Virus record (IMG/VR): IMGVR_UViG_3300010299_000005
Span: 1 to 52,729 of that record
DNA length: 52,729 bases
Origin: a virus
Direction: 5' to 3' (one strand)
Below, piece after piece: positions 1 through 52,729 of the stretch. The position numbers and the translations under genes were made by a program. Below the pieces are notes generated by a model, which made no database searches, was not told the DNA's origin, and worked only from the letters and a program-made list of their open reading frames with translations. Position 1 is the first letter of the stretch, and the number at the start of each line of letters is the position of its first letter.

Positions 1-944
1 GGCTTGAAATTGCCCTTTGTGCGCTTATCGACAAAATCACGAATTTGAATTCCATCTTCAGCTTTTGAAATGGGCCAAATGCAAATATCAGCAGAAATAT
101 CAACACACTTTGCAGCAACAGTATCAGATGATACGTTTGCTAAATCGGCATAGAATTTCTGTGTATATGTTTGACCGTGAGAGCGTGCAGTAAAGTATGT
201 ATTAATGCCCGCTTCAGTGTACACTGTTGATTGGTGCAGACTTTGTTCAGATCGACCATCCCACTCGTAAATGTTGCCCACAGGAATGCCGAGGCGAGTG
301 AACGTGCTAGCGTGTCCTTTCGGAACACGAAAGGTAAACGTCCATTTATCTGTTCGTTGCAATTGTTCAATTTTGCTACGGAGGTGTTCACCTGACCACT
401 GACGAGAAGAATTTTCATGCCCATCGGTAATCACTTGAACGAGAAACGAGACGTTTGAATCTTTAGCATCCGAAAGTGCTTCAAGGTTTTCGATAACCAT
501 TTTGATAGAATCATAAAGCGGTGTTGATCCACCACGTGCATTATAGTTATCAATAATGATGTTATTGAGGCGCGTAGCTGGTATATTGGCAAGGCGCACG
601 ACATTTGACGCATACCACATATCATTCGCACCACACATAACGTGTGTGATGTAATTTTCAAGCTCAGAGTTACTTTGATCACCGATACTGCGAATGAGTT
701 GATTAAAATCGTTTTTTGCAGCATTGTGAATTCCATGCATTGATGCACTGTGATCTGTTACAATACCAACGTGTGTAACATATGGCTTTTTCACTGCTGT
801 TTCAACGCCAGGAATTTTCAAGCGAGGCACCGATGTACTTACTTCTTTCTGTTTATTTTTTTCAGCACGCTTACGTGCACGATAACGTCGGTCCGATTCT
901 CGTTTTGCTTGACGGCGCTCTTCTTCTGTTTTGTATTTTCTCAT
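1..944 (-). CDS. VWA-domain protein (3' end cut by window edge)
   Basis: The reading frame is open from the ATG at 944 to the window edge, 314 codons with no stop, so the C-terminus is missing. The first 35 residues are strongly basic (many R and K). From about residue 54 there is a VWA fold: V-x-D64-H-S66-A-S68 is a MIDAS motif (DxSxS), GGSTPLYD near residue 145 supplies the MIDAS threonine, and ITDGHE follows. VWA proteins bind ligands or partners through a Mg2+ ion. It may assist the second VWA protein in this window, the TROVE protein, or act in a chelatase/MoxR-like pair whose partner lies outside. An AAATAAAT stretch precedes the ATG. The function is inferred only from the fold. Confidence 0.85.
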   Translation of the reverse strand, partial: MRKYKTEEERRQAKRESDRRYRARKRAEKNKQKEVSTSVPRLKIPGVETAVKKPYVTHVGIVTDHSASMHGIHNAAKNDFNQLIRSIGDQSNSELENYITHVMCGANDMWYASNVVRLANIPATRLNNIIIDNYNARGGSTPLYDSIKMVIENLEALSDAKDSNVSFLVQVITDGHENSSRQWSGEHLRSKIEQLQRTDKWTFTFRVPKGHASTFTRLGIPVGNIYEWDGRSEQSLHQSTVYTEAGINTYFTARSHGQTYTQKFYADLANVSSDTVAAKCVDISADICIWPISKAEDGIQIRDFVDKRTKGNFK

Positions 945-950
945 TTTGAT

Positions 951-1151
951 TTATTTCGAGTTAGTTGTTTCGTTTGACGAATGCGGTGGCAACGGTCTCC
1001 ACTTTGGAGTGAGGCGTTCGATTTCCGACGCGCGATGTAGCTCGCACAGTGGTATATATTCTTCACCAATTTGCACTTCACCTGTTGCATGTTCCTGGCA
1101 GCCAATCATATCACAGATTACTGCCAAATCACGTTTTTTCTGAAAGGACAT
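951..1151 (-). CDS. Small Cys/His protein, possible zinc ribbon
   Basis: This 66-residue ATG-start frame lies directly upstream of the VWA gene with a 6-base gap, so the two are probably co-transcribed. It holds C-D-M-I-G-C followed about 20 residues later by C-E-L-H, a spacing that fits a small zinc-binding ribbon. The C-terminus is polar and low-complexity. No named family is recognised. Tight packing and the metal-ligand pattern support a real gene. Confidence 0.55.
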   Translation of the reverse strand: MSFQKKRDLAVICDMIGCQEHATGEVQIGEEYIPLCELHRASEIERLTPKWRPLPPHSSNETTNSK

Positions 1152-1165
1152 ATAGGCAACATCGG

Positions 1166-1357
1166 TTATTTTTTTAATAAATCAACTACTTTTTTTCTGA
1201 TAATGAACCCAGATGCAATTACTCTAAAGGGGGAGTAATTATTAGCGCCATTGATCCATGTTTGAGATAGAGCATGTTGGGTTTGAAACTCCCAGGGTTC
1301 ACCTGACTCAATCAGCTCAGCACAAAGTTTAATTTGCTCTAAAGAAGGTGTTTTCAT
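1166..1357 (-). CDS. Hypothetical protein, 63 aa
   Basis: The ATG at 1357 is preferred over an upstream GTG at 1399 because AAATAAAC directly precedes it, as in neighbouring genes. The product is small, with hydrophobic and polar segments and a lysine-rich end (VVDLLKK). No domain is recognised. It lies in a run of small minus-strand genes typical of phage early regions. Confidence 0.5.
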   Translation of the reverse strand: MKTPSLEQIKLCAELIESGEPWEFQTQHALSQTWINGANNYSPFRVIASGFIIRKKVVDLLKK

Positions 1358-1420
1358 GTTTATTTGATTTTTTTTGCACAAATACGTGCTAGTTTCCACC
1401 CCATAGCAATCTGTTTAATG

Positions 1421-1642
1421 TCATTTTTCATGATATTCTCTTAATGTATTGACTTCACTTTCACATAAAAATATACAAGCATTCTCTTCGGTATAGAAAA
1501 ACCAACAATTCAAACCTTTAACCGTTCTCGAAGTTCCAGAATATTTAATTTTTCGGATTTTGTTTGATCTGTCAATGAGAATGTACCATTGATCTTGTTT
1601 TAAACTTTCTGTCTTCATTGTCAGTTTATTAGATGTGTTCAT
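1421..1642 (-). CDS. Hypothetical protein, 73 aa
   Basis: The product has 73 residues and begins MNTSNKLTMKTESL. The core, roughly residues 18-60, is rich in W, Y and F and could form a small beta-sheet domain. Its ATG overlaps the TAA of the upstream gene (TAATG), an arrangement that suggests translational coupling. No family is recognised. Confidence 0.5.
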   Translation of the reverse strand: MNTSNKLTMKTESLKQDQWYILIDRSNKIRKIKYSGTSRTVKGLNCWFFYTEENACIFLCESEVNTLREYHEK

Positions 1643-1863
1643 TATTTTTCAAATTTTTCAATTACGTCGCCCAACATTTTCGCGCACAACCTATATGTCG
1701 CCGAAGAATATGCACACCCGCGCATTTCTGGTGTTGACTCTTCTGGCTTGCTACAATCGGGAATATTGGCCAATTTGGCATATCCCACTGATTCTTTTTG
1801 GAAGTACTGTTGAAGGTATTTTAGGTCTTGAATGAGTTCGGTCATTAATAGCGAGCTATACAT
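1642..1863 (-). CDS. Hypothetical protein, 73 aa
   Basis: A short, mostly helical product with three cysteines. An alternative start is the in-frame ATG at 1845. The stop codon overlaps the start of the next gene, so both are probably made from one message. No recognisable domain. Confidence 0.48.
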   Translation of the reverse strand: MYSSLLMTELIQDLKYLQQYFQKESVGYAKLANIPDCSKPEESTPEMRGCAYSSATYRLCAKMLGDVIEKFEK

Positions 1864-1923
1864 TTGTTTGCTGTTTTAGCAAGGTTTTGTTGTGTTATTT
1901 TTTGATACATGTTTCTTGATATA

Positions 1924-2232
1924 CTAAGGGAAAACCTCCATGCCTATTTCCATCAGATCGCCATACTCCAAGAAACCGAATTGTTTTTTGTCGTGATCAA
2001 TAATTAGAACGTCATCATCTCCTCCATTGCAAAAATGCAGATTTTTGTAGCCTTTTTTTTCTAATGCTTTACATACTCGTCGGTGACTCCAAATAGTACC
2101 AATGTTTGTTTTGTCATTAAACACTCCACTTGACCCGTATCCAATATGTTTGCAATACTCTTTTATATGAGCATCACCCGACTTATATTTTTTGGTTATT
2201 TTGTCTTTATTGACTATCTCTTGAATTATCAT
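1924..2232 (-). CDS. Hypothetical protein, 102 aa
   Basis: A soluble, charged product with an ATG start at 2232. It has an acidic stretch near residue 72 (GGDDDVLIIDHD) and no signal or membrane segment. The family is not recognised. It belongs to the cluster of small minus-strand genes. Confidence 0.52.
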   Translation of the reverse strand: MIIQEIVNKDKITKKYKSGDAHIKEYCKHIGYGSSGVFNDKTNIGTIWSHRRVCKALEKKGYKNLHFCNGGDDDVLIIDHDKKQFGFLEYGDLMEIGMEVFP

Positions 2233-2405
2233 AATAGCTAAACTTAATTTTCGACGTTAAACATGTAGTCCCTTATTCCTCTTCTACAAAGCAGTTAAAA
2301 TTACATTCACAAGAAAACAACACCCTCCCATTTGAAGCTCCCAAGGAGTTGTCCTTTATAATGGATAGCGTATATGGTATTAGGATGTGTTATGGGTGGT
2401 TTCAT

Positions 2406-2759
2406 TTATTCGTGCGGTTGTAAATTGTATTCTCTGATAAGCTTCTCTGCAGATTCAACATCAACATAGATCCATAAAAAATAATTTGGCGCCGCACCTA
2501 TAGTTGATGCACCGATGTCATAATATTTCTTACCACCATATTCTGTTTCATCTCGCAAAATACATGTATAATGTGTGTTTCTTGATGCAAGGCAAATTTG
2601 TAAAACTTCCTCGACTGTTTTACTTGTTGGTTGTCGTGCAAAGGACTCCGAACAATCAAGCTTATCTACTTTTACACTATATGCAACATTTATTGCTTTT
2701 CGCAAAAACTCTTCTCTTGCTTTCGGCAAATAATAAAAAGCTTGTCTAATTTGTTGCAT
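2406..2759 (-). CDS. Hypothetical protein, 117 aa
   Basis: The ATG at 2759 is chosen, since the longer frame would need TTG at 2771. The N-terminal half is helical (residues 1-30, rich in R and K) and the C-terminal half alternates hydrophobic residues (YFLWIYVDV), suggesting a small alpha/beta domain. It lies just downstream of a strong terminator hairpin at 2851-2884, so it must have its own promoter or be reached by readthrough. Confidence 0.58.
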   Translation of the reverse strand: MQQIRQAFYYLPKAREEFLRKAINVAYSVKVDKLDCSESFARQPTSKTVEEVLQICLASRNTHYTCILRDETEYGGKKYYDIGASTIGAAPNYFLWIYVDVESAEKLIREYNLQPHE

Positions 2760-2850
2760 GTTATTCTTCAAGAATAAATTTGCACTTTACACGCTTGCCA
2801 CTCTCTCATATTCGTTGTTATAGTTTAATGTCGGTTCCTAAAAAAGCAAA

Positions 2851-2884
2851 AAAAAAGTGGGGAAATTTCTTTCCCCACTTTTTT
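2851..2884. terminator. Bidirectional rho-independent terminator
   Basis: A perfect 15-bp stem (2851-2865 with 2870-2884) with a TTTC loop. Its core is GTGGGGAAA/TTTCCCCAC with A and T runs on both sides, so it can terminate in either direction. It sits 20 bases after the stop of the minus-strand gene at 2904 and closes that transcription unit. Confidence 0.92.
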
Positions 2885-2903
2885 GTCTTTTATTTTTTTG
2901 GAA

Positions 2904-3245
2904 TCAGTCGGCCACGTTCTGCTTCATCTGAGTGATGTAGTCGTACTCTTGCTGAGCACCGATCTCCCACTCACCAGGAGGAATGTCGATCGCGGTATGA
3001 CGCTCAGAGATGACACAGCTCACTTGAGTTGGCACACTGTTGCGCATAAAACGCTTACCCTCGGTCTTGAGGAACTCAACACCTGCCTTGCGGTCGATGA
3101 CGTGGTGGTTACCAGTCACTTCCGATTCTGCAATGATCACACGCAGCTCATTGTGCTCTTCGAGAACAGCGTCCGCAGGAATCTTTGCTTCCTTAATGAG
3201 GCATTCTCCATGGAGAAACCCTGTAATGGTCTTTTTGTCTTTCAT
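2904..3245 (-). CDS. Conserved phage/bacterial partner of DUF6745 proteins
   Basis: This 113-residue product begins with a K-K-T-I-T-G-F-L-H-G segment. It holds EVTGNHHVI near residue 42, then IDIPPGEWEIGAQQEYDY and a final VAD. This follows a pattern I recall from small proteins encoded next to DUF6745 genes in phages, cyanobacteria and actinobacteria (EVTGHxH, IxxPxGxYxVxxQREY, VAD). The next gene upstream, 3316-4263, is such a neighbour. The biochemical role is unknown. A possible promoter at 3252-3279 would begin transcription at the ATG, and a strong terminator follows the gene. Confidence 0.78.
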   Translation of the reverse strand: MKDKKTITGFLHGECLIKEAKIPADAVLEEHNELRVIIAESEVTGNHHVIDRKAGVEFLKTEGKRFMRNSVPTQVSCVISERHTAIDIPPGEWEIGAQQEYDYITQMKQNVAD

Positions 3246-3251
3246 CTTTTC

Positions 3252-3279
3252 AATATGGTCTATTGTATTTAGTTTTCAA
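3252..3279 (-). promoter_or_regulatory. Possible sigma70-like promoter for the gene at 2904-3245
   Basis: On the minus strand TTGAAA (3274-3279) is followed by a 16-base spacer and CATATT (3252-3257). The -35 sequence lies in the context AATAGTTGA, shared with the 4317-4345 promoter. The -10 match is weak (4 of 6). The predicted start falls at the A of the ATG at 3245. Confidence 0.4.
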
Positions 3280-3315
3280 CTATTTTTTTTCTTTTTTTTG
3301 TCTCTGTAGGATTGC

Positions 3316-4263
3316 TTACGCGATGCCTTTAATATTGATATTATCAACACCAAGGCGGTCGGTAATTGCGTCTTTCAGAGTTCGGCAGGTAGGACTAACG
3401 CCTTCAACGTGCCACACACCAGTAGTTTGGTTGAGCATTTTGAGGTGCGGTGCATATTCAACACCCTCGAACAGATTCGCCATATCCCACAGCTCATACT
3501 CAGAGCGAGTCCACCAATCGATGTCATACTTTTCATATGTATCGATCTTCTTACCCTCACTAAGCAGACGCTCAACACCAACCTTGCGAATAAATTCAGC
3601 TTTTTGGTCAGCGTTAGTGAGTGTTTTGAGCTTAGAAATGTCGATTTCTGTCGACTTTTCAACCGCAAGCCACTCCGGTACGCGTACCGCATTCAGCATA
3701 AAGATGCGAATATTGCCACGCCCGGCGTATTCCATCGCAGGCCCGCCGTCGCAGTGAATGACGCGATCTTCGTTGATCTTGATAGTAGTAGGCTTCTGAC
3801 TCACGAAACACACATTATCCAGCGGGAAGATGCATCCCAGCTCACTCGTGCTTTTCCAGATCTCATACTCTTCAGTAGAGTCTTCAAAGTCGATCTTGAG
3901 TTCGGTTTGCATGTAATCATAGAACGAGAACATGGACGCATCGAACGAGCCGCAGAGCCAAGGCATCGAGAACATTTCGAGGTGAATCTTATTAGATCCG
4001 TCGAAGTAAGAGTCGATTGCCTTGGGAAGGTCGGCGACAGAAGTGCCCTGAATTGCGAAGTTACAACCAACCCAGGCCTCGAAAGGATCATCAACGATGA
4101 TAACTGGTGTTTTGGCTCGCTTCAGGAGCTTCTCCTGTACTGCGTGAATGATATCCACGGTTCGGTCATAGTCGAGTCGGTCGGTATTAATACCGACGTT
4201 AATCCACTTTTCGACATATCGTGGCATCGCCGCTTTTTGCTCTTCTGTTAAAGAAGTAATCAT
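3316..4263 (-). CDS. DUF6745-like protein
   Basis: The ATG at 4263 (MITSLTEEQ) is preferred over a start at 4308, because the shorter form begins with the usual family opening: LTxEQ, then YVEKWINVGINTDRLD and a regular DRT/VDII segment. Later come H-C-D-G-G-P-A-M-E-Y, RVPEWLA and NADQKAEFIRKVGVERLL, all typical of DUF6745. That domain is found in phages, cyanobacteria and Streptomyces and has no established activity. Base composition is more GC-rich than the flanking small genes, suggesting separate acquisition together with its partner at 2904. A good promoter lies at 4317-4345. The identification is from recalled family pattern. Confidence 0.75.
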   Translation of the reverse strand: MITSLTEEQKAAMPRYVEKWINVGINTDRLDYDRTVDIIHAVQEKLLKRAKTPVIIVDDPFEAWVGCNFAIQGTSVADLPKAIDSYFDGSNKIHLEMFSMPWLCGSFDASMFSFYDYMQTELKIDFEDSTEEYEIWKSTSELGCIFPLDNVCFVSQKPTTIKINEDRVIHCDGGPAMEYAGRGNIRIFMLNAVRVPEWLAVEKSTEIDISKLKTLTNADQKAEFIRKVGVERLLSEGKKIDTYEKYDIDWWTRSEYELWDMANLFEGVEYAPHLKMLNQTTGVWHVEGVSPTCRTLKDAITDRLGVDNINIKGIA

Positions 4264-4316
4264 TTTTGGTTTATTTTGGTAAGTTAAGGTTAGTTGCAAC
4301 AAAAGCAACTTTCTAC

Positions 4317-4345
4317 ACTATAACTGATTCTCGTAAACTGTTCAA
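4317..4345 (-). promoter_or_regulatory. Sigma70-like promoter for the DUF6745-like gene
   Basis: On the minus strand TTGAAC (4340-4345), a 17-base spacer and TATAGT (4317-4322) form a near-consensus promoter. Transcription would start near 4310, leaving a leader of about 47 bases. The stretch 4346-4480 between this promoter and the next gene upstream shows nothing else that I can support. Confidence 0.65.
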
Positions 4346-4480
4346 CTATTTTTTTGGAAGGGATTGTTTTTATGTAAAGAGAGATTCTCAGTTTTCTCCA
4401 CCTACTATTACAAGATGCAACGAATCGTCTTTTTACACGCAAGACATCGCAGCAGCCTACTGTATTTTTTAAGTGAGCTC

Positions 4481-4780
4481 TCAAGCACCTTCCTCACCTT
4501 TAAACTTATTAAGCTTTAGACGAGCATATTCTTGAAGAATGATAAGTAACTCATCTGAATCACCAAGTAACTCTATACCAATAACAATACGAAAATTATT
4601 TTGAAGCGCACTGCTCGGTAGTTCTTCAGTGTTGCGCTTGATTATTTCAAAATTACTCTCTGACGATCGGATGAGGTAACCAGTAAGGTACTGCGGTAAA
4701 ATGCTATAAAATAATATTGCTCCACACGTTAAAAGCAGTACCAAACGCGAAAACTTGTTTAATAAATTTTCTTTGTTCAT
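4481..4780 (-). CDS. Small single-pass membrane protein
   Basis: This 99-residue product begins with a short basic segment and then a hydrophobic stretch at about residues 12-35 (LVLLLTCGAILFYSILPQYL), a probable membrane anchor. The remainder is a soluble helical domain ending in acidic residues (EEGA). The ATG is at 4780. No family is recognised. Three tiny reading frames lie immediately upstream (4789-4905). Confidence 0.6.
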   Translation of the reverse strand: MNKENLLNKFSRLVLLLTCGAILFYSILPQYLTGYLIRSSESNFEIIKRNTEELPSSALQNNFRIVIGIELLGDSDELLIILQEYARLKLNKFKGEEGA

Positions 4781-4788
4781 GTTATTGT

Positions 4789-4905
4789 TTAGTTAGCCTC
4801 AAATTCACTACAGACAAAACATAATTTGTTCATCACCCGGTGGAATTTATATTGATGTACTGAATATTCTGCTTATTCATCGTGTTCTATTTCATGGGCT
4901 AGCAT
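4789..4905 (-). other. Chain of three coupled micro-ORFs
   Basis: Three tiny ATG frames follow each other with overlapping or touching stops and starts: 4905-4873 (10 aa, ends HEIEHDE), 4880-4833 (15 aa, begins MNKQNIQ) and 4833-4789 (14 aa, MNKLCFVCSEFEAN, with a CxxC). They lead into the membrane protein gene at 4780. They may be leader peptides, degraded genes or chance. Confidence 0.25.
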
Positions 4906-4939
4906 CTCACACACGATAAAAATGGAGAACAAGCGGATG

Positions 4940-4966
4940 GACTCAACCGCCTATCGGCGGCGAGTC
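4940..4966. other. GC-rich hairpin in an intergenic gap
   Basis: GACTC (4940-4944) pairs with GAGTC (4962-4966), and inside it CCGCC (4947-4951) pairs with GGCGG (4956-4960), leaving a TATC loop and a small internal bulge. No T-run follows on either strand, so it is not a standard terminator. In an AT-rich genome this GC-rich fold stands out and may be a processing or stability element. Confidence 0.4.
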
Positions 4967-4983
4967 ATTCTTGGCGTTCGTCT

Positions 4984-5193
4984 TCAATCTTCAACCCCTG
5001 CGAAGATCGCTAAATTAAGAAACACGATGACCTGCCCAGCGATGAGCTTGCAGCATCCAGCGAAGTCTAGGTGCAGCCATGCTGTCAGTATGCAGGTGCC
5101 GATTGGTGAGAGCAGGACGGCAGCGGGCGCAATGAACAGCCACGCCCACCACGGAGCGAAAGACGAACGATTGGATGGAGAGGAACGGCTCAT
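4984..5193 (-). CDS. Small two-pass membrane protein
   Basis: The ATG at 5193 gives 69 residues. After a serine-rich N-terminus there are two hydrophobic segments, about residues 14-35 (WWAWLFIAPAAVLLSPIG) and 48-66 (CKLIAGQVIVFLNLAIFAG). The ATG overlaps the stop of the 30-aa frame upstream (ATGA). A longer form would need a TTG start at 5331 and would run into the neighbouring gene. Its role is unknown; membrane location is likely. Confidence 0.42.
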   Translation of the reverse strand: MSRSSPSNRSSFAPWWAWLFIAPAAVLLSPIGTCILTAWLHLDFAGCCKLIAGQVIVFLNLAIFAGVED

Positions 5194-5282
5194 AAGGCTT
5201 CTGTCACGGTTTCGATCTCTTGCGTTCTGCGATAAATTGAATTTGCTGTTTGGAGTCGTCCAGCACCACTCGCACCACACAT
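5190..5282 (-). CDS. Very small protein, 30 aa
   Basis: This frame fills the gap between its neighbours exactly. Its ATG at 5282 comes two bases after the TGA of the gene at 5285-5809, and its own TGA overlaps the ATG at 5193. The product begins MCGASGAGRL and is otherwise polar. The packing on both sides is the main evidence that it is translated. Confidence 0.35.
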   Translation of the reverse strand: MCGASGAGRLQTANSIYRRTQEIETVTEAL

Positions 5283-5284
5283 TG

Positions 5285-5809
5285 TCAATATTCAATACCT
5301 TTTTCAATTTGTCGGCAAGTACTATTTGCAATCTGCCGAATCACATTCCAGTGTGGCCTAAAGCTACTGGGCGTCTCCCAGTGCTCCAGCCTATCACCTT
5401 TAGGAGTGCCGTGTAATAGCAGGTACGCTCCTCGACGCGCAGCAGCAATAGGACAGTTTTTATGAGTTACTTCAAACAACATATTAAATAGATTATCTAC
5501 CTCTGTTGTAAGGATATTACTCGCCCATGTATCTGTATTGGTAAAATTATGCCGAGCATAATCCCACCACGTTCCATCGATGTTCTCTTTAATACCGAAC
5601 TTAGGACCATAACCTAAAAAACATGCTGATGCTCCACATTCATAACTAACATCACACGGATTTTTTGCCTCTTCATCTGCTGATAAATAGAACTCCTTAA
5701 TATTAAAAGTAGATGGTGATACACCAGATCTTACACCAACACTAAGTTTTGCAATATTGCGAAACTGCTTCGCTGTAATTCCGATATCCTTTGGTTTTTG
5801 TGTTTTCAT
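5285..5809 (-). CDS. Conserved phage protein with CGxxAC motif
   Basis: This 174-residue soluble protein carries C-G-A-S-A-C-F-L-G-Y-G-P at about residues 58-69, followed by aromatic-rich segments (GTWWDYARHNF). This resembles a conserved phage protein pattern (CGTxACAxGxGP) that I recall but cannot name, and whose function is not known to me. The cysteine pair could bind metal or form a disulphide. ATG start at 5809, in an AT-rich context. Confidence 0.7.
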   Translation of the reverse strand: MKTQKPKDIGITAKQFRNIAKLSVGVRSGVSPSTFNIKEFYLSADEEAKNPCDVSYECGASACFLGYGPKFGIKENIDGTWWDYARHNFTNTDTWASNILTTEVDNLFNMLFEVTHKNCPIAAARRGAYLLLHGTPKGDRLEHWETPSSFRPHWNVIRQIANSTCRQIEKGIEY

Positions 5810-5848
5810 TTGTTATAAAGGTATGTGTTTTTCTAATTTGAACAACTA

Positions 5849-6442
5849 TTATTCTCGAATAATTCCTGCTTTTATGCCAGGCAAATTTTCGAAATTTGTC
5901 TCTGGTGTTTTTTTGCTCATGAGTTCTTTAACTCGATCGAGAGAAATGGGCTTATAATCATGACAATCAACACCACAATCAAAGCTAAGCGATTTCGGAT
6001 CATCTGAAAGAGTGCCGTGCGAATGACCGTACAGGTGGTATGTTCCCCTGTGACTTTCATTCCATACTCTCATTGCGTAGTGGCAGAGAGTGAATTTGTG
6101 TCCGCTAATTTTTGTCTCAAGGAAGTGAGGATAAACCGTCACTTTGCGTGCAAGCTTATCGTTGCCAAAATTGTGATACCAATCAAGAAATGTCTTATCA
6201 TGATTGCCTTTAATAAAATGCATATGAGCGAAATTAAGGCGGCGCATCACCCTATCGACACCAAGAGCGTTGCCAAACGCAAAGTCACCAAGATGATAAA
6301 CAACATCGTCAGGAGTAACTACCTCGTTCCAGTTTTCAATAAGCCTCTCATTCATCTCCTCTGCATTCGAAAACGGACGCAGGCAATACTTGATAATATT
6401 TTCATGGAAAAAATGGGAATCAGCTACAAAGTAATAGTTCAT
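5849..6442 (-). CDS. Calcineurin-like metallophosphoesterase
   Basis: This 197-residue enzyme has the full metal-ligand set of the family in order: D8-S-H10, GDFAF near residue 51, GNHD near 79, and GHSHG near 139, with a further histidine in LCHYAMRVW. These enzymes hydrolyse phosphomonoesters or phosphodiesters with two metal ions, and phage versions of about 190 residues are common. The natural substrate (nucleotide, RNA end or protein) cannot be told from sequence. The start at 6442 overlaps the end of the next upstream gene by 4 bases. Confidence 0.9.
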   Translation of the reverse strand: MNYYFVADSHFFHENIIKYCLRPFSNAEEMNERLIENWNEVVTPDDVVYHLGDFAFGNALGVDRVMRRLNFAHMHFIKGNHDKTFLDWYHNFGNDKLARKVTVYPHFLETKISGHKFTLCHYAMRVWNESHRGTYHLYGHSHGTLSDDPKSLSFDCGVDCHDYKPISLDRVKELMSKKTPETNFENLPGIKAGIIRE

Positions 6443-6675
6443 AAAGATTTATTTTTATTTTTTGCTAAATTAATAAGTTTTCTATGATTACGCTTCCAGC
6501 GCTCGAGTTTAGTTAGAGAAGGTGTTCCGCATTTAAGTGTATCCCACGATTTTGCACATGCTTTATTCCACCTCTCAAGCCACTCACTGGGGTTACTACT
6601 CTTTTTATATCTTACGTATAAAGATCGTATGCGGCGAGTTGCTATCATGTATGTATTTTTAAATGTATAGAGCAT
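6439..6675 (-). CDS. Small basic protein, 78 aa
   Basis: This frame is rich in K, R and W (for example KLERWKRNHRKL). It is highly basic and may bind nucleic acid, though no domain is recognised. It overlaps the metallophosphoesterase gene by 4 bases, indicating one operon. A near-consensus promoter at 6690-6718 would start transcription about 8 bases before the ATG. Confidence 0.55.
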   Translation of the reverse strand: MLYTFKNTYMIATRRIRSLYVRYKKSSNPSEWLERWNKACAKSWDTLKCGTPSLTKLERWKRNHRKLINLAKNKNKSL

Positions 6676-6689
6676 TTCTTAAGAGATAA

Positions 6690-6718
6690 ACTATAACACA
6701 TAAAAACAAAAAAATCAA
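6690..6718 (-). promoter_or_regulatory. Sigma70-like promoter for 6439-6675 and metallophosphoesterase
   Basis: On the minus strand TTGATT (6713-6718), a 17-base spacer and TATAGT (6690-6695) lie directly upstream of the ATG at 6675. The -35 box overlaps the stop codon of the gene at 6715. The expected leader is only about 8 bases. Confidence 0.6.
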
Positions 6719-6939
6719 CTAGTTTTCTTCTTTGTCTCTTCAAACACTACACGCTCAACTCTTTCGATTACTCTATATTCAGATGACAACCCCTCTCTTT
6801 GAAGCTGCTTGCATTCAGCAATTGCAGCATTTTGTGATAGGTCAGTTGGAGCTTCAGGACAATCGTGCCACCTACCTCTACTGTTCCACGTCTCACTTAG
6901 CCCTGGATATCGCATTTGAATAATGTTGGATATTTTCAT
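6715..6939 (-). CDS. Hypothetical protein, 74 aa
   Basis: A polar product with ATG at 6939 and a C-terminal charged helix (YRVIERVERVVFEETKKKTS). The middle holds S-R-G-R-W-H-D-C-P-E-A-P. No family is recognised. It is separated by 3 bases from the gene at 6943 and is probably co-transcribed with it. Confidence 0.5.
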   Translation of the reverse strand: MKISNIIQMRYPGLSETWNSRGRWHDCPEAPTDLSQNAAIAECKQLQREGLSSEYRVIERVERVVFEETKKKTS

Positions 6940-6942
6940 ATA

Positions 6943-7407
6943 CTAAAATATTTTTTCTAACTGCTTTCTTGAAACATCCGCTACTATTGCTACACACGCA
7001 TATTTTTGCTTTTCATCCTTTTTAAAGCTGTGTGGCATATGAAAGTCAAAATTTGCGCAACTGCTTCGCTCAAGAAATATATCATCACATCTATATGGAC
7101 TCTTTTTATCCTCTGTTTTAGAAGTAATACAAAGAGTACCACTACCATATATCATAATAATTATTGAACTTGCTGATATAGGCGATAGAGAATCAACGTG
7201 CATTCCTACATCATGAAACACATATGTATTGCAGTCGTAAATTTTCGGCTTTTTTATACCGCGTGCTTTTAATAAATCAATAAAGAACTGCTTTACATTA
7301 AAATTACTTATAAAAAAATGCTCAACAGAAAAATCAAGATATTTCACTGTAGCATCAATAGTAGGTAACTGATTTAATTCAGCTTTTTTTAACTCGATTG
7401 TTTTCAT
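6943..7407 (-). CDS. Possible 2-oxoglutarate/Fe(II) oxygenase-fold or cupin protein
   Basis: This 154-residue product contains a GMHVDSLSP segment near residue 70 and a later MPHSF segment near residue 127, between beta-rich stretches (SSIIIMIYGSGTLCI). An HxD pair and a distal His on a jelly-roll are the metal ligands of 2OG-Fe(II) oxygenases and related cupins. The arginine that binds 2-oxoglutarate is not obvious. I therefore propose the fold, not the reaction. Confidence 0.6.
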   Translation of the reverse strand: MKTIELKKAELNQLPTIDATVKYLDFSVEHFFISNFNVKQFFIDLLKARGIKKPKIYDCNTYVFHDVGMHVDSLSPISASSIIIMIYGSGTLCITSKTEDKKSPYRCDDIFLERSSCANFDFHMPHSFKKDEKQKYACVAIVADVSRKQLEKIF

Positions 7408-7510
7408 TTATTGAGGGTAGGTTAAGTAAAGAGAGTGTTTTTGTGCATAGTCGCTGAATTTTATTAAAAAGACCATCAAGCGTTTTATCTAGTGAATTTA
7501 TTGCTTCCAT
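7379..7510 (-). CDS. Possible small protein, 43 aa
   Basis: An ATG frame at 7510 running 29 bases into the gene at 6943-7407. The product begins MEAINSLDKTLDGLF and looks like an amphipathic helix. Its start overlaps the end of the 58-aa frame upstream by 13 bases. The overlaps are longer than usual here, so support is weak. Confidence 0.3.
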   Translation of the reverse strand: MEAINSLDKTLDGLFNKIQRLCTKTLSLLNLPSINENNRVKKS

Positions 7511-7674
7511 GTGTGGTGGATTGTATTTTGTATCACAACATAAAGGCGAGTATTTGATAGTGAAAAAGAAGATCTGCTTATTTCTATTAAAACCGCAACT
7601 CCAACTCTACGGGTCAAGCAATCATATAAATTACCTACAATATGTTCTGTAAGGTTGACATCGTTTATACCCAC
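7498..7674 (-). CDS. Small protein with GTG start and true Shine-Dalgarno
   Basis: This 58-residue frame starts at GTG (7674), eight bases after AGGAGG, one of the few real Shine-Dalgarno sequences in the window. That site lies in the last codons of the HNH gene, so the two are likely coupled. The product (begins VGINDVNLTEHIV) alternates hydrophobic and polar residues, as in a small folded beta domain. The family is not recognised. Confidence 0.45.
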   Translation of the reverse strand: MGINDVNLTEHIVGNLYDCLTRRVGVAVLIEISRSSFSLSNTRLYVVIQNTIHHTWKQ

Positions 7675-7678
7675 AATA

Positions 7679-8278
7679 TTATCCTCCTAAGAATGTATTC
7701 CAGTCCTCTCTAAGGGCATCAAAAATAAGCCCATTCTTAGGCTTTTCCGGTGTCCATAGTAATTTAAGGCCAAACTCACTCGGCGTTCTATCACCCTTTT
7801 CGGTGTTAAGCGTTCTATCACATGTAATCAAATTCTCCCACGTATCTTTACCACCTCTGCTAACAGGCAGAATGTGATCGATGGATAACTCGTGCTTTTG
7901 TAGCTTCTTACCAGTATAACCACATGTGAATTTATCACGCTTAAAAATGTTATTCTTAGTAGGAAATTGGACCTGCCTAAAAACAACTTTATGAAAGCGT
8001 GAACACACAACCACAGATGGCAACCTAACCGGGCCACTCGTAGTGTGAACATAATCATCGCAGTCGCGTATTGGCAATTTCGACCAATCCTTCCAATCAC
8101 GTACTAGATTGAGATATTCAACTGTCCTGAGATCAAACCCACCATTATCATCTTGTGCATATTGTATATCTAGCGGATGCGCTGCGCCAGAAAAAATATT
8201 AACGATGATATCAGTCCAGTTACCAATGCCAACAGGAAAATATCCACTATTGAGTTTGAGGATAGGTCTTTTATTCAC
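7679..8278 (-). CDS. HNH endonuclease
   Basis: This 199-residue protein has the HNH core in its C-terminal half: FKRDKFTCGYTGKKL, then LSIDHILPVSRGGKDTWENL and CDRTLNTEKGDRTP. The D-H pair, the central N and the final residues match a phage HNH subfamily in which the usual CxxC zinc knuckle is reduced to one Cys. Such enzymes cut DNA as homing, packaging-associated or restriction-like nucleases. No intron or split gene is adjacent, so a free-standing role is more likely. The start is GTG (8278). Confidence 0.85.
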   Translation of the reverse strand: MNKRPILKLNSGYFPVGIGNWTDIIVNIFSGAAHPLDIQYAQDDNGGFDLRTVEYLNLVRDWKDWSKLPIRDCDDYVHTTSGPVRLPSVVVCSRFHKVVFRQVQFPTKNNIFKRDKFTCGYTGKKLQKHELSIDHILPVSRGGKDTWENLITCDRTLNTEKGDRTPSEFGLKLLWTPEKPKNGLIFDALREDWNTFLGG

Positions 8279-8330
8279 ACAATATTATATGAGTGTAATG
8301 ATTGTTTTTCAAGTGGGATTTTTTTAAATA

Positions 8331-8768
8331 TTATTCTTTTTCAGGCTGAACTTGAAGACATAAAAGCCCGATATCTCTCCACATATTCACCGGACCGTTT
8401 CGATCATCAAGAACAAATTCAACATCAAATTTATTTTCAATTTGATCTCTATAAATTTCTTCTTTTACAATATAGTCCTTGCGGTAATCTCCTTTTCCAC
8501 GCATGTGAAGAATATCATATGGTATATTATTCTTTTCAAACCACTTGCAAGTCTCTGCCGCGCAATTATCTCTATCCTCACGTCCTGTTATGAAAATAAT
8601 AGTGTAGTTAAGTGCTTTGAATGCTTTTACAATATTAATTACGGGTATAATCGGTATATCACAACCTACACGGCTCATATCAAAGATGTCGCGATCACCA
8701 CGCTCAGCAACAGTACCATCAATATCAACTATTATAGCACCTCCTGACCTGTTCTTATATACACTCAT
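8331..8768 (-). CDS. Polynucleotide 3'-phosphatase, HAD family (T4 Pnkp phosphatase domain)
   Basis: This 145-residue protein corresponds to the C-terminal phosphatase half of T4 polynucleotide kinase/phosphatase. It has V-D15-I-D17-G-T (nucleophile and acid/base), FDMSRVGCD, IIFITGRED (motif II region), RGKGDYRKDYIVKEEI and a final VLDDRNGPVNMWR (motif IV). It should remove 3'-phosphates or 2',3'-cyclic phosphates from DNA or RNA ends. The N-terminal kinase domain with its P-loop is absent. A promoter at 8774-8802 would begin transcription almost at the ATG. A role in tRNA or RNA repair is inferred from the T4 protein. Confidence 0.9.
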   Translation of the reverse strand: MSVYKNRSGGAIIVDIDGTVAERGDRDIFDMSRVGCDIPIIPVINIVKAFKALNYTIIFITGREDRDNCAAETCKWFEKNNIPYDILHMRGKGDYRKDYIVKEEIYRDQIENKFDVEFVLDDRNGPVNMWRDIGLLCLQVQPEKE

Positions 8769-8773
8769 TTATA

Positions 8774-8802
8774 ATAATATACTGCAGCACTACAAAAATC
8801 AA
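8774..8802 (-). promoter_or_regulatory. Sigma70-like promoter for the 3'-phosphatase gene
   Basis: On the minus strand TTGATT (8797-8802), a 17-base spacer and TATTAT (8774-8779) precede the ATG at 8768. The predicted start falls within one base of the ATG, so the message may be leaderless. The -35 box overlaps the end of the upstream gene. Confidence 0.6.
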
Positions 8803-9371
8803 CAATATTTTTCGTAAAGTTTATATATGTCTTTATTTGATTCTATATCACTCACTGTTACAATATTATCAGGCATTTCTTTTATTATCTCCTGTGCATA
8901 TATTGATCCATTTGGCCATTTTCTATGTTTTAAAGCATAATTATATGAAAAAAGGTAGGCATTTGCATTTTTTGCATATTGCTGCACACTAACGTTTAGA
9001 TTATTTGCCTCGATTGTTTTGATTGAATTTCGTTCACAGTCGCACTCTATTTTAATAGCGTCTATATAAAACTTATTAACTTTTTTTTGTGGTACTTTTG
9101 TATCATCGCCAACCCATCTTACAAAATTAGCACCATATCCATCACACTCAACCCAAAAGTCATGTCTATCTAAAAACTGACGCATGTGGTTATATTCGTG
9201 TATGAGAACTTCAAAACCTAATTTATGTTTTATAGCACATACAAGCTCTTTTTTGTTTGAGTCAAACCAGCCCGCGTATTTATCAATAGAGCGTCTTTGA
9301 AGAATTCGTAGAGTAATATTATTAGACACTGCCTCGGCCGCGACTTTACCTATAAACTCTTCATTTGTCAT
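8799..9371 (-). CDS. Zincin-like putative metallopeptidase
   Basis: This 190-residue protein contains L-I-H-E-Y-N-H at about residues 56-62, the HExxH zinc motif, and a downstream IKIECDCERNSIK segment that can provide a third acidic ligand. Upstream is a short beta-hairpin region (GWFDSNKKELVCAI), as in small phage zincins. It has no signal peptide, so it acts in the cytoplasm. Substrates are unknown. Possible roles are processing of phage structural proteins or of host proteins. Confidence 0.75.
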   Translation of the reverse strand: MTNEEFIGKVAAEAVSNNITLRILQRRSIDKYAGWFDSNKKELVCAIKHKLGFEVLIHEYNHMRQFLDRHDFWVECDGYGANFVRWVGDDTKVPQKKVNKFYIDAIKIECDCERNSIKTIEANNLNVSVQQYAKNANAYLFSYNYALKHRKWPNGSIYAQEIIKEMPDNIVTVSDIESNKDIYKLYEKYC

Positions 9372-9400
9372 ATATGAATTTATATTACATTACCGATATT

Positions 9401-10171
9401 TCAAATGTGCTTAATTTCAGATAAATCGCTTTTTAGAGCAACAGTTTTCTTCTCGTCTTTATTATATCGAGCACTCTCTAGCCATATATCGCCAAAATAA
9501 AACAAACCGTTTTTACGCTTAAGTTGTTTAACCGCGGCTTGTTCAGTGTAGCCTTTAAATTCAACCACATAATCAACTACACCATACTCATCACATACAC
9601 ACTCACATTTATGAATATTTGTACTGGTTGTGGATTGTTCTCCGTTAGATATCATATCGAGTACCCACTCTTTGCTAACTTTTGTGCCGGGGCACGTTTT
9701 GCTAGTACGCGGATCATCACGGTGAAATTTAATTGTGCTCTCTGAAGGCGTTATGTTGAGCCACTTACATAAAATACGCACTGCATCACATGCTGTCTTC
9801 CAACACTCAAGCCCCCTACCGCTTAATGGATCCTCTGTATCATAATCTCCTAGCACCTCAATTCCGATTGAGGTTGAGTTAAAAGAAACTGCGTGTATTC
9901 CTTTTTCATTAAGAGGAGTCATGCCAAAAATCTGATCGTCATCTATAAAAAGATGTGGACCAGAAGACCACCCACTTCTGCCGAGTGTTTTGTAGAAATC
10001 ACGAATATTCACAATATGCTGTATTGTGAATCCTTTTGGACGTTGAGCTAATGAAGGAGCAGCGGTGTGGTGAAGAGTGATTTTATTGCACCACGTTGGT
10101 TTTTTGAGGCCTTTTAAATAATCTTCAAATGTTGAAGCTGTCCAAACTTTGCCTACGTTTTTGAATGACAT
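9401..10171 (-). CDS. Endolysin, N-acetylmuramoyl-L-alanine amidase (Amidase_2/PGRP type)
   Basis: The catalytic domain spans about residues 25-175 of 256. TLHHTAAP holds H34/H35, GWSSGPHLFID is the central strand, and FHRDD with TCPG gives H150 and C160, together the zinc ligands of type 2 amidases. The enzyme cleaves the amide between MurNAc and L-Ala of peptidoglycan at lysis. About 80 C-terminal residues follow, with C-E-C-V-C-D and a basic stretch, perhaps a wall-binding part. There is no signal peptide, so release through a holin is expected. Spanin and holin candidates lie upstream, and a late promoter motif is at 10177-10184. Confidence 0.92.
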   Translation of the reverse strand: MSFKNVGKVWTASTFEDYLKGLKKPTWCNKITLHHTAAPSLAQRPKGFTIQHIVNIRDFYKTLGRSGWSSGPHLFIDDDQIFGMTPLNEKGIHAVSFNSTSIGIEVLGDYDTEDPLSGRGLECWKTACDAVRILCKWLNITPSESTIKFHRDDPRTSKTCPGTKVSKEWVLDMISNGEQSTTSTNIHKCECVCDEYGVVDYVVEFKGYTEQAAVKQLKRKNGLFYFGDIWLESARYNKDEKKTVALKSDLSEIKHI

Positions 10172-10176
10172 GCATA

Positions 10177-10184
10177 TATTTATG
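10177..10184 (-). promoter_or_regulatory. Late promoter motif CATAAATA before endolysin
   Basis: The octamer lies 5 bases from the ATG at 10171. It matches the T4 late core TATAAATA at 7 of 8 positions and has the same spacing as the other late genes in the window. Confidence 0.6.
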
Positions 10185-10193
10185 CATTATCAT

Positions 10194-10436
10194 CTATTTT
10201 GAATATATTTGACGCTCTAATTCTCGAAATCGCTTATCTGAGTGCCAGATTTCGTTTTCTGTTTGGACAATATATGCGCCTTCTTTAGTCAGTATTTTCT
10301 GCCCCTTTAGAGGGTTTAGAATAGACGGTTGATAAATGTTTAAAGAATTTTTGTTCTTCAATGAGCTCGTTTCGCAAGACGTCAGCATTATCAGCGCTAG
10401 TATTTGTACCAGCATTGCGTAACTTTTCAATTTCAT
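10194..10436 (-). CDS. Outer-membrane spanin candidate (Rz1-like lipoprotein)
   Basis: The first 20 residues form a lipoprotein signal: basic MKLK, a hydrophobic core (MLVQILALIM) and lipobox L18-T-S-C21. The mature part is about 60 residues. The gene begins inside the 3' part of the 91-aa frame at 10285-10560, in another reading frame, as Rz1 does in Rz. With the neighbouring amidase and holin candidate this fits the outer-membrane subunit of a two-component spanin, the last step of lysis in Gram-negative hosts. Proline content is low for an Rz1, so the assignment rests on lipobox and position. Confidence 0.7.
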   Translation of the reverse strand: MKLKSYAMLVQILALIMLTSCETSSLKNKNSLNIYQPSILNPLKGQKILTKEGAYIVQTENEIWHSDKRFRELERQIYSK

Positions 10437-10560
10437 TTTTTAATTCTTTCTGTTTTTTACGCGATTTCTGCAAGACATCATAATAAATGCTTTCTTTACG
10501 CAATGCAAGATACTGCGTAATTGCATCGAGTAAGCTCTTTACTAGCAGCGCCCAAGTCAC
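10285..10560 (-). CDS. Inner-membrane spanin candidate, coiled coil
   Basis: This 91-residue product starts at GTG (10560), overlapping the TGA of the upstream gene (GTGA). It opens with a mildly hydrophobic segment (WALLVKSLLDAITQYLAL, residues 3-20), followed by a long charged helix with heptad character (residues 25-48 and 60-75). The layout of membrane anchor plus coiled coil with an overlapping lipoprotein gene is that of an i-spanin. The anchor is weak, so it could instead be a cytoplasmic lysis-associated protein. Confidence 0.58.
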   Translation of the reverse strand: MTWALLVKSLLDAITQYLALRKESIYYDVLQKSRKKQKELKNEIEKLRNAGTNTSADNADVLRNELIEEQKFFKHLSTVYSKPSKGAENTD

Positions 10561-10757
10561 TCAGCCTTATCCTTTGCTTTACCAACATTAATAGCTAACA
10601 CTTCAATAACCTTATATACCTTGCTCCAAGTAGAGCCCGGCTTTGGAGTTGGAGTAACAGCGCATACTGCTGAAGCAACAGATATAACTGCAAAGACTAA
10701 TTGAACATAAGGATTTTCGCCAAATGTATTTGCAATATATAAAATTACGTCTTCCAT
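10557..10757 (-). CDS. Holin candidate, one membrane segment
   Basis: This 66-residue product has one strong hydrophobic segment (VQLVFAVISVASAVCAV, about residues 18-34), then TPTPKPGSTWSKVYKVIEVLAINVGKAKDKAE, a basic amphipathic tail. Small proteins with this pattern are often found beside phage lysis genes. Size, position at the head of the lysis cluster and its own late promoter motif (10762-10769) suggest a holin. A single membrane pass would be class III-like. The function is not proven by sequence. Confidence 0.62.
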   Translation of the reverse strand: MEDVILYIANTFGENPYVQLVFAVISVASAVCAVTPTPKPGSTWSKVYKVIEVLAINVGKAKDKAE

Positions 10758-10761
10758 AACA

Positions 10762-10769
10762 TATTTATT
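10762..10769 (-). promoter_or_regulatory. Late promoter motif AATAAATA before holin candidate
   Basis: The octamer is 4 bases from the ATG at 10757 and would drive the holin-spanin part of the lysis operon. Confidence 0.6.
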
Positions 10770-10787
10770 TATGCTATGGCGTGTAAT

Positions 10788-11519
10788 TTATTGATCGGGT
10801 CCCTCAACTAACGGCTTAGGTGCGTCTGCAGCTGTATATATTGCTTTGCGCATTGAATCGAGATCTGATATAACATACTCCTTACCTCCGATTTTTATTG
10901 CAGCAATACTTGAAATCACTATTATTCTGATTTCCACACCCTTTGTAAGCCCTTGATAGTGTCCTGTTTTGTTCGCGTATTTGTACGGCGCAACAACATC
11001 ACTACTCACCTTTTCAAACTGTGTTGCTTGAGAATTAGTCGCTACCACAGTAGTCGGAGAAAATCGACGCGATACACCAATAGGCATGTATCTTAAATAT
11101 ATTTGACCATCTTTTTGTAGTAGAGCGTTACTACCTTCAATTTTGTCGTAAATGCTTCGCTTTGCAATAAAATCAGCAGGTTTTCCTTCAGCTTCACGTT
11201 GTTTGTTAACAGCATTTGGATAATTAAATCCAATCTCACCATTGACTTGAGAAACCTTAGCAAAATATGTTTTACCGTGCTTTAGTCCAGACAAAGTAAA
11301 TACAGGAAACGGTGCCTTTCTGGTATTTTCTTTTGTAACTTGTGACACACCGAAGAAATTTGTTCCTCTGTGATTTTGCTCAATATTTAATATAAGATCT
11401 ACTAAATCAGATTGTGTGATAAAGTTCTGATCTTCAGCTCTGTCTGCAATTCCAAACGGCATTTCTAAGTACAGGTTAAATATATTTGTATTGTCTAATA
11501 TGAGCGACTTCATACTCAT
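10788..11519 (-). CDS. Unknown protein, 243 aa, at the divergent junction
   Basis: ATG at 11519, with a second in-frame ATG at 11513. The product is soluble and mixed alpha/beta. It contains IEQNHRGTNFFGVSQVT near residue 46 and a C-terminal IKIGGKEYVISDLDSMRKAI segment. The length, and a promoter at 11541-11569, suggest an important early or middle gene. It is transcribed away from the RadA-like gene. The family is not recognised. The basic, glycine-containing repeats could suit nucleic acid binding, but this is a guess. Confidence 0.68.
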   Translation of the reverse strand: MSMKSLILDNTNIFNLYLEMPFGIADRAEDQNFITQSDLVDLILNIEQNHRGTNFFGVSQVTKENTRKAPFPVFTLSGLKHGKTYFAKVSQVNGEIGFNYPNAVNKQREAEGKPADFIAKRSIYDKIEGSNALLQKDGQIYLRYMPIGVSRRFSPTTVVATNSQATQFEKVSSDVVAPYKYANKTGHYQGLTKGVEIRIIVISSIAAIKIGGKEYVISDLDSMRKAIYTAADAPKPLVEGPDQ

Positions 11520-11540
11520 ATTTAATTAAAGAATGCAATA

Positions 11541-11569
11541 ATAAAAGACTCGTTTTATAATTGTATCAA
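11541..11569 (-). promoter_or_regulatory. Sigma70-like promoter for 10788-11519
   Basis: On the minus strand TTGATA (11564-11569), a 17-base spacer and TTTTAT (11541-11546) lie before the ATG at 11519, giving a leader of about 15 bases. It lies in the divergent gap shared with the RadA-like gene. Confidence 0.45.
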
Positions 11570-11616
11570 CTATTTTTATATGTTGATTGTTTTGGAAAAA
11601 GAAGCATTTTACTCAC

Positions 11617-12540
11617 ATGGACTTAAACCACAACTCTACAGAATTGGTGCGTGCAGGAGATGTAAAAATTCCTGATATTTACTATAGGCGACTAAAAACT
11701 GGCAACGAACACGTTGACAGTATCTTTGGTGATGGAATTCTTCCAGGATGTACAATTACTGTAGATGCGACTGCTGGCACTGGAAAGAGCTCCTTGCTTT
11801 TACAGCTTTGTCAAATGCTTAGTGTAAAGGGACACAAAACTGCTTTTTTAAGTGGGGAAGAGAATATCTACATGGTAGCACTCAATGCGCGTAGGTTGGA
11901 AGCAAACGATGTTTTAATTGCAACCGAGTCCAGGCTCTCTCGACTTATTGATACAATTAAAAATAACGATCTAGTTGTTATTGACAGCTTTCCTAGTGTT
12001 GTATATGATGGAGATGACGCGGACGAAAAAAGCAAGAGCGAAAAAGAAAAAATTAAGCTAGAAACTATTGTTAGCGCAGCACAAAAGAATGAAACCGCTG
12101 TCTGTATTGTACTTCATGTTACTAAAACGGGAACGTACAAGGGAGATAGTACAATTCAACATGCTGTAGATGTCAATGTCACTATTTCGAAAAATGCGGA
12201 TGATTTTCTTGTGCGAGATATTGAAGTGGTAAAAAATAGGACAGGCTGTTGCGGCTTATATTCGTTCACATACGGAAGTAAAGGATATGATTTTTCTACT
12301 ATACGAGAAAATGTAGCGGATGATGATAAAAAAGAGAAAACATCTACAAGGTCAGAAAACCGCAATGCTCAGCTTGAAGCAATTCTCAATATTGAAGGTG
12401 ATATTACTATTACTGAAGTAATGGACAGTCTTGATATCGACGCCCAACGTGCAATGTATTTGCTGTGGTTGCTGGTAAAATCAAAGAAGCTTGAAAAGCA
12501 CGGAAGGGGTGATTCTGCTTTTTGGTTGACTATTGAGTAA
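11617..12540 (+). CDS. RadA/Sms-like RecA-superfamily ATPase
   Basis: The ATG at 11617 is chosen over a TTG at 11587. The ATPase core has Walker A (ATAGTGKSS, about residues 51-59), Walker B (LVVIDSF, near 119) and V-K-N-R-T-G near 205, the counterpart of the KNRFG motif typical of RadA. LHVTKTGTYKGDSTIQHAVD is also RadA-like (HVTKdG...G...leH.VD). The N-terminal zinc finger and C-terminal Lon-like domain of bacterial RadA are absent. Instead the last 60 residues look like a winged helix (ITITEVMDSLDIDAQRAMY). It probably acts on branched recombination intermediates or replication forks. A DnaB/gp41-type helicase is less likely. Confidence 0.8.
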   Translation: MDLNHNSTELVRAGDVKIPDIYYRRLKTGNEHVDSIFGDGILPGCTITVDATAGTGKSSLLLQLCQMLSVKGHKTAFLSGEENIYMVALNARRLEANDVLIATESRLSRLIDTIKNNDLVVIDSFPSVVYDGDDADEKSKSEKEKIKLETIVSAAQKNETAVCIVLHVTKTGTYKGDSTIQHAVDVNVTISKNADDFLVRDIEVVKNRTGCCGLYSFTYGSKGYDFSTIRENVADDDKKEKTSTRSENRNAQLEAILNIEGDITITEVMDSLDIDAQRAMYLLWLLVKSKKLEKHGRGDSAFWLTIE

Positions 12541-12564
12541 ATAGCAGTCAACGTAAATAGTAAC

Positions 12565-12789
12565 ATGAATAAAAGTGACTTTGAAATTGAATTAAGCAAT
12601 GGTAGTAATCTGTGCGTTTCTGTTGAAATATATGGAAGCAAACACAGATCAGCTGAAGATATTATTGAAAACGATGATTACGTAGTTGAGTACGAATTAT
12701 GTGATGTGGAAAATGAAGAAATTGGACAGGAAATAGAGGGTATCATCGAAGAAGAAATAAAAGGATGGATCGAAGATATAATAAGTTGA
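12565..12789 (+). CDS. Small acidic protein, 74 aa
   Basis: ATG at 12565, 24 bases after the RadA-like gene. The C-terminal half is extremely acidic (runs of E and D with I and G). Such acidic phage proteins may mimic DNA or bind basic partners, but no family is recognised here. Co-transcription with the upstream gene is likely. Confidence 0.6.
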   Translation: MNKSDFEIELSNGSNLCVSVEIYGSKHRSAEDIIENDDYVVEYELCDVENEEIGQEIEGIIEEEIKGWIEDIIS

Positions 12790-12821
12790 TAAAAGGTGGA
12801 AACTGTATTTAATTGTACTAT

Positions 12822-13385
12822 ATGAAGCGCCTTTTTATACACATAAAAGATAAAACAACTGATTTCCTTGAAGATATATATAACGATCTTCAACATACAA
12901 CTATTGTACGTACAGAGCTTCCGCCATACATAATGAACAGTCTGATCAAAACACACGATCAAGTTATTATGATGGGGCACGGATCTCCTAATGGACTATT
13001 TGGAGATGAGGGGCAATTTATTATTGGCGAACATAATGTTGATGCGCTTCAAGAGCATTCAGAGTGTGTTTATATTTGGTGTCATGCATCTGATTTTGTA
13101 AAGCGACATAAGCTCAAAGGTTTTTCAACAGGAATGTTTATTTCTGAGGTACCAGAGGCTCGTATTGTGCTAAATTCAAACAAATCAAGTACTGTGACAG
13201 AGCACAATGTCTTTGAATCAAACAAAATGTTCACCACACTTGTTAAAATATGGGCACAAGGACGCGGCGATGTTGATGAGCTTTATGATAGTGTTGTACA
13301 GGAATATACATCAAAAGACACTATTTGGTCTGAAGGGTTTAAACATGTTGTAGATTACAACGCTGAACGTATTGGCATATTTTAA
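12822..13385 (+). CDS. Possible caspase/CHAT-fold protein
   Basis: The ATG at 12822 gives 187 residues. VIMMGHGSPNGLFG (near residue 50) and, after about 30 residues, VYIWCHASDFV (near 87) place a His after a hydrophobic strand and a Cys after the next. This is the order of the His-Cys dyad in CHAT, caspase and gingipain-like peptidases. GFSTGMFISEVPEA follows, as in related phage proteins I recall as uncharacterised. Proteolysis is therefore possible but not shown. It lies between an acidic protein and a small conserved phage protein. Confidence 0.68.
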   Translation: MKRLFIHIKDKTTDFLEDIYNDLQHTTIVRTELPPYIMNSLIKTHDQVIMMGHGSPNGLFGDEGQFIIGEHNVDALQEHSECVYIWCHASDFVKRHKLKGFSTGMFISEVPEARIVLNSNKSSTVTEHNVFESNKMFTTLVKIWAQGRGDVDELYDSVVQEYTSKDTIWSEGFKHVVDYNAERIGIF

Positions 13386-13389
13386 TTTT

Positions 13390-13569
13390 ATGGCCGGAAA
13401 AGGAGATAAATTGCGACCTGGTGCTAATCTAAAAAAGTACTGGAATAACTATGATGCAATTTTCAGAAAAGATAAGGCTGAAGATAACGCTGAGTTGACG
13501 ACCATGAGTGATTACGAAAAAGCAAAAGAGCTAAGACTAACTCAGGTCACGCTGAAAGGAAAGCCATGA
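13390..13569 (+). CDS. Small conserved phage protein (KGDxxRP...NYDAIF)
   Basis: The ATG at 13390 gives 59 residues beginning MAGKGDKLRPG, then KKYWNNYDAIFRKDK. This matches a small family common in phages (basic KGDxPRP, then NYDxIFxKK), whose role is not known to me. The stop overlaps the ATG of the frameshifted gene downstream (ATGA). Confidence 0.65.
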   Translation: MAGKGDKLRPGANLKKYWNNYDAIFRKDKAEDNAELTTMSDYEKAKELRLTQVTLKGKP

Positions 13570-13764
13570 CTTCACGACAGATATTCGAGAGGCGTTGCCT
13601 GCATTCAAATTGTTCTGTGACGTGGATACTGCACATCGACAAGGGTTTCAAGTTTGGTGTGTCATGGGACATAATTCGAGGGCTGTGGTGATCCTGTTTT
13701 TCTTGAGGTAGGTAATAAAGTATACATTATACGTGGTGGTCCTTGCATCCTACACCAAAAATGA
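13566..13764 (+). pseudogene. Small gene split by a +1 frameshift
   Basis: An ATG frame from 13566 stops at 13691 after 41 codons. In the +1 frame an open stretch with no start codon runs from 13675 to the TGA at 13762-13764. Joining them at the GGG run at 13680-13682 gives one protein of about 65 residues (GFKFGVSWDIIRG joined to CGDPVFLEVGNKVYIIRGG). The ends overlap the genes on both sides by ATGA. This points to a frameshift mutation, a one-base sequence error, or less likely programmed frameshifting. The family is not recognised. Confidence 0.42.
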
Positions 13765-13869
13765 AAAAAAAGCATTTAGTCGAAGCATTAAAGAAGTATG
13801 ATGAAGAAGATTGATTTTTCTAAAAATAAAAGTGGCTACTTTAAGATACTACAATATATTCGTTTATGA
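13761..13869 (+). other. Two micro-ORFs coupled to the TROVE gene
   Basis: An 17-aa frame (13761-13814, MKKKHLVEALKKYDEED) and a 23-aa frame (13798-13869) follow the frameshifted gene. The first starts on an ATGA overlap, and the second ends by ATGA overlap with the TROVE start at 13866. They may be short coupled leaders or a remnant. I saw no recognisable Y RNA in 13570-13865. Confidence 0.3.
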
Positions 13870-15269
13870 GCAAAATTAACAAAAAGTCTTTACGCAAGGA
13901 TTCTCGTTTTGATGAGAATGTGCGCCTTGCTGGTGGTGGCGGACAAATGGCTGCAGTTCAGAGTGATGAAGCACAGCTTCGTCGTTCTGTGTTGGCGTGT
14001 CTTCTTTGGGAGAATACAGCCTACCAGTCTGGAAATGAAATTAGTGATAATATCGCTATGCTTATTCCAAAAGTAGATCCAGCTGCTTGTGCACGAATTG
14101 TTGAAGAGGCTCGCCATGAACAAAAGCTTCGTCACGTCCCTTTATTCATGATTTCTGAAATGGCTAAATACCCTAGCCACCGCAAACATGTTGAGCAATT
14201 GATTAATAGTGTCTGTACACGAGCTGACCAGCTTACCGACCTTCTTTCTATTTACTGGCGCAATGGGCGTGTGCCACTCGCAAACTCAATCAAGAGAGGA
14301 TTAGCAAGCGCTTTTACAAAGTTTGATGAATATCAACTTGCAAAATATGACAGAGATGCTCCAGTGCTTTTGCGTGATGTGATGTTTCTAACACATCCTA
14401 AACCGCAAAGCAAGGAGCAGGAAGAAATGTTTAAGCGTGTCGCTTCTAGAACGCTTACAACTCCTAAAACATGGGAGACTATGCTGTCTTCTGGTGCCGA
14501 TAAGAAGGAAACATTTACTACTCTTATCAACGAGAAGAAGCTCGGCGGCCTTGCATTTATTCGCAACATGCACGATAGTGGTGTTGGGTACAGCACTCTC
14601 AAGAAGGGTTTTGATAGTCTTTCCAGAAATGTGCTTTTACCGCTTAATTTCTACACAGCATACAAGACTAATCCTACATATGCTCGTGAAATTGAAGATG
14701 CTATGCTTAAAGCATACAGCAATCTTCCTAAGCTTCCTGGGCACACCGTGTTTGTTGTTGATGTGTCAGGCTCAATGCAGGCGCCTATTTCACAGAAGAG
14801 TCGAGTAAATAGAATGGAGGCAGCAGCAAGTCTCGCTGTACTTGCAGCAGAGACCGCTGAAAGAATCACTATTTATGCAACTGCTGGATCATGGAGCGAA
14901 CATAAAACTGCTCGTGTTGCAAATGTGCGTGGATTCGGAATGGCAGATAAAATTCTGGAAAGCAAACAACGTCTTGGTGGTGGTGGTATCTTTACTCGCC
15001 AGTGTCTTGATTATATTAAGAAAGACATGAATGGAGAAGTGCCTGACAGAATTATCGTATTTTCTGACTCACAGGACTGTGACACAAATAATAGAAAAAC
15101 ACCCGACACATTCGGCAAAAACAACTATATTGTCGATGTCAGCTCTCACACGCACGGTGTTAACTACAAAGGTGTATGGACCGCAGAAATCTCAGGATGG
15201 AGTGAAAATCTTCTCACATATATTCGCGGGTTTGAAGGTCTTGAAAATAATTTTGTAGAAAACAGTTGA
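13866..15269 (+). CDS. Ro60/Rsr-type TROVE RNA-binding protein
   Basis: This 467-residue protein has the two-part Ro60 layout. An alpha-helical HEAT-like TROVE ring spans about residues 30-290 (RRSVLACLLWENTAYQ, LLSIYWRNGRVPLANSIKRGL, LGGLAFIRNMHDSGV). A VWA domain follows from about 292, with MIDAS D299-V-S301-G-S303-M. Known Ro60 proteins bind Y RNAs on the outside of the ring and misfolded RNA ends in its hole; bacterial Rsr works with Y RNA and PNPase in RNA decay. A phage copy could protect, sort or degrade RNA during infection. The start overlaps a micro-ORF stop by ATGA. Confidence 0.93.
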   Translation: MSKINKKSLRKDSRFDENVRLAGGGGQMAAVQSDEAQLRRSVLACLLWENTAYQSGNEISDNIAMLIPKVDPAACARIVEEARHEQKLRHVPLFMISEMAKYPSHRKHVEQLINSVCTRADQLTDLLSIYWRNGRVPLANSIKRGLASAFTKFDEYQLAKYDRDAPVLLRDVMFLTHPKPQSKEQEEMFKRVASRTLTTPKTWETMLSSGADKKETFTTLINEKKLGGLAFIRNMHDSGVGYSTLKKGFDSLSRNVLLPLNFYTAYKTNPTYAREIEDAMLKAYSNLPKLPGHTVFVVDVSGSMQAPISQKSRVNRMEAAASLAVLAAETAERITIYATAGSWSEHKTARVANVRGFGMADKILESKQRLGGGGIFTRQCLDYIKKDMNGEVPDRIIVFSDSQDCDTNNRKTPDTFGKNNYIVDVSSHTHGVNYKGVWTAEISGWSENLLTYIRGFEGLENNFVENS

Positions 15270-15291
15270 ATTAAACAAAAAAGGTGTTAAA

Positions 15292-15429
15292 TTGATTTTA
15301 GATGGTGAAGAGAACAGTTACTTCGTACTTGAAATGCAAACAAAAAAAGCTGTTTTCGCTGATTCCTCTATAACAAATTTGAATGGTGAAGTTTACAGAT
15401 ACTTCGTATTGGAACAAAAATCTCTGTAG
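15292..15429 (+). CDS. Possible small protein with internal repeat
   Basis: Directly after the TROVE gene an open frame runs to the TAG at 15427. No early ATG exists; TTG at 15292 is the best start. The product repeats D/N-G-E-x-x-x-Y-F-V-L-E twice, 27 residues apart, matching similar DNA at 15301-15333 and 15382-15414. It may be a degraded gene, or an RNA element following the Ro gene. Confidence 0.25.
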   Translation: MILDGEENSYFVLEMQTKKAVFADSSITNLNGEVYRYFVLEQKSL

Positions 15430-15460
15430 ACGCTTATTCCTTCATCCTTTTTTTTCTAAC

Positions 15461-15763
15461 ATGAAACATACAACACTACTAACCACAATCATCAGCATTG
15501 CAGCTCTTGCAAGCTGTACTACAACTAAGCAGACCACTAACGAAGCTGTCGAGCAGGCTAAATCTAATATCGATATCGGCTATCACATGGGCCGTGTTGA
15601 TGGAGGGTATGAGGTGGGTGGTCACGCATCAACCAATATCTTCGGCCTTGAGCCATACGGTAGTTTTACTACAGGAATGAGATACAATCCAAAACCTGTA
15701 ACACCAGAGCCGATCGTAGTGACGGCGCCTGAAGTTGAGCTTGAGTCTGCCGTAGTTCAATAA
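15461..15763 (+). CDS. Small lipoprotein
   Basis: The ATG at 15461 gives 100 residues. The signal peptide is MKHTTLLTTIISIAALASC with lipobox L-A-S-C, so the mature protein begins at Cys19 followed by TTTKQTT. The mature part is glycine-rich (GYHMGRVDGGYEVGGHAS) with a proline/valine/glutamate-rich end. It would be placed on the outer or inner membrane face of the periplasm. A role in superinfection exclusion or lysis is possible; nothing is proven. A clear terminator follows. Confidence 0.75.
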   Translation: MKHTTLLTTIISIAALASCTTTKQTTNEAVEQAKSNIDIGYHMGRVDGGYEVGGHASTNIFGLEPYGSFTTGMRYNPKPVTPEPIVVTAPEVELESAVVQ

Positions 15764-15784
15764 GTAGAGTAAAAAAGAGATAAA

Positions 15785-15813
15785 AAGAGGAGGGGCTTCT
15801 GCCCCTCTTTTTT
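15785..15813 (+). terminator. Rho-independent terminator after the lipoprotein gene
   Basis: AGAGGAGGGGC, a TTCT loop, then GCCCCTCTTTTTT form a GC-rich stem with a T-run. It ends the transcription unit containing the TROVE and lipoprotein genes. Confidence 0.88.
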
Positions 15814-15845
15814 ATATTAAAAATTTCACTTTTTAATATATTACC

Positions 15846-15853
15846 AATAAATA
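15846..15853 (+). promoter_or_regulatory. Late promoter motif AATAAATA before 15859
   Basis: The octamer lies 5 bases before the ATG at 15859, just after a terminator, so the gene is probably transcribed alone as a late gene. Confidence 0.6.
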
Positions 15854-15858
15854 ATGTT

Positions 15859-16800
15859 ATGAAAATGATCAACGATCATACGTTCTTATATACCGAGGCA
15901 AATATCTATTCCCCTACATCACTTGAAGAGCAAATTAGATCACTCGCAGAAGTGAAGATGGTCAATGATAATCGCATTATAGATTGGCTTATAAAAGCTG
16001 AAAAGCGTTTTATTCAAAACCCATCAAACGATCAAAACAATATACGTTCAGGGTATATTAAAAAGCATGAAGCTGCGCCGGGAGAGCCTGCGTGGGCACA
16101 AAATACATTTGACGCTGTTAGCATTCCAAGTGAACGTGTTGAGTTTCTTAATCATGTAATTGATTATTTTAATGCAAAAAGTGACGATCCTGGCTTTCTT
16201 GATAAATTGTATAAAAAAACATATGACCAAGTGTATAATGTTGAAATTCCAGAATGGGAAAGACAGTTAAGAGCGAATGTAGGAAAGCATAAAAAGAATC
16301 CCTTGGATGAAGGTGTTGATTACAATGTTGTGAAAAGGTGGAATAATGGATTTAAAATGGTGCACTACAAGACAAAAAAAGCATGTAAATTTGAAGGACA
16401 GGCTGTGGGGCATTGTGCAAAAAGTTATAGCCCGAATAGACTATACAGCTTATATGATGAAAAAGATATGCCACACGCTACTCTTGAAGTAAGAGATGGC
16501 AAAGATGTACATCAAATTAAAGGCAAACAAAATGCTGCTCCTGTACCAAAATATCGGCCTTTTATTGTTGATTTTATTAAGTCTGTAAAATTTAATGTAG
16601 TGAAAGAAGGTAAAAATATTGGAATGGCATATTGGAATGGCAAATTTTACTTCAGAGATACGGACGAATTTAAGAAGCTATATAGAGATGAAGTTCTACC
16701 CGCTCAGCAAAAAGCAATTAAACGAGTAATGGATAGTATTCAAACTATAAATGAAAATTTTGCTTATATCCTCAATTATTCAGAATTATTAAACGAATAA
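15859..16800 (+). CDS. PcfJ-like domain protein, late
   Basis: This 313-residue protein has a central segment F-E-G-Q-A-V-G-H-C-A-K-S-Y (about residues 178-190), followed by LYSLYDEKDMPHATLEVRDG, VHQIKGKQNAAP and YRPFIVDFI. This is the PcfJ-type pattern (GxCVxSY...hATlEv...Q.kGk.N..p). PcfJ-like domains occur on plasmids and phages; their chemistry is not established. The last residues (YILNYSELLNE) are helical. The late promoter motif suggests a virion or late-acting protein. Confidence 0.7.
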   Translation: MKMINDHTFLYTEANIYSPTSLEEQIRSLAEVKMVNDNRIIDWLIKAEKRFIQNPSNDQNNIRSGYIKKHEAAPGEPAWAQNTFDAVSIPSERVEFLNHVIDYFNAKSDDPGFLDKLYKKTYDQVYNVEIPEWERQLRANVGKHKKNPLDEGVDYNVVKRWNNGFKMVHYKTKKACKFEGQAVGHCAKSYSPNRLYSLYDEKDMPHATLEVRDGKDVHQIKGKQNAAPVPKYRPFIVDFIKSVKFNVVKEGKNIGMAYWNGKFYFRDTDEFKKLYRDEVLPAQQKAIKRVMDSIQTINENFAYILNYSELLNE

Positions 16801-16804
16801 AAAG

Positions 16805-16834
16805 TTGATATTAAAAACTCTTCAATCATATTAT
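16805..16834 (+). promoter_or_regulatory. Sigma70-like promoter for the macro/phosphatase operon
   Basis: TTGATA (16805-16810), an 18-base spacer and TATTAT (16829-16834) precede the ATG at 16844. The predicted start lies about 3 bases before the ATG. Confidence 0.5.
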
Positions 16835-16843
16835 TATAATAAT

Positions 16844-17296
16844 ATGATTGAAATTATCAACAAAGACATACTGACGGTTGAGAGTGGTGTCGTTGGACAC
16901 TTTTGTAACTGTGTGGGTGGTTTTGGCGGTCTTGCAGGAAAAATAAAGAAAAAGTGGCCTGCTGTTTTTGAGCAGTATAAAAACACGATCGATAGCGTCG
17001 ATTTAAGAGTGAGCTTACTTGGCACTATCGACATAACACGTGTAGATAAATCTTCGCTTTATGTATGTAACATGTATACGCAGTATGATTATGGCACAAA
17101 TGAACGAAAAACTGAATATGGATCTGTAAAGTTTGCTTTACGTGCGCTTCGTAGTTATGCATGCGGTATGCATATATATTTGCCATTTAACTGCGGGTGT
17201 GGACTCGGTGGCGGTGATTGGAATATTGTAAAAAAAATAATTGAAAAGGAATTTGATACATACAACAGCGGCACAATATATATATGCAGGGTATAA
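16844..17296 (+). CDS. Macro-domain protein (ADP-ribose binding/processing)
   Basis: The ATG at 16844 is the real start, giving a protein that begins MIEIINKDILTVESG as macro domains do. VVGHFCNCVGGFGGLAGKIKKKWP is the ligand loop near residue 20, and LPFNCGCGLGGGDW near 110 is the second glycine-rich loop, close to Poa1p/ADP-ribose-1''-phosphatase types. These proteins bind ADP-ribose or hydrolyse ADP-ribose derivatives or ADP-ribosyl esters. The gene overlaps the phosphatase gene by 13 bases. It could remove ADP-ribosylation or neutralise NAD-derived defence signals; this is inference. Confidence 0.87.
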   Translation: MIEIINKDILTVESGVVGHFCNCVGGFGGLAGKIKKKWPAVFEQYKNTIDSVDLRVSLLGTIDITRVDKSSLYVCNMYTQYDYGTNERKTEYGSVKFALRALRSYACGMHIYLPFNCGCGLGGGDWNIVKKIIEKEFDTYNSGTIYICRV

Positions 17297-17733
17297 TAAT
17301 ACATTTTACAGATTTTGCAAATGCAGAGAAATTAGCTAATCAATATGATGCTGTATTATCTCTTGGACATAAATTAAACTCGGTCTGCCTTAGTCGAAAT
17401 GTAAAATATAAGTTAGTCGATTTTGAAGATATAACTACAATTGATATTACCAATAATCCAGTTGGTACTCATATCGGTGGTCCAGAACTATCTCACATAC
17501 ACGAAATAATTAATTTTGTTAAGGGCATTAATAGAGGTGAAAGATTGCTCATACACTGTTTTGCAGGATATAGCAGATCACCTGCTGCAGCAATTATTGC
17601 TATGTGTGAATTAAACGGAGAGAGTATATGGAGTGCAACAAAAAAAGTAAGCACTCTTAGAGTGCCTGACACAATGTCAGTGGTGCCTAACGATTTAATG
17701 ATATCAATGTATGAACGAATCAAATCCAGATAA
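17284..17733 (+). CDS. Dual-specificity/tyrosine phosphatase
   Basis: This 149-residue protein carries the CX5R signature L-L-I-H-C-F-A-G-Y-S-R-S with catalytic C91 and R97, followed by a helix PAAAIIAMCEL, as in dual-specificity phosphatases. The aspartate acid is probably in the VDFED loop (near residue 44) or the HIGGPELSH region. It removes phosphate from protein Tyr/Ser/Thr or from small substrates. The gene overlaps its neighbours on both sides, so all three are co-translated. Confidence 0.87.
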   Translation: MQGIIIHFTDFANAEKLANQYDAVLSLGHKLNSVCLSRNVKYKLVDFEDITTIDITNNPVGTHIGGPELSHIHEIINFVKGINRGERLLIHCFAGYSRSPAAAIIAMCELNGESIWSATKKVSTLRVPDTMSVVPNDLMISMYERIKSR

Positions 17734-18199
17734 TAGTATTACAATAAAATGTTCATGTGGATCGGAGAGAATGTGTTTTTCTTATGACGATGAATTAAAC
17801 TTAGTTGATGTATCAATTCATACGTACTACGGCGAGACAGGAAAGTTAAATTTCTGGAAAAGAATAAAGTTTTGCATACGTACACTCCTTACAGGTAATG
17901 TATATGGAGATCAGCTTATTCTAGACGAGGATGGTATTAATTGTCTTTATAATTATTTAAAACAAAAAAGAGAAGCACCCACCACAACACATATGCCGCT
18001 CGAGCCGTTTATAAAAATTGCAAAGGGAATTCCACATAACTGGCCAGGTGAGTGTATTTTACGCTTCGATCAACGAAATGACGGTTCAATTTACTTGAGT
18101 TATTATGGCGTTAATGACGCTAGAGAAGGAATTACAATCAATCAGTGGCGCGCACTTCTCGATGTTTGTATTGAATTAAAACAAACAACCGATATATAG
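17711..18199 (+). CDS. Unknown protein with Cys-rich start, third gene of the macro operon
   Basis: This 162-residue product has C-S-C-G-S at residues 14-18, then a compact alpha/beta region with FWKRIKFCIRTLLTGNVYGDQLIL and a helical C-terminus. Proteins with this order (CxC, FWxRL, LTGxxxxDE) occur in other phages as uncharacterised. It overlaps the phosphatase gene by 23 bases, so it may act with the macro domain and phosphatase. Confidence 0.65.
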   Translation: MNESNPDNSITIKCSCGSERMCFSYDDELNLVDVSIHTYYGETGKLNFWKRIKFCIRTLLTGNVYGDQLILDEDGINCLYNYLKQKREAPTTTHMPLEPFIKIAKGIPHNWPGECILRFDQRNDGSIYLSYYGVNDAREGITINQWRALLDVCIELKQTTDI

Positions 18200-18220
18200 G
18201 TAGAGCGCACACACCTACAT

Positions 18221-18228
18221 AATAAATA
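18221..18228 (+). promoter_or_regulatory. Late promoter motif AATAAATA before 18239
   Basis: The octamer lies 10 bases from the ATG at 18239, longer than the usual 4-6. The same spacing occurs before 26281. The large downstream gene is therefore probably late. Confidence 0.5.
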
Positions 18229-18238
18229 AGTAGGTAAT

Positions 18239-21148
18239 ATGTCTATACTGTTAGAGAGTCATACTAGAAAACGCGCTAGATTAGTAAGAGATGAACAATT
18301 TATTTCATTTTTTAATGCTGTTTCTCTTCGCGGTTTAACTGAAACTGAAACACCTGAAGCGTTTGTAGACGAGATAGCTGAAAAGTATGATCCAACATTT
18401 CTTGGAGCTAATTCTAATCAGGGATCTGATTTTATTGACTATATTATAGACAACTTACAAAACGGCATTATTAATTATAATGATGCTACCGCTCTTTTTT
18501 GTCAGCGTATTTTAAGGCATTATAGAGAATTGGTTACTAAGAATAAACTCACTAGTGAATTTATTAATAGATTTCGCAATATTACTGATTTGTCTGTTGA
18601 ACTAAAAAAGATATATAAAGAGAATAGTATTCTGTTAAAAGGGTCCGCGCATTTTAGAGCTCTATATAGTAAAATGCTTGAGTCTATGCAAGGAAGAGAT
18701 AATGTATCAATTGATTTCTTCTACAACGAAATTAAAAATAATTTTGATCCAACATCGGATGGAAGATACATGGGGTATATTGTTGATCAACTTGTTGATA
18801 AAGCAGATAGGCCCGCAGTTATTACATTGCAAGATGCTGAGTATGTAAAATTGCTTCTTAACGCGCATTTAACACAGGTAGAGAATAATAATAAAGATAT
18901 TAAGTATATTGATATTTTTAGATATAAAAAAATATTTCCAGATTTAGATAGAGAAATGAAGCAGTATCTGCCTAATTTTAATTTCGATAATAATAAGTGT
19001 CCAAATTTCGTTCAAACGCAGCAAAAATTTCTACCCGAACTAGGCGAGCCTATTTATCAAAATGTAAAGTTTCAATTTTATAAGATACCAAATAGAGCAG
19101 TGGCCGCTAAAGTAATTCCAAACCGTCGCAGATTTGATGAATGGATTCAAACACAACAATATAATGCTGGATATTGGTGCGTAGCGGATATGTATGATTA
19201 CTTTCCTACTTACATTGCTGTTGATGTGTATGGATTTTGTTCATACGCTATCGTACCTAAGTCTCGAGGTGGGTGGAGAGGTGAAATAAAAAATAGATTC
19301 AATTCGAAAGCAACATGTCTGACCATGAATAACAGTGATTATGACGCTCTGTATGATTTTTTTGTAAGCGACACAGTATCAGATGTTCTCGAACAATTTA
19401 AACACTGCTTTCAATTTACAGACGAGCCGTATTATGATGTGAGTAAATTTCTTGCGAGAGCACCTACGGTTGATGCAATGAATACATTGTTAGGAACTAA
19501 TGAAGAGACACTTTTTGATGTTATTTACAGATTCTTAAATGGATCCCCTAATACATATATAACGAAAATATTAGGAGCTGCACACACTCTTAAATCATTT
19601 GTTAGTGTTAATCCGCGAGGCTTTCCTCTTTTTAATTTTTTAAGAAATATCAACAGTCCAACTATTACAGTAGATTTATTGCGCGATACGCCTCTTGACC
19701 TTAAATATGCGGCAAGGTCTCAAGTAAAAGCAGTAAGTAGAAACCTTGCTAGTGTAATTAATAATTTTAAAGCCAACACCATTGAATCTTTTAATAGAAG
19801 ACCTGGCGATTACAAATACATAGTGGAATGTATATTAGGCAATCACGGTATTTCAGAAATACAAAGAAATAATCCTGCTTTAATTGAAAGTCTTGATACA
19901 CAGCTAAGCAAAAAAATTGCTGACGATACATTGCGTTTTGGTGGAGATTTGAAATATGTGTTCATAGAGCATACTCTAACAAATGAAACGGCAGTGTTAA
20001 AGAAGACACAGAAAGAATTAAAAAAATCAAGAGATTTTTATATTCGCACAGAAGCAATTGAAAGAGATATTGACTCGCAAATAGCAAATGATGTGCTGAT
20101 TCATATAGATGCTATCTCACAATATAACACGATGTTACACGTAGTTGAAAGTCTCTTTATACAAAAGTTAATCGATTCACAAATATCAGCAAATGCAAGA
20201 AATAATATTACCAAATATATTGCGGAACGCTTGAAGTGGATGATTTTAAATGAAAAAGATGTTAGAGGTTTTAACATTTCTTATACTATTAGCTCGTGGG
20301 CAGGTGCACATGAGGTTGAAGTAAAGGCAAAAATTTTAGGTATTTGTGCAAAAGGAATTCTCGAGAATCCTCGCCCATATTCAATTGCGAAGCGAAAAGG
20401 ATTTACCGTGATAAAAAAGGCGTTGTTTGTAGAGGAAGAGTATATTCAAAATATACGTAAAATAAACAATATATCTCCCGAAGCAGTATATTATGATGCT
20501 ACTGCAAATGTAAAAAGTCCAGCTCGTAGAGTTTATCCTGAATTGCTAAACTTTGTAGCTGCTAGTGATAACAGATTAACTAATGTTATTAGACATATAA
20601 AAAATTCATCAGATACTACCGAAACATCTGATAATCTTGTATCGACAATAGATGGATATACAGGTGAAAGTGAGCAACACAGAATTGGATTTACGCCTGA
20701 CTTAAAAATTAAGCTTAAAAGTGCACTTTTAAGTACAATATCCAAAACAAATATATCGGTGGAAAATTTAATATTAGCCACTGATGTAGATTATGGTGCT
20801 AAAATTAAATTTATAGAGCTTTATAATAAAATTATAAATGAATTAGAATTTAAGCCCGCGTATGCACTAGTGCAGCTAAGCAATGATGGACGAAGTATAA
20901 AAGAATCTCTTATAGTTGGCAAAATAAAAAATGATTCAACGATATGGATAAGCATGTTTAGTGATGAACCTATTAGACAATATAGAGATACTTACTATCG
21001 TACGTTTCCAACTGTAAATTCATTTTTGCTTAATTACGACATCAATACAAGCGTGCTCGAAAATAATAATTTATTTGATAACGTCAATACACGTAATGCA
21101 TTTAACAAATACTGCCTATACGTGGAAAAATTTAAAAATGATGATTGA
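18239..21148 (+). CDS. Large unknown late protein, 969 aa
   Basis: The product is mostly helical and polar, without signal peptide or membrane segments. At about residues 310-360 it has YWCVADMYDYFPTY, FCSYAIVPK and GWRGEIKNRF. The order W-C, short acidic loop, then a hydrophobic strand resembles a conserved region of other phage proteins and of the 811-aa protein at 26281. N- and C-terminal thirds are alpha-helical without recognised domains. Size, late promoter motif and single-gene unit suggest a virion-associated or ejected protein. Function not recognised. Confidence 0.78.
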   Translation: MSILLESHTRKRARLVRDEQFISFFNAVSLRGLTETETPEAFVDEIAEKYDPTFLGANSNQGSDFIDYIIDNLQNGIINYNDATALFCQRILRHYRELVTKNKLTSEFINRFRNITDLSVELKKIYKENSILLKGSAHFRALYSKMLESMQGRDNVSIDFFYNEIKNNFDPTSDGRYMGYIVDQLVDKADRPAVITLQDAEYVKLLLNAHLTQVENNNKDIKYIDIFRYKKIFPDLDREMKQYLPNFNFDNNKCPNFVQTQQKFLPELGEPIYQNVKFQFYKIPNRAVAAKVIPNRRRFDEWIQTQQYNAGYWCVADMYDYFPTYIAVDVYGFCSYAIVPKSRGGWRGEIKNRFNSKATCLTMNNSDYDALYDFFVSDTVSDVLEQFKHCFQFTDEPYYDVSKFLARAPTVDAMNTLLGTNEETLFDVIYRFLNGSPNTYITKILGAAHTLKSFVSVNPRGFPLFNFLRNINSPTITVDLLRDTPLDLKYAARSQVKAVSRNLASVINNFKANTIESFNRRPGDYKYIVECILGNHGISEIQRNNPALIESLDTQLSKKIADDTLRFGGDLKYVFIEHTLTNETAVLKKTQKELKKSRDFYIRTEAIERDIDSQIANDVLIHIDAISQYNTMLHVVESLFIQKLIDSQISANARNNITKYIAERLKWMILNEKDVRGFNISYTISSWAGAHEVEVKAKILGICAKGILENPRPYSIAKRKGFTVIKKALFVEEEYIQNIRKINNISPEAVYYDATANVKSPARRVYPELLNFVAASDNRLTNVIRHIKNSSDTTETSDNLVSTIDGYTGESEQHRIGFTPDLKIKLKSALLSTISKTNISVENLILATDVDYGAKIKFIELYNKIINELEFKPAYALVQLSNDGRSIKESLIVGKIKNDSTIWISMFSDEPIRQYRDTYYRTFPTVNSFLLNYDINTSVLENNNLFDNVNTRNAFNKYCLYVEKFKNDD

Positions 21149-21177
21149 ATTTTTAGAACCATATAATACATATTTGT

Positions 21178-22071
21178 ATGGTTTTAATTTTAGGTAGTAA
21201 TGGATATTGTGGTTCGTATTTTAAAAAATTACAAAACCATCCACAATATCCTTTAATAAAATGCTACGACGGTGAAACACTGAGATTTCCTATCGACGAA
21301 AAGAAATTTGCTACATATCTTCTTGAAAATAATATTACTCGTGTAATTAATTGTTTAGGTGTCACAGGCAAGCCTAATGTTGATGCTTGTGAAGAAGAAA
21401 ATAGCAAATTAAATGTTCTTCAAGGAAATGTACTCTTGGTGCAGCAACTCTGTAACGTCTGCATAAAGTATGGTGTAAAATTTGTACAAATTTCGTCTGG
21501 CTGCTTATATAGAGATTTAGGTTGTGAGTTAGGTGTTGATCCAATGATGGAGTTTACTGAAGAGGATGAACCTAATTTTTGTTTTGGTAAAAAAGCGTCG
21601 TGGTATAGTGGCACTAAAAAATTATGCGAAGATATCTTAAAACCACACTTTGATCAGATCCTCGTCGCCCGTCTCAGAATTCCGTTTGGTTCTGATCTCA
21701 GCGAGAAAAATTACATTAATAAAATTTTAAAGTATGATACTTTACTAAACGCAACAAATTCATTCTCAAACATTGAGGAGTTTGCACAAGCAGTATATTA
21801 TCTTTCAAAAGAGCATACCGGCATTTTTAATATTGTACAGCCAGGATATATGTCTACAAAACAGATAATTCATTTGATTAATCGAGAAAATTTCAATAAA
21901 AGTCCAAAATTTTTTAATAATATCGATGAATTTAATAAAACAGTTAAAGCTCCTAGATCAAATTGCGTATTATCACCCGCAAAAGCATTAAGAGCTGGAT
22001 GTAAACTAACACCCATTCAACAATCATTTGAACAAGCAATTCAACAAATAAAAAATGCAAAGAAAAATTAA
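21178..22071 (+). CDS. Bifunctional 4-keto-6-deoxy-glucose 3,5-epimerase/4-reductase (NRS/ER type)
   Basis: An extended short-chain dehydrogenase of 297 residues. It has NAD(P) loop GSNGYCGS (residues 6-13), GVTGKPNVDACE (near 60), SSGCLY, then EEDEPNF, YSGTKKLCED (YxxxK) and LRIPFGSDL with NYINKI. This set, notably TGxPNVDxCE and GCLYxY...EEDxPNF, matches plant NRS/ER and the giant-virus (Mimivirus L780) UDP-rhamnose enzymes rather than ordinary RmlD. It would turn the RmlB product into nucleotide-L-rhamnose, replacing both RmlC and RmlD. It overlaps rmlB by 17 bases. Confidence 0.85.
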   Translation: MVLILGSNGYCGSYFKKLQNHPQYPLIKCYDGETLRFPIDEKKFATYLLENNITRVINCLGVTGKPNVDACEEENSKLNVLQGNVLLVQQLCNVCIKYGVKFVQISSGCLYRDLGCELGVDPMMEFTEEDEPNFCFGKKASWYSGTKKLCEDILKPHFDQILVARLRIPFGSDLSEKNYINKILKYDTLLNATNSFSNIEEFAQAVYYLSKEHTGIFNIVQPGYMSTKQIIHLINRENFNKSPKFFNNIDEFNKTVKAPRSNCVLSPAKALRAGCKLTPIQQSFEQAIQQIKNAKKN

Positions 22072-23041
22072 AGCACTTCTCGTTACAGGTGGATTCGGTT
22101 TTATCGGATCACACTTTGTGAATATGATTAAAAACAAAGTCGACACAGTTGTTGTTGTTGACTCGCAAACTTATGCTGCAATTAATGCACCAAAACAAAT
22201 GCAGATAGATGATAGATGTATTATCGATAATGTGCATTATTTTAGAGGGTGTATCACAAACGAACTCTTTATTAAATTACTTTTCGAGCACTTTAAAATA
22301 GATGCTGTAGTTAATTTTGCAGCAGAGACACATGTAGATAATAGCATTGTATCACAAAACAGTTTTATCAATACCAATATAATTGGCGTTAATGCTCTTC
22401 TTAATGTTGTCAATAAATTGTGGAATAATAGTGATGAGAATATTTTTATTCAAATATCTACCGATGAAGTATATGGATCTTTAAAACCTTACGAGTATTC
22501 ATTTACTGAAAGATCTCCTTATAATCCCCGTAATCCATATTCTGCTAGCAAGGCGGGTGCAGATATGCTAGTCTCTTCATTTGTCAATACTTTTAAAACA
22601 CCGGCTATTATTACGCATTGCTGTAATAATTATGGCCCCGGTCAACATGAAGAAAAATTTATTCCAACGATTATACGTAAAATTAAAAACGGTGAAAAGG
22701 TTCCAGTTTATGGAAACGGAACCAATATTCGTGAGTGGATATTTGTAGAAGATCACTGCAGCGCAGTTGAAGCTTTATTATTTAATTGCTATAATTTTGG
22801 TGAGCACTATAATATTGGATCAGGTGTAGAGCTTTCTAATTTAGATCTTGTTGAGTGTGTGTGTGAGATTATGGGTGAGTGTGGTTATAATACTTCTGAT
22901 GTTATTGATTATGTAGATGATAGACTAGGTCATGATTTTCGCTATAGCATTAATTATGATAAGATTATAAGTGAGTACAAATGGACGCCTGTTAACGGCC
23001 TTCGTAAAGCTCTTAAACATACTGTGAAATCTTATCTATGA
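22055..23041 (+). CDS. rmlB: dTDP(UDP)-glucose 4,6-dehydratase, RmlB
   Basis: This 328-residue enzyme shows GGFGFIGSH (residues 12-20), ETHVDNSI, ISTDEVYGS (catalytic Thr-Asp-Glu, near 135), NPYSASKAGAD (YxxxK), NNYGPGQ and IREWIFVEDH, the complete RmlB set. It dehydrates nucleotide-glucose to the 4-keto-6-deoxy sugar using bound NAD+. The stop overlaps the start of rmlA (ATGA). Whether it takes dTDP- or UDP-glucose cannot be told from the sequence. Confidence 0.95.
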   Translation: MQRKIKALLVTGGFGFIGSHFVNMIKNKVDTVVVVDSQTYAAINAPKQMQIDDRCIIDNVHYFRGCITNELFIKLLFEHFKIDAVVNFAAETHVDNSIVSQNSFINTNIIGVNALLNVVNKLWNNSDENIFIQISTDEVYGSLKPYEYSFTERSPYNPRNPYSASKAGADMLVSSFVNTFKTPAIITHCCNNYGPGQHEEKFIPTIIRKIKNGEKVPVYGNGTNIREWIFVEDHCSAVEALLFNCYNFGEHYNIGSGVELSNLDLVECVCEIMGECGYNTSDVIDYVDDRLGHDFRYSINYDKIISEYKWTPVNGLRKALKHTVKSYL

Positions 23042-23763
23042 AAGGTATAATTTTATCGGGTGGTAATGGAACACGATTATACCCACTTACGCTTGCGATA
23101 AGCAAGCAGTTATTACCTGTATATAAATATCCAATGATATTTTATCCAATCCATACATTGATTAGTATGGGCATTAAGGATATTCTCATCATTGTAAAGG
23201 AGGAGCAATTACAGCTATATAAAAAAACAATATTAAAGTATTTCTCAAACATTAACATTACATTTGAAATACAAAATGAGCCGAAAGGTCTCGCTGAAGC
23301 GTTTATAATAGCAGAAAAGTGGTTAGACGGAGATGATGTGACAATGATATTAGGTGATAATGTTATCATTAATAGTATGCCTATTAAATCGGATCCAAAC
23401 ACAATTTTTACATTTAAAGTGCGCACACCCGAGCAGTACGGTGTCTGTACTGTTGATAAAAATGGTAATATAGATCAGATTATAGAAAAGCCTACCGATT
23501 TTGTTAGTGATGCAGCAGTAGTAGGTTTATATATTTTTAAAAATTATGCATGTAATCTTGCAAAACACATTAAGCCATCTGCTCGTGGAGAAGTTGAAAT
23601 AGTGGATTTGATAAAGGTGGTAGATAAAATAGAGCGTGTCAAAGTAGCTTCTTTGGATGGTTTTTGGTTTGATGCAGGAACACCAAGTGGTTTGCTTGAT
23701 TGTGCTAACGTTGTAAGATCAATTGAAGAGCGTAGCAATGTGAGGTTATTTGAAGGATTTTAA
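23038..23763 (+). CDS. rmlA: Glucose-1-phosphate thymidylyltransferase, RmlA
   Basis: GGNGTRLYPLT (residues 8-18) binds the nucleotide, followed by SKQLLPVYKYPMIFYP, LGDNV (metal/substrate), FKVRTPEQYGV, EKP and WFDAGTPSGLLD. It joins glucose-1-phosphate to dTTP (or UTP), the first step of the pathway. At 241 residues it lacks the last 50 or so of standard RmlA, which form the regulatory C-terminus, so feedback control may be lost. Third gene of a tight operon with rmlB and the epimerase/reductase. Confidence 0.95.
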   Translation: MKGIILSGGNGTRLYPLTLAISKQLLPVYKYPMIFYPIHTLISMGIKDILIIVKEEQLQLYKKTILKYFSNINITFEIQNEPKGLAEAFIIAEKWLDGDDVTMILGDNVIINSMPIKSDPNTIFTFKVRTPEQYGVCTVDKNGNIDQIIEKPTDFVSDAAVVGLYIFKNYACNLAKHIKPSARGEVEIVDLIKVVDKIERVKVASLDGFWFDAGTPSGLLDCANVVRSIEERSNVRLFEGF

Positions 23764-23764
23764 T

Positions 23765-23989
23765 ATGGAAAAAAAATGTAAGGTTACATATGATGATATA
23801 GAAATGTGGTCAGATGTGACGAGTAATAACGAAAAATTTATTAAAGCAAAAGAAATGTGTGAAAAGCACATGACTACTACGTTTAAATGCAAGCGTATCA
23901 ATAGAGAGATAATAGAAAAATTTCAAAAAAAATACATTGTAATTTGGAAAGATGATGATACATTTGAAATTGAACTAAATGATACTTGA
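23765..23989 (+). CDS. Small unknown protein, 74 aa
   Basis: ATG at 23765 directly follows the rmlA stop. The product is charged, with residues 20-60 helical and a beta ending (KYIVIWKDDDTFEIEL). It overlaps the SemiSWEET gene by 11 bases, so it belongs to the same operon. No family is recognised. Confidence 0.55.
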   Translation: MEKKCKVTYDDIEMWSDVTSNNEKFIKAKEMCEKHMTTTFKCKRINREIIEKFQKKYIVIWKDDDTFEIELNDT

Positions 23990-24245
23990 AATAATTGGGT
24001 GGATCGGGTCTATGCTATTTGCTTTTTGTGCGTTGCCGCAGATGGTAATGACGATTAAAAATAATCACGCACGAGGACTAAGCTGGGGCTTTTTGGTTAT
24101 GTGGTTTTTAGGTGAAGTGCTTTGCTTTACTTATGTTGCATTTCAGCCAATATTACAAATACCCCTTCTCGCCAACTACGTGCTAAATTTTATAATGCTC
24201 GTCGTTATAATTTGGTATAAAGTTAGAGATGAATATTGCAACTAG
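23979..24245 (+). CDS. PQ-loop / SemiSWEET-like membrane protein
   Basis: This 88-residue protein has three hydrophobic helices (residues 5-24, 37-56, 60-81). It begins I-G-W-I-G-S-M-L-F-A-F-C-A-L-P-Q, with the PQ motif near residue 20 and ARGLSWGFLVMWFLGE after it. This is a single PQ-loop triple-helix unit, as in bacterial SemiSWEET sugar transporters, which work as homodimers. It is translationally linked to the rhamnose genes, so a sugar-related membrane role is plausible. Chorismate- or carnosine-type PQ-loop functions are alternatives. Confidence 0.85.
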   Translation: MILEIIGWIGSMLFAFCALPQMVMTIKNNHARGLSWGFLVMWFLGEVLCFTYVAFQPILQIPLLANYVLNFIMLVVIIWYKVRDEYCN

Positions 24246-24254
24246 TCGTTATAG

Positions 24255-24262
24255 AATAAATA
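24255..24262 (+). promoter_or_regulatory. Late promoter motif AATAAATA before 24269
   Basis: The octamer lies 6 bases before the ATG at 24269. A nearer ATG at 24265 gives only a nine-codon frame, so the regular spacing supports the start at 24269. Confidence 0.6.
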
Positions 24263-24268
24263 CTATGA

Positions 24269-26056
24269 ATGATACTAGATGGCTACGACATTAATTGCTC
24301 GCTAACTAATAAGGGTGAAAATATAATTGAATGTGAATATATTGAAGAGATATTTTTCGATCTCTTCAATATACAAGTCAATGACAGCGTACAGCTTGTT
24401 AAAAAAGCGGAGCGCTATAGCAGTAACAGGCCAATTATAACAACAGATATTCGCATCGGCAATAAATTATATGAAGGTGTAGAGTTTAAATTAGTAAAGG
24501 GCAAAAAAGGTGCTGTATTTGTTAATCAAAACACACTCTATAGTGGCAAGCTTGTTGAAGAAGAAGGAGACAGTGAAGACGAGCAAACACTGTTTCTTGA
24601 AGAAGCGCTACGGGATCCCCCTGTTGAACAAGAAGTGTTAGTGGACAATGAGCTTCTTGAAAAGACACGCAAAGAATCAATTTTATATCGTGAAAATATA
24701 ATTAAAAAAGCGTTAAATGAAGTAAAAGAGCAATTAGAGGATAGGCACAAACAACAGCTCGAAGAAAAAATTCAATCTCTAGTTAGTGAAACACTACGTA
24801 TACATGACAATCTTATTAAAAGTAGTAATAATGAGAGGGAAGCGTTCAAACAAGAAATTAACACAACACTCAACGAGTGGCAAAAATCACTATCGTTAGA
24901 AGTATCCAATAAAATAGATAAATTGGTAATAGATGCACAGAATATTCTCATCAAAAATCAGGATGAAGCTATTACTGACAAATTTAAAGAAATTAATGAA
25001 TCTGTTTCTATTATTACAGATAATCACGGATTAAAAATAACTGAATTTCTCAATGAAAAACTTGAAAAAGCGATTGATGAGAAATGGACAGCTTTAACGA
25101 AAAAGGCGGGAAGTATAAACGATGTAGTAAAAAAACAATCGAACGAAATCTTTAAAGATCTCAAACAAAAAATTATTAGCGAACAAAAGCAGTCCTTTGA
25201 TAAACATACAGTAGAGATAGCAAAAAAACAACAACAGTGGTTTGAGGAAACTATAGAAACTCGTTTAGGTGAGGCGAGTAAAAAGATAGATGAATCAATT
25301 GAATATCACACTGTAAAGGTGGAAGACATATTATCTTCAAAAGCAACAGCACTCGAAAAAATAGTTGAGGAGAGGGTTGATAGTGCACTTCAAACAATTA
25401 CCAAGCAAGCTGAAGACAATCATAATAAACAGCTCGGTCTTGTTGAGGAAAATGTAGCGAAACTTTTACATATAAGCGACGACACAGATTCGAAAATTGA
25501 TGTAGTTGAAGAGAAGAGTAAGAATATTGTTCAGCAAGCGCTAAAAACGTACAAAGGACAAATTACTAATGAAATTAAAAATCAATTAACTCAAATTCAA
25601 CACGACATATACCGTAAATTTGCTATATATGTTGGTTCATTTGGTGGTGGCGGGGGTGGATCATATAGCCCAACAACAATTATACAAAGTGGTGGAAGCG
25701 CGCAAAGCAGCTTTACAATAACACAGACCACTCCAACACTACAATTAAATGACGCAGTGTATGTTGCTGCAGATGAAACTTTCGTTCCTGCTATTGCAAC
25801 AACACCATTGAGTGCAGATGTGATTGGTATCGTAACCGGTAAATCAGGAAACGATTACACTATTACTGTAAACGGTCTATTTGTACCGCCTTATTCACTT
25901 GAACCAGGATTCATTTACTTCTTAAGTGATACAGTTGCAGGTAGCGCGACGTTAGTTGAACCAGTTCAAGTTGGATATGTTTCTAAGCCACTCTTTACTG
26001 CTATTAATTCTGTAAGTGCAGTATTTACTAATATGCGCGGCATAGTGGTTGGGTAA
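24269..26056 (+). CDS. Coiled-coil virion fibre-like protein
   Basis: The 595 residues fall into three parts: a small N-terminal domain (1-95), a long charged coiled coil (about 130-455, rich in E, K and Q), then a glycine hinge (FGGGGGGSYSP, near 460) and a C-terminal beta domain (about 475-595) with VYVAADETFVPA, IGIVTGKSGNDYTITVNG and GFIYFLSD. That end domain resembles beta modules at the ends of phage tail fibres and capsid decorations. The coiled coil suggests a trimer. The last 50 bp are repeated at 28736-28785. Confidence 0.8.
   Translation: MILDGYDINCSLTNKGENIIECEYIEEIFFDLFNIQVNDSVQLVKKAERYSSNRPIITTDIRIGNKLYEGVEFKLVKGKKGAVFVNQNTLYSGKLVEEEGDSEDEQTLFLEEALRDPPVEQEVLVDNELLEKTRKESILYRENIIKKALNEVKEQLEDRHKQQLEEKIQSLVSETLRIHDNLIKSSNNEREAFKQEINTTLNEWQKSLSLEVSNKIDKLVIDAQNILIKNQDEAITDKFKEINESVSIITDNHGLKITEFLNEKLEKAIDEKWTALTKKAGSINDVVKKQSNEIFKDLKQKIISEQKQSFDKHTVEIAKKQQQWFEETIETRLGEASKKIDESIEYHTVKVEDILSSKATALEKIVEERVDSALQTITKQAEDNHNKQLGLVEENVAKLLHISDDTDSKIDVVEEKSKNIVQQALKTYKGQITNEIKNQLTQIQHDIYRKFAIYVGSFGGGGGGSYSPTTIIQSGGSAQSSFTITQTTPTLQLNDAVYVAADETFVPAIATTPLSADVIGIVTGKSGNDYTITVNGLFVPPYSLEPGFIYFLSDTVAGSATLVEPVQVGYVSKPLFTAINSVSAVFTNMRGIVVG
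26007..26056 (+). repeat. 50-bp direct repeat, copy 1 (3' end of fibre gene)
   Basis: This segment encodes the last residues (VFTNMRG...VVG and stop) of the fibre gene. It matches 28736-28785 with 4 differences in 50 bases. The two copies flank the 811-aa gene. Confidence 0.9.
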
Positions 26057-26121
26057 GTATATTAATAGTGGCGTTGATTACCTGGCATATAAGACTCTAT
26101 TAAAATATTCTTCAAAAGTTA

Positions 26122-26149
26122 GCAATGCAAAATTTTCATTTTGCATTGC
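26122..26149. other. Perfect 12-bp hairpin
   Basis: GCAATGCAAAAT (26122-26133) pairs perfectly with 26138-26149 around a TTTC loop. No T-run follows. It lies in the 224-base gap between the fibre gene and the late promoter of the 811-aa gene, and may end or stabilise the upstream message. Confidence 0.55.
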
Positions 26150-26262
26150 GTATGCGGTGATATTTTTAGGGTTAATAAGAACATCGATTTATTTGAAAAT
26201 TAGCAAATGTTAGTGCATCGGCAACAGAATAATGCAATTTTGCTGCAAAAGTGCAAAATTAA

Positions 26263-26270
26263 AATAAATA
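26263..26270 (+). promoter_or_regulatory. Late promoter motif AATAAATA before 26281
   Basis: The octamer is 10 bases from the ATG at 26281. The preceding 200 bases hold only the hairpin at 26122. Confidence 0.5.
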
Positions 26271-26280
26271 CTTGTAAATT

Positions 26281-28716
26281 ATGACCAGCAAGGATCTGCA
26301 GTTAATTAACGAAAAGTATCATCAAATATATGCGCAAAATCATGCGCAGCAAATATTGAATGAAGGCTCACGCCGTGATTTTCTTAAACAAGCAGTAGGA
26401 ACTGCTGCATCTTTAATAACTAATCCTGTTGCAAAGGCTGCTGATGTAGCTAAAAAAGTTGTTTATGACTTAACTGAAGATGTTTCTGTTACAAACATTC
26501 AACAAATTCTTTGGAGATCTGGCATTGTGCAGGGCTTTGGCGATGCTGCAGAGCAAAAACTAAATGCACTATCAAACAAGTTGCATCATGATTTTTTAAA
26601 TGGCAAAATTAACAAGCAAATTTTAGAAATGTTGATTGCATGTAGTGGAACTTATGCACCGTACATCGAACAAATTCAAAAACCAATTGTTGATGCATGC
26701 GTAGAAACAGCTAAAAAAAGCAATCTTGATCCAAGAGCATTTACTGATGAACATGATTATGAAGATGAGCATGGTTATGAAGATGAAGATGCATCTTTGA
26801 ATGATGCAGTAGATGGCGCTGCACATCGTGTGCATTATTATGACCCAACAGGTGAATTGATGGACTCTTTTTTTAAGAAAAAAAAATTTCGCAGCCTTGC
26901 GCGACCGCACATCAAAGATATTTTTGATTTGATTTTGCCTGGTGATATTACTATCAATGGCAAAGTCGTTGTTACTGCTGAAAAGGCCATGGAAAAAGGA
27001 ATTTTTAAGCCAGCAGAACATGTGGTAAAAACAATAAAACAAGACGCAAAAGATTTATTTAAAGCTTTGTTTTGGGATTTATATGATGAAAATCTTGGAA
27101 TGTCTAAAGTTGCAAGAAGGCAATATAAAAAAGAATTGCAGCAAAAGCAAGCAAAAACAAAAACAAAAGATAAACAAGCAAAAACAAAAACAAAAGATAA
27201 ACAAGCAAAAGCAAAAACAAAAGATAATATAGAGTATTCTCCTGCTGATTATTTAGGTGGTGCACCTGCGGGGGGCTCTGAACAACACGGCTACAAGCTT
27301 GCTGTTGATAATGTTAATATACATACACTGTACTTGCAAGTAATTAATGAAGGTACACAAATGGCTAAACAGCTTGTAGCTAATGGTAAATTATCGAAAG
27401 AAGATTTTAATAGACTCAAAGCCGTTGATCCAACAAAAGAAAAATTCAAATATGTTGATTGGATGGCAGCGCAATGGATTAAACAGCCCCAGCCTAATTT
27501 ACAAGCATTAACGAATGCAGTCAAAGAATTTGACAATTTAAGCAAAACCAACAGATTTGAGGGAGCAGCCAAAAACATTCAATTATATAAGTCATTAGAA
27601 GAATTAACAACTGCAATTGATGAATTAAAACAAAATAACGAAACAACATCCACTAAGCAACTAAAAGGAGATTATGATGTAGAGGTGAATAATGATGATA
27701 TTATAGTTGTTGCTCCAAGAACACATGCCGCATCAAGAAAGCTGGGATTATCAGAATTTAGATACAGAGTGAATCCTGCGACTGGCAAGCTAGTAGATTC
27801 AAATTGGTGCATAACATTTAACAACGATCAGCATTGGAATGAATATGTTTATGGTGAATATTATTCATTTTATTTTATACGCATAAAATCTGACAGATTA
27901 AAACAACTTTTATATAAACACGAAAAGTTCAACAGTAATCAATATTTGATAGTAGCAGTTGTTGTTGGGCCTGAAGATGGTAATCAATATGCCAAAGGGT
28001 TATCTGGTGTGACAGCTACCGACAAAACTATGCCTCAACAAGATTTTTCTGAATATTTAAAAATTATTGAACCGTTTTTAGATGGTAAAACCACAAAAGA
28101 TATATTTGTAGATAAAAAAATATATCTAGAACGCAACAAACAGCTTGGAATAAAATCACAGCAAAATTTAAAGGATTGGTTAGAAGGTAGGTATGAAGGT
28201 GAAATATTAGATTTAAGAAGCGCACCATTTACTACATTACCAAATAATATACGCTCTATAGACAGGGAAGTGGATCTAAGCGGTTCAAACATTAGTTCGT
28301 TGCAAAATATCGTTGAAGTGAATGGTAAATTAAATTTACAAAATTCAAAAATTGCCGCTTTAAATCCAGATAAATTAACAGTACATGGCATATTTCAATT
28401 ACAATATTGCAAAAATATTACAACCTTGCCACGAACCTTAAAGTGCAAGAGTTTAAACATTACAGGATCTGGAATAACATCATTACCAGATTATTTATAT
28501 ATAGATATTGTACTGAATATACAAGATACATCAATAAAAACTATTCCTCAAGGTCTTAAAGTTACCTATGGTTACTTCAAGGGATCTCAAATTGAAACAA
28601 TTCCTAGAGACTTTAAGTGTGAGCGCATCGATGTAAGAGATACACCTTTTGCTAGAAAATATTCATTACAGCAAATGAAAGAAATGTTGCCTAATGTACA
28701 GAGAATTAAAATATAA
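26281..28716 (+). CDS. 811-aa late protein: Tat-like N-terminus, WC domain, leucine-rich repeats
   Basis: Residues 30-36 are S-R-R-D-F-L-K, a twin-arginine export motif, followed by an alanine-rich stretch and AKAAD (51-55), like a signal cleavage site. Thirty residues precede the motif. Then come helical regions, acidic repeats (HDYEDEHGYEDED, near 158), three copies of a lysine-rich 9-residue repeat (289-315), a domain with SNWCITFNNDQHW and SFYFIRI (near 505), and about 8 leucine-rich repeats (638-800: TTLPNNI, ITSLPDYL, TIPRDF). Lysine- and asparagine-rich composition and flanking 50-bp repeats point to insertion as cargo. Function unknown. Confidence 0.78.
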   Translation: MTSKDLQLINEKYHQIYAQNHAQQILNEGSRRDFLKQAVGTAASLITNPVAKAADVAKKVVYDLTEDVSVTNIQQILWRSGIVQGFGDAAEQKLNALSNKLHHDFLNGKINKQILEMLIACSGTYAPYIEQIQKPIVDACVETAKKSNLDPRAFTDEHDYEDEHGYEDEDASLNDAVDGAAHRVHYYDPTGELMDSFFKKKKFRSLARPHIKDIFDLILPGDITINGKVVVTAEKAMEKGIFKPAEHVVKTIKQDAKDLFKALFWDLYDENLGMSKVARRQYKKELQQKQAKTKTKDKQAKTKTKDKQAKAKTKDNIEYSPADYLGGAPAGGSEQHGYKLAVDNVNIHTLYLQVINEGTQMAKQLVANGKLSKEDFNRLKAVDPTKEKFKYVDWMAAQWIKQPQPNLQALTNAVKEFDNLSKTNRFEGAAKNIQLYKSLEELTTAIDELKQNNETTSTKQLKGDYDVEVNNDDIIVVAPRTHAASRKLGLSEFRYRVNPATGKLVDSNWCITFNNDQHWNEYVYGEYYSFYFIRIKSDRLKQLLYKHEKFNSNQYLIVAVVVGPEDGNQYAKGLSGVTATDKTMPQQDFSEYLKIIEPFLDGKTTKDIFVDKKIYLERNKQLGIKSQQNLKDWLEGRYEGEILDLRSAPFTTLPNNIRSIDREVDLSGSNISSLQNIVEVNGKLNLQNSKIAALNPDKLTVHGIFQLQYCKNITTLPRTLKCKSLNITGSGITSLPDYLYIDIVLNIQDTSIKTIPQGLKVTYGYFKGSQIETIPRDFKCERIDVRDTPFARKYSLQQMKEMLPNVQRIKI
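27145..27225 (+). repeat. Three tandem 27-bp repeats in the 811-aa gene
   Basis: Each unit encodes KQA-K-T-K-T-K-D; the third has one change. They form a flexible, highly basic linker and are prone to copy-number change by slippage. Confidence 0.9.
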
Positions 28717-28735
28717 TTAAGTTGCGAGAGTGTGT

Positions 28736-28785
28736 ATTTTGTAAGTACAGTATTTACTAATATGCGCGGCTTAGTAGTTGGGTAA
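28736..28785 (+). repeat. 50-bp direct repeat, copy 2 (remnant of fibre gene end)
   Basis: This non-coding segment would read FVSTVFTNMRGLVVG-stop. It is a near-copy of the end of the fibre gene at 26007-26056 and lies directly before the late promoter motif of the next fibre gene. Confidence 0.9.
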
Positions 28786-28792
28786 ATAAATA
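28785..28792 (+). promoter_or_regulatory. Late promoter motif AATAAATA before 28799
   Basis: The octamer is 6 bases before the ATG at 28799 and begins within the last base of the repeated fibre-gene end. Confidence 0.6.
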
Positions 28793-28798
28793 ACTAGG

Positions 28799-31636
28799 AT
28801 GAGAGATCCTGGATCATATAATATACCACAAACATATCTCTATACAAATGTAAGTGGTAATAGTGCTAATTGGAATAGTACTTATACTACTGTCGAGTCA
28901 AATAGTGCAACGTGGAGCGCGGGAAGTATACCACAAAATCTTTCATTTGATGAAGACTCTAACACCCTTTCTATAAGCTACGGAAACACAGTTAGCCTAT
29001 CTGCATTGAGTAGTAGTAATAGTGGAGATGTATTTGTAAATACTCTTGTTCGATCAAACAGTGCTAATTGGGATAGTGTATATACAAATGTTAACTCTAG
29101 TAGTGGTGATTGGAATTATCAAGGAAGTGATATAAAAGCATTAACTGCGAACTGGGAGAGTACATACACGATAATTAACAGCAGTAGTGCTAATTGGAAC
29201 GATGTTTACACAACAGTTTATGATACAAGTGGATCGTGGAACTATCAAGGCTCTGATGTAAAATCTCTTACTGCTAATTGGGATAATACATATACAACTG
29301 TTAACACAAACAGTGCTGCGTGGGGCGCGGGAGGTACACCACAGAATCTTTCATTTGATGAAAGTTCAAGTTTGCTTTCTATAAGCGATGGAAACACTGT
29401 TAGTTTATCTGCATTAAGTGGTAATGGACCTGCTGTTTTTGGTGACTATTTACCACTTTCGGGCGGCACATTGACTGGTGATTTAGAAATTCAAGGCGAT
29501 ATTACTGCTATTGATTCAATACAATTTACTTTGACAGCAGGTGTAGCTTCAGAACCAGGACTGTTGACATGGAATGCTGAAGAATCCACACTCAATTTAG
29601 GTATTAATGATAGCGTTACTTTGCAACTTGGTCAAGAGACATTGATTCAAGTTAAAAATACATCAGGTGAAATAATATATAATGGAATGCCAGTTTATGC
29701 TTCTGGTGCATCGGGAGGAGGCTCTGGTAACATTACTGTTAGTGCATATAGAGCGGGTGTAAATGATGTTAATGAGTTATATTTCTTAGGTGTTGCTACG
29801 CAAGATTTAGCTGATAATGATTTTGGCTTTATCACAACATTTGGTAAGGTTCGTGATGTTGTAGCGAGTCAAGTACAAGCAACAGATGATGTAGGTGCAT
29901 TGAGTGCGTGGCCAATTGGTACTATCTTGTACCCAAGTGCTACACAAGCAGGAAAATTTACATCTACACCACCAATAGCACCAAACAAAGATATACCAGC
30001 AGCAATGGTAATATCTGTAAATGGTAATAAACGTGGTTTCTTTGTTAGAGCTGAACATGGATATCATCTTGACGAATTGCATGATGTTGCAAATATAACA
30101 CCTGAAAACGACAATGTTCTAACATTTAATTCTTTATCAGGTGTGTGGTATCCAAAGGCTCTTGAAACAAATTACTTACCTCTATCAGGAGGTACACTAA
30201 CAGGAACACTTTCAACGACCGGAGAGGTTTACAGTCAGTCTGGCAATTCACAACAATGGAATTCAACATACACGAATGTTCAAACCAATAGCAGTAGTTG
30301 GAGTAGTGTATATTCATCTTTTAATACACAAAGTGCTGATAATACATCAGTTTATTCTACAGTTCAATCTAATTCTGCTGATACTTGGAATTATCAAGGT
30401 ACAGATGTAAAATCATTAACATCTAATTGGGAGAGTACATATACTACTGTTAACACAAGTAGTGCTCAGTGGGCAATTGATACATCAGTCGATACACAAT
30501 TAAGATCACTAACCTCTAATTGGGAGAACACTTATACATATTTTAGCGTACAAAGTGGTGACAATGCATCAGTTTACTCTACTGTTCAATCCAATAGTGC
30601 TAACTGGGATAGTACATATACAGAGTATTTAACACAGAGTGCTAATTATTATTCTACATATACAACAGTTTATGATACAAGTGGATCGTGGAATTATCAA
30701 GGAAGCGATATAAAATCATTAACCGCGAATTGGGAGAACACTTATACAACAGTTTATGATACAAGTGGATCATGGAATTATCAAGGCTCTGACGTAAAAT
30801 CATTAACCGCGAATTGGGAGAACACTTATACTGATTTCTCGGCTCAAAGCGCTAATAACACATCAGTATACACAACTGTTAATTCTAATAGTGCAACGTG
30901 GAGTGCTGGGGGAGGTGGCGGCGGATCTGGAGCAGATACTGCGGTAAGAGAACTGACAGCAAATTGGGAAAGCACATATACAACAGTCCAATCAGAAAGT
31001 GGTAACTGGGGCACAGGTGGTTCTCCTCAAACACTATCTTTCAACGACTCAAATGGAGTTTTATCTATTTCTAATGGTAATACTGTCAGTTTGTCCGCTC
31101 TAAGCTCAACACCCGTTGGATTATATAGAGATATATGGATTGGTGCAGGTGCAATGGTTCCAAGAACTACCAATGGTGCTGATCCTCAAACAGTAGAATT
31201 TGCTACAAATGGTGTAAATTTAGATGTTTTTGACTTTGATGCGGCGACAGAGGAAGGTGTTAATTTTTCTTTGGCAATGCCTGATGAGTGGGATTTAGGA
31301 ACAATAATGGTAAAATTTTATTGGACTGCTGCTAGTGGATCAGGATCTGTTGTATTTGGTATTAGAGCTAAAGCAAATTCTGATGATGATGCTATAGACT
31401 CTGCATATGGAACAGAACAGTTAGTAACAGACACTCTTATAACAGCGGACGATTCGCACATTTCATCTGCTTCGTCTGCATTGACAGTTGGTGGAACTCC
31501 TGCTCTTGGAGATTTAATAATTTTTGAAGTAACAAGAGAAGTAGGGGATGCAAGCGACACTCTTGGTGTTGATGCAAGATTGATTGGCGTATCTATACAA
31601 TATAAAGAACTAAATACTAATCCAGTAATATGGTAA
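28799..31636 (+). CDS. Repeat-rich tail fibre protein
   Basis: This 945-residue protein is built of short repeats of the type NSANW-N-S-T-Y-T-T-V and SGSWNYQGSDVKSLTANWE, common in shafts of marine T4-like tail fibres. YLPLSGGTLTG occurs twice (near 220 and 460), a tail-fibre hinge motif. A beta domain (about 300-420) and a C-terminal domain (about 775-945: YRDIWIGAGAMVPRTTNGA, DDDAIDSAYGTEQLV) follow, the latter likely at the fibre tip. The stop overlaps the next gene by 7 bases. It probably takes part in receptor contact. Confidence 0.88.
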   Translation: MRDPGSYNIPQTYLYTNVSGNSANWNSTYTTVESNSATWSAGSIPQNLSFDEDSNTLSISYGNTVSLSALSSSNSGDVFVNTLVRSNSANWDSVYTNVNSSSGDWNYQGSDIKALTANWESTYTIINSSSANWNDVYTTVYDTSGSWNYQGSDVKSLTANWDNTYTTVNTNSAAWGAGGTPQNLSFDESSSLLSISDGNTVSLSALSGNGPAVFGDYLPLSGGTLTGDLEIQGDITAIDSIQFTLTAGVASEPGLLTWNAEESTLNLGINDSVTLQLGQETLIQVKNTSGEIIYNGMPVYASGASGGGSGNITVSAYRAGVNDVNELYFLGVATQDLADNDFGFITTFGKVRDVVASQVQATDDVGALSAWPIGTILYPSATQAGKFTSTPPIAPNKDIPAAMVISVNGNKRGFFVRAEHGYHLDELHDVANITPENDNVLTFNSLSGVWYPKALETNYLPLSGGTLTGTLSTTGEVYSQSGNSQQWNSTYTNVQTNSSSWSSVYSSFNTQSADNTSVYSTVQSNSADTWNYQGTDVKSLTSNWESTYTTVNTSSAQWAIDTSVDTQLRSLTSNWENTYTYFSVQSGDNASVYSTVQSNSANWDSTYTEYLTQSANYYSTYTTVYDTSGSWNYQGSDIKSLTANWENTYTTVYDTSGSWNYQGSDVKSLTANWENTYTDFSAQSANNTSVYTTVNSNSATWSAGGGGGGSGADTAVRELTANWESTYTTVQSESGNWGTGGSPQTLSFNDSNGVLSISNGNTVSLSALSSTPVGLYRDIWIGAGAMVPRTTNGADPQTVEFATNGVNLDVFDFDAATEEGVNFSLAMPDEWDLGTIMVKFYWTAASGSGSVVFGIRAKANSDDDAIDSAYGTEQLVTDTLITADDSHISSASSALTVGGTPALGDLIIFEVTREVGDASDTLGVDARLIGVSIQYKELNTNPVIW
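30661..30828 (+). repeat. Two tandem 84-bp repeats in the fibre gene
   Basis: Each copy encodes 28 residues (TTVYDTSGSWNYQGSD...). The copies differ at only a few bases, indicating recent duplication. A related copy lies near 29215-29298. Confidence 0.85.
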
Positions 31637-34600
31637 TACTTCCAAATAGAAGAAAATCTTTTAGAGCTTCATCTACAGTTGAAGAAGAACCGGGAGATCC
31701 GTATTTCGATAACGTGGTCTTATTGCTGCATAATGACGAATCTAGCTTCTTAGATTCGTCTAGTTCTCCCGCAACAGTCACAGTCAATTCTGCAACATTT
31801 GATTCTAGCGTCAAAAAATGGGGAGCAGGCTCTCAATCAGCAAGAGCGAATAATAATATGCTCACTGTAACAGACGATGGAAGATTTGGTGTTACAACTG
31901 AGGATTGGACAGTGGAGTTATGGGTAGCTCCAGATTCAAGCAGCGGTTTTATCAATGGTCGAACGATTTTTTTATCGCAGTTTTTAAGAATAGGGGCTAG
32001 TGGAACGGATGATGTTCGGATTCAGATTTCTTTCAACGGTTTTGCAACAAGTACGGTTATAGGCACATCAGCTATAAACATGACGCTAGGCACATTTTAT
32101 TATGTGTCAGTAACTCGATCTGGCTCTAACTTCGAGTTCAGAATCAATGGCTCTCTTATTTCTTCGGCAACAATTGCCACTGCTCACGATGGTAGCGTTA
32201 GAGATGTAAATATAGGCGGAATCTATGGAAACATTAATTACTCACGCTCTTGGATTGATGATGTTCGTGTAACTGTGGGCGTAGCTAGGGATTGTACGAC
32301 TGTTCCAACGGCAGCATTCCCGAACTTCCGTGCCAACACATCTTTGCTCGTCCATGCTGATGACGCCGACGGTGCTACTTCCATTGTGGATTCCAGTTTT
32401 TGGAACCACACCATCACGGCGAATGGTAATGCAAAAATTCGCAACAAACCAAATTTTCCGACATCACTTTACCTTGATAATGGAGGCTCACTACAAATTC
32501 CTCATTCTTCGGAGTTTGATTTTGGAACTGGGGATTTTACCATTGAGTTTTGGTATGCTTTCCAGACTTTTCAATCAAACCAGACTATTTATGACAAGGG
32601 CTACGTAGGTGCGGGCGGAATAGTGATACAAAGCTACAGCGCCACTTCTCAATTTCGGACATACCTGAATGGAACCATGGTGGTGGCAACATGGACAAAT
32701 CCAACGAACAATGATTTGTGCCATCACGTCGTGACAAGAAAAGGAGAGACTGTCCTGATGTACAGGGACGGTCAATTAGTCGGGTCAGGGACATCGTCGG
32801 CATCACTCAGTAACTCAGATGATCTCTACATCGGAAAATACGGAGCAGCAAATTTGTATCCCGTTGTAGGACTTGTCGATGACGTGAGGATCACCAAGAA
32901 TGTCGCAAGATACACTTCATCGCATCCACCTGAAACCGAAACGTTGCCAGAAGATTCTGGTGATCCTTATTGGGACGATACAGTTCTTTTGCTGAAAATG
33001 GAGGGGGAAGACGGAGAATCCACTTTTACGGACTCATCGTCATTTGGTCATGTAGTAAGCACATCTGGCACACCACAAACCTCAACAGATCAAGCTAAAT
33101 TTGGAAACACCTCTTTGTCTGTAAATGGCTCTTCTTATTTGAGCATCGCAGACGATCCAGATTTGGAACTTGGTAATGGAGATTTTACTATAGAGTGCTG
33201 GTGCTACTCCACAAGCTCAAATTCGAGAACAATACTCTCCAGATGGACGAGTGGAAGTCTTAGCTGGTTTTTGGGGATTGGTCCCAGTTTAGGATTTTAT
33301 TACAACACTGGGTCAGCCATATATGCCATTCCCCTTACCACATGGCCAAAACTCAACGAATGGTTCAAAATCGCAGTCGTGCGGCAGGGCGCTTGGGTCG
33401 CTATGTTTATTGACGGTGAGATAGTCTCGAAACCCTATTACATGGGTACGGCGATCATAAACAACGGCACAGGACCTATTACTATAGGTGATGATGCTAA
33501 TTCTAATGCAGGATTTTACGGGTACATTGACGAAGTTCGCATTACTAAAGCGGCTCGTTATAATTTTGCTACATACGATATTCCTGCAACCAGACATCCT
33601 GTCGGGGTATCTGATCCAGAATGGTCAAACACCGCACTTCTGATTCAAGCAACAGGAGATGAAGGAGACACCGAAATAGTAGATAGCTCTTCGCACTCTC
33701 ATACTGTCACGGAAGACGGAAGTCTCCGCATCATTCGAAACCACAAGTTTGATGGTGCGATGCAGTTTGATTCTGTGAACGGGAATTTTTCAATTCCAGA
33801 CTCTCCAGCTTTTGATGTTGCGGACGAAGATTTCACTTTGGAGTTTTTCTTTCGCCCAGTTCATGTTCTGAGTGTTCAGGTTTTGTGTGTACAAAGAAAC
33901 TCAAATGCTGAGTATTCCCCGTTTCTGATTTTCCTTAATGGGTCGGTACTTTACACTTACTTTTCCGTTACTGGATCAGCATGGCTCTCTCCCATTTCTA
34001 TTGGAGGATTCACAGCTAACACAGAACATCACTATGCCCTAGTTCGTAGCGGTAGTTCTTTAAAAGTTTATATCGACGGTGTACAGACTGGCGTCACAAT
34101 CACAACGTCTGACCCTCTGTATAACGCAAGCTCTCCTGTCTACATCGGGTCCGACAACGGTTATGGTCGGTTCGGTGGCTACATGGATGAGATTCGACTT
34201 GTAAAAGGAGTAGCTGTTTACACTGAAGATTTTACACCTCCTGAATCGCCATTTGCAAAGGTAGAGATAGAGACAGATCCTTATTTTGGCGATGTGGTGT
34301 TGCTGCTCCATTGTGATGGAGACGATGAATCCACAACGTTTATTGATTCAAGCAGTTCTAGCCACACGATTACAGCTTACGGGGCCGAAGTAGATACCGC
34401 CGACAAAAAGTTCGGGACTGGCTCGGCTTTGCTTAATGGCGGCACAGATCGACTTCAAATCACTGATTCAACCGATTTCGATATTGGACTGAGTGCCGAA
34501 CCTTGGACATTTGAATGCTGGTTAAACCCTGCCAACATGTCTGGGCAGAAAGTTTTGTTTTCGAGGGGAGGGGGAACCAGCGGATGGAATGCGGTCAACG

Positions 34601-34953
34601 GCTGGATGTATGCATTTTTTCTTTTTAACGGTACCTTGTATTTTCAATACTGGAACGGCTCCACGTTCAGTTCTGGCTCTGCCTCCAGCGGTATGTCTGC
34701 GGGTACTTGGTATTATGTGGCTCTCGTCAGTGATGGCGCAAGCATCAAATGTTACATTGATGGCTCGCTGAAGTTTACCATTAATGCTGCGACCATTGTG
34801 AAACCGTCTGCGACGAATTTGACTGCGGTCGGTGGCGCTGCGAATGCCCAAGCTAACTCATCCGTCAACGGGCAGATGGATGATATACGGTTAACTAAAG
34901 GCATTGCTCGCGATGTAACCGCTGTTCCTACATCACCATTTCTCAATTATTAA
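31630..34953 (+). CDS. Adhesin with five LamG/concanavalin-like domains
   Basis: This 1107-residue protein holds five similar jelly-roll units starting near residues 23, 236, 444, 662 and 882. Each has (D)P-Y/E-x-x-x-V-L-L, an FxDSSS segment, W-T-x-E-x-W in the middle and a closing DDVRxTxGVAR-like motif. These match Laminin_G_3/concanavalin-like domains, which bind glycans. The DNA is visibly more GC-rich than neighbouring genes, suggesting acquisition or exchange. It lies just after a tail fibre gene and before a fibre-assembly type gene, so it is likely a host-recognition fibre. Confidence 0.88.
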   Translation: MVILPNRRKSFRASSTVEEEPGDPYFDNVVLLLHNDESSFLDSSSSPATVTVNSATFDSSVKKWGAGSQSARANNNMLTVTDDGRFGVTTEDWTVELWVAPDSSSGFINGRTIFLSQFLRIGASGTDDVRIQISFNGFATSTVIGTSAINMTLGTFYYVSVTRSGSNFEFRINGSLISSATIATAHDGSVRDVNIGGIYGNINYSRSWIDDVRVTVGVARDCTTVPTAAFPNFRANTSLLVHADDADGATSIVDSSFWNHTITANGNAKIRNKPNFPTSLYLDNGGSLQIPHSSEFDFGTGDFTIEFWYAFQTFQSNQTIYDKGYVGAGGIVIQSYSATSQFRTYLNGTMVVATWTNPTNNDLCHHVVTRKGETVLMYRDGQLVGSGTSSASLSNSDDLYIGKYGAANLYPVVGLVDDVRITKNVARYTSSHPPETETLPEDSGDPYWDDTVLLLKMEGEDGESTFTDSSSFGHVVSTSGTPQTSTDQAKFGNTSLSVNGSSYLSIADDPDLELGNGDFTIECWCYSTSSNSRTILSRWTSGSLSWFLGIGPSLGFYYNTGSAIYAIPLTTWPKLNEWFKIAVVRQGAWVAMFIDGEIVSKPYYMGTAIINNGTGPITIGDDANSNAGFYGYIDEVRITKAARYNFATYDIPATRHPVGVSDPEWSNTALLIQATGDEGDTEIVDSSSHSHTVTEDGSLRIIRNHKFDGAMQFDSVNGNFSIPDSPAFDVADEDFTLEFFFRPVHVLSVQVLCVQRNSNAEYSPFLIFLNGSVLYTYFSVTGSAWLSPISIGGFTANTEHHYALVRSGSSLKVYIDGVQTGVTITTSDPLYNASSPVYIGSDNGYGRFGGYMDEIRLVKGVAVYTEDFTPPESPFAKVEIETDPYFGDVVLLLHCDGDDESTTFIDSSSSSHTITAYGAEVDTADKKFGTGSALLNGGTDRLQITDSTDFDIGLSAEPWTFECWLNPANMSGQKVLFSRGGGTSGWNAVNGWMYAFFLFNGTLYFQYWNGSTFSSGSASSGMSAGTWYYVALVSDGASIKCYIDGSLKFTINAATIVKPSATNLTAVGGAANAQANSSVNGQMDDIRLTKGIARDVTAVPTSPFLNY

Positions 34954-34957
34954 TTTT

Positions 34958-34965
34958 TATAAATA
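34958..34965 (+). promoter_or_regulatory. Late promoter motif TATAAATA before 34971
   Basis: An exact copy of the T4 late core, 5 bases from the ATG at 34971. Confidence 0.65.
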
Positions 34966-34970
34966 AATCT

Positions 34971-35486
34971 ATGACCATATTAACATTCAATGAACTCGTT
35001 CGAAAAGAAAATGATCAAGCTGTAATAGACAAACTTCTTAGAAAGGGATGGTCTGTGAGAGAAGATCCTCCAAAAGTCGAGCATCCACCTATTCCAGACT
35101 ACGATCCAGATACCCAAACTGTGATTTATGACATGGAGACAAATACATATCAGATCGAAGATTTACCACAAGAAACGATAGATGAAATTGCTGCTCAAAA
35201 AGCTGAAAAAGCTAAAATCGACAATTTTAATTCGAAAATAAACGAAGGCTTCTTGGTGGAACCAGAAAACTTCGTTTTAAAACTAGAAGATGCAGACCGA
35301 TTTGCGTTTACCCAAATGCTTGCTCTAGTCAAAGAAGCTTTGGACTTGGGGTTGATAGACAACACTACAATTCAGACTATTGCAGACAAAGATGGCGCGA
35401 TACATGAAATTGCTACTTTGAGATTCAGACAAATTATGGTTCAATATGGAATGTATTACAAATCTTTGTGGGATTCTTTAAATTAA
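34971..35486 (+). CDS. Tail-fibre associated protein (DUF4376-like end)
   Basis: This 171-residue protein has a proline-rich N-terminal part (PPKVEHPPIPDYDPD) and an alpha-helical C-terminal part ending FAFTQMLALVKEALDLGLIDN, TIADKDG and TLRFRQIMVQYGMYY. The latter follows the pattern of DUF4376 and other small proteins encoded after phage tail fibres, often thought to help fibre folding. Position after the adhesin supports such a role. Confidence 0.72.
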   Translation: MTILTFNELVRKENDQAVIDKLLRKGWSVREDPPKVEHPPIPDYDPDTQTVIYDMETNTYQIEDLPQETIDEIAAQKAEKAKIDNFNSKINEGFLVEPENFVLKLEDADRFAFTQMLALVKEALDLGLIDNTTIQTIADKDGAIHEIATLRFRQIMVQYGMYYKSLWDSLN

Positions 35487-35487
35487 A

Positions 35488-35733
35488 ATGACAGATACAA
35501 TATTAAAAATACTATCTCTGATAATGCAAAAGTATGGACTCTGGGCAGTTACTGCTCTGCTATTGCTTGCTGCTTGTGCTTTTATGTATGTTGATTTGAG
35601 AGAGGCAAGAAAAGAAAATCACGATCTTCAGTTACAACAATTATACTGGATGCAGTCCACTAATTTTACATTGAATCAAATGCTTGAAGAACAGAAAAAA
35701 GCATTTACTATGACGCCATACCGACAAAATTAA
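35488..35733 (+). CDS. Small membrane protein
   Basis: This 81-residue product has one membrane segment (about residues 17-35, LWAVTALLLLAACAFMYV) and a charged coiled-coil tail. It could be a holin- or spanin-like accessory. It follows the previous gene by one base. Its end overlaps the convergent gene at 35708 by 26 bases. Confidence 0.65.
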   Translation: MTDTILKILSLIMQKYGLWAVTALLLLAACAFMYVDLREARKENHDLQLQQLYWMQSTNFTLNQMLEEQKKAFTMTPYRQN

Positions 35734-36076
35734 TTGCAAGCATAGTGTCTGTATCTTCTTTATCTGTAAAGCACTGTGATACATCAACTATATATTGATT
35801 AGCAACAGCAATTTTACCGTGTGTCCACGCAGGCATTGTCTGTGTATTTTCTAGTGATTTTAATATTTCTTCTGCACGAGCAATAATTGATTTTAATCCG
35901 CCGCGCGCTATATCAATTTCATCTTGTTCATGATCTTCATCGACTTCTTCACAATTCTCATCTGGAACAGGTGATGTACTAAGCGGCATGCCTGACTCTT
36001 GATCAGCTTTCATTGTTATAGAATCTTGACTAACATAATTCTCCCAAATTTTTTCTAGTTCACCTGAATACTTCAT
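35708..36076 (-). CDS. Small conserved T4-like phage protein
   Basis: This 122-residue acidic protein ends with ARAEEILKSL, then MPAWTHGKIAVANQYIVDV. This resembles the (L)xxWVQSKIxxAxDYIxxV helix pattern of small proteins in cyanophages and pelagiphages, whose role I cannot name. It has its own late motif (36082-36089). Confidence 0.65.
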   Translation of the reverse strand: MKYSGELEKIWENYVSQDSITMKADQESGMPLSTSPVPDENCEEVDEDHEQDEIDIARGGLKSIIARAEEILKSLENTQTMPAWTHGKIAVANQYIVDVSQCFTDKEDTDTMLAINFVGMAS

Positions 36077-36081
36077 ATGTT

Positions 36082-36089
36082 TATTTATT
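36082..36089 (-). promoter_or_regulatory. Late promoter motif AATAAATA before 35708-36076
   Basis: The octamer is 5 bases from the ATG at 36076 and overlaps the stop codon of the next gene upstream. Confidence 0.6.
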
Positions 36090-38295
36090 CGACAACATCT
36101 TCAATTCCGCATATTGCACTTGCATCAATAGATCCATAGATATCACCATACGGTGGCGCATATTGGTTGGATATTGGACCAAATAGACCTAAGCCATCAG
36201 CAAGTGCATTAGCTAGCAAAATATGCATTGTGCCAGTATTGCTTGTCCATAGTGTGTGGCTTGATAGAGTACGAATTAATGTATTGTTGTTATCAGACCA
36301 GTTTATAATCCCGTCCAAATATTCCTCTTGTCTATTATCTAAATATTCGTAAAATTTATAATATTGATCAAAGTAAATTGGGTCAAAATTGTTTGGCAAT
36401 ACTAACCCCCATCCCCAATAATCATTATATGCACTTAGTGGGTATGTGAGGTTTTCGCTATCAATAAAATTAATATTTGCTGAACTTAATATATCAGTAT
36501 TAATTAATTTGTAGGTATCGCTAAAACGCTCATATGCTACGATATTACCTGCACTGCTACCAGCTGTAAGTATCGTAGTTAATACATCAAGCTCATCACC
36601 CTTATTAATGCCATATATATTACTGTGTATATATCCTTTTGAGTCAAAGCTGAGATTAAACTCGTTTTGTTTACCCCAAAGTTTGCTCTGCTTTATACTC
36701 AATATATCCATTAAGCGTGCTAAATCTGCAGGAACAGAGAAATTATAACGCTCAAATTGCTTTGAAAATGCTTGTAGTAATTGAATATGGCTATATAATG
36801 CTTGTATATTACAGCTGTCAATATTTTGTGTATTGTCGACAAAATTATTAATTTTTGATTGTATTCGCTTGCCGATAGAATCGGTTGAAGCAGATACATT
36901 TCCTACTATTGTGCCAAGAAAGTCATCAAAGAATATATCTTTTGTTAAAAGATTTTCTTGAAATCTATAACTCTTGTATGTATTAGCCCAGTCAAAATTC
37001 TCTCCAATTTTTGCAATATCATTATCATTACGCAATACAGAAAACTCATTTGAAACTGCAGACAATGTTTGCTCTCCAAAGACAGAGCTTACAGCAGCCA
37101 CAACAGATAATCTCACACCAGTCTGTGGTACACTAAATGAACAGTACCCTTTATATATGCCCACATCTTCATTTGTAAAAATTTCAAAATTATTTACAAA
37201 GGCTGCGGAAATTACTGTCGAAGTAGATGAGTCAATAGCGCTTAATTGTATTGTGTTCGCAGAAAGAGTTCCTATATTACACAGGCGTTTAAGATTAAAA
37301 CAAAACTTACATGGTGCATCATATTCATCTATTATATTAACAACAAACGGAATGCGTGTATTAACAAACTGTATAGGATTAATTTGCATACTACTTAATC
37401 CAGTACTTGTTATACTTAAACCGGCTGGTGGTGATGCCGTTGTTGTGCAGTAAAAAGTTTGTGCATTTGTTGAATGTACAGAGCGTTGTGAATCTAAATA
37501 TTCAATGTCTATATTGTCATTATCATAAAAGTGTGCGTTGTTAAAAAAAGCAAAAATAGCGGTAGGATTTGTTTGAGTAGGTATATCATCTTTAAAAGAA
37601 CACGTTGCTCTACCAGACGTACCGACAAAAATTGCGCCCTCATCGCTCTCCTGACATAAGTTTATCTCACTATTTGTTAAGCGAGCAAATAAAGTTACGT
37701 TGTCTGTTAGAATTTTATCTGCCGCAACAAATTCTTCTAAACCCGTTCTTGTATTATATTGTAATTGAAAAAATTGACTATACTTTGATAAGTGTCCGTA
37801 TTTTTGCTTATCATACTCTTCTTGTGTAATAAATGGTGCATTATTACCACTAACAGATAATTGAATAGTGTATCCGTTGGCACTAAGTGCGCTGTATGTT
37901 TGCCATGAATTATATCTATATACATCAAATACATTTCTCGCTACAACAGATGTATTGAACTTTAAGTTCGTAGCAGACAATACTATGCTATCACTAATAT
38001 AGTCATATACATTTATGAAGAGGTGTGATGAATTTAAATATGATTTACCTTCACCATCATACAAATACATTGTTACTTTATATCTGCCAGGTAATTTGTA
38101 ATAGTGTGTTGCAGTTACTGCGGTTGATGTTGTACCGTCTCCAAAATCCCAAGAAATGCGATCGTTAGAATATATAGAATTATCTATACGTGGCCTAAAT
38201 GTAAAGGGGCTTATTTCTAATGAATAACCAGACGTCGCAACAACGTTTGCGAAGTTTAGAGAATCAAAATATGTATAATCATACTGTACACTCAT
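36085..38295 (-). CDS. PKD-domain baseplate-associated structural protein
   Basis: This 736-residue protein has an Ig-like PKD domain at about residues 20-115: ISWDFGDGTTSTAVTATHYY then LPGRYKVTMYL. The rest is beta-rich with a helical segment near 460-560. The C-terminus (about 640-736) holds FYEYLDNRQEEYLDGI. The gene overlaps the gp6-like gene by 4 bases, so it is likely made with baseplate wedge parts. T4 gp7/gp8/gp10 occupy similar positions, but I cannot match it to one of them. The PKD domain may bind carbohydrate or other structural proteins. Confidence 0.8.
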   Translation of the reverse strand: MSVQYDYTYFDSLNFANVVATSGYSLEISPFTFRPRIDNSIYSNDRISWDFGDGTTSTAVTATHYYKLPGRYKVTMYLYDGEGKSYLNSSHLFINVYDYISDSIVLSATNLKFNTSVVARNVFDVYRYNSWQTYSALSANGYTIQLSVSGNNAPFITQEEYDKQKYGHLSKYSQFFQLQYNTRTGLEEFVAADKILTDNVTLFARLTNSEINLCQESDEGAIFVGTSGRATCSFKDDIPTQTNPTAIFAFFNNAHFYDNDNIDIEYLDSQRSVHSTNAQTFYCTTTASPPAGLSITSTGLSSMQINPIQFVNTRIPFVVNIIDEYDAPCKFCFNLKRLCNIGTLSANTIQLSAIDSSTSTVISAAFVNNFEIFTNEDVGIYKGYCSFSVPQTGVRLSVVAAVSSVFGEQTLSAVSNEFSVLRNDNDIAKIGENFDWANTYKSYRFQENLLTKDIFFDDFLGTIVGNVSASTDSIGKRIQSKINNFVDNTQNIDSCNIQALYSHIQLLQAFSKQFERYNFSVPADLARLMDILSIKQSKLWGKQNEFNLSFDSKGYIHSNIYGINKGDELDVLTTILTAGSSAGNIVAYERFSDTYKLINTDILSSANINFIDSENLTYPLSAYNDYWGWGLVLPNNFDPIYFDQYYKFYEYLDNRQEEYLDGIINWSDNNNTLIRTLSSHTLWTSNTGTMHILLANALADGLGLFGPISNQYAPPYGDIYGSIDASAICGIEDVVE

Positions 38296-40106
38296 GAAAC
38301 TATAATTCTATCATTGAGAGTCTCAAATCCAGCAAAAAATGGAAACTTAAAGTTAGGAAATTTTAAGTTTTGCTGAGTAATAGATATATCTTCCGTATCA
38401 TAGTACGGATTCCACGATACAAAGCTAAAACCACTAACCTCATATACCGTATCTGCAGTTTGTCTAACTGTAGATACGCTCTCCACGCCCGGTATAGCTA
38501 GAACGTTCTTAGTTAATGTTGAAAAATCTAAAGAGCTTCCAAGTGTAATATTACTTATATCAAAAAAGTCTGCAATAGCATTATACACATTTGTTTTTAT
38601 TTGATTAAGAGATATTCTACTATTTGATGAGCGCTTAATGACCAGGTTTGTATTATCGCGAAAACTAACAGCAGCAGTCTCATCTTGCCCTTTGACAGCT
38701 AAATCTAATGCCATATAAACTGGATCGATAATCACCACCTCAATGTTTTGCATTTTTAGATTTTCAAGGCTAGTAACAATCAACTGTTTTAAAGAATCGG
38801 GTATAGAAAGCGGTATATTATTGCTTACAATAAAGTTGCGCGGTACCACAAATATATAAACATTATTAAAATCACACGAATCAGCAAATCTAATTTGACT
38901 AAGTAGAACTCTGCTATCGTCATTAGGACGCTCAATTCCAATATCGTAAAGATATTTAACAACACTGTCTATATATTCAGTATTACTCATAACAGAGATA
39001 TCATGAATTAGATTAGAAAAATTTCGTCTGACATATATATCAAAGTCGTTTGCTGTTACAGCGCGGTTCTGTGCTGCAAAAACTTTAGGTGCATTGGCAC
39101 GTATTTCTTCTACTGTTTCTAATGATCGTGGATTGGTCGATCTGTTGTTATTTGTAATAAGGACGTAGTTTAGATTATCTTGCGATATTAATGGAGTTGT
39201 TGAATAGACATCACTTGAAATTAGGCGAAACTGTGGCGTTGTAAATCTAACAAATTTCGAATTATTAAATGTAAGTGCGCTTACCACACCTCTTGAACCC
39301 GTGCTTTGCAGGTAATATATTGTGATTTGATCTCCTTCATTTAATTTCTTACCCGTAATACCATCGCCAAACTTGAGCTCATATCTACCACCTTCATTCA
39401 AACGCTTTTCAAAAACTTTAGAGTTTGAATTTTGATCAAACAAACTCGGAACAACCTTCCACTCACTCCATACCTCCGTATTAACATTTTTAATAAACAC
39501 AAATATGTTATTATAGTCAATAAATTCATCTGCATTAGTTATAATACTATCCACCGCAATTGTTAATGTTTCAAATTCCTGCCCAAGCGCAGTCTGTAGT
39601 GGATATTCTTTAAATTGCCCTTGATATAATAGATTCTGCTGTCCGATCGACTCAAGTGTCTCAGAAGAAGTAGTTGTTTTTTCAAAATATACATCTGATG
39701 CTAATGAATACGTTATACCGTTTGATATAACGTATGAAAAACGAGGAATAACATAATTATCAACTGCAAGATTTGATTGCGCTTGTGCAGTAAAAGAGAG
39801 TATAGATGTTTGTGATCCGTTAGGATTATAGCCAATTAAATTTACAATTTTATTTAAATTTTCATATAATGTTGCTTGATTAAAATACGCCTCGGACGCT
39901 TGATTGTTGAGATAAAATAATGTTACATGGTACGCATAAGCAATTATATCAATTAAAGACGAAAGATTGCTTCCTTCAAAAGCTTGATCAGTAAAAATAT
40001 TACTTTCTTTTAATCGACTTATAATGAGGCTCTTCATGCTTACAGCATCAAACGCTGCATAAGCATCTTTTGAGAGAGTAAATTCTGTAAAGTTTTCTGC
40101 GGACAT
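38292..40106 (-). CDS. gp6: Baseplate wedge protein, gp6-like (Baseplate_J family)
   Basis: At 604 residues it is close to T4 gp6. The N-terminal helical part includes NLSSLIDIIAYAYHVTLFYLNNQASEAYFNQA, a typical gp6/Baseplate_J signature, and the middle has LKFGDGITGKKLNEGDQI and AVTANDFDIYVRRNFS. It forms the clamp joining baseplate wedges. It lies 5 bases after the gp25-like gene, as in many T4-like phages. Confidence 0.9.
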   Translation of the reverse strand: MSAENFTEFTLSKDAYAAFDAVSMKSLIISRLKESNIFTDQAFEGSNLSSLIDIIAYAYHVTLFYLNNQASEAYFNQATLYENLNKIVNLIGYNPNGSQTSILSFTAQAQSNLAVDNYVIPRFSYVISNGITYSLASDVYFEKTTTSSETLESIGQQNLLYQGQFKEYPLQTALGQEFETLTIAVDSIITNADEFIDYNNIFVFIKNVNTEVWSEWKVVPSLFDQNSNSKVFEKRLNEGGRYELKFGDGITGKKLNEGDQITIYYLQSTGSRGVVSALTFNNSKFVRFTTPQFRLISSDVYSTTPLISQDNLNYVLITNNNRSTNPRSLETVEEIRANAPKVFAAQNRAVTANDFDIYVRRNFSNLIHDISVMSNTEYIDSVVKYLYDIGIERPNDDSRVLLSQIRFADSCDFNNVYIFVVPRNFIVSNNIPLSIPDSLKQLIVTSLENLKMQNIEVVIIDPVYMALDLAVKGQDETAAVSFRDNTNLVIKRSSNSRISLNQIKTNVYNAIADFFDISNITLGSSLDFSTLTKNVLAIPGVESVSTVRQTADTVYEVSGFSFVSWNPYYDTEDISITQQNLKFPNFKFPFFAGFETLNDRIIVS

Positions 40107-40111
40107 ATTAT

Positions 40112-40582
40112 TTAAAAGACAAGATAACCTTCACTATTCAAATAAAAATTAAGAATATAATCATCTACTTGAAGAAATGGCACGCCTATAACTATATTTA
40201 TCTCATATTGATTGTTATCGATATCTGGAATAACACTTAAAGATACTATAGTGACTCTTGGTTCAAATTTTTTAATATTAGTTTGTATCTTATCTTTAAT
40301 AATAGCCGCAGTAGATGTTGTAGTTGGTAAAAACAAATAATCTCTTATATCCATACCAAACTCTGGATTTAAAATTTTATCACCCGGACTAGTTAAAAAC
40401 AAATTTATAATACTATTACGAATTGCGGCAAGATCATAATCTGCTACAATATCATACTGTTGTGTATTTTTTTGAGCCTCGTTAGTAACTAGATTTTGTG
40501 TAGATAAATCTAGCTGTAAATCTGAAAAAACAAATTTTTCTCCTACCTCCTTTTTAGGAAGAACTAAGTTTACATTTGACAT
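40112..40582 (-). CDS. gp25: Baseplate wedge protein, gp25-like
   Basis: This 156-residue protein contains the GPW/gp25 pattern: AIRNSIINLFLTSPGDKILNPEFG then MDIRDYLFLP and a closing beta region. gp25-like proteins start sheath assembly at the baseplate. It is first in an operon with gp6-like and PKD genes, under a late motif at 40588-40595. Confidence 0.92.
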   Translation of the reverse strand: MSNVNLVLPKKEVGEKFVFSDLQLDLSTQNLVTNEAQKNTQQYDIVADYDLAAIRNSIINLFLTSPGDKILNPEFGMDIRDYLFLPTTTSTAAIIKDKIQTNIKKFEPRVTIVSLSVIPDIDNNQYEINIVIGVPFLQVDDYILNFYLNSEGYLVF

Positions 40583-40587
40583 ATTAG

Positions 40588-40595
40588 TATTTATT
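40588..40595 (-). promoter_or_regulatory. Late promoter motif for gp25/gp6 operon
   Basis: AATAAATA, 5 bases from the ATG at 40582. It lies back to back with a plus-strand copy 10 bases away. Confidence 0.62.
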
Positions 40596-40605
40596 CACTT
40601 TTCTG

Positions 40606-40613
40606 AATAAATA
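40606..40613 (+). promoter_or_regulatory. Late promoter motif before 40620
   Basis: AATAAATA, 6 bases from the ATG at 40620; divergent partner of 40588-40595. Confidence 0.62.
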
Positions 40614-40619
40614 ATATCA

Positions 40620-41186
40620 ATGAATAGCGCATTTAATACTTTACTAGAAAATACACTCTCAAGATTTCAGCGAGGCGGTTTCTTAGTGGGAGATTATGTT
40701 AAGTTTTGTAGCGGATATAGCACAAAAGATAGCTTTAAAGACCTCACAACTTCAATACAAGACGCGGTGAAAGAGGTGGAGAAGATGTCTGAAAATATGA
40801 ATCTTCGAATTATTAATATCAAAAACAAATATCCTTCCTCACAGCCAGGTAATGAAAATAATACTAATGGATGTGTTAGTGTTGATATTGGTCTTGATTA
40901 TGGTGGTGGTAGATATCACTGTGCTCTTACCGTACCTGCCGATATATTAGAACGTATCGACTATGGTATTAACTATGCGCCACTGCCTGACGCTATTAGA
41001 CGTGATAATATGGTAACACTTAAACCAGAGCCACTCAAAAGTGTTTCTGAAGATGAAGAAATGATTATTCAGACTCGCAAAACACAGCAGGGAGGTAAGC
41101 TTGCTAAATCTGATACCACTCTATCTAATAAGAATGTGAAGATTCCTAGCGAGACGGCTAAGTATGTCAAGTACTTTAAGAATTAA
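40620..41186 (+). CDS. Conserved structural-type protein (GGFLVGDYV)
   Basis: This 188-residue protein begins with a helix and R-F-Q-R-G-G-F-L-V-G-D-Y-V-K-F (near residue 17). LRIINIKNKYPSSQPG and VDIGLDYGGGRYH follow, then INYAPLPDAIRRDN. I recall this order from conserved proteins of marine T4-like phages, encoded among structural genes, without an assigned role. A late promoter motif precedes it. Confidence 0.75.
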   Translation: MNSAFNTLLENTLSRFQRGGFLVGDYVKFCSGYSTKDSFKDLTTSIQDAVKEVEKMSENMNLRIINIKNKYPSSQPGNENNTNGCVSVDIGLDYGGGRYHCALTVPADILERIDYGINYAPLPDAIRRDNMVTLKPEPLKSVSEDEEMIIQTRKTQQGGKLAKSDTTLSNKNVKIPSETAKYVKYFKN

Positions 41187-41193
41187 TTCTTAA
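41176..41193. other. 18-bp palindrome at convergent gene ends
   Basis: TTAAGAATTAATTCTTAA is perfectly self-complementary and contains the stop codons of both convergent genes (41183 and 41186). No GC stem is present, so it is a poor terminator. Confidence 0.6.
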
Positions 41194-42124
41194 TAGCCTG
41201 AGAGATATTGATCATGCAGTGATATGCATTTATCTCTTGATCTACAGCAAATGCGCACCTGTAAACGTGTTCACCTAATATACAAATTAACAATTGCTTG
41301 ACATTATTATTATAATTCCCCTCATACACACACTGAAGCATATTTTTTAACAAAGCACTATAATTATTAGAAAAATCTTGTTCGTGTGTAATTAAGAATT
41401 TTCGTATTTTAACTACATCTTCTGTTTCGAATAGGAGGTGTAATAGTTTTTGAGCTACACTATATTCAGTATCCGTTATCGATGAACTTTCCAGTACGCC
41501 ATCAACGCAAAATTTTTGCAACGTGTTAATTGTTTTACGTATATCTGGAAAACTAGCACGAACAATAAGCACAAGTTGCTTTTCTTGTTCTTGTGTTTTT
41601 AAAGAGATATTCTCTTGCTTTAATATATAAACGCACCGCTCTAGTATGCTAGAGATACTAGTTTTAAATTGAATATTTTGACAGCGACTCTGAAGTGCAG
41701 GAATTATTTTGTGTAGGTAATTTGCTGTTAGAATAAAGCGGGTATAGCGTGCGTATTCTTCCATAACATTACGCAGTGCACGTTGTCCTTGCTCAGAGAA
41801 ACCATCACATTCGTCTAATAAAACAACCTTTATTTTACCGTCTAAGCTCTTCGTCTGTGCAAACGTATTAATTTTACTACGGACAGTCTCGATACCGTTT
41901 TCATCAGATGCATTAATGTATAATCTTTGACAATTTAAAATGTCGTCACAGATAATACGAGCTAGACACGTCTTACCTATACCAGAATTGCCTGATAGAA
42001 GTATATTGGGTATTTCTTTTGTCTGTGTGTATTGTAGAATTATTTTTCTAGATTCGTCATCAATTACCATTTCTGATAATGTTTTGGGACGATACTTTTC
42101 TATCCAAAGCGAATCAAAATTCAT
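41183..42124 (-). CDS. gp44: Sliding clamp loader ATPase subunit, gp44-like
   Basis: This 313-residue AAA+ protein has WIEKYRPKTLSEMV at the start, Walker A GNSGIGKT (about 45-52), the DExx box LLDECDGF (near 101), LTANYLHKIIPAL and the arginine-finger motif S-R-C near 147. It loads the sliding clamp on primed DNA. It follows the dUTPase gene by 3 bases on the same strand. The pair forms a replication island inside the structural block. Confidence 0.93.
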   Translation of the reverse strand: MNFDSLWIEKYRPKTLSEMVIDDESRKIILQYTQTKEIPNILLSGNSGIGKTCLARIICDDILNCQRLYINASDENGIETVRSKINTFAQTKSLDGKIKVVLLDECDGFSEQGQRALRNVMEEYARYTRFILTANYLHKIIPALQSRCQNIQFKTSISSILERCVYILKQENISLKTQEQEKQLVLIVRASFPDIRKTINTLQKFCVDGVLESSSITDTEYSVAQKLLHLLFETEDVVKIRKFLITHEQDFSNNYSALLKNMLQCVYEGNYNNNVKQLLICILGEHVYRCAFAVDQEINAYHCMINISQAIKN

Positions 42125-42127
42125 AAA

Positions 42128-42598
42128 TTAATTTCCAGAACTACCGAAGCCTCTATCACCTCTCGCAGATGTTACCTGCTCACCTTCTTCGATTACAACT
42201 TTGTAATTCTTGTAAATTACAAATTGTGCAATTCGGTCACCACGTGTTACTGCGTAATCTTTATCAGTAAAATTATACAATTTAATGCCGGCATCACCTC
42301 TATAACCATTATCGATAATTCCGGGGTGAGGAAGAATACCGTGCTTAAATCCTAAACCGCTTCTCCCCTCTACCCTTACCCAATAACCAGGTGTAATATG
42401 AGCGAACTTTAACCCCACACCTACAACAGCAGAACCACGCGCTGGAATCACTTTCGATTCAATACAATAAACATCAAATCCAGTATCAGATTCGTGATTT
42501 TTTGTTGGAAGTATAGCTAATGTATCGGTACGTTCAAATTTTATTACTGCATCTATCTTTACCACTTCATTTATATCTTTATTTTCAAATATATTCAT
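42128..42598 (-). CDS. dut: dUTPase
   Basis: This 156-residue enzyme has all five trimeric dUTPase motifs: SDTGFDVYC (I), EGRSGLGFKHG (II), PGIIDNGYRGD (III, catalytic Asp and Tyr region), RGDRIAQFV (IV) and RGDRGFGSSG (V). It splits dUTP to dUMP and pyrophosphate, limiting uracil in DNA and supplying dTMP. It shares a divergent gap with a late gene at 42653 but has no late motif itself, which fits early expression. Confidence 0.95.
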   Translation of the reverse strand: MNIFENKDINEVVKIDAVIKFERTDTLAILPTKNHESDTGFDVYCIESKVIPARGSAVVGVGLKFAHITPGYWVRVEGRSGLGFKHGILPHPGIIDNGYRGDAGIKLYNFTDKDYAVTRGDRIAQFVIYKNYKVVIEEGEQVTSARGDRGFGSSGN

Positions 42599-42638
42599 AT
42601 TACAATATATTCTTTCTGTTTAAAACTTCCAGAAAATA

Positions 42639-42646
42639 TATAAATA
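42639..42646 (+). promoter_or_regulatory. Late promoter motif TATAAATA before 42653
   Basis: An exact T4 late core 6 bases before the ATG at 42653. Confidence 0.65.
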
Positions 42647-42652
42647 TTATAG

Positions 42653-43123
42653 ATGCAAGATAATACTACAGAAGAGGCTGTAAATAGCATTCTTAGTCAA
42701 TTAAAGGATGTTAATGTCCCTGAGAAAAAAGCTAAGCAGAATAAAGAAAAGATAGACCCTGAAAAACTAGAGCAATTTATTATAGATAAGTCTAGCGATC
42801 TTATTACAAAAAGTCTAGAAGTTTTTGATGAATATAAAGATATATTATCATCCGCGCCATCTGAAGAATCTGCAGAAGCACTCTCCAATTTAATTAATGC
42901 TGCTACCTCTGCTATTGAAACTCTTAATAAAGTACTTGCAGTTAATAAGAAAACAAATACCAGTGTTAAATTAAAAACAATGGATATTGAGTCTAAGCAG
43001 CTGATAAATCAGCGTGACAACATTACCAAATTGGTGATGACACGATCTCAACTAATGGAATTATTAGAGGAGCCAGAGGAAGAAGCAGTGGATGTTGAGG
43101 TAGAAGAGTCAAAAAAAACTTAA
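42653..43123 (+). CDS. Putative terminase small subunit, gp16-like
   Basis: This 156-residue, mostly helical protein has ESAEALSNLINAATSAIETL then NKVLAVNKKTNTSVKLKTMDIESKQL. This resembles the central coiled-coil region of T4-like small terminase subunits (LAxLIxAxTSSIETLNKI...KMDIExK). Both ends are charged and probably disordered. If correct it would recognise DNA for packaging. A scaffold or other helical structural protein is possible. No large terminase is in the window. It is convergent with the 43120 gene. Confidence 0.55.
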   Translation: MQDNTTEEAVNSILSQLKDVNVPEKKAKQNKEKIDPEKLEQFIIDKSSDLITKSLEVFDEYKDILSSAPSEESAEALSNLINAATSAIETLNKVLAVNKKTNTSVKLKTMDIESKQLINQRDNITKLVMTRSQLMELLEEPEEEAVDVEVEESKKT

Positions 43124-44166
43124 CTGTCAGTGGTAGTCTGCTTTCCAGTCTCAGGATATCTGTTTCTATTTTCTTCATCATCATACTCATAATTGCTCTC
43201 CTTATAGTCGAGGAAATCTTTTATACTCATTTTGTCTGGCTTTGTTGTGGGTACTTTAGGCTTTCCAAATATATTTAGTGTGTGTGTAGCTTTTTCTGAA
43301 TAAACAGTAGTATGCTGATTTACAGCAACAGCTTTATTCATTTCTTCGTCGAGTGGATTATATGTATACTTATAGTCATATAAGCGAAAACAATCACCAA
43401 GAAGATCTTCAATTTGTTTTAATATACTCGCAGCATTTTCAGCTGTTATAAAGTAAGGAAACGTATCAGAGACAAGATATTCTCCGTGAGATGTAAAGCT
43501 CATACCTGTTTTCTGCTTTAAAAGGCTGTCTTCAGTAGATATTCTACCGCTGACAATAGAGGAAACACCTGTATTGGTGACCGCTCTAGTTGCATATGAC
43601 GCAGTAGTTACTAGATTTTGTGCCCCGGTAGATATTTTTGTATACGAGACGTCTGGAACATATCTAGGAGGCGGTATATATTCATTTGTCCATGGTGGCG
43701 CAGCGTTTGGTGTATCTGATTGCTGTATTAGTGCCATCATTGCAATTGCATCAGAAATTGACTCAAAATAATTACAGACAAGTTTAAGCGCGAGCAGCAA
43801 ATTTGAAATTTTACTTGCTAAGGAATCTCCTCCTACCGAGCCACTAGTTGCTGTTCTAAAAGCAAGATCAATTTCCGAAACAATATTATTTTTAAAATTT
43901 TGAGGCAAATTTTCAATACGCCTTACATGGTAGAGTATTGTTTGTGGTTGTAGATCAGCTCCTCGCGTAATTACATCATACATATAATTGCGTAGAGTAG
44001 CCTCTACGTTTGCTGACCCTAAAAATGTTTTATAATCAAATGCAAGTACATACTCGCTACTGAGCTCACTAACTTCCGCACATAAGTTAGTGTTTTTCTG
44101 CATAAATCTTGTGTTAATTAGTGCAGAGGAATCTACAAAATGAGGAATTACGTTAACTGTATACAT
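43120..44166 (-). CDS. Unknown baseplate-region protein, 348 aa
   Basis: It lies directly after the hub-like gene and overlaps it by one base, so it is probably a baseplate part. The N-terminal 130 residues are helical, then a proline-rich linker (NAAPPWTNEYIPPPRYVPD, near 155), a middle region and a charged C-terminus (about 300-348). No domain is recognised. Confidence 0.65.
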   Translation of the reverse strand: MYTVNVIPHFVDSSALINTRFMQKNTNLCAEVSELSSEYVLAFDYKTFLGSANVEATLRNYMYDVITRGADLQPQTILYHVRRIENLPQNFKNNIVSEIDLAFRTATSGSVGGDSLASKISNLLLALKLVCNYFESISDAIAMMALIQQSDTPNAAPPWTNEYIPPPRYVPDVSYTKISTGAQNLVTTASYATRAVTNTGVSSIVSGRISTEDSLLKQKTGMSFTSHGEYLVSDTFPYFITAENAASILKQIEDLLGDCFRLYDYKYTYNPLDEEMNKAVAVNQHTTVYSEKATHTLNIFGKPKVPTTKPDKMSIKDFLDYKESNYEYDDEENRNRYPETGKQTTTDS

Positions 44167-45665
44167 TATTTTGTTCTATATGTTTTTACTGCTTCAATTA
44201 TATTAAAATATTGGCTGTCTGAAAATACATGTTTGACACTTGTGACAAACCACCGCCCGAGAATATTATCTGCAACAGTTGTATTAGTTAATGTGGTCTC
44301 TGACGCTATGTCTATAAACTTGCCACTTCTCCTATGTGTTGAGCCGAGAGCTCTAAAAATAATATTGTCTCCACTACTTATAAATAAATCCAAAAGCATA
44401 TTATTTGTTAAAATATTATTTTGATTAATTGGGCCTGTTGATGTCACGACTTTTTGACGTAAATTACTATGACCACTTCTACGACCCGTTTTTTTACGAG
44501 CTGTAGATGGTGCAGATTCTTGGCTTGATTCTTGGCTTGATTCTTTGTTATCAATAAATTGATCCAAATCAATTGATGGAACAACGTTTGTATCATAATT
44601 CTGTAAGGAATCAACATAAAGCTCTTTATATCTATCAAAAACTGCCTGTATGTTGCTGTTACTGGTGCCGAGATATATATTTCTGTCGGCTGCTACGTGT
44701 GTATTGTATACTTGATTGGATATGTTTTTACTAAACTCATTTCCATTGATTGGTGTCAATTTATGATCGATTATAAAACAAAGTTTATCTAGCCCTAAAC
44801 CTAATTTACTTTTTGTATTTCGCTGTCCAGCAATATTGCTATCAAAAATAAAAGTTTCAAGCACGTATTTTTTAGGTTCGTCTTCCTGCTTTTCAAATAT
44901 TTTAGCAAGAGATATATTTGAAAATTTGTGCGTGGTTCTATCAAATTGTATCAAACAATGATCTTCTTTCTCTTCAGATTGATGTTTACTCCACACGTGC
45001 ATTAAATGTTGAAACGAATTTGAATTGCCAGCGCTATTCCAGAGTATTTTATATTTTCCTAAATCAAAATTCTCTACATCAATAATTGTATCCTCTTCAT
45101 CATCGTCTTTTTCAAACGTCTTTTTAATTATTTCTTTTAGAATGACTCCAGTTTGAACGCTTCGCTCTGAATTTGTAAAATCTGTTACATCAACATTTTT
45201 TTCTGCAGCAACAATATCAGACGAGGTAATTTCACACGTTTTTTCAAGCATAAATTGATGATGTATGTCTCGAAAATTCATAACGTTAGATGTTCGATTT
45301 GATGGATCATCCAAATCTTGCAATTCATTTAACGCAAATACAAAATTTAATCCAAAAATTTCTCTTATTTTTTCATTATTGTTATCACTTTCAATATTTC
45401 CAGTTACAGTAGGTAATATTTCTACAATTAATAAATCGTGATTCGTACCCGCGAAATCCAAGCGCTTTTCATCGTCTAATGTAGTTTGTAGACCATCTCG
45501 TGAATTGCTAACAACAATGCTGCCTGTGACAAATGGTATAAAAATATTATCCTCAATTGTTAAGTTTTCAACTGAACTGCTATTCAATTGAATAGCATTA
45601 TCTTTTGTATCTTTGAGTATAATGTCAAATTTAAAATAGCGTGTATCAAATTGCTCTATATTCAT
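44166..45665 (-). CDS. Baseplate hub protein, possibly gp27-like
   Basis: This 499-residue protein has an N-terminal beta domain (FKFDIILKDTKDNAIQL, then IFIPFVTGSIVVSNSRDGL), a segment FQHLMHVWSKHQ (near 220) and a C-terminal strand NILGRWFVTSVKHVF. Order and location between gp53-like and other tail genes fit the central hub (gp27). A Q-E-S-S repeat and a basic RKKTGRRSGHS patch (near 390) form a flexible insert. The match to gp27 is from structure-like pattern and position. Confidence 0.6.
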   Translation of the reverse strand: MNIEQFDTRYFKFDIILKDTKDNAIQLNSSSVENLTIEDNIFIPFVTGSIVVSNSRDGLQTTLDDEKRLDFAGTNHDLLIVEILPTVTGNIESDNNNEKIREIFGLNFVFALNELQDLDDPSNRTSNVMNFRDIHHQFMLEKTCEITSSDIVAAEKNVDVTDFTNSERSVQTGVILKEIIKKTFEKDDDEEDTIIDVENFDLGKYKILWNSAGNSNSFQHLMHVWSKHQSEEKEDHCLIQFDRTTHKFSNISLAKIFEKQEDEPKKYVLETFIFDSNIAGQRNTKSKLGLGLDKLCFIIDHKLTPINGNEFSKNISNQVYNTHVAADRNIYLGTSNSNIQAVFDRYKELYVDSLQNYDTNVVPSIDLDQFIDNKESSQESSQESAPSTARKKTGRRSGHSNLRQKVVTSTGPINQNNILTNNMLLDLFISSGDNIIFRALGSTHRRSGKFIDIASETTLTNTTVADNILGRWFVTSVKHVFSDSQYFNIIEAVKTYRTK

Positions 45666-46024
45666 TGATTAATTGTATTAAGTATTTGCTGCAAGTTGTC
45701 TCTTTTTATAACCATGAAAACAGAATTTGCAGGCGGAATATCAATAGGATTTAAATTATTTAACGATACTATCAACCACCACAGATTTATAGTACCATAC
45801 AATCTATAACTAATCGTAGTCCAAGGCATTGGTGCATCTATATACACATACTCAACATATTCATCACTAACATTTTCGATATCAAAGACAATTTTTTTGC
45901 CTAAATTGTAGTAGAAAAACATATTATCATCCTGTGTTTGATACACATTAAAGATATTCTCGTAAAAATTACCTCTAATTTGAGGAATTTCACTGATATT
46001 AATAGGTTTTTGTGGTACTTGCAT
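45662..46024 (-). CDS. gp53: Baseplate wedge protein, gp53-like
   Basis: This 120-residue protein has the gp53 pattern: an N-terminal strand region, DAPMPWTTISYRLYGTINLWW, then LNNLNPIDIPPANSVFMVIK. The C-terminal part resembles a LysM-type domain. gp53 joins wedges into the baseplate. It overlaps the hub-like gene by 4 bases. Confidence 0.85.
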   Translation of the reverse strand: MQVPQKPINISEIPQIRGNFYENIFNVYQTQDDNMFFYYNLGKKIVFDIENVSDEYVEYVYIDAPMPWTTISYRLYGTINLWWLIVSLNNLNPIDIPPANSVFMVIKRDNLQQILNTINQ

Positions 46025-46025
46025 A

Positions 46026-47081
46026 TTAAGAGGATTTGTTCCAATTTTCTAACATCATATTTGCAGCATTGATAGTGAGAGATGAAAAGCGCATTTCAAC
46101 ATTATAAGCATCTGGCATAATTGCTGTTATTTGTGGACTTAAACCAACACTGGATGGCATGGGTATGGTGACATTACGCCTATTACCAATAAACTTTACA
46201 CTCATAGACTCTAAATATCCAAAACGTATATAACTCACACCAGGTACATTTATTTCATAAATTTTTGGCAATTCAACAATTGATTTAGTGACACGCTGCG
46301 GTATATTTTGAAACGATAGGAGCCACAGTAATTGATAATTCTTAACTGCTGATTTAAAATTAAGTGTATTGAGGAGTGGGAAAGAAAATGTTATGGTTTG
46401 TTTGCTACTTGCTTGAATATCGTAAAGCTTTGGACGCTCTACATATTGTCCAGGTGATACTAATAATTTTGAAATACTAGATGCAATATCTGTAAATTTT
46501 GATAGCGCACCAATTGGATCTGCAAAATTGCCTAATGGTGCTGATATATCAGAATAAGATGATTGAATATCATTTGTTGCTTTATTATCAAAATATGGCA
46601 ATAGATATTCAAAGCCGGTTGGTTCATCTAATGAATAGAGTCCGTCGTATGGCTTAAGCCAATTATCACTAGAAGAACTCGGCTGCGGTATACTAATATC
46701 ATCACCACTAAAAAACTCTTTTACAGCATCAATTAAATTTTTTAATCTAGTGAATTCTCCCGCTGTATTAAAAAAAGCCGACATATAGTATCCAATAGCT
46801 CTCCAAACCGTACTATCAGGCACTCTATATTCTTTTAAATGCCCGTAAGGAATTAATGATCTATCACTTTCTTGCCATGTTGGATAGGGTGTTGTCGACC
46901 AATCAAATGATCCATACACATCTATTTTTTCAGTTGAAGATGATCTGCTAAGTCTTTTTGCATATACGTTCTTACTACCATATTGTGCACGCCTAGCAGC
47001 GCTGCCCTCATAGCCTGGTCGTGCTGAATAATATTTGTTTCCAGCTATGCTATTGCTATCGCTGATGTAAAAGAGACTCAT
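46026..47081 (-). CDS. Tail-tube/baseplate junction protein, gp48/gp54-like
   Basis: This 351-residue protein has a C-terminal tube-like half: ITFSFPLLNTLNFKSAVKNY, GVSYIRFGYLESMSVKFIG and MPDAYNVEMRFSSLTINA, as in gp48/gp54 proteins that begin tail tube growth on the hub. The N-terminal half is polar and likely wraps the hub. Late motif at 47087-47094. Confidence 0.75.
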   Translation of the reverse strand: MSLFYISDSNSIAGNKYYSARPGYEGSAARRAQYGSKNVYAKRLSRSSSTEKIDVYGSFDWSTTPYPTWQESDRSLIPYGHLKEYRVPDSTVWRAIGYYMSAFFNTAGEFTRLKNLIDAVKEFFSGDDISIPQPSSSSDNWLKPYDGLYSLDEPTGFEYLLPYFDNKATNDIQSSYSDISAPLGNFADPIGALSKFTDIASSISKLLVSPGQYVERPKLYDIQASSKQTITFSFPLLNTLNFKSAVKNYQLLWLLSFQNIPQRVTKSIVELPKIYEINVPGVSYIRFGYLESMSVKFIGNRRNVTIPMPSSVGLSPQITAIMPDAYNVEMRFSSLTINAANMMLENWNKSS

Positions 47082-47086
47082 ATATA

Positions 47087-47094
47087 TATTTATG
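47087..47094 (-). promoter_or_regulatory. Late promoter motif CATAAATA before 46026-47081
   Basis: The octamer is 5 bases from the ATG at 47081 and overlaps the end of the tape measure gene. Confidence 0.58.
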
Positions 47095-49195
47095 AGTATG
47101 TGCTTTTGATCATTTCATATTTCTGTACACTTGTGCTCTGAAGTGGCATATTATTAAATGTCAGTTGAGGAGCTCCGGTAAAATTAGTTCTATTACCGGT
47201 TATTAATGTAGATATGTTATATAGATGCTTATTTGCTTCAATAGCCAACTCTATCTGTTTAGCACCGATTGATTGTTGTAGATTAATTAATTTATTCAAT
47301 AGAGATGAAAATATTTGATTGTCTTGCTGTGTTTGAACTCTAATCGTTTGAGCTACTTCACTAATACCCACACTTTTATTAAAGCCTAGTATGCCTGAGC
47401 TGCCATTTAAAATTCTATCAATTGACTCCACAACACGCTCACTCGAATCAATTATATCATCTAAAATATCGACAAGTCCATCAAGAGCGTCAAATGTCAT
47501 ATTTGAAAGACTTTGTATAGATGTGCTCAAATTTTGTAGTGCTGTTATTTTAGCGCTATCTAGGTCATTGAGAAAGCTGCCGATACGTTCAAGTGGGTTG
47601 GAGCTAAAGAAGCTTGTTAATCCGTCTAACAGATTGCTAAAGACCATTTGAGTTAATGCTGATGTAAGGGCTTTTATTGCATTGGCAGCTTCAAATATTT
47701 TACCGATATCAGCACTTGCTGTAAATTCCTGTATGTTTTCAAATATGCGTTTGAAAAGATCTGGTACACTTGAGACCAAGGTATATAATTTATCAACGAT
47801 ATTAGTAATAAATTGATCACCAGTATTAATTATTTTTTCTATAAAGTCTTTTGCGTTACTTGATATATCCTTTATAAATTCAAATATAGAATTTAAAGCA
47901 GCGACAGCACTTGAAGCAATGTTTGATATTAAATTACTTACACTTGAAACAATTGATGCAATAGTTGTAAGTGCAGAATTTAAAGCAGTGACAGCACCTA
48001 AAACGAAGTCTGATATTAAATTACTTACACTTGAAACAATTGACGCAATAGTTGTAAGTGCGGAATTTAAAGCAGTGACAGCACCTAAAACGATGTCTGA
48101 TATTAAATTACTTACACTTGAAACAATTGACGTAATAGACGTGAGCAAACCTTGTATTAAATTACTTACACTTGAAACAATTGACGTAATAGACGTGAGC
48201 AAACCTTGTATTAAATTATCGAGCAAATTAATAATAGGTATTAAAATATTAGAAATATTATCTATGAGATAAGTTATTGCTTCAAGTACACCAATAACAA
48301 TTTCTTTTATAGATGAAATCAGGATTTTTAAATAATTTATTTGCTCTATGATTACATCTTTAATTAAATGAACGATTTCAAGTAGAAATTCTCTTATTTC
48401 GGGTGAACTAAAAAATTCAACTATAAAATCAAATAAAGAGGAAAATATAGGTTTTAGTTTGACTATTCCACTAATATAAGCATCAAATAATTTAATAACA
48501 GCATCTGTAAGTGCCTCGATTAATGGAATGATGAAAGGAAGAAGTGAAATTAATGTTTCGACAAATAAACTAACAAAATCACGTATTATAGGCATAATAT
48601 CCTTAAACATATCTCTTAATAAATAAAAAGTGCCTACAACAATTGCAATAGCTGAGGATATTGCAAGAGCTACACCTATAATAGTTCCAAGCGCGATTAG
48701 AATACCTGGTACTGCTTTAGGTAACGCGGTAAGAGCACCTATTACAGCCATTAATCCACTTCCAGCAGCGACACCAGCAGCACCACCACCTAAACCAAGT
48801 AATTTACTTAAAAATCCTTCCTTTTCTTCTTCGGGCATTTGTACACTGAACGAGCCCTTTAAACTTTCAACAACACTATCATCTATGCCAGTTATACGTA
48901 CAGACTGTACATTAACAGTTTCATTTGTAAGTATATCTTCCCGCTCATTTACTGGCTTAAGTTTGTTAAATAAGTCAGTAAATTCTTCTTCAAAAATATC
49001 TGCTGTTTTTCTTACCTTGTTACGCTCTTTAGCAGTAAGATCATCGCCCTGATTGTGCTGTGTTTCAGTATCAATTACACTTGAGATAGTGCCATCAACC
49101 GGTAAACCACGGACAATTTCTCCTATTTCATTTGTGAACTTATCAAGTGTCTCTGAAAGCTCTTTTATAATATTCTGGATGTCCTCGGGGTTCAT
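47090..49195 (-). CDS. Tail tape measure protein
   Basis: This 701-residue protein is almost wholly helical. The N-terminal 130 residues are charged, then a long hydrophobic region (about 140-300) with a glycine-rich start (GGGAAGVAAGSG) and several membrane-like segments (AVPGILIALGTIIGVALAISSAIAIVVGTF). The middle (about 325-420) is made of tandem repeats of 29 and 18 residues. Tape measures set tail length and can enter the host membrane at DNA entry. Position between tube, hub and assembly genes fits. Confidence 0.88.
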   Translation of the reverse strand: MNPEDIQNIIKELSETLDKFTNEIGEIVRGLPVDGTISSVIDTETQHNQGDDLTAKERNKVRKTADIFEEEFTDLFNKLKPVNEREDILTNETVNVQSVRITGIDDSVVESLKGSFSVQMPEEEKEGFLSKLLGLGGGAAGVAAGSGLMAVIGALTALPKAVPGILIALGTIIGVALAISSAIAIVVGTFYLLRDMFKDIMPIIRDFVSLFVETLISLLPFIIPLIEALTDAVIKLFDAYISGIVKLKPIFSSLFDFIVEFFSSPEIREFLLEIVHLIKDVIIEQINYLKILISSIKEIVIGVLEAITYLIDNISNILIPIINLLDNLIQGLLTSITSIVSSVSNLIQGLLTSITSIVSSVSNLISDIVLGAVTALNSALTTIASIVSSVSNLISDFVLGAVTALNSALTTIASIVSSVSNLISNIASSAVAALNSIFEFIKDISSNAKDFIEKIINTGDQFITNIVDKLYTLVSSVPDLFKRIFENIQEFTASADIGKIFEAANAIKALTSALTQMVFSNLLDGLTSFFSSNPLERIGSFLNDLDSAKITALQNLSTSIQSLSNMTFDALDGLVDILDDIIDSSERVVESIDRILNGSSGILGFNKSVGISEVAQTIRVQTQQDNQIFSSLLNKLINLQQSIGAKQIELAIEANKHLYNISTLITGNRTNFTGAPQLTFNNMPLQSTSVQKYEMIKSTYS
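47937..48218 (-). repeat. Tandem repeats in tape measure: two of 87 bp and two of 54 bp
   Basis: Units begin at 47937 and 48024 (87 bp, 29 residues) and at 48111 and 48165 (54 bp, 18 residues). Both unit types share SVSNLI at one end and T-x-I-x-S-I-V at the other. Confidence 0.9.
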
Positions 49196-49201
49196 CCAGA
49201 A

Positions 49202-49209
49202 TATTTATC
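49202..49209 (-). promoter_or_regulatory. Late promoter motif GATAAATA before tape measure
   Basis: The octamer lies 6 bases from the ATG at 49195. Confidence 0.58.
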
Positions 49210-49214
49210 AAAAA

Positions 49215-49886
49215 TTATAGAGGCTTGGTCGTAAGCTTCATATATTTTTCATGTATGTTTTTTGCATGTATTAAAGCTTTGTTATTAATAGTAACTGGCA
49301 GGTGCTGAATTATCGGAATAAGATCCCCACATTTATTTTGTTGAAAATTTACTTTTGTGCCTGTATTTACTATTTCAATTTCTTCTGTATACTTTATAAT
49401 TTGTAAATTATACATTTGTGCAATATCACTAACATCGCTCTGGCTAAAATAAGAATTAACAGCAATATCGCGTTTAATTGTTGGTATAGTAAAATGAGCA
49501 CGAATCCCATTACATTCAATGTGGCTCTGTGTAGGTTCTTTTTGCTTTTTGATATAATCTATACCACTTGTAATATTCTTTTTTTCAGCAGCTTCAATTT
49601 CAGAATCATTTAATCTATATTGCAAAATAATTGCTTCTCTATCGATAACATACAGTTCAACCTCTTCAATGCAATTTTCCAATAAAATTTTATTAACACA
49701 ATTGAGCGCTTCAATGGTATTGGATTTAACACCATCGCCAATAATAAAGCTAATAAGATTTTGTTGTTGAAGCGCGTTCATTGGTTTGAACTTTACTTTT
49801 CTTTTAGCGCTCGGCACCCATATATCTACTACAGCAGATTTATTAATTTCTTCTAACTGACCAATAAAATTTTGATACTCACTCAT
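49215..49886 (-). CDS. Baseplate hub assembly protein, gp26-like
   Basis: This 223-residue protein begins with V-V-D-I-W-V-P-S-A-K-R-K-V-K-F-K-P-M-N-A-L-Q-Q-Q, a signature of the T4 gp26-type baseplate family, followed by helical and mixed regions. It overlaps the next gene upstream by 8 bases. In T4 such proteins assist hub assembly. Its place before the tape measure also suits a tail assembly chaperone. Confidence 0.7.
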   Translation of the reverse strand: MSEYQNFIGQLEEINKSAVVDIWVPSAKRKVKFKPMNALQQQNLISFIIGDGVKSNTIEALNCVNKILLENCIEEVELYVIDREAIILQYRLNDSEIEAAEKKNITSGIDYIKKQKEPTQSHIECNGIRAHFTIPTIKRDIAVNSYFSQSDVSDIAQMYNLQIIKYTEEIEIVNTGTKVNFQQNKCGDLIPIIQHLPVTINNKALIHAKNIHEKYMKLTTKPL

Positions 49887-50742
49887 TTGGTATATTTAGA
49901 TTGGGGTTAAGTTTCGTCAACTGCTTTTTCTGTTCTTCAACTTCATCAACATACATATTAAGTAAAAGAATGCCCTCTGCAGGTGCAATACTCATTATAT
50001 ACTCAGCTTCTATATGTGCTTTGCTACACAACACATATATATTTTTCAAACAACTAACCAAATCATCTTTAAATATTAACTTAATAAATTCAAACATAGA
50101 TTGATTATAGGGATTAATAGCAATCTCAGATATATTCAAACTTTCATTTTTTGAGCTAATGCAAATGTTATTTTTTTGACGCAGCGCTATAAGGTTGTAT
50201 ATTTTTATTGTTATGGAAGAATCTAGCTTAACAAGAATGTTATCTTTCTTCACATCATCAAGTAAATTAAAATCAACACATTCATTACTTCCTGTGATTC
50301 GAATTGATTTTATTATTCTATGCAGACATTCATTCTGATTTATAATAAAATTACGAGGCGTGTCTATTGTAATTTCAAATATATTATTCGCTATCACCTC
50401 ATTTAGTTCGTAGAGATGTGAGGTGTTGTTTATCTTTTCTAGAATACTATCAATTGTAATGTTGTAAGTTACATCAAGAGAATTTACAAATTTTAAAGTA
50501 TCACCACAACTAATACTGCGTATCTTAAGCAGGCACACAGCTTTATCGATTATATTCAAATCTTCTTCAATGCCTATAACATGTGTTTGAATAATATTAT
50601 TTAAGTATCTACATGTCGCTTTATTGTTTTGCGATATTATAAATTTCTGCAAATCAAAAAAGGTTTTATTACTTATTTGTTTGATTTGAACAGTTTTTTT
50701 GGATATCGGCAAAAACTGCTCGATATAAAAATCATTATTCAT
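49879..50742 (-). CDS. Second gp26/gp51-type hub assembly protein
   Basis: This 287-residue protein begins F-L-P-I-S-K-K-T-V-Q-I-K-Q-I-S-N-K-T-F-F-D-L-Q-K-F, the same order of strands and helix as the gp26-type gene next to it. The C-terminus (ISEIAINPYNQSMFEFIKLIF, then LLLNMYVDEVEEQKKQL) looks like a tail-assembly chaperone end. The two may be diverged paralogues. It overlaps both neighbours by 4-8 bases. Confidence 0.65.
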   Translation of the reverse strand: MNNDFYIEQFLPISKKTVQIKQISNKTFFDLQKFIISQNNKATCRYLNNIIQTHVIGIEEDLNIIDKAVCLLKIRSISCGDTLKFVNSLDVTYNITIDSILEKINNTSHLYELNEVIANNIFEITIDTPRNFIINQNECLHRIIKSIRITGSNECVDFNLLDDVKKDNILVKLDSSITIKIYNLIALRQKNNICISSKNESLNISEIAINPYNQSMFEFIKLIFKDDLVSCLKNIYVLCSKAHIEAEYIMSIAPAEGILLLNMYVDEVEEQKKQLTKLNPNLNIPNE

Positions 50743-51428
50743 TGTGAAAATTGTGTTGTGCGATTATCAAATACCCATCCCACAGAATTCAACTTAACAG
50801 CACTATCTTCATCATATGTGTAATTATGATCACCTATTTCAACAGGAGCAACATTGTAAAAATTATAAATCTTGCGTATTGGTCTAAAAGCTTGAGTATT
50901 ATATGGTGCAGATCTTGCATGTCTGTATCTTGAAAAGTGTATTATCTGCATGTGTGGACACTTTACCCTCTCGTTTTCATTTTCGTACGCAAAAAAACCC
51001 TTATACGAACATGATATCATCCAAGGTCTAAGTACTGTTTCAACAAAATCAACATTGGTCTCTTTAAAGCGAGTACCGATACGCTGTCCAGCAAAAGGTG
51101 TTCTTTTTCCTGCCATTCCTGGTACATTAAAGCCTCCGAACGGCACAGAAGCTTCTTCTTGGCTAAATCCATCGCCTGGGAGGGTGACATTATCTATAAA
51201 AAAGCAACCTATTTCTTCTGAAAATTGAACCTTGCTATTAATTGCTTTTTCGTAATTAGTAGAGAAGTTCCAATCTCTACCAGATACAAGAGATTCATAA
51301 TCTCTAACTTTTTGTATTATAGGTGTGGGAAAACTATGTATTAATAATATCCACTGTGAGTTAAGTGAAAGATTATATTCCCACTCATCAAATAAGGAAA
51401 GATATGTGTCTCTAGGTGAATTTGCCAC
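50739..51428 (-). CDS. Tube-fold baseplate/tail tube initiator protein
   Basis: This 229-residue protein has a GTG start at 51428 and contains NVTLPGDGFSQEEA, KETNVDFVETVLRPWMISCSYKGFFAY and a C-terminal VGWVFDNRTTQ. These are the outer-strand and helix elements of the tube fold. It lies next to the tail tube gene and probably forms the first ring below it, or joins tube and baseplate. Confidence 0.72.
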   Translation of the reverse strand: MANSPRDTYLSLFDEWEYNLSLNSQWILLIHSFPTPIIQKVRDYESLVSGRDWNFSTNYEKAINSKVQFSEEIGCFFIDNVTLPGDGFSQEEASVPFGGFNVPGMAGKRTPFAGQRIGTRFKETNVDFVETVLRPWMISCSYKGFFAYENENERVKCPHMQIIHFSRYRHARSAPYNTQAFRPIRKIYNFYNVAPVEIGDHNYTYDEDSAVKLNSVGWVFDNRTTQFSQ

Positions 51429-51433
51429 CTATA

Positions 51434-51441
51434 TATTTATT
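51434..51441 (-). promoter_or_regulatory. Late promoter motif AATAAATA before GTG-start gene
   Basis: The octamer is 5 bases from the GTG at 51428. That the spacing is kept with a GTG start supports that start choice. Confidence 0.6.
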
Positions 51442-51988
51442 AGAGTGGTGCGTTCTCTTCAAAGAAATGATACGCAATGGTCGTATCAAAATATACAGGT
51501 TGTCCCGTACCTTCTGCCATTGAATATTGAATCTTGCCTACATTACGAATATTAGCACCTACAAGCTTAAAGATCGTTACCGGTTCAAGATTCTTATCAA
51601 CTTGAGCAAGTGTGATTGTACTGCCGCGACCCGCTATGTTGTAATCACCTGTACTTGTTGCATCATCAAATACTCTACGTGATTCAGCAAGAAATTTATT
51701 TCTTAATTGTGAGTTAGCGTCACAATAAAAATTAATATTATATGCTTCACTACCTGGATATCTAACTGTTCCAGCGATATTAAACGGTAGTCCCATAAAT
51801 TTTGATTGCACATTAACATTTTCGCGAGAAGGTAATTCTGCAGTGCGTGCGTAGATCAATTCACCTTCGTTAAATGCTGCACCACCAGCAAAATTAATAC
51901 TTAGAACACGAAAGAGAAAATCACGTGAAAATTCTCTTGCAATCGCGCGATCATAAAAATTACCAATTGTTTGTAGCGTCTGGGCCAT
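51440..51988 (-). CDS. gp19: Tail tube protein, gp19-like
   Basis: This 182-residue protein starts with a helix (FYDRAIAREFSRDFLFRVLS), then TAELPSRENVNVQSKFMGLPFNIAG, VRYPGSEAYNINFYCD and a final YSMAEGTGQPVYFDTTIAYHFF. This is the T4 gp19-type order. It stacks in rings to form the inner tail tube. A near-match late motif is at 51994-52001. Confidence 0.9.
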   Translation of the reverse strand: MAQTLQTIGNFYDRAIAREFSRDFLFRVLSINFAGGAAFNEGELIYARTAELPSRENVNVQSKFMGLPFNIAGTVRYPGSEAYNINFYCDANSQLRNKFLAESRRVFDDATSTGDYNIAGRGSTITLAQVDKNLEPVTIFKLVGANIRNVGKIQYSMAEGTGQPVYFDTTIAYHFFEENAPL

Positions 51989-51993
51989 ATAAT

Positions 51994-52001
51994 TATTTAA
52001 T
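51994..52001 (-). promoter_or_regulatory. Late promoter-like motif ATTAAATA before tail tube gene
   Basis: One mismatch to NATAAATA, 5 bases from the ATG at 51988. Confidence 0.45.
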
Positions 52002-52019
52002 CATCTCGATAAAAAATAG

Positions 52020-52729
52020 TCATTTTTTATTTGATTGGTTAGCAATTACTTTTGCTATTTTACGCATTCTCGGTGCTACACCCGTTCCTTCTTTTACAGA
52101 CTGCCTGTACTCTGCATTATCAAGAAACTCCTCTGCTGCTTTCCTCCACATTCCTTTATTAATTAATTTAATTGTATTAGGTGATCCTGACACATCTCCT
52201 CTAAAAATCCCATCTAAAAGAGCTATCTTTAATTCATCATTATATGTATCGTATTTTGGAAACAGTCTACGAGCAGTTGCTAATTTTTTCTTTGAATCCT
52301 TTTCAAATAGATCAAGAACTTCCTTTTCACTAAGTGTTTTATTCTCATATGTAGGCAATTCTTCTTTTGTAACAAGATGTCCAACACCAATTGTATTATA
52401 TCCCTTGTGATCCTTGTACATTTTGTGATATTCTATTCCTGCTTCACCTAGTTCATTTTTTCTAATATATTCCATTGCTTTTTTGAGAAACTCTGTGCCT
52501 TTATTGGTATCAATAGGAGCAACTTGCTTCTGTTTTGGCGGCGTTATTGCTTTTTTAAGCATTTCTTGACCCGCTTCAGCATTTTTTGGTGCGGTTTTTT
52601 GTATTTCTGAGTATATTTTTTGAACTTTGGGAGAATTCTGTATTTCAACAGCCTTTTGTTCTATTCTTTTAACAACTTCTGGATCTTTTTCTCTTAATTG
52701 CTGCTTTACCTTATCTCCAATTTCAAACA
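52020..52729 (-). CDS. Tail lysozyme domain protein (5' end cut by window edge)
   Basis: The frame is open to the right edge, 235 codons plus the stop, so the N-terminus is missing. The first 60 visible residues are charged and proline-containing. A T4-type lysozyme domain follows: MYKDHKGYNTIGVGHLVTKEELP carries the catalytic Asp and Thr, with LSEKEVLDLFEKD, LLDGIFRGD and MWRKAAEEFL in family order. The catalytic Glu is one of three in NELGEAGIEY; exact spacing differs from T4 lysozyme. Fusion to a long N-terminal part and position by the tail tube suggest a virion-borne cell-wall enzyme (gp5-like role) rather than the endolysin. An AT-only hairpin lies at 52009-52030. Confidence 0.85.
   Translation of the reverse strand, partial: FEIGDKVKQQLREKDPEVVKRIEQKAVEIQNSPKVQKIYSEIQKTAPKNAEAGQEMLKKAITPPKQKQVAPIDTNKGTEFLKKAMEYIRKNELGEAGIEYHKMYKDHKGYNTIGVGHLVTKEELPTYENKTLSEKEVLDLFEKDSKKKLATARRLFPKYDTYNDELKIALLDGIFRGDVSGSPNTIKLINKGMWRKAAEEFLDNAEYRQSVKEGTGVAPRMRKIAKVIANQSNKK

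Follow-up and report, generated by a model that had tools for sequence, protein, structure and literature searches.

The T4 late promoter system is classical: the late promoters of T4 carry the octamer TATAAATA and depend on gp55, gp33, and gp45. T4, cyanophages S-PM2 and Syn9, the window (defined below), and its relatives were treated with one common gene caller, all start codons being predictions; the T4 octamers were located 12 to 35 bases upstream of starts (none below 12, mode 27–28), and Shine-Dalgarno (SD) sites preceded 66% of T4 starts. The Pelagibacter phages HTVC008M and Mosig displayed a bimodal spacing: eight and six octamers, respectively, lay at exactly 5 bases, while the other late promoters were leadered and SD sites were common (55–58% of starts; 55–68% with Melnitz included); no comment on this gap-5 set, which in HTVC008M includes the tape measure, gp2, gp48, gp25, and a CsgF-like gene, was found in the searchable papers. 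Leaderless phage messages are known mainly as single cases, e.g., lambda cI, and the searchable literature, most subscription journals lying outside it, yielded no account of T4-type phages with leaderless late transcription. The T4 octamer has its first base at −13 (PMC2988020) and therefore ends at −6. The cyanophage late promoter is NATAAATA (PMC2984593); in S-PM2 and Syn9, it was leadered, located mostly 20 to 38 bases upstream of starts, and accompanied by some SD sites. A TA-rich signal approximately 10 bases upstream of the start is an accepted sign that a bacterial gene is leaderless (Zheng et al. 2011, PMC3160421).

The window, i.e., the whole 52,729-base stretch IMGVR_UViG_3300010299_000005, was a virus fragment with T4-type genes, including the following:

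8331–8768, minus strand, polynucleotide kinase domain
9401–10171, minus strand, endolysin/amidase
38292–40106, gp6 wedge protein
40112–40582, minus strand, gp25 baseplate wedge
41183–42124, minus strand, gp44 clamp loader, 3 bases downstream of dut, operon-internal and without promoter signal
42128–42598, minus strand, dut (dUTPase)
47090–49195, minus strand, tape measure
51440–51988, minus strand, gp19 tail tube
52020–52562, gp5-like lysozyme

Judged by its genes, the uncultured phage is T4-type and has relatives. Its closest matches among isolates were remote (about 25% identity for gp6 and 34–36% for gp44), and contig searches with these two proteins gave a sole match, the identical contig from another assembly. 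The tail tube search yielded relatives at 51–78% identity, including G001 (224.7 kb), G002 (116.2 kb), and G003 (203.8 kb); seven related contigs were compared. As for the host, a search with the sugar-nucleotide enzyme of the window against genome_contigs gave no relative, and the gp55 alignment (see below) matched no contigs other than distant T4-type ones, located in mixed MAG bins.

The sequence-only reading had listed fifteen exact octamers and a one-mismatch sixteenth upstream of genes; all were present (the mismatch copy at 51994–52001), and each of the sixteen gaps, counted as the bases between octamer and start codon, was reproduced exactly. The window copies conformed to the T4-type consensus (T/A/N)ATAAATA. 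These sites, plus a further one-mismatch copy, were as follows:

10177–10184, minus strand, late octamer CATAAATA, gap 5 to 9401–10171 (endolysin/amidase); gap 5 also in the G001 and G006 orthologues
10762–10773, minus strand, double overlapping octamer, gaps 4 and 8 to 10557–10757 (small protein)
15846–15853, plus strand, late octamer AATAAATA, gap 5 to 15859–16800 (PcfJ-like match)
18221–18228, plus strand, late octamer, gap 10 to 18239–21148; gap 5 in orthologues
24255–24262, plus strand, late octamer, gap 6 to 24269–26056
26263–26270, plus strand, late octamer, gap 10 to 26281–28716; gap 5 in the best match of G001
28785–28792, plus strand, late octamer, gap 6 to 28799–31636
34958–34965, plus strand, late octamer TATAAATA, gap 5 to 34971–35486
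36082–36089, minus strand, late octamer, gap 5 to 35708–36076; gap 5 in G001 and G002
40588–40595, minus strand, late octamer, gap 5 to 40112–40582 (gp25)
40606–40613, plus strand, late octamer, gap 6 to 40620–41186; gap 6 in G001, G002, and G003
42639–42646, plus strand, late octamer, gap 6 to 42653–43123; divergent to dut
47087–47094, minus strand, late octamer, gap 5 to 46026–47081; gap 5 in G001, G002, and G003
49202–49209, minus strand, late octamer GATAAATA, gap 6 to 47090–49195 (tape measure); gap 6 and GG ahead of ATG kept in G001 and G003
49893–49900, minus strand, one-mismatch octamer TCTAAATA, gap 6 to 49215–49886; NCTAAATA enriched here in relatives
51434–51441, minus strand, late octamer, gap 5 to the GTG start of 50739–51428; GTG start and gap 5 kept in the G001, G002, and G003 orthologues
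51994–52001, minus strand, one-mismatch octamer ATTAAATA, gap 5 to 51440–51988 (gp19 tail tube); NTTAAATA enriched here in relatives

The octamers at 40588 (minus) and 40606 (plus) formed a divergent pair. The fixed 4- to 6-base spacing proposed earlier stood for 13 exact octamers of the listed genes but not for those at 18222 and 26264, both with gap 10. Near-consensus copies also occurred in the window, such as TCTAAATA 6 bases upstream of 49886, and NCTAAATA and NTTAAATA were enriched at the octamer's place across relatives.

The total number of ATAAATA copies in the window was not above chance (26 vs 30.6 ± 5.7 expected): the signal is placement, not abundance. When all copies were scored against predicted genes, 15 matches (counting the second of two overlapping copies, at 10766, and one match to an internal ATG, at 23134) lay 4 to 8 bases upstream of starts, as against 0.8 expected from same-composition permuted motifs and 0.35 from a uniform-placement null (P about 7e-20). 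Because the permutation control was inflated by one-base-shifted motif copies (AATAAAT and TAAATAA), reverse-complement and orthologue tests were added: (i) the reverse complement of ATAAATA gave no matches 4 to 8 bases upstream of window starts and (ii) both members of orthologue pairs had the octamer in 85/117 pairs, with an identical gap in 68; about half of the spacer bases differed between orthologues, yet the gap was kept gene by gene. Plotted against start codons, as the sequence-only reading had envisaged, the motif peaked at 5–6 in the window and sharply at 5 in the seven related contigs, the longest of which has 225 kb, with 26/121 ATAAATA matches at exactly 5 in G003, 21/59 in G001, and 19/42 in G002, and with few matches beyond distance 10 in these three. 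A gap-6 repeat was present in Campylobacter phage CC_R7.

SD-like tetramers preceded 2% of window starts vs 8% in a control stretch, bearing out their reported near absence, and clade-wide frequencies of 0–10% did not exceed that of the control stretch; the lineage thereby shows the lack of SD sites that characterizes the leaderless (TA-led) class. With T4 and HTVC008M homologues used to assign early and late classes, the octamer was found at 16/35 late vs 0/34 early orthologues, in keeping with its described occurrence at structural and lysis genes and not at early ones, while a sigma70-type signal was found at 7/34 early vs 0/35 late orthologues. The claimed absence of the octamer upstream of dut was likewise confirmed; TATATT was located there instead, 5 bases ahead of ATG. 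The major capsid gene was an exception, with no octamer and with AAGGA upstream of its start. Only 12/205 signal-bearing genes were tightly operon-internal (start within 5 bases of the upstream gene's end), compared to 217/518 signal-less genes (P 1e-24). Divergent gene pairs were not enriched among signal-bearing genes, this test being uninformative, and under the rules used, neither signal was present at about one-third to one-half of the genes that were not operon-internal.

The second signal emerged from a de novo (unsupervised) motif search of 804 upstream regions, which recovered ATAAATA at −12 (69 vs 2.0 expected), GTTGA at −35 (24 vs 1.9 expected), and TATAAT-like hexamers near −12. 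It was composed of TTGA near −34 plus a TATAAT-like element near −12, i.e., at an octamer-like distance, and it belonged to early genes. In G001, TTGA was found 21 times at −34 vs 2.4 expected, while the profile was flat in T4; T4, S-PM2, and Syn9 did not show a TTGA/TATAAT signal at the same offset. These sites look like ordinary sigma70-type promoters with a putative +1 on or near the ATG, as exemplified by TTGACA-16-TATAAT-6-ATG at 23267 in G001; further examples lay upstream of gp43 (polymerase) and nrdA in G001 and G003 and of gp61 (primase) in G001, G002, and G003. Their gaps spread over 4–9, and their −10 element, about 10 bp upstream of the start codon, matched the position that marks TA-led leaderless genes. 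The window contained the following:

8774–8802, minus strand, sigma70-type signal TTGATT-17-TATTAT, gap 5 to 8331–8768
9377–9404, minus strand, sigma70-type signal TTGAAA-16-TAAATT, gap 5 to 8799–9371
42604–42609, minus strand, −10-like TATATT, gap 5 to dut, inferred without a clear −35

The octamer and this sigma70-type signal are unrelated DNA sequences with nothing in common but their distance from the start codon, a pattern expected under leaderless transcription but not of a translation signal.

The geometry was further resolved by base content. In leadered promoters, the base at octamer+6 was a purine in 79% of cases in T4, 82% in cyanophages (S-PM2 and Syn9), and 89% in Pelagibacter phages (HTVC008M, Mosig, and Melnitz), being the top or joint-top purine position within the first ten bases, as would be expected of a start site. 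At gap 5, octamer+6 coincides with the A of ATG. A pyrimidine at −1 followed by a purine at +1 is the usual transcription start preference; base −1 was a pyrimidine in 69/83 non-redundant gap-5 promoters of the clade, and it was a purine in 16/25 gap-6 vs 14/83 gap-5 promoters (P 1.4e-5). From these counts, the pyrimidine-purine preference is apparently tied to octamer position, not to ATG. A transcription start 6 bases past the octamer is inferred from this bias with no RNA data; the leader would then be 1 nt long at gap 6 and about 5 nt long at gap 10. The earlier proposal that the core covers −13 to −6 with +1 on the A of ATG holds geometrically (PMC2988020; purine at octamer+6), with no 5′ end mapped.

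The factors of T4 late transcription named in the sequence-only reading were recovered in part: gp55 was found, gp33 was not, and gp45 was represented by a candidate only. gp55 was encoded in the two near-complete relatives G001 (E 1.5e-26) and G003 (E 8e-25) and was not contained in the 52.7-kb window fragment itself. The gp55 of the clade had a conserved sigma region 2 segment and no recognizable C-terminal clamp-binding tail. In the gp55 tree, eight lineage phages, all with SD at background, formed one group with support 100/100, and most phages outside this group showed SD above background. gp44 was present in G001, G002, G003, and the window. gp33 (phrog_254), detected in 6/6 comparison isolates, had no significant match in G001, G002, and G003, its divergence not being excluded, and the small ORFs nearby gave no match to gp33. 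Family and profile searches for gp45 (T4 clamp family phrog_223) were negative. The ORF after gp32 is likely gp45 because its fifty listed structural matches were all sliding clamps or clamp-containing complexes (PCNA, bacterial beta clamps, and 9-1-1); it remains a candidate only, given a low-confidence model (pLDDT 40) and the negative sequence searches.

Very probably, a T4-type late promoter has been re-placed onto the start codon, in which case the octamer would set leaderless or near-leaderless messages, no 5′ end having been mapped. The two-class fixed offset, the retention of this offset in orthologues, the absence of SD sites, and gp55 in two relatives, which along with the early/late split were established from the genomes, support the claim of leaderless late messages made from the sequence alone. 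Counting against the reading are the undetected gp33, the merely tentative gp45, the missing clamp-binding tail of gp55, the octamer-free major capsid gene, the non-internal genes with neither signal, and the lack of gp55 in the window itself. The octamer might instead be a non-SD ribosome-binding element in mRNA transcribed from further upstream, the translation signal that the sequence-only reading had kept as its alternative; a constant distance to the start codon and the absence of SD sites would suit such an element, but it is very unlikely, since a different sequence (TTGA...TATAAT) occupies an equal offset upstream of early genes, the signals avoid tightly operon-internal genes that need translation too, the octamer is identical to the T4 late promoter and is confined to late genes, and the −1/+1 bases follow the start-site preference of RNA polymerase, which moves as the gap changes.

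A short leader of a few bases, with the start site not exactly at octamer+6, is somewhat easier to envisage though still unlikely: gaps 6–10 do occur and those of the sigma70 class span 4–9, but leadered relatives as a rule have a purine at octamer+6, and the pyrimidine at −1 together with the purine at +1 agrees with gap-5 transcription starting on the A of ATG. That the whole pattern arose from AT-rich intergenic DNA and the choice of ATGs near octamers is scarcely credible. The genomes are 36–41% GC and ATAAATA is no commoner in the window than chance, as such an artefact would have it; however, T4 (35% GC) gave nothing at 4–8 by the same procedure, the reverse complement had no such matches in the window, and orthologues kept the gap gene by gene. 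This chance explanation was rejected on these three grounds.

Under the favored reading of a late promoter placed on the start codon, RNA polymerase with the phage sigma gp55 would bind the octamer, as inferred from the motif, the functional split, and the presence of gp55. Transcription would start at octamer+6, which by geometry and base bias coincides with the initial base of the start codon at gap 5, one base ahead of it at gap 6, and a few bases ahead at gaps 7–10. The late messages would be leaderless or nearly so and without SD sites, with presumed initiation at a 5′-terminal AUG, and downstream genes may be translated mostly by coupling to the preceding gene, as their tight packing suggests. 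Early genes would likewise use host-sigma70-type promoters with +1 on the ATG, an inference from the second motif. Three points rest on inference only: the precise start site, the involvement of gp55 in this phage, and the translation mode.

Compared to T4 late promoters, those of the lineage shared the octamer, its inferred −13 to −6 place, the purine at octamer+6, the restriction to late genes, and gp55 (encoded by relatives), but they differed in offset (5 in the window, 12–35 in T4), in the absence of SD sites that precede most T4 genes, in gp33 not being found, and in gp55 without a recognizable clamp-binding tail. S-PM2 and Syn9 had the same degenerate first base (NATAAATA) but leadered promoters, and HTVC008M and Mosig matched the lineage at those late genes with the octamer at exactly 5 but not at their remaining leadered, SD-rich ones. 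TA-led bacterial genes (PMC3160421) had a similar TA-rich signal, taken to be the promoter from which a leaderless gene is transcribed; they belong to cellular genomes, however, whereas the present case is a phage lineage in which one of the two promoter classes is phage-specific.

A broader reading is favored only moderately: the whole lineage would have dropped leaders and SD sites from both sigma70 early and gp55 late genes, a 13-base element would set transcription start and start codon together, promoter-proximal genes would be translated leaderlessly in a host efficient at such initiation, and gp33 and the gp55 clamp-binding tail would have been lost or remodelled. If true, the finding predicts that the host is proficient in leaderless initiation, and it would supply gene callers with a start-site signal for these phages. 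The cultured Pelagibacter phages, with gap-5 late promoters beside leadered ones, offer a test bed. If an entire lineage has indeed switched a well-studied regulon from leadered messages with SD-driven translation to leaderless ones, this would constitute a natural experiment in the evolution of translation initiation.

The major capsid gene was an exception to the leaderless rule, the inferred placement of the late promoter on the start codon without a Shine-Dalgarno site: AAGGA preceded its start, and the late octamer was absent, in both related contigs G001 (224.7 kb) and G003 (203.8 kb).

Major capsid gene: G001 83912-85387; G003 34572-36041
gp55 (late sigma): loci L147:10001-10480 and L149:10001-10480
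gp43 (DNA polymerase) reading frames, G003: 85622-87118 and 89947-90909
gp43 reading frames, G002 (related contig): 110345-111340 and 112026-113288
Gap-5 late octamer sites, HTVC008M (KC465899): 16005-16019, 18914-18928, 19444-19458, 31120-31134, 49748-49762

The gp55 of the window's lineage was short (149-160 aa) with no recognisable hydrophobic clamp-binding C-terminus, and the co-activator gp33 was undetected in G001, G002, and G003 (divergence not excluded); together, these suggested that the coupling of late transcription to replication has changed in this lineage. In G003 and G002, gp43 was broken into two reading frames separated by ~700 to 2800 bases, with an intron or homing insertion as a possible cause. 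G001 additionally carried 23 predicted tRNA genes in one block (around 62000-72000; L043) and a tmRNA candidate (58613-59056; L042).

At 40588-40613 of the window, two late octamers pointed apart with about ten bases between them, flanked by gp25 and 40620-41186. Campylobacter phage CC_R7 (PQ092953) contained repeated ATAAATATACTAAATG (21877, 77923, 166435, and 34132), possibly a repeated promoter-start cassette.

In cultured Pelagibacter phages, the octamer lay exactly 5 bases before part of the late genes, while other late genes were leadered; having both kinds together, these phages constitute a ready test system.
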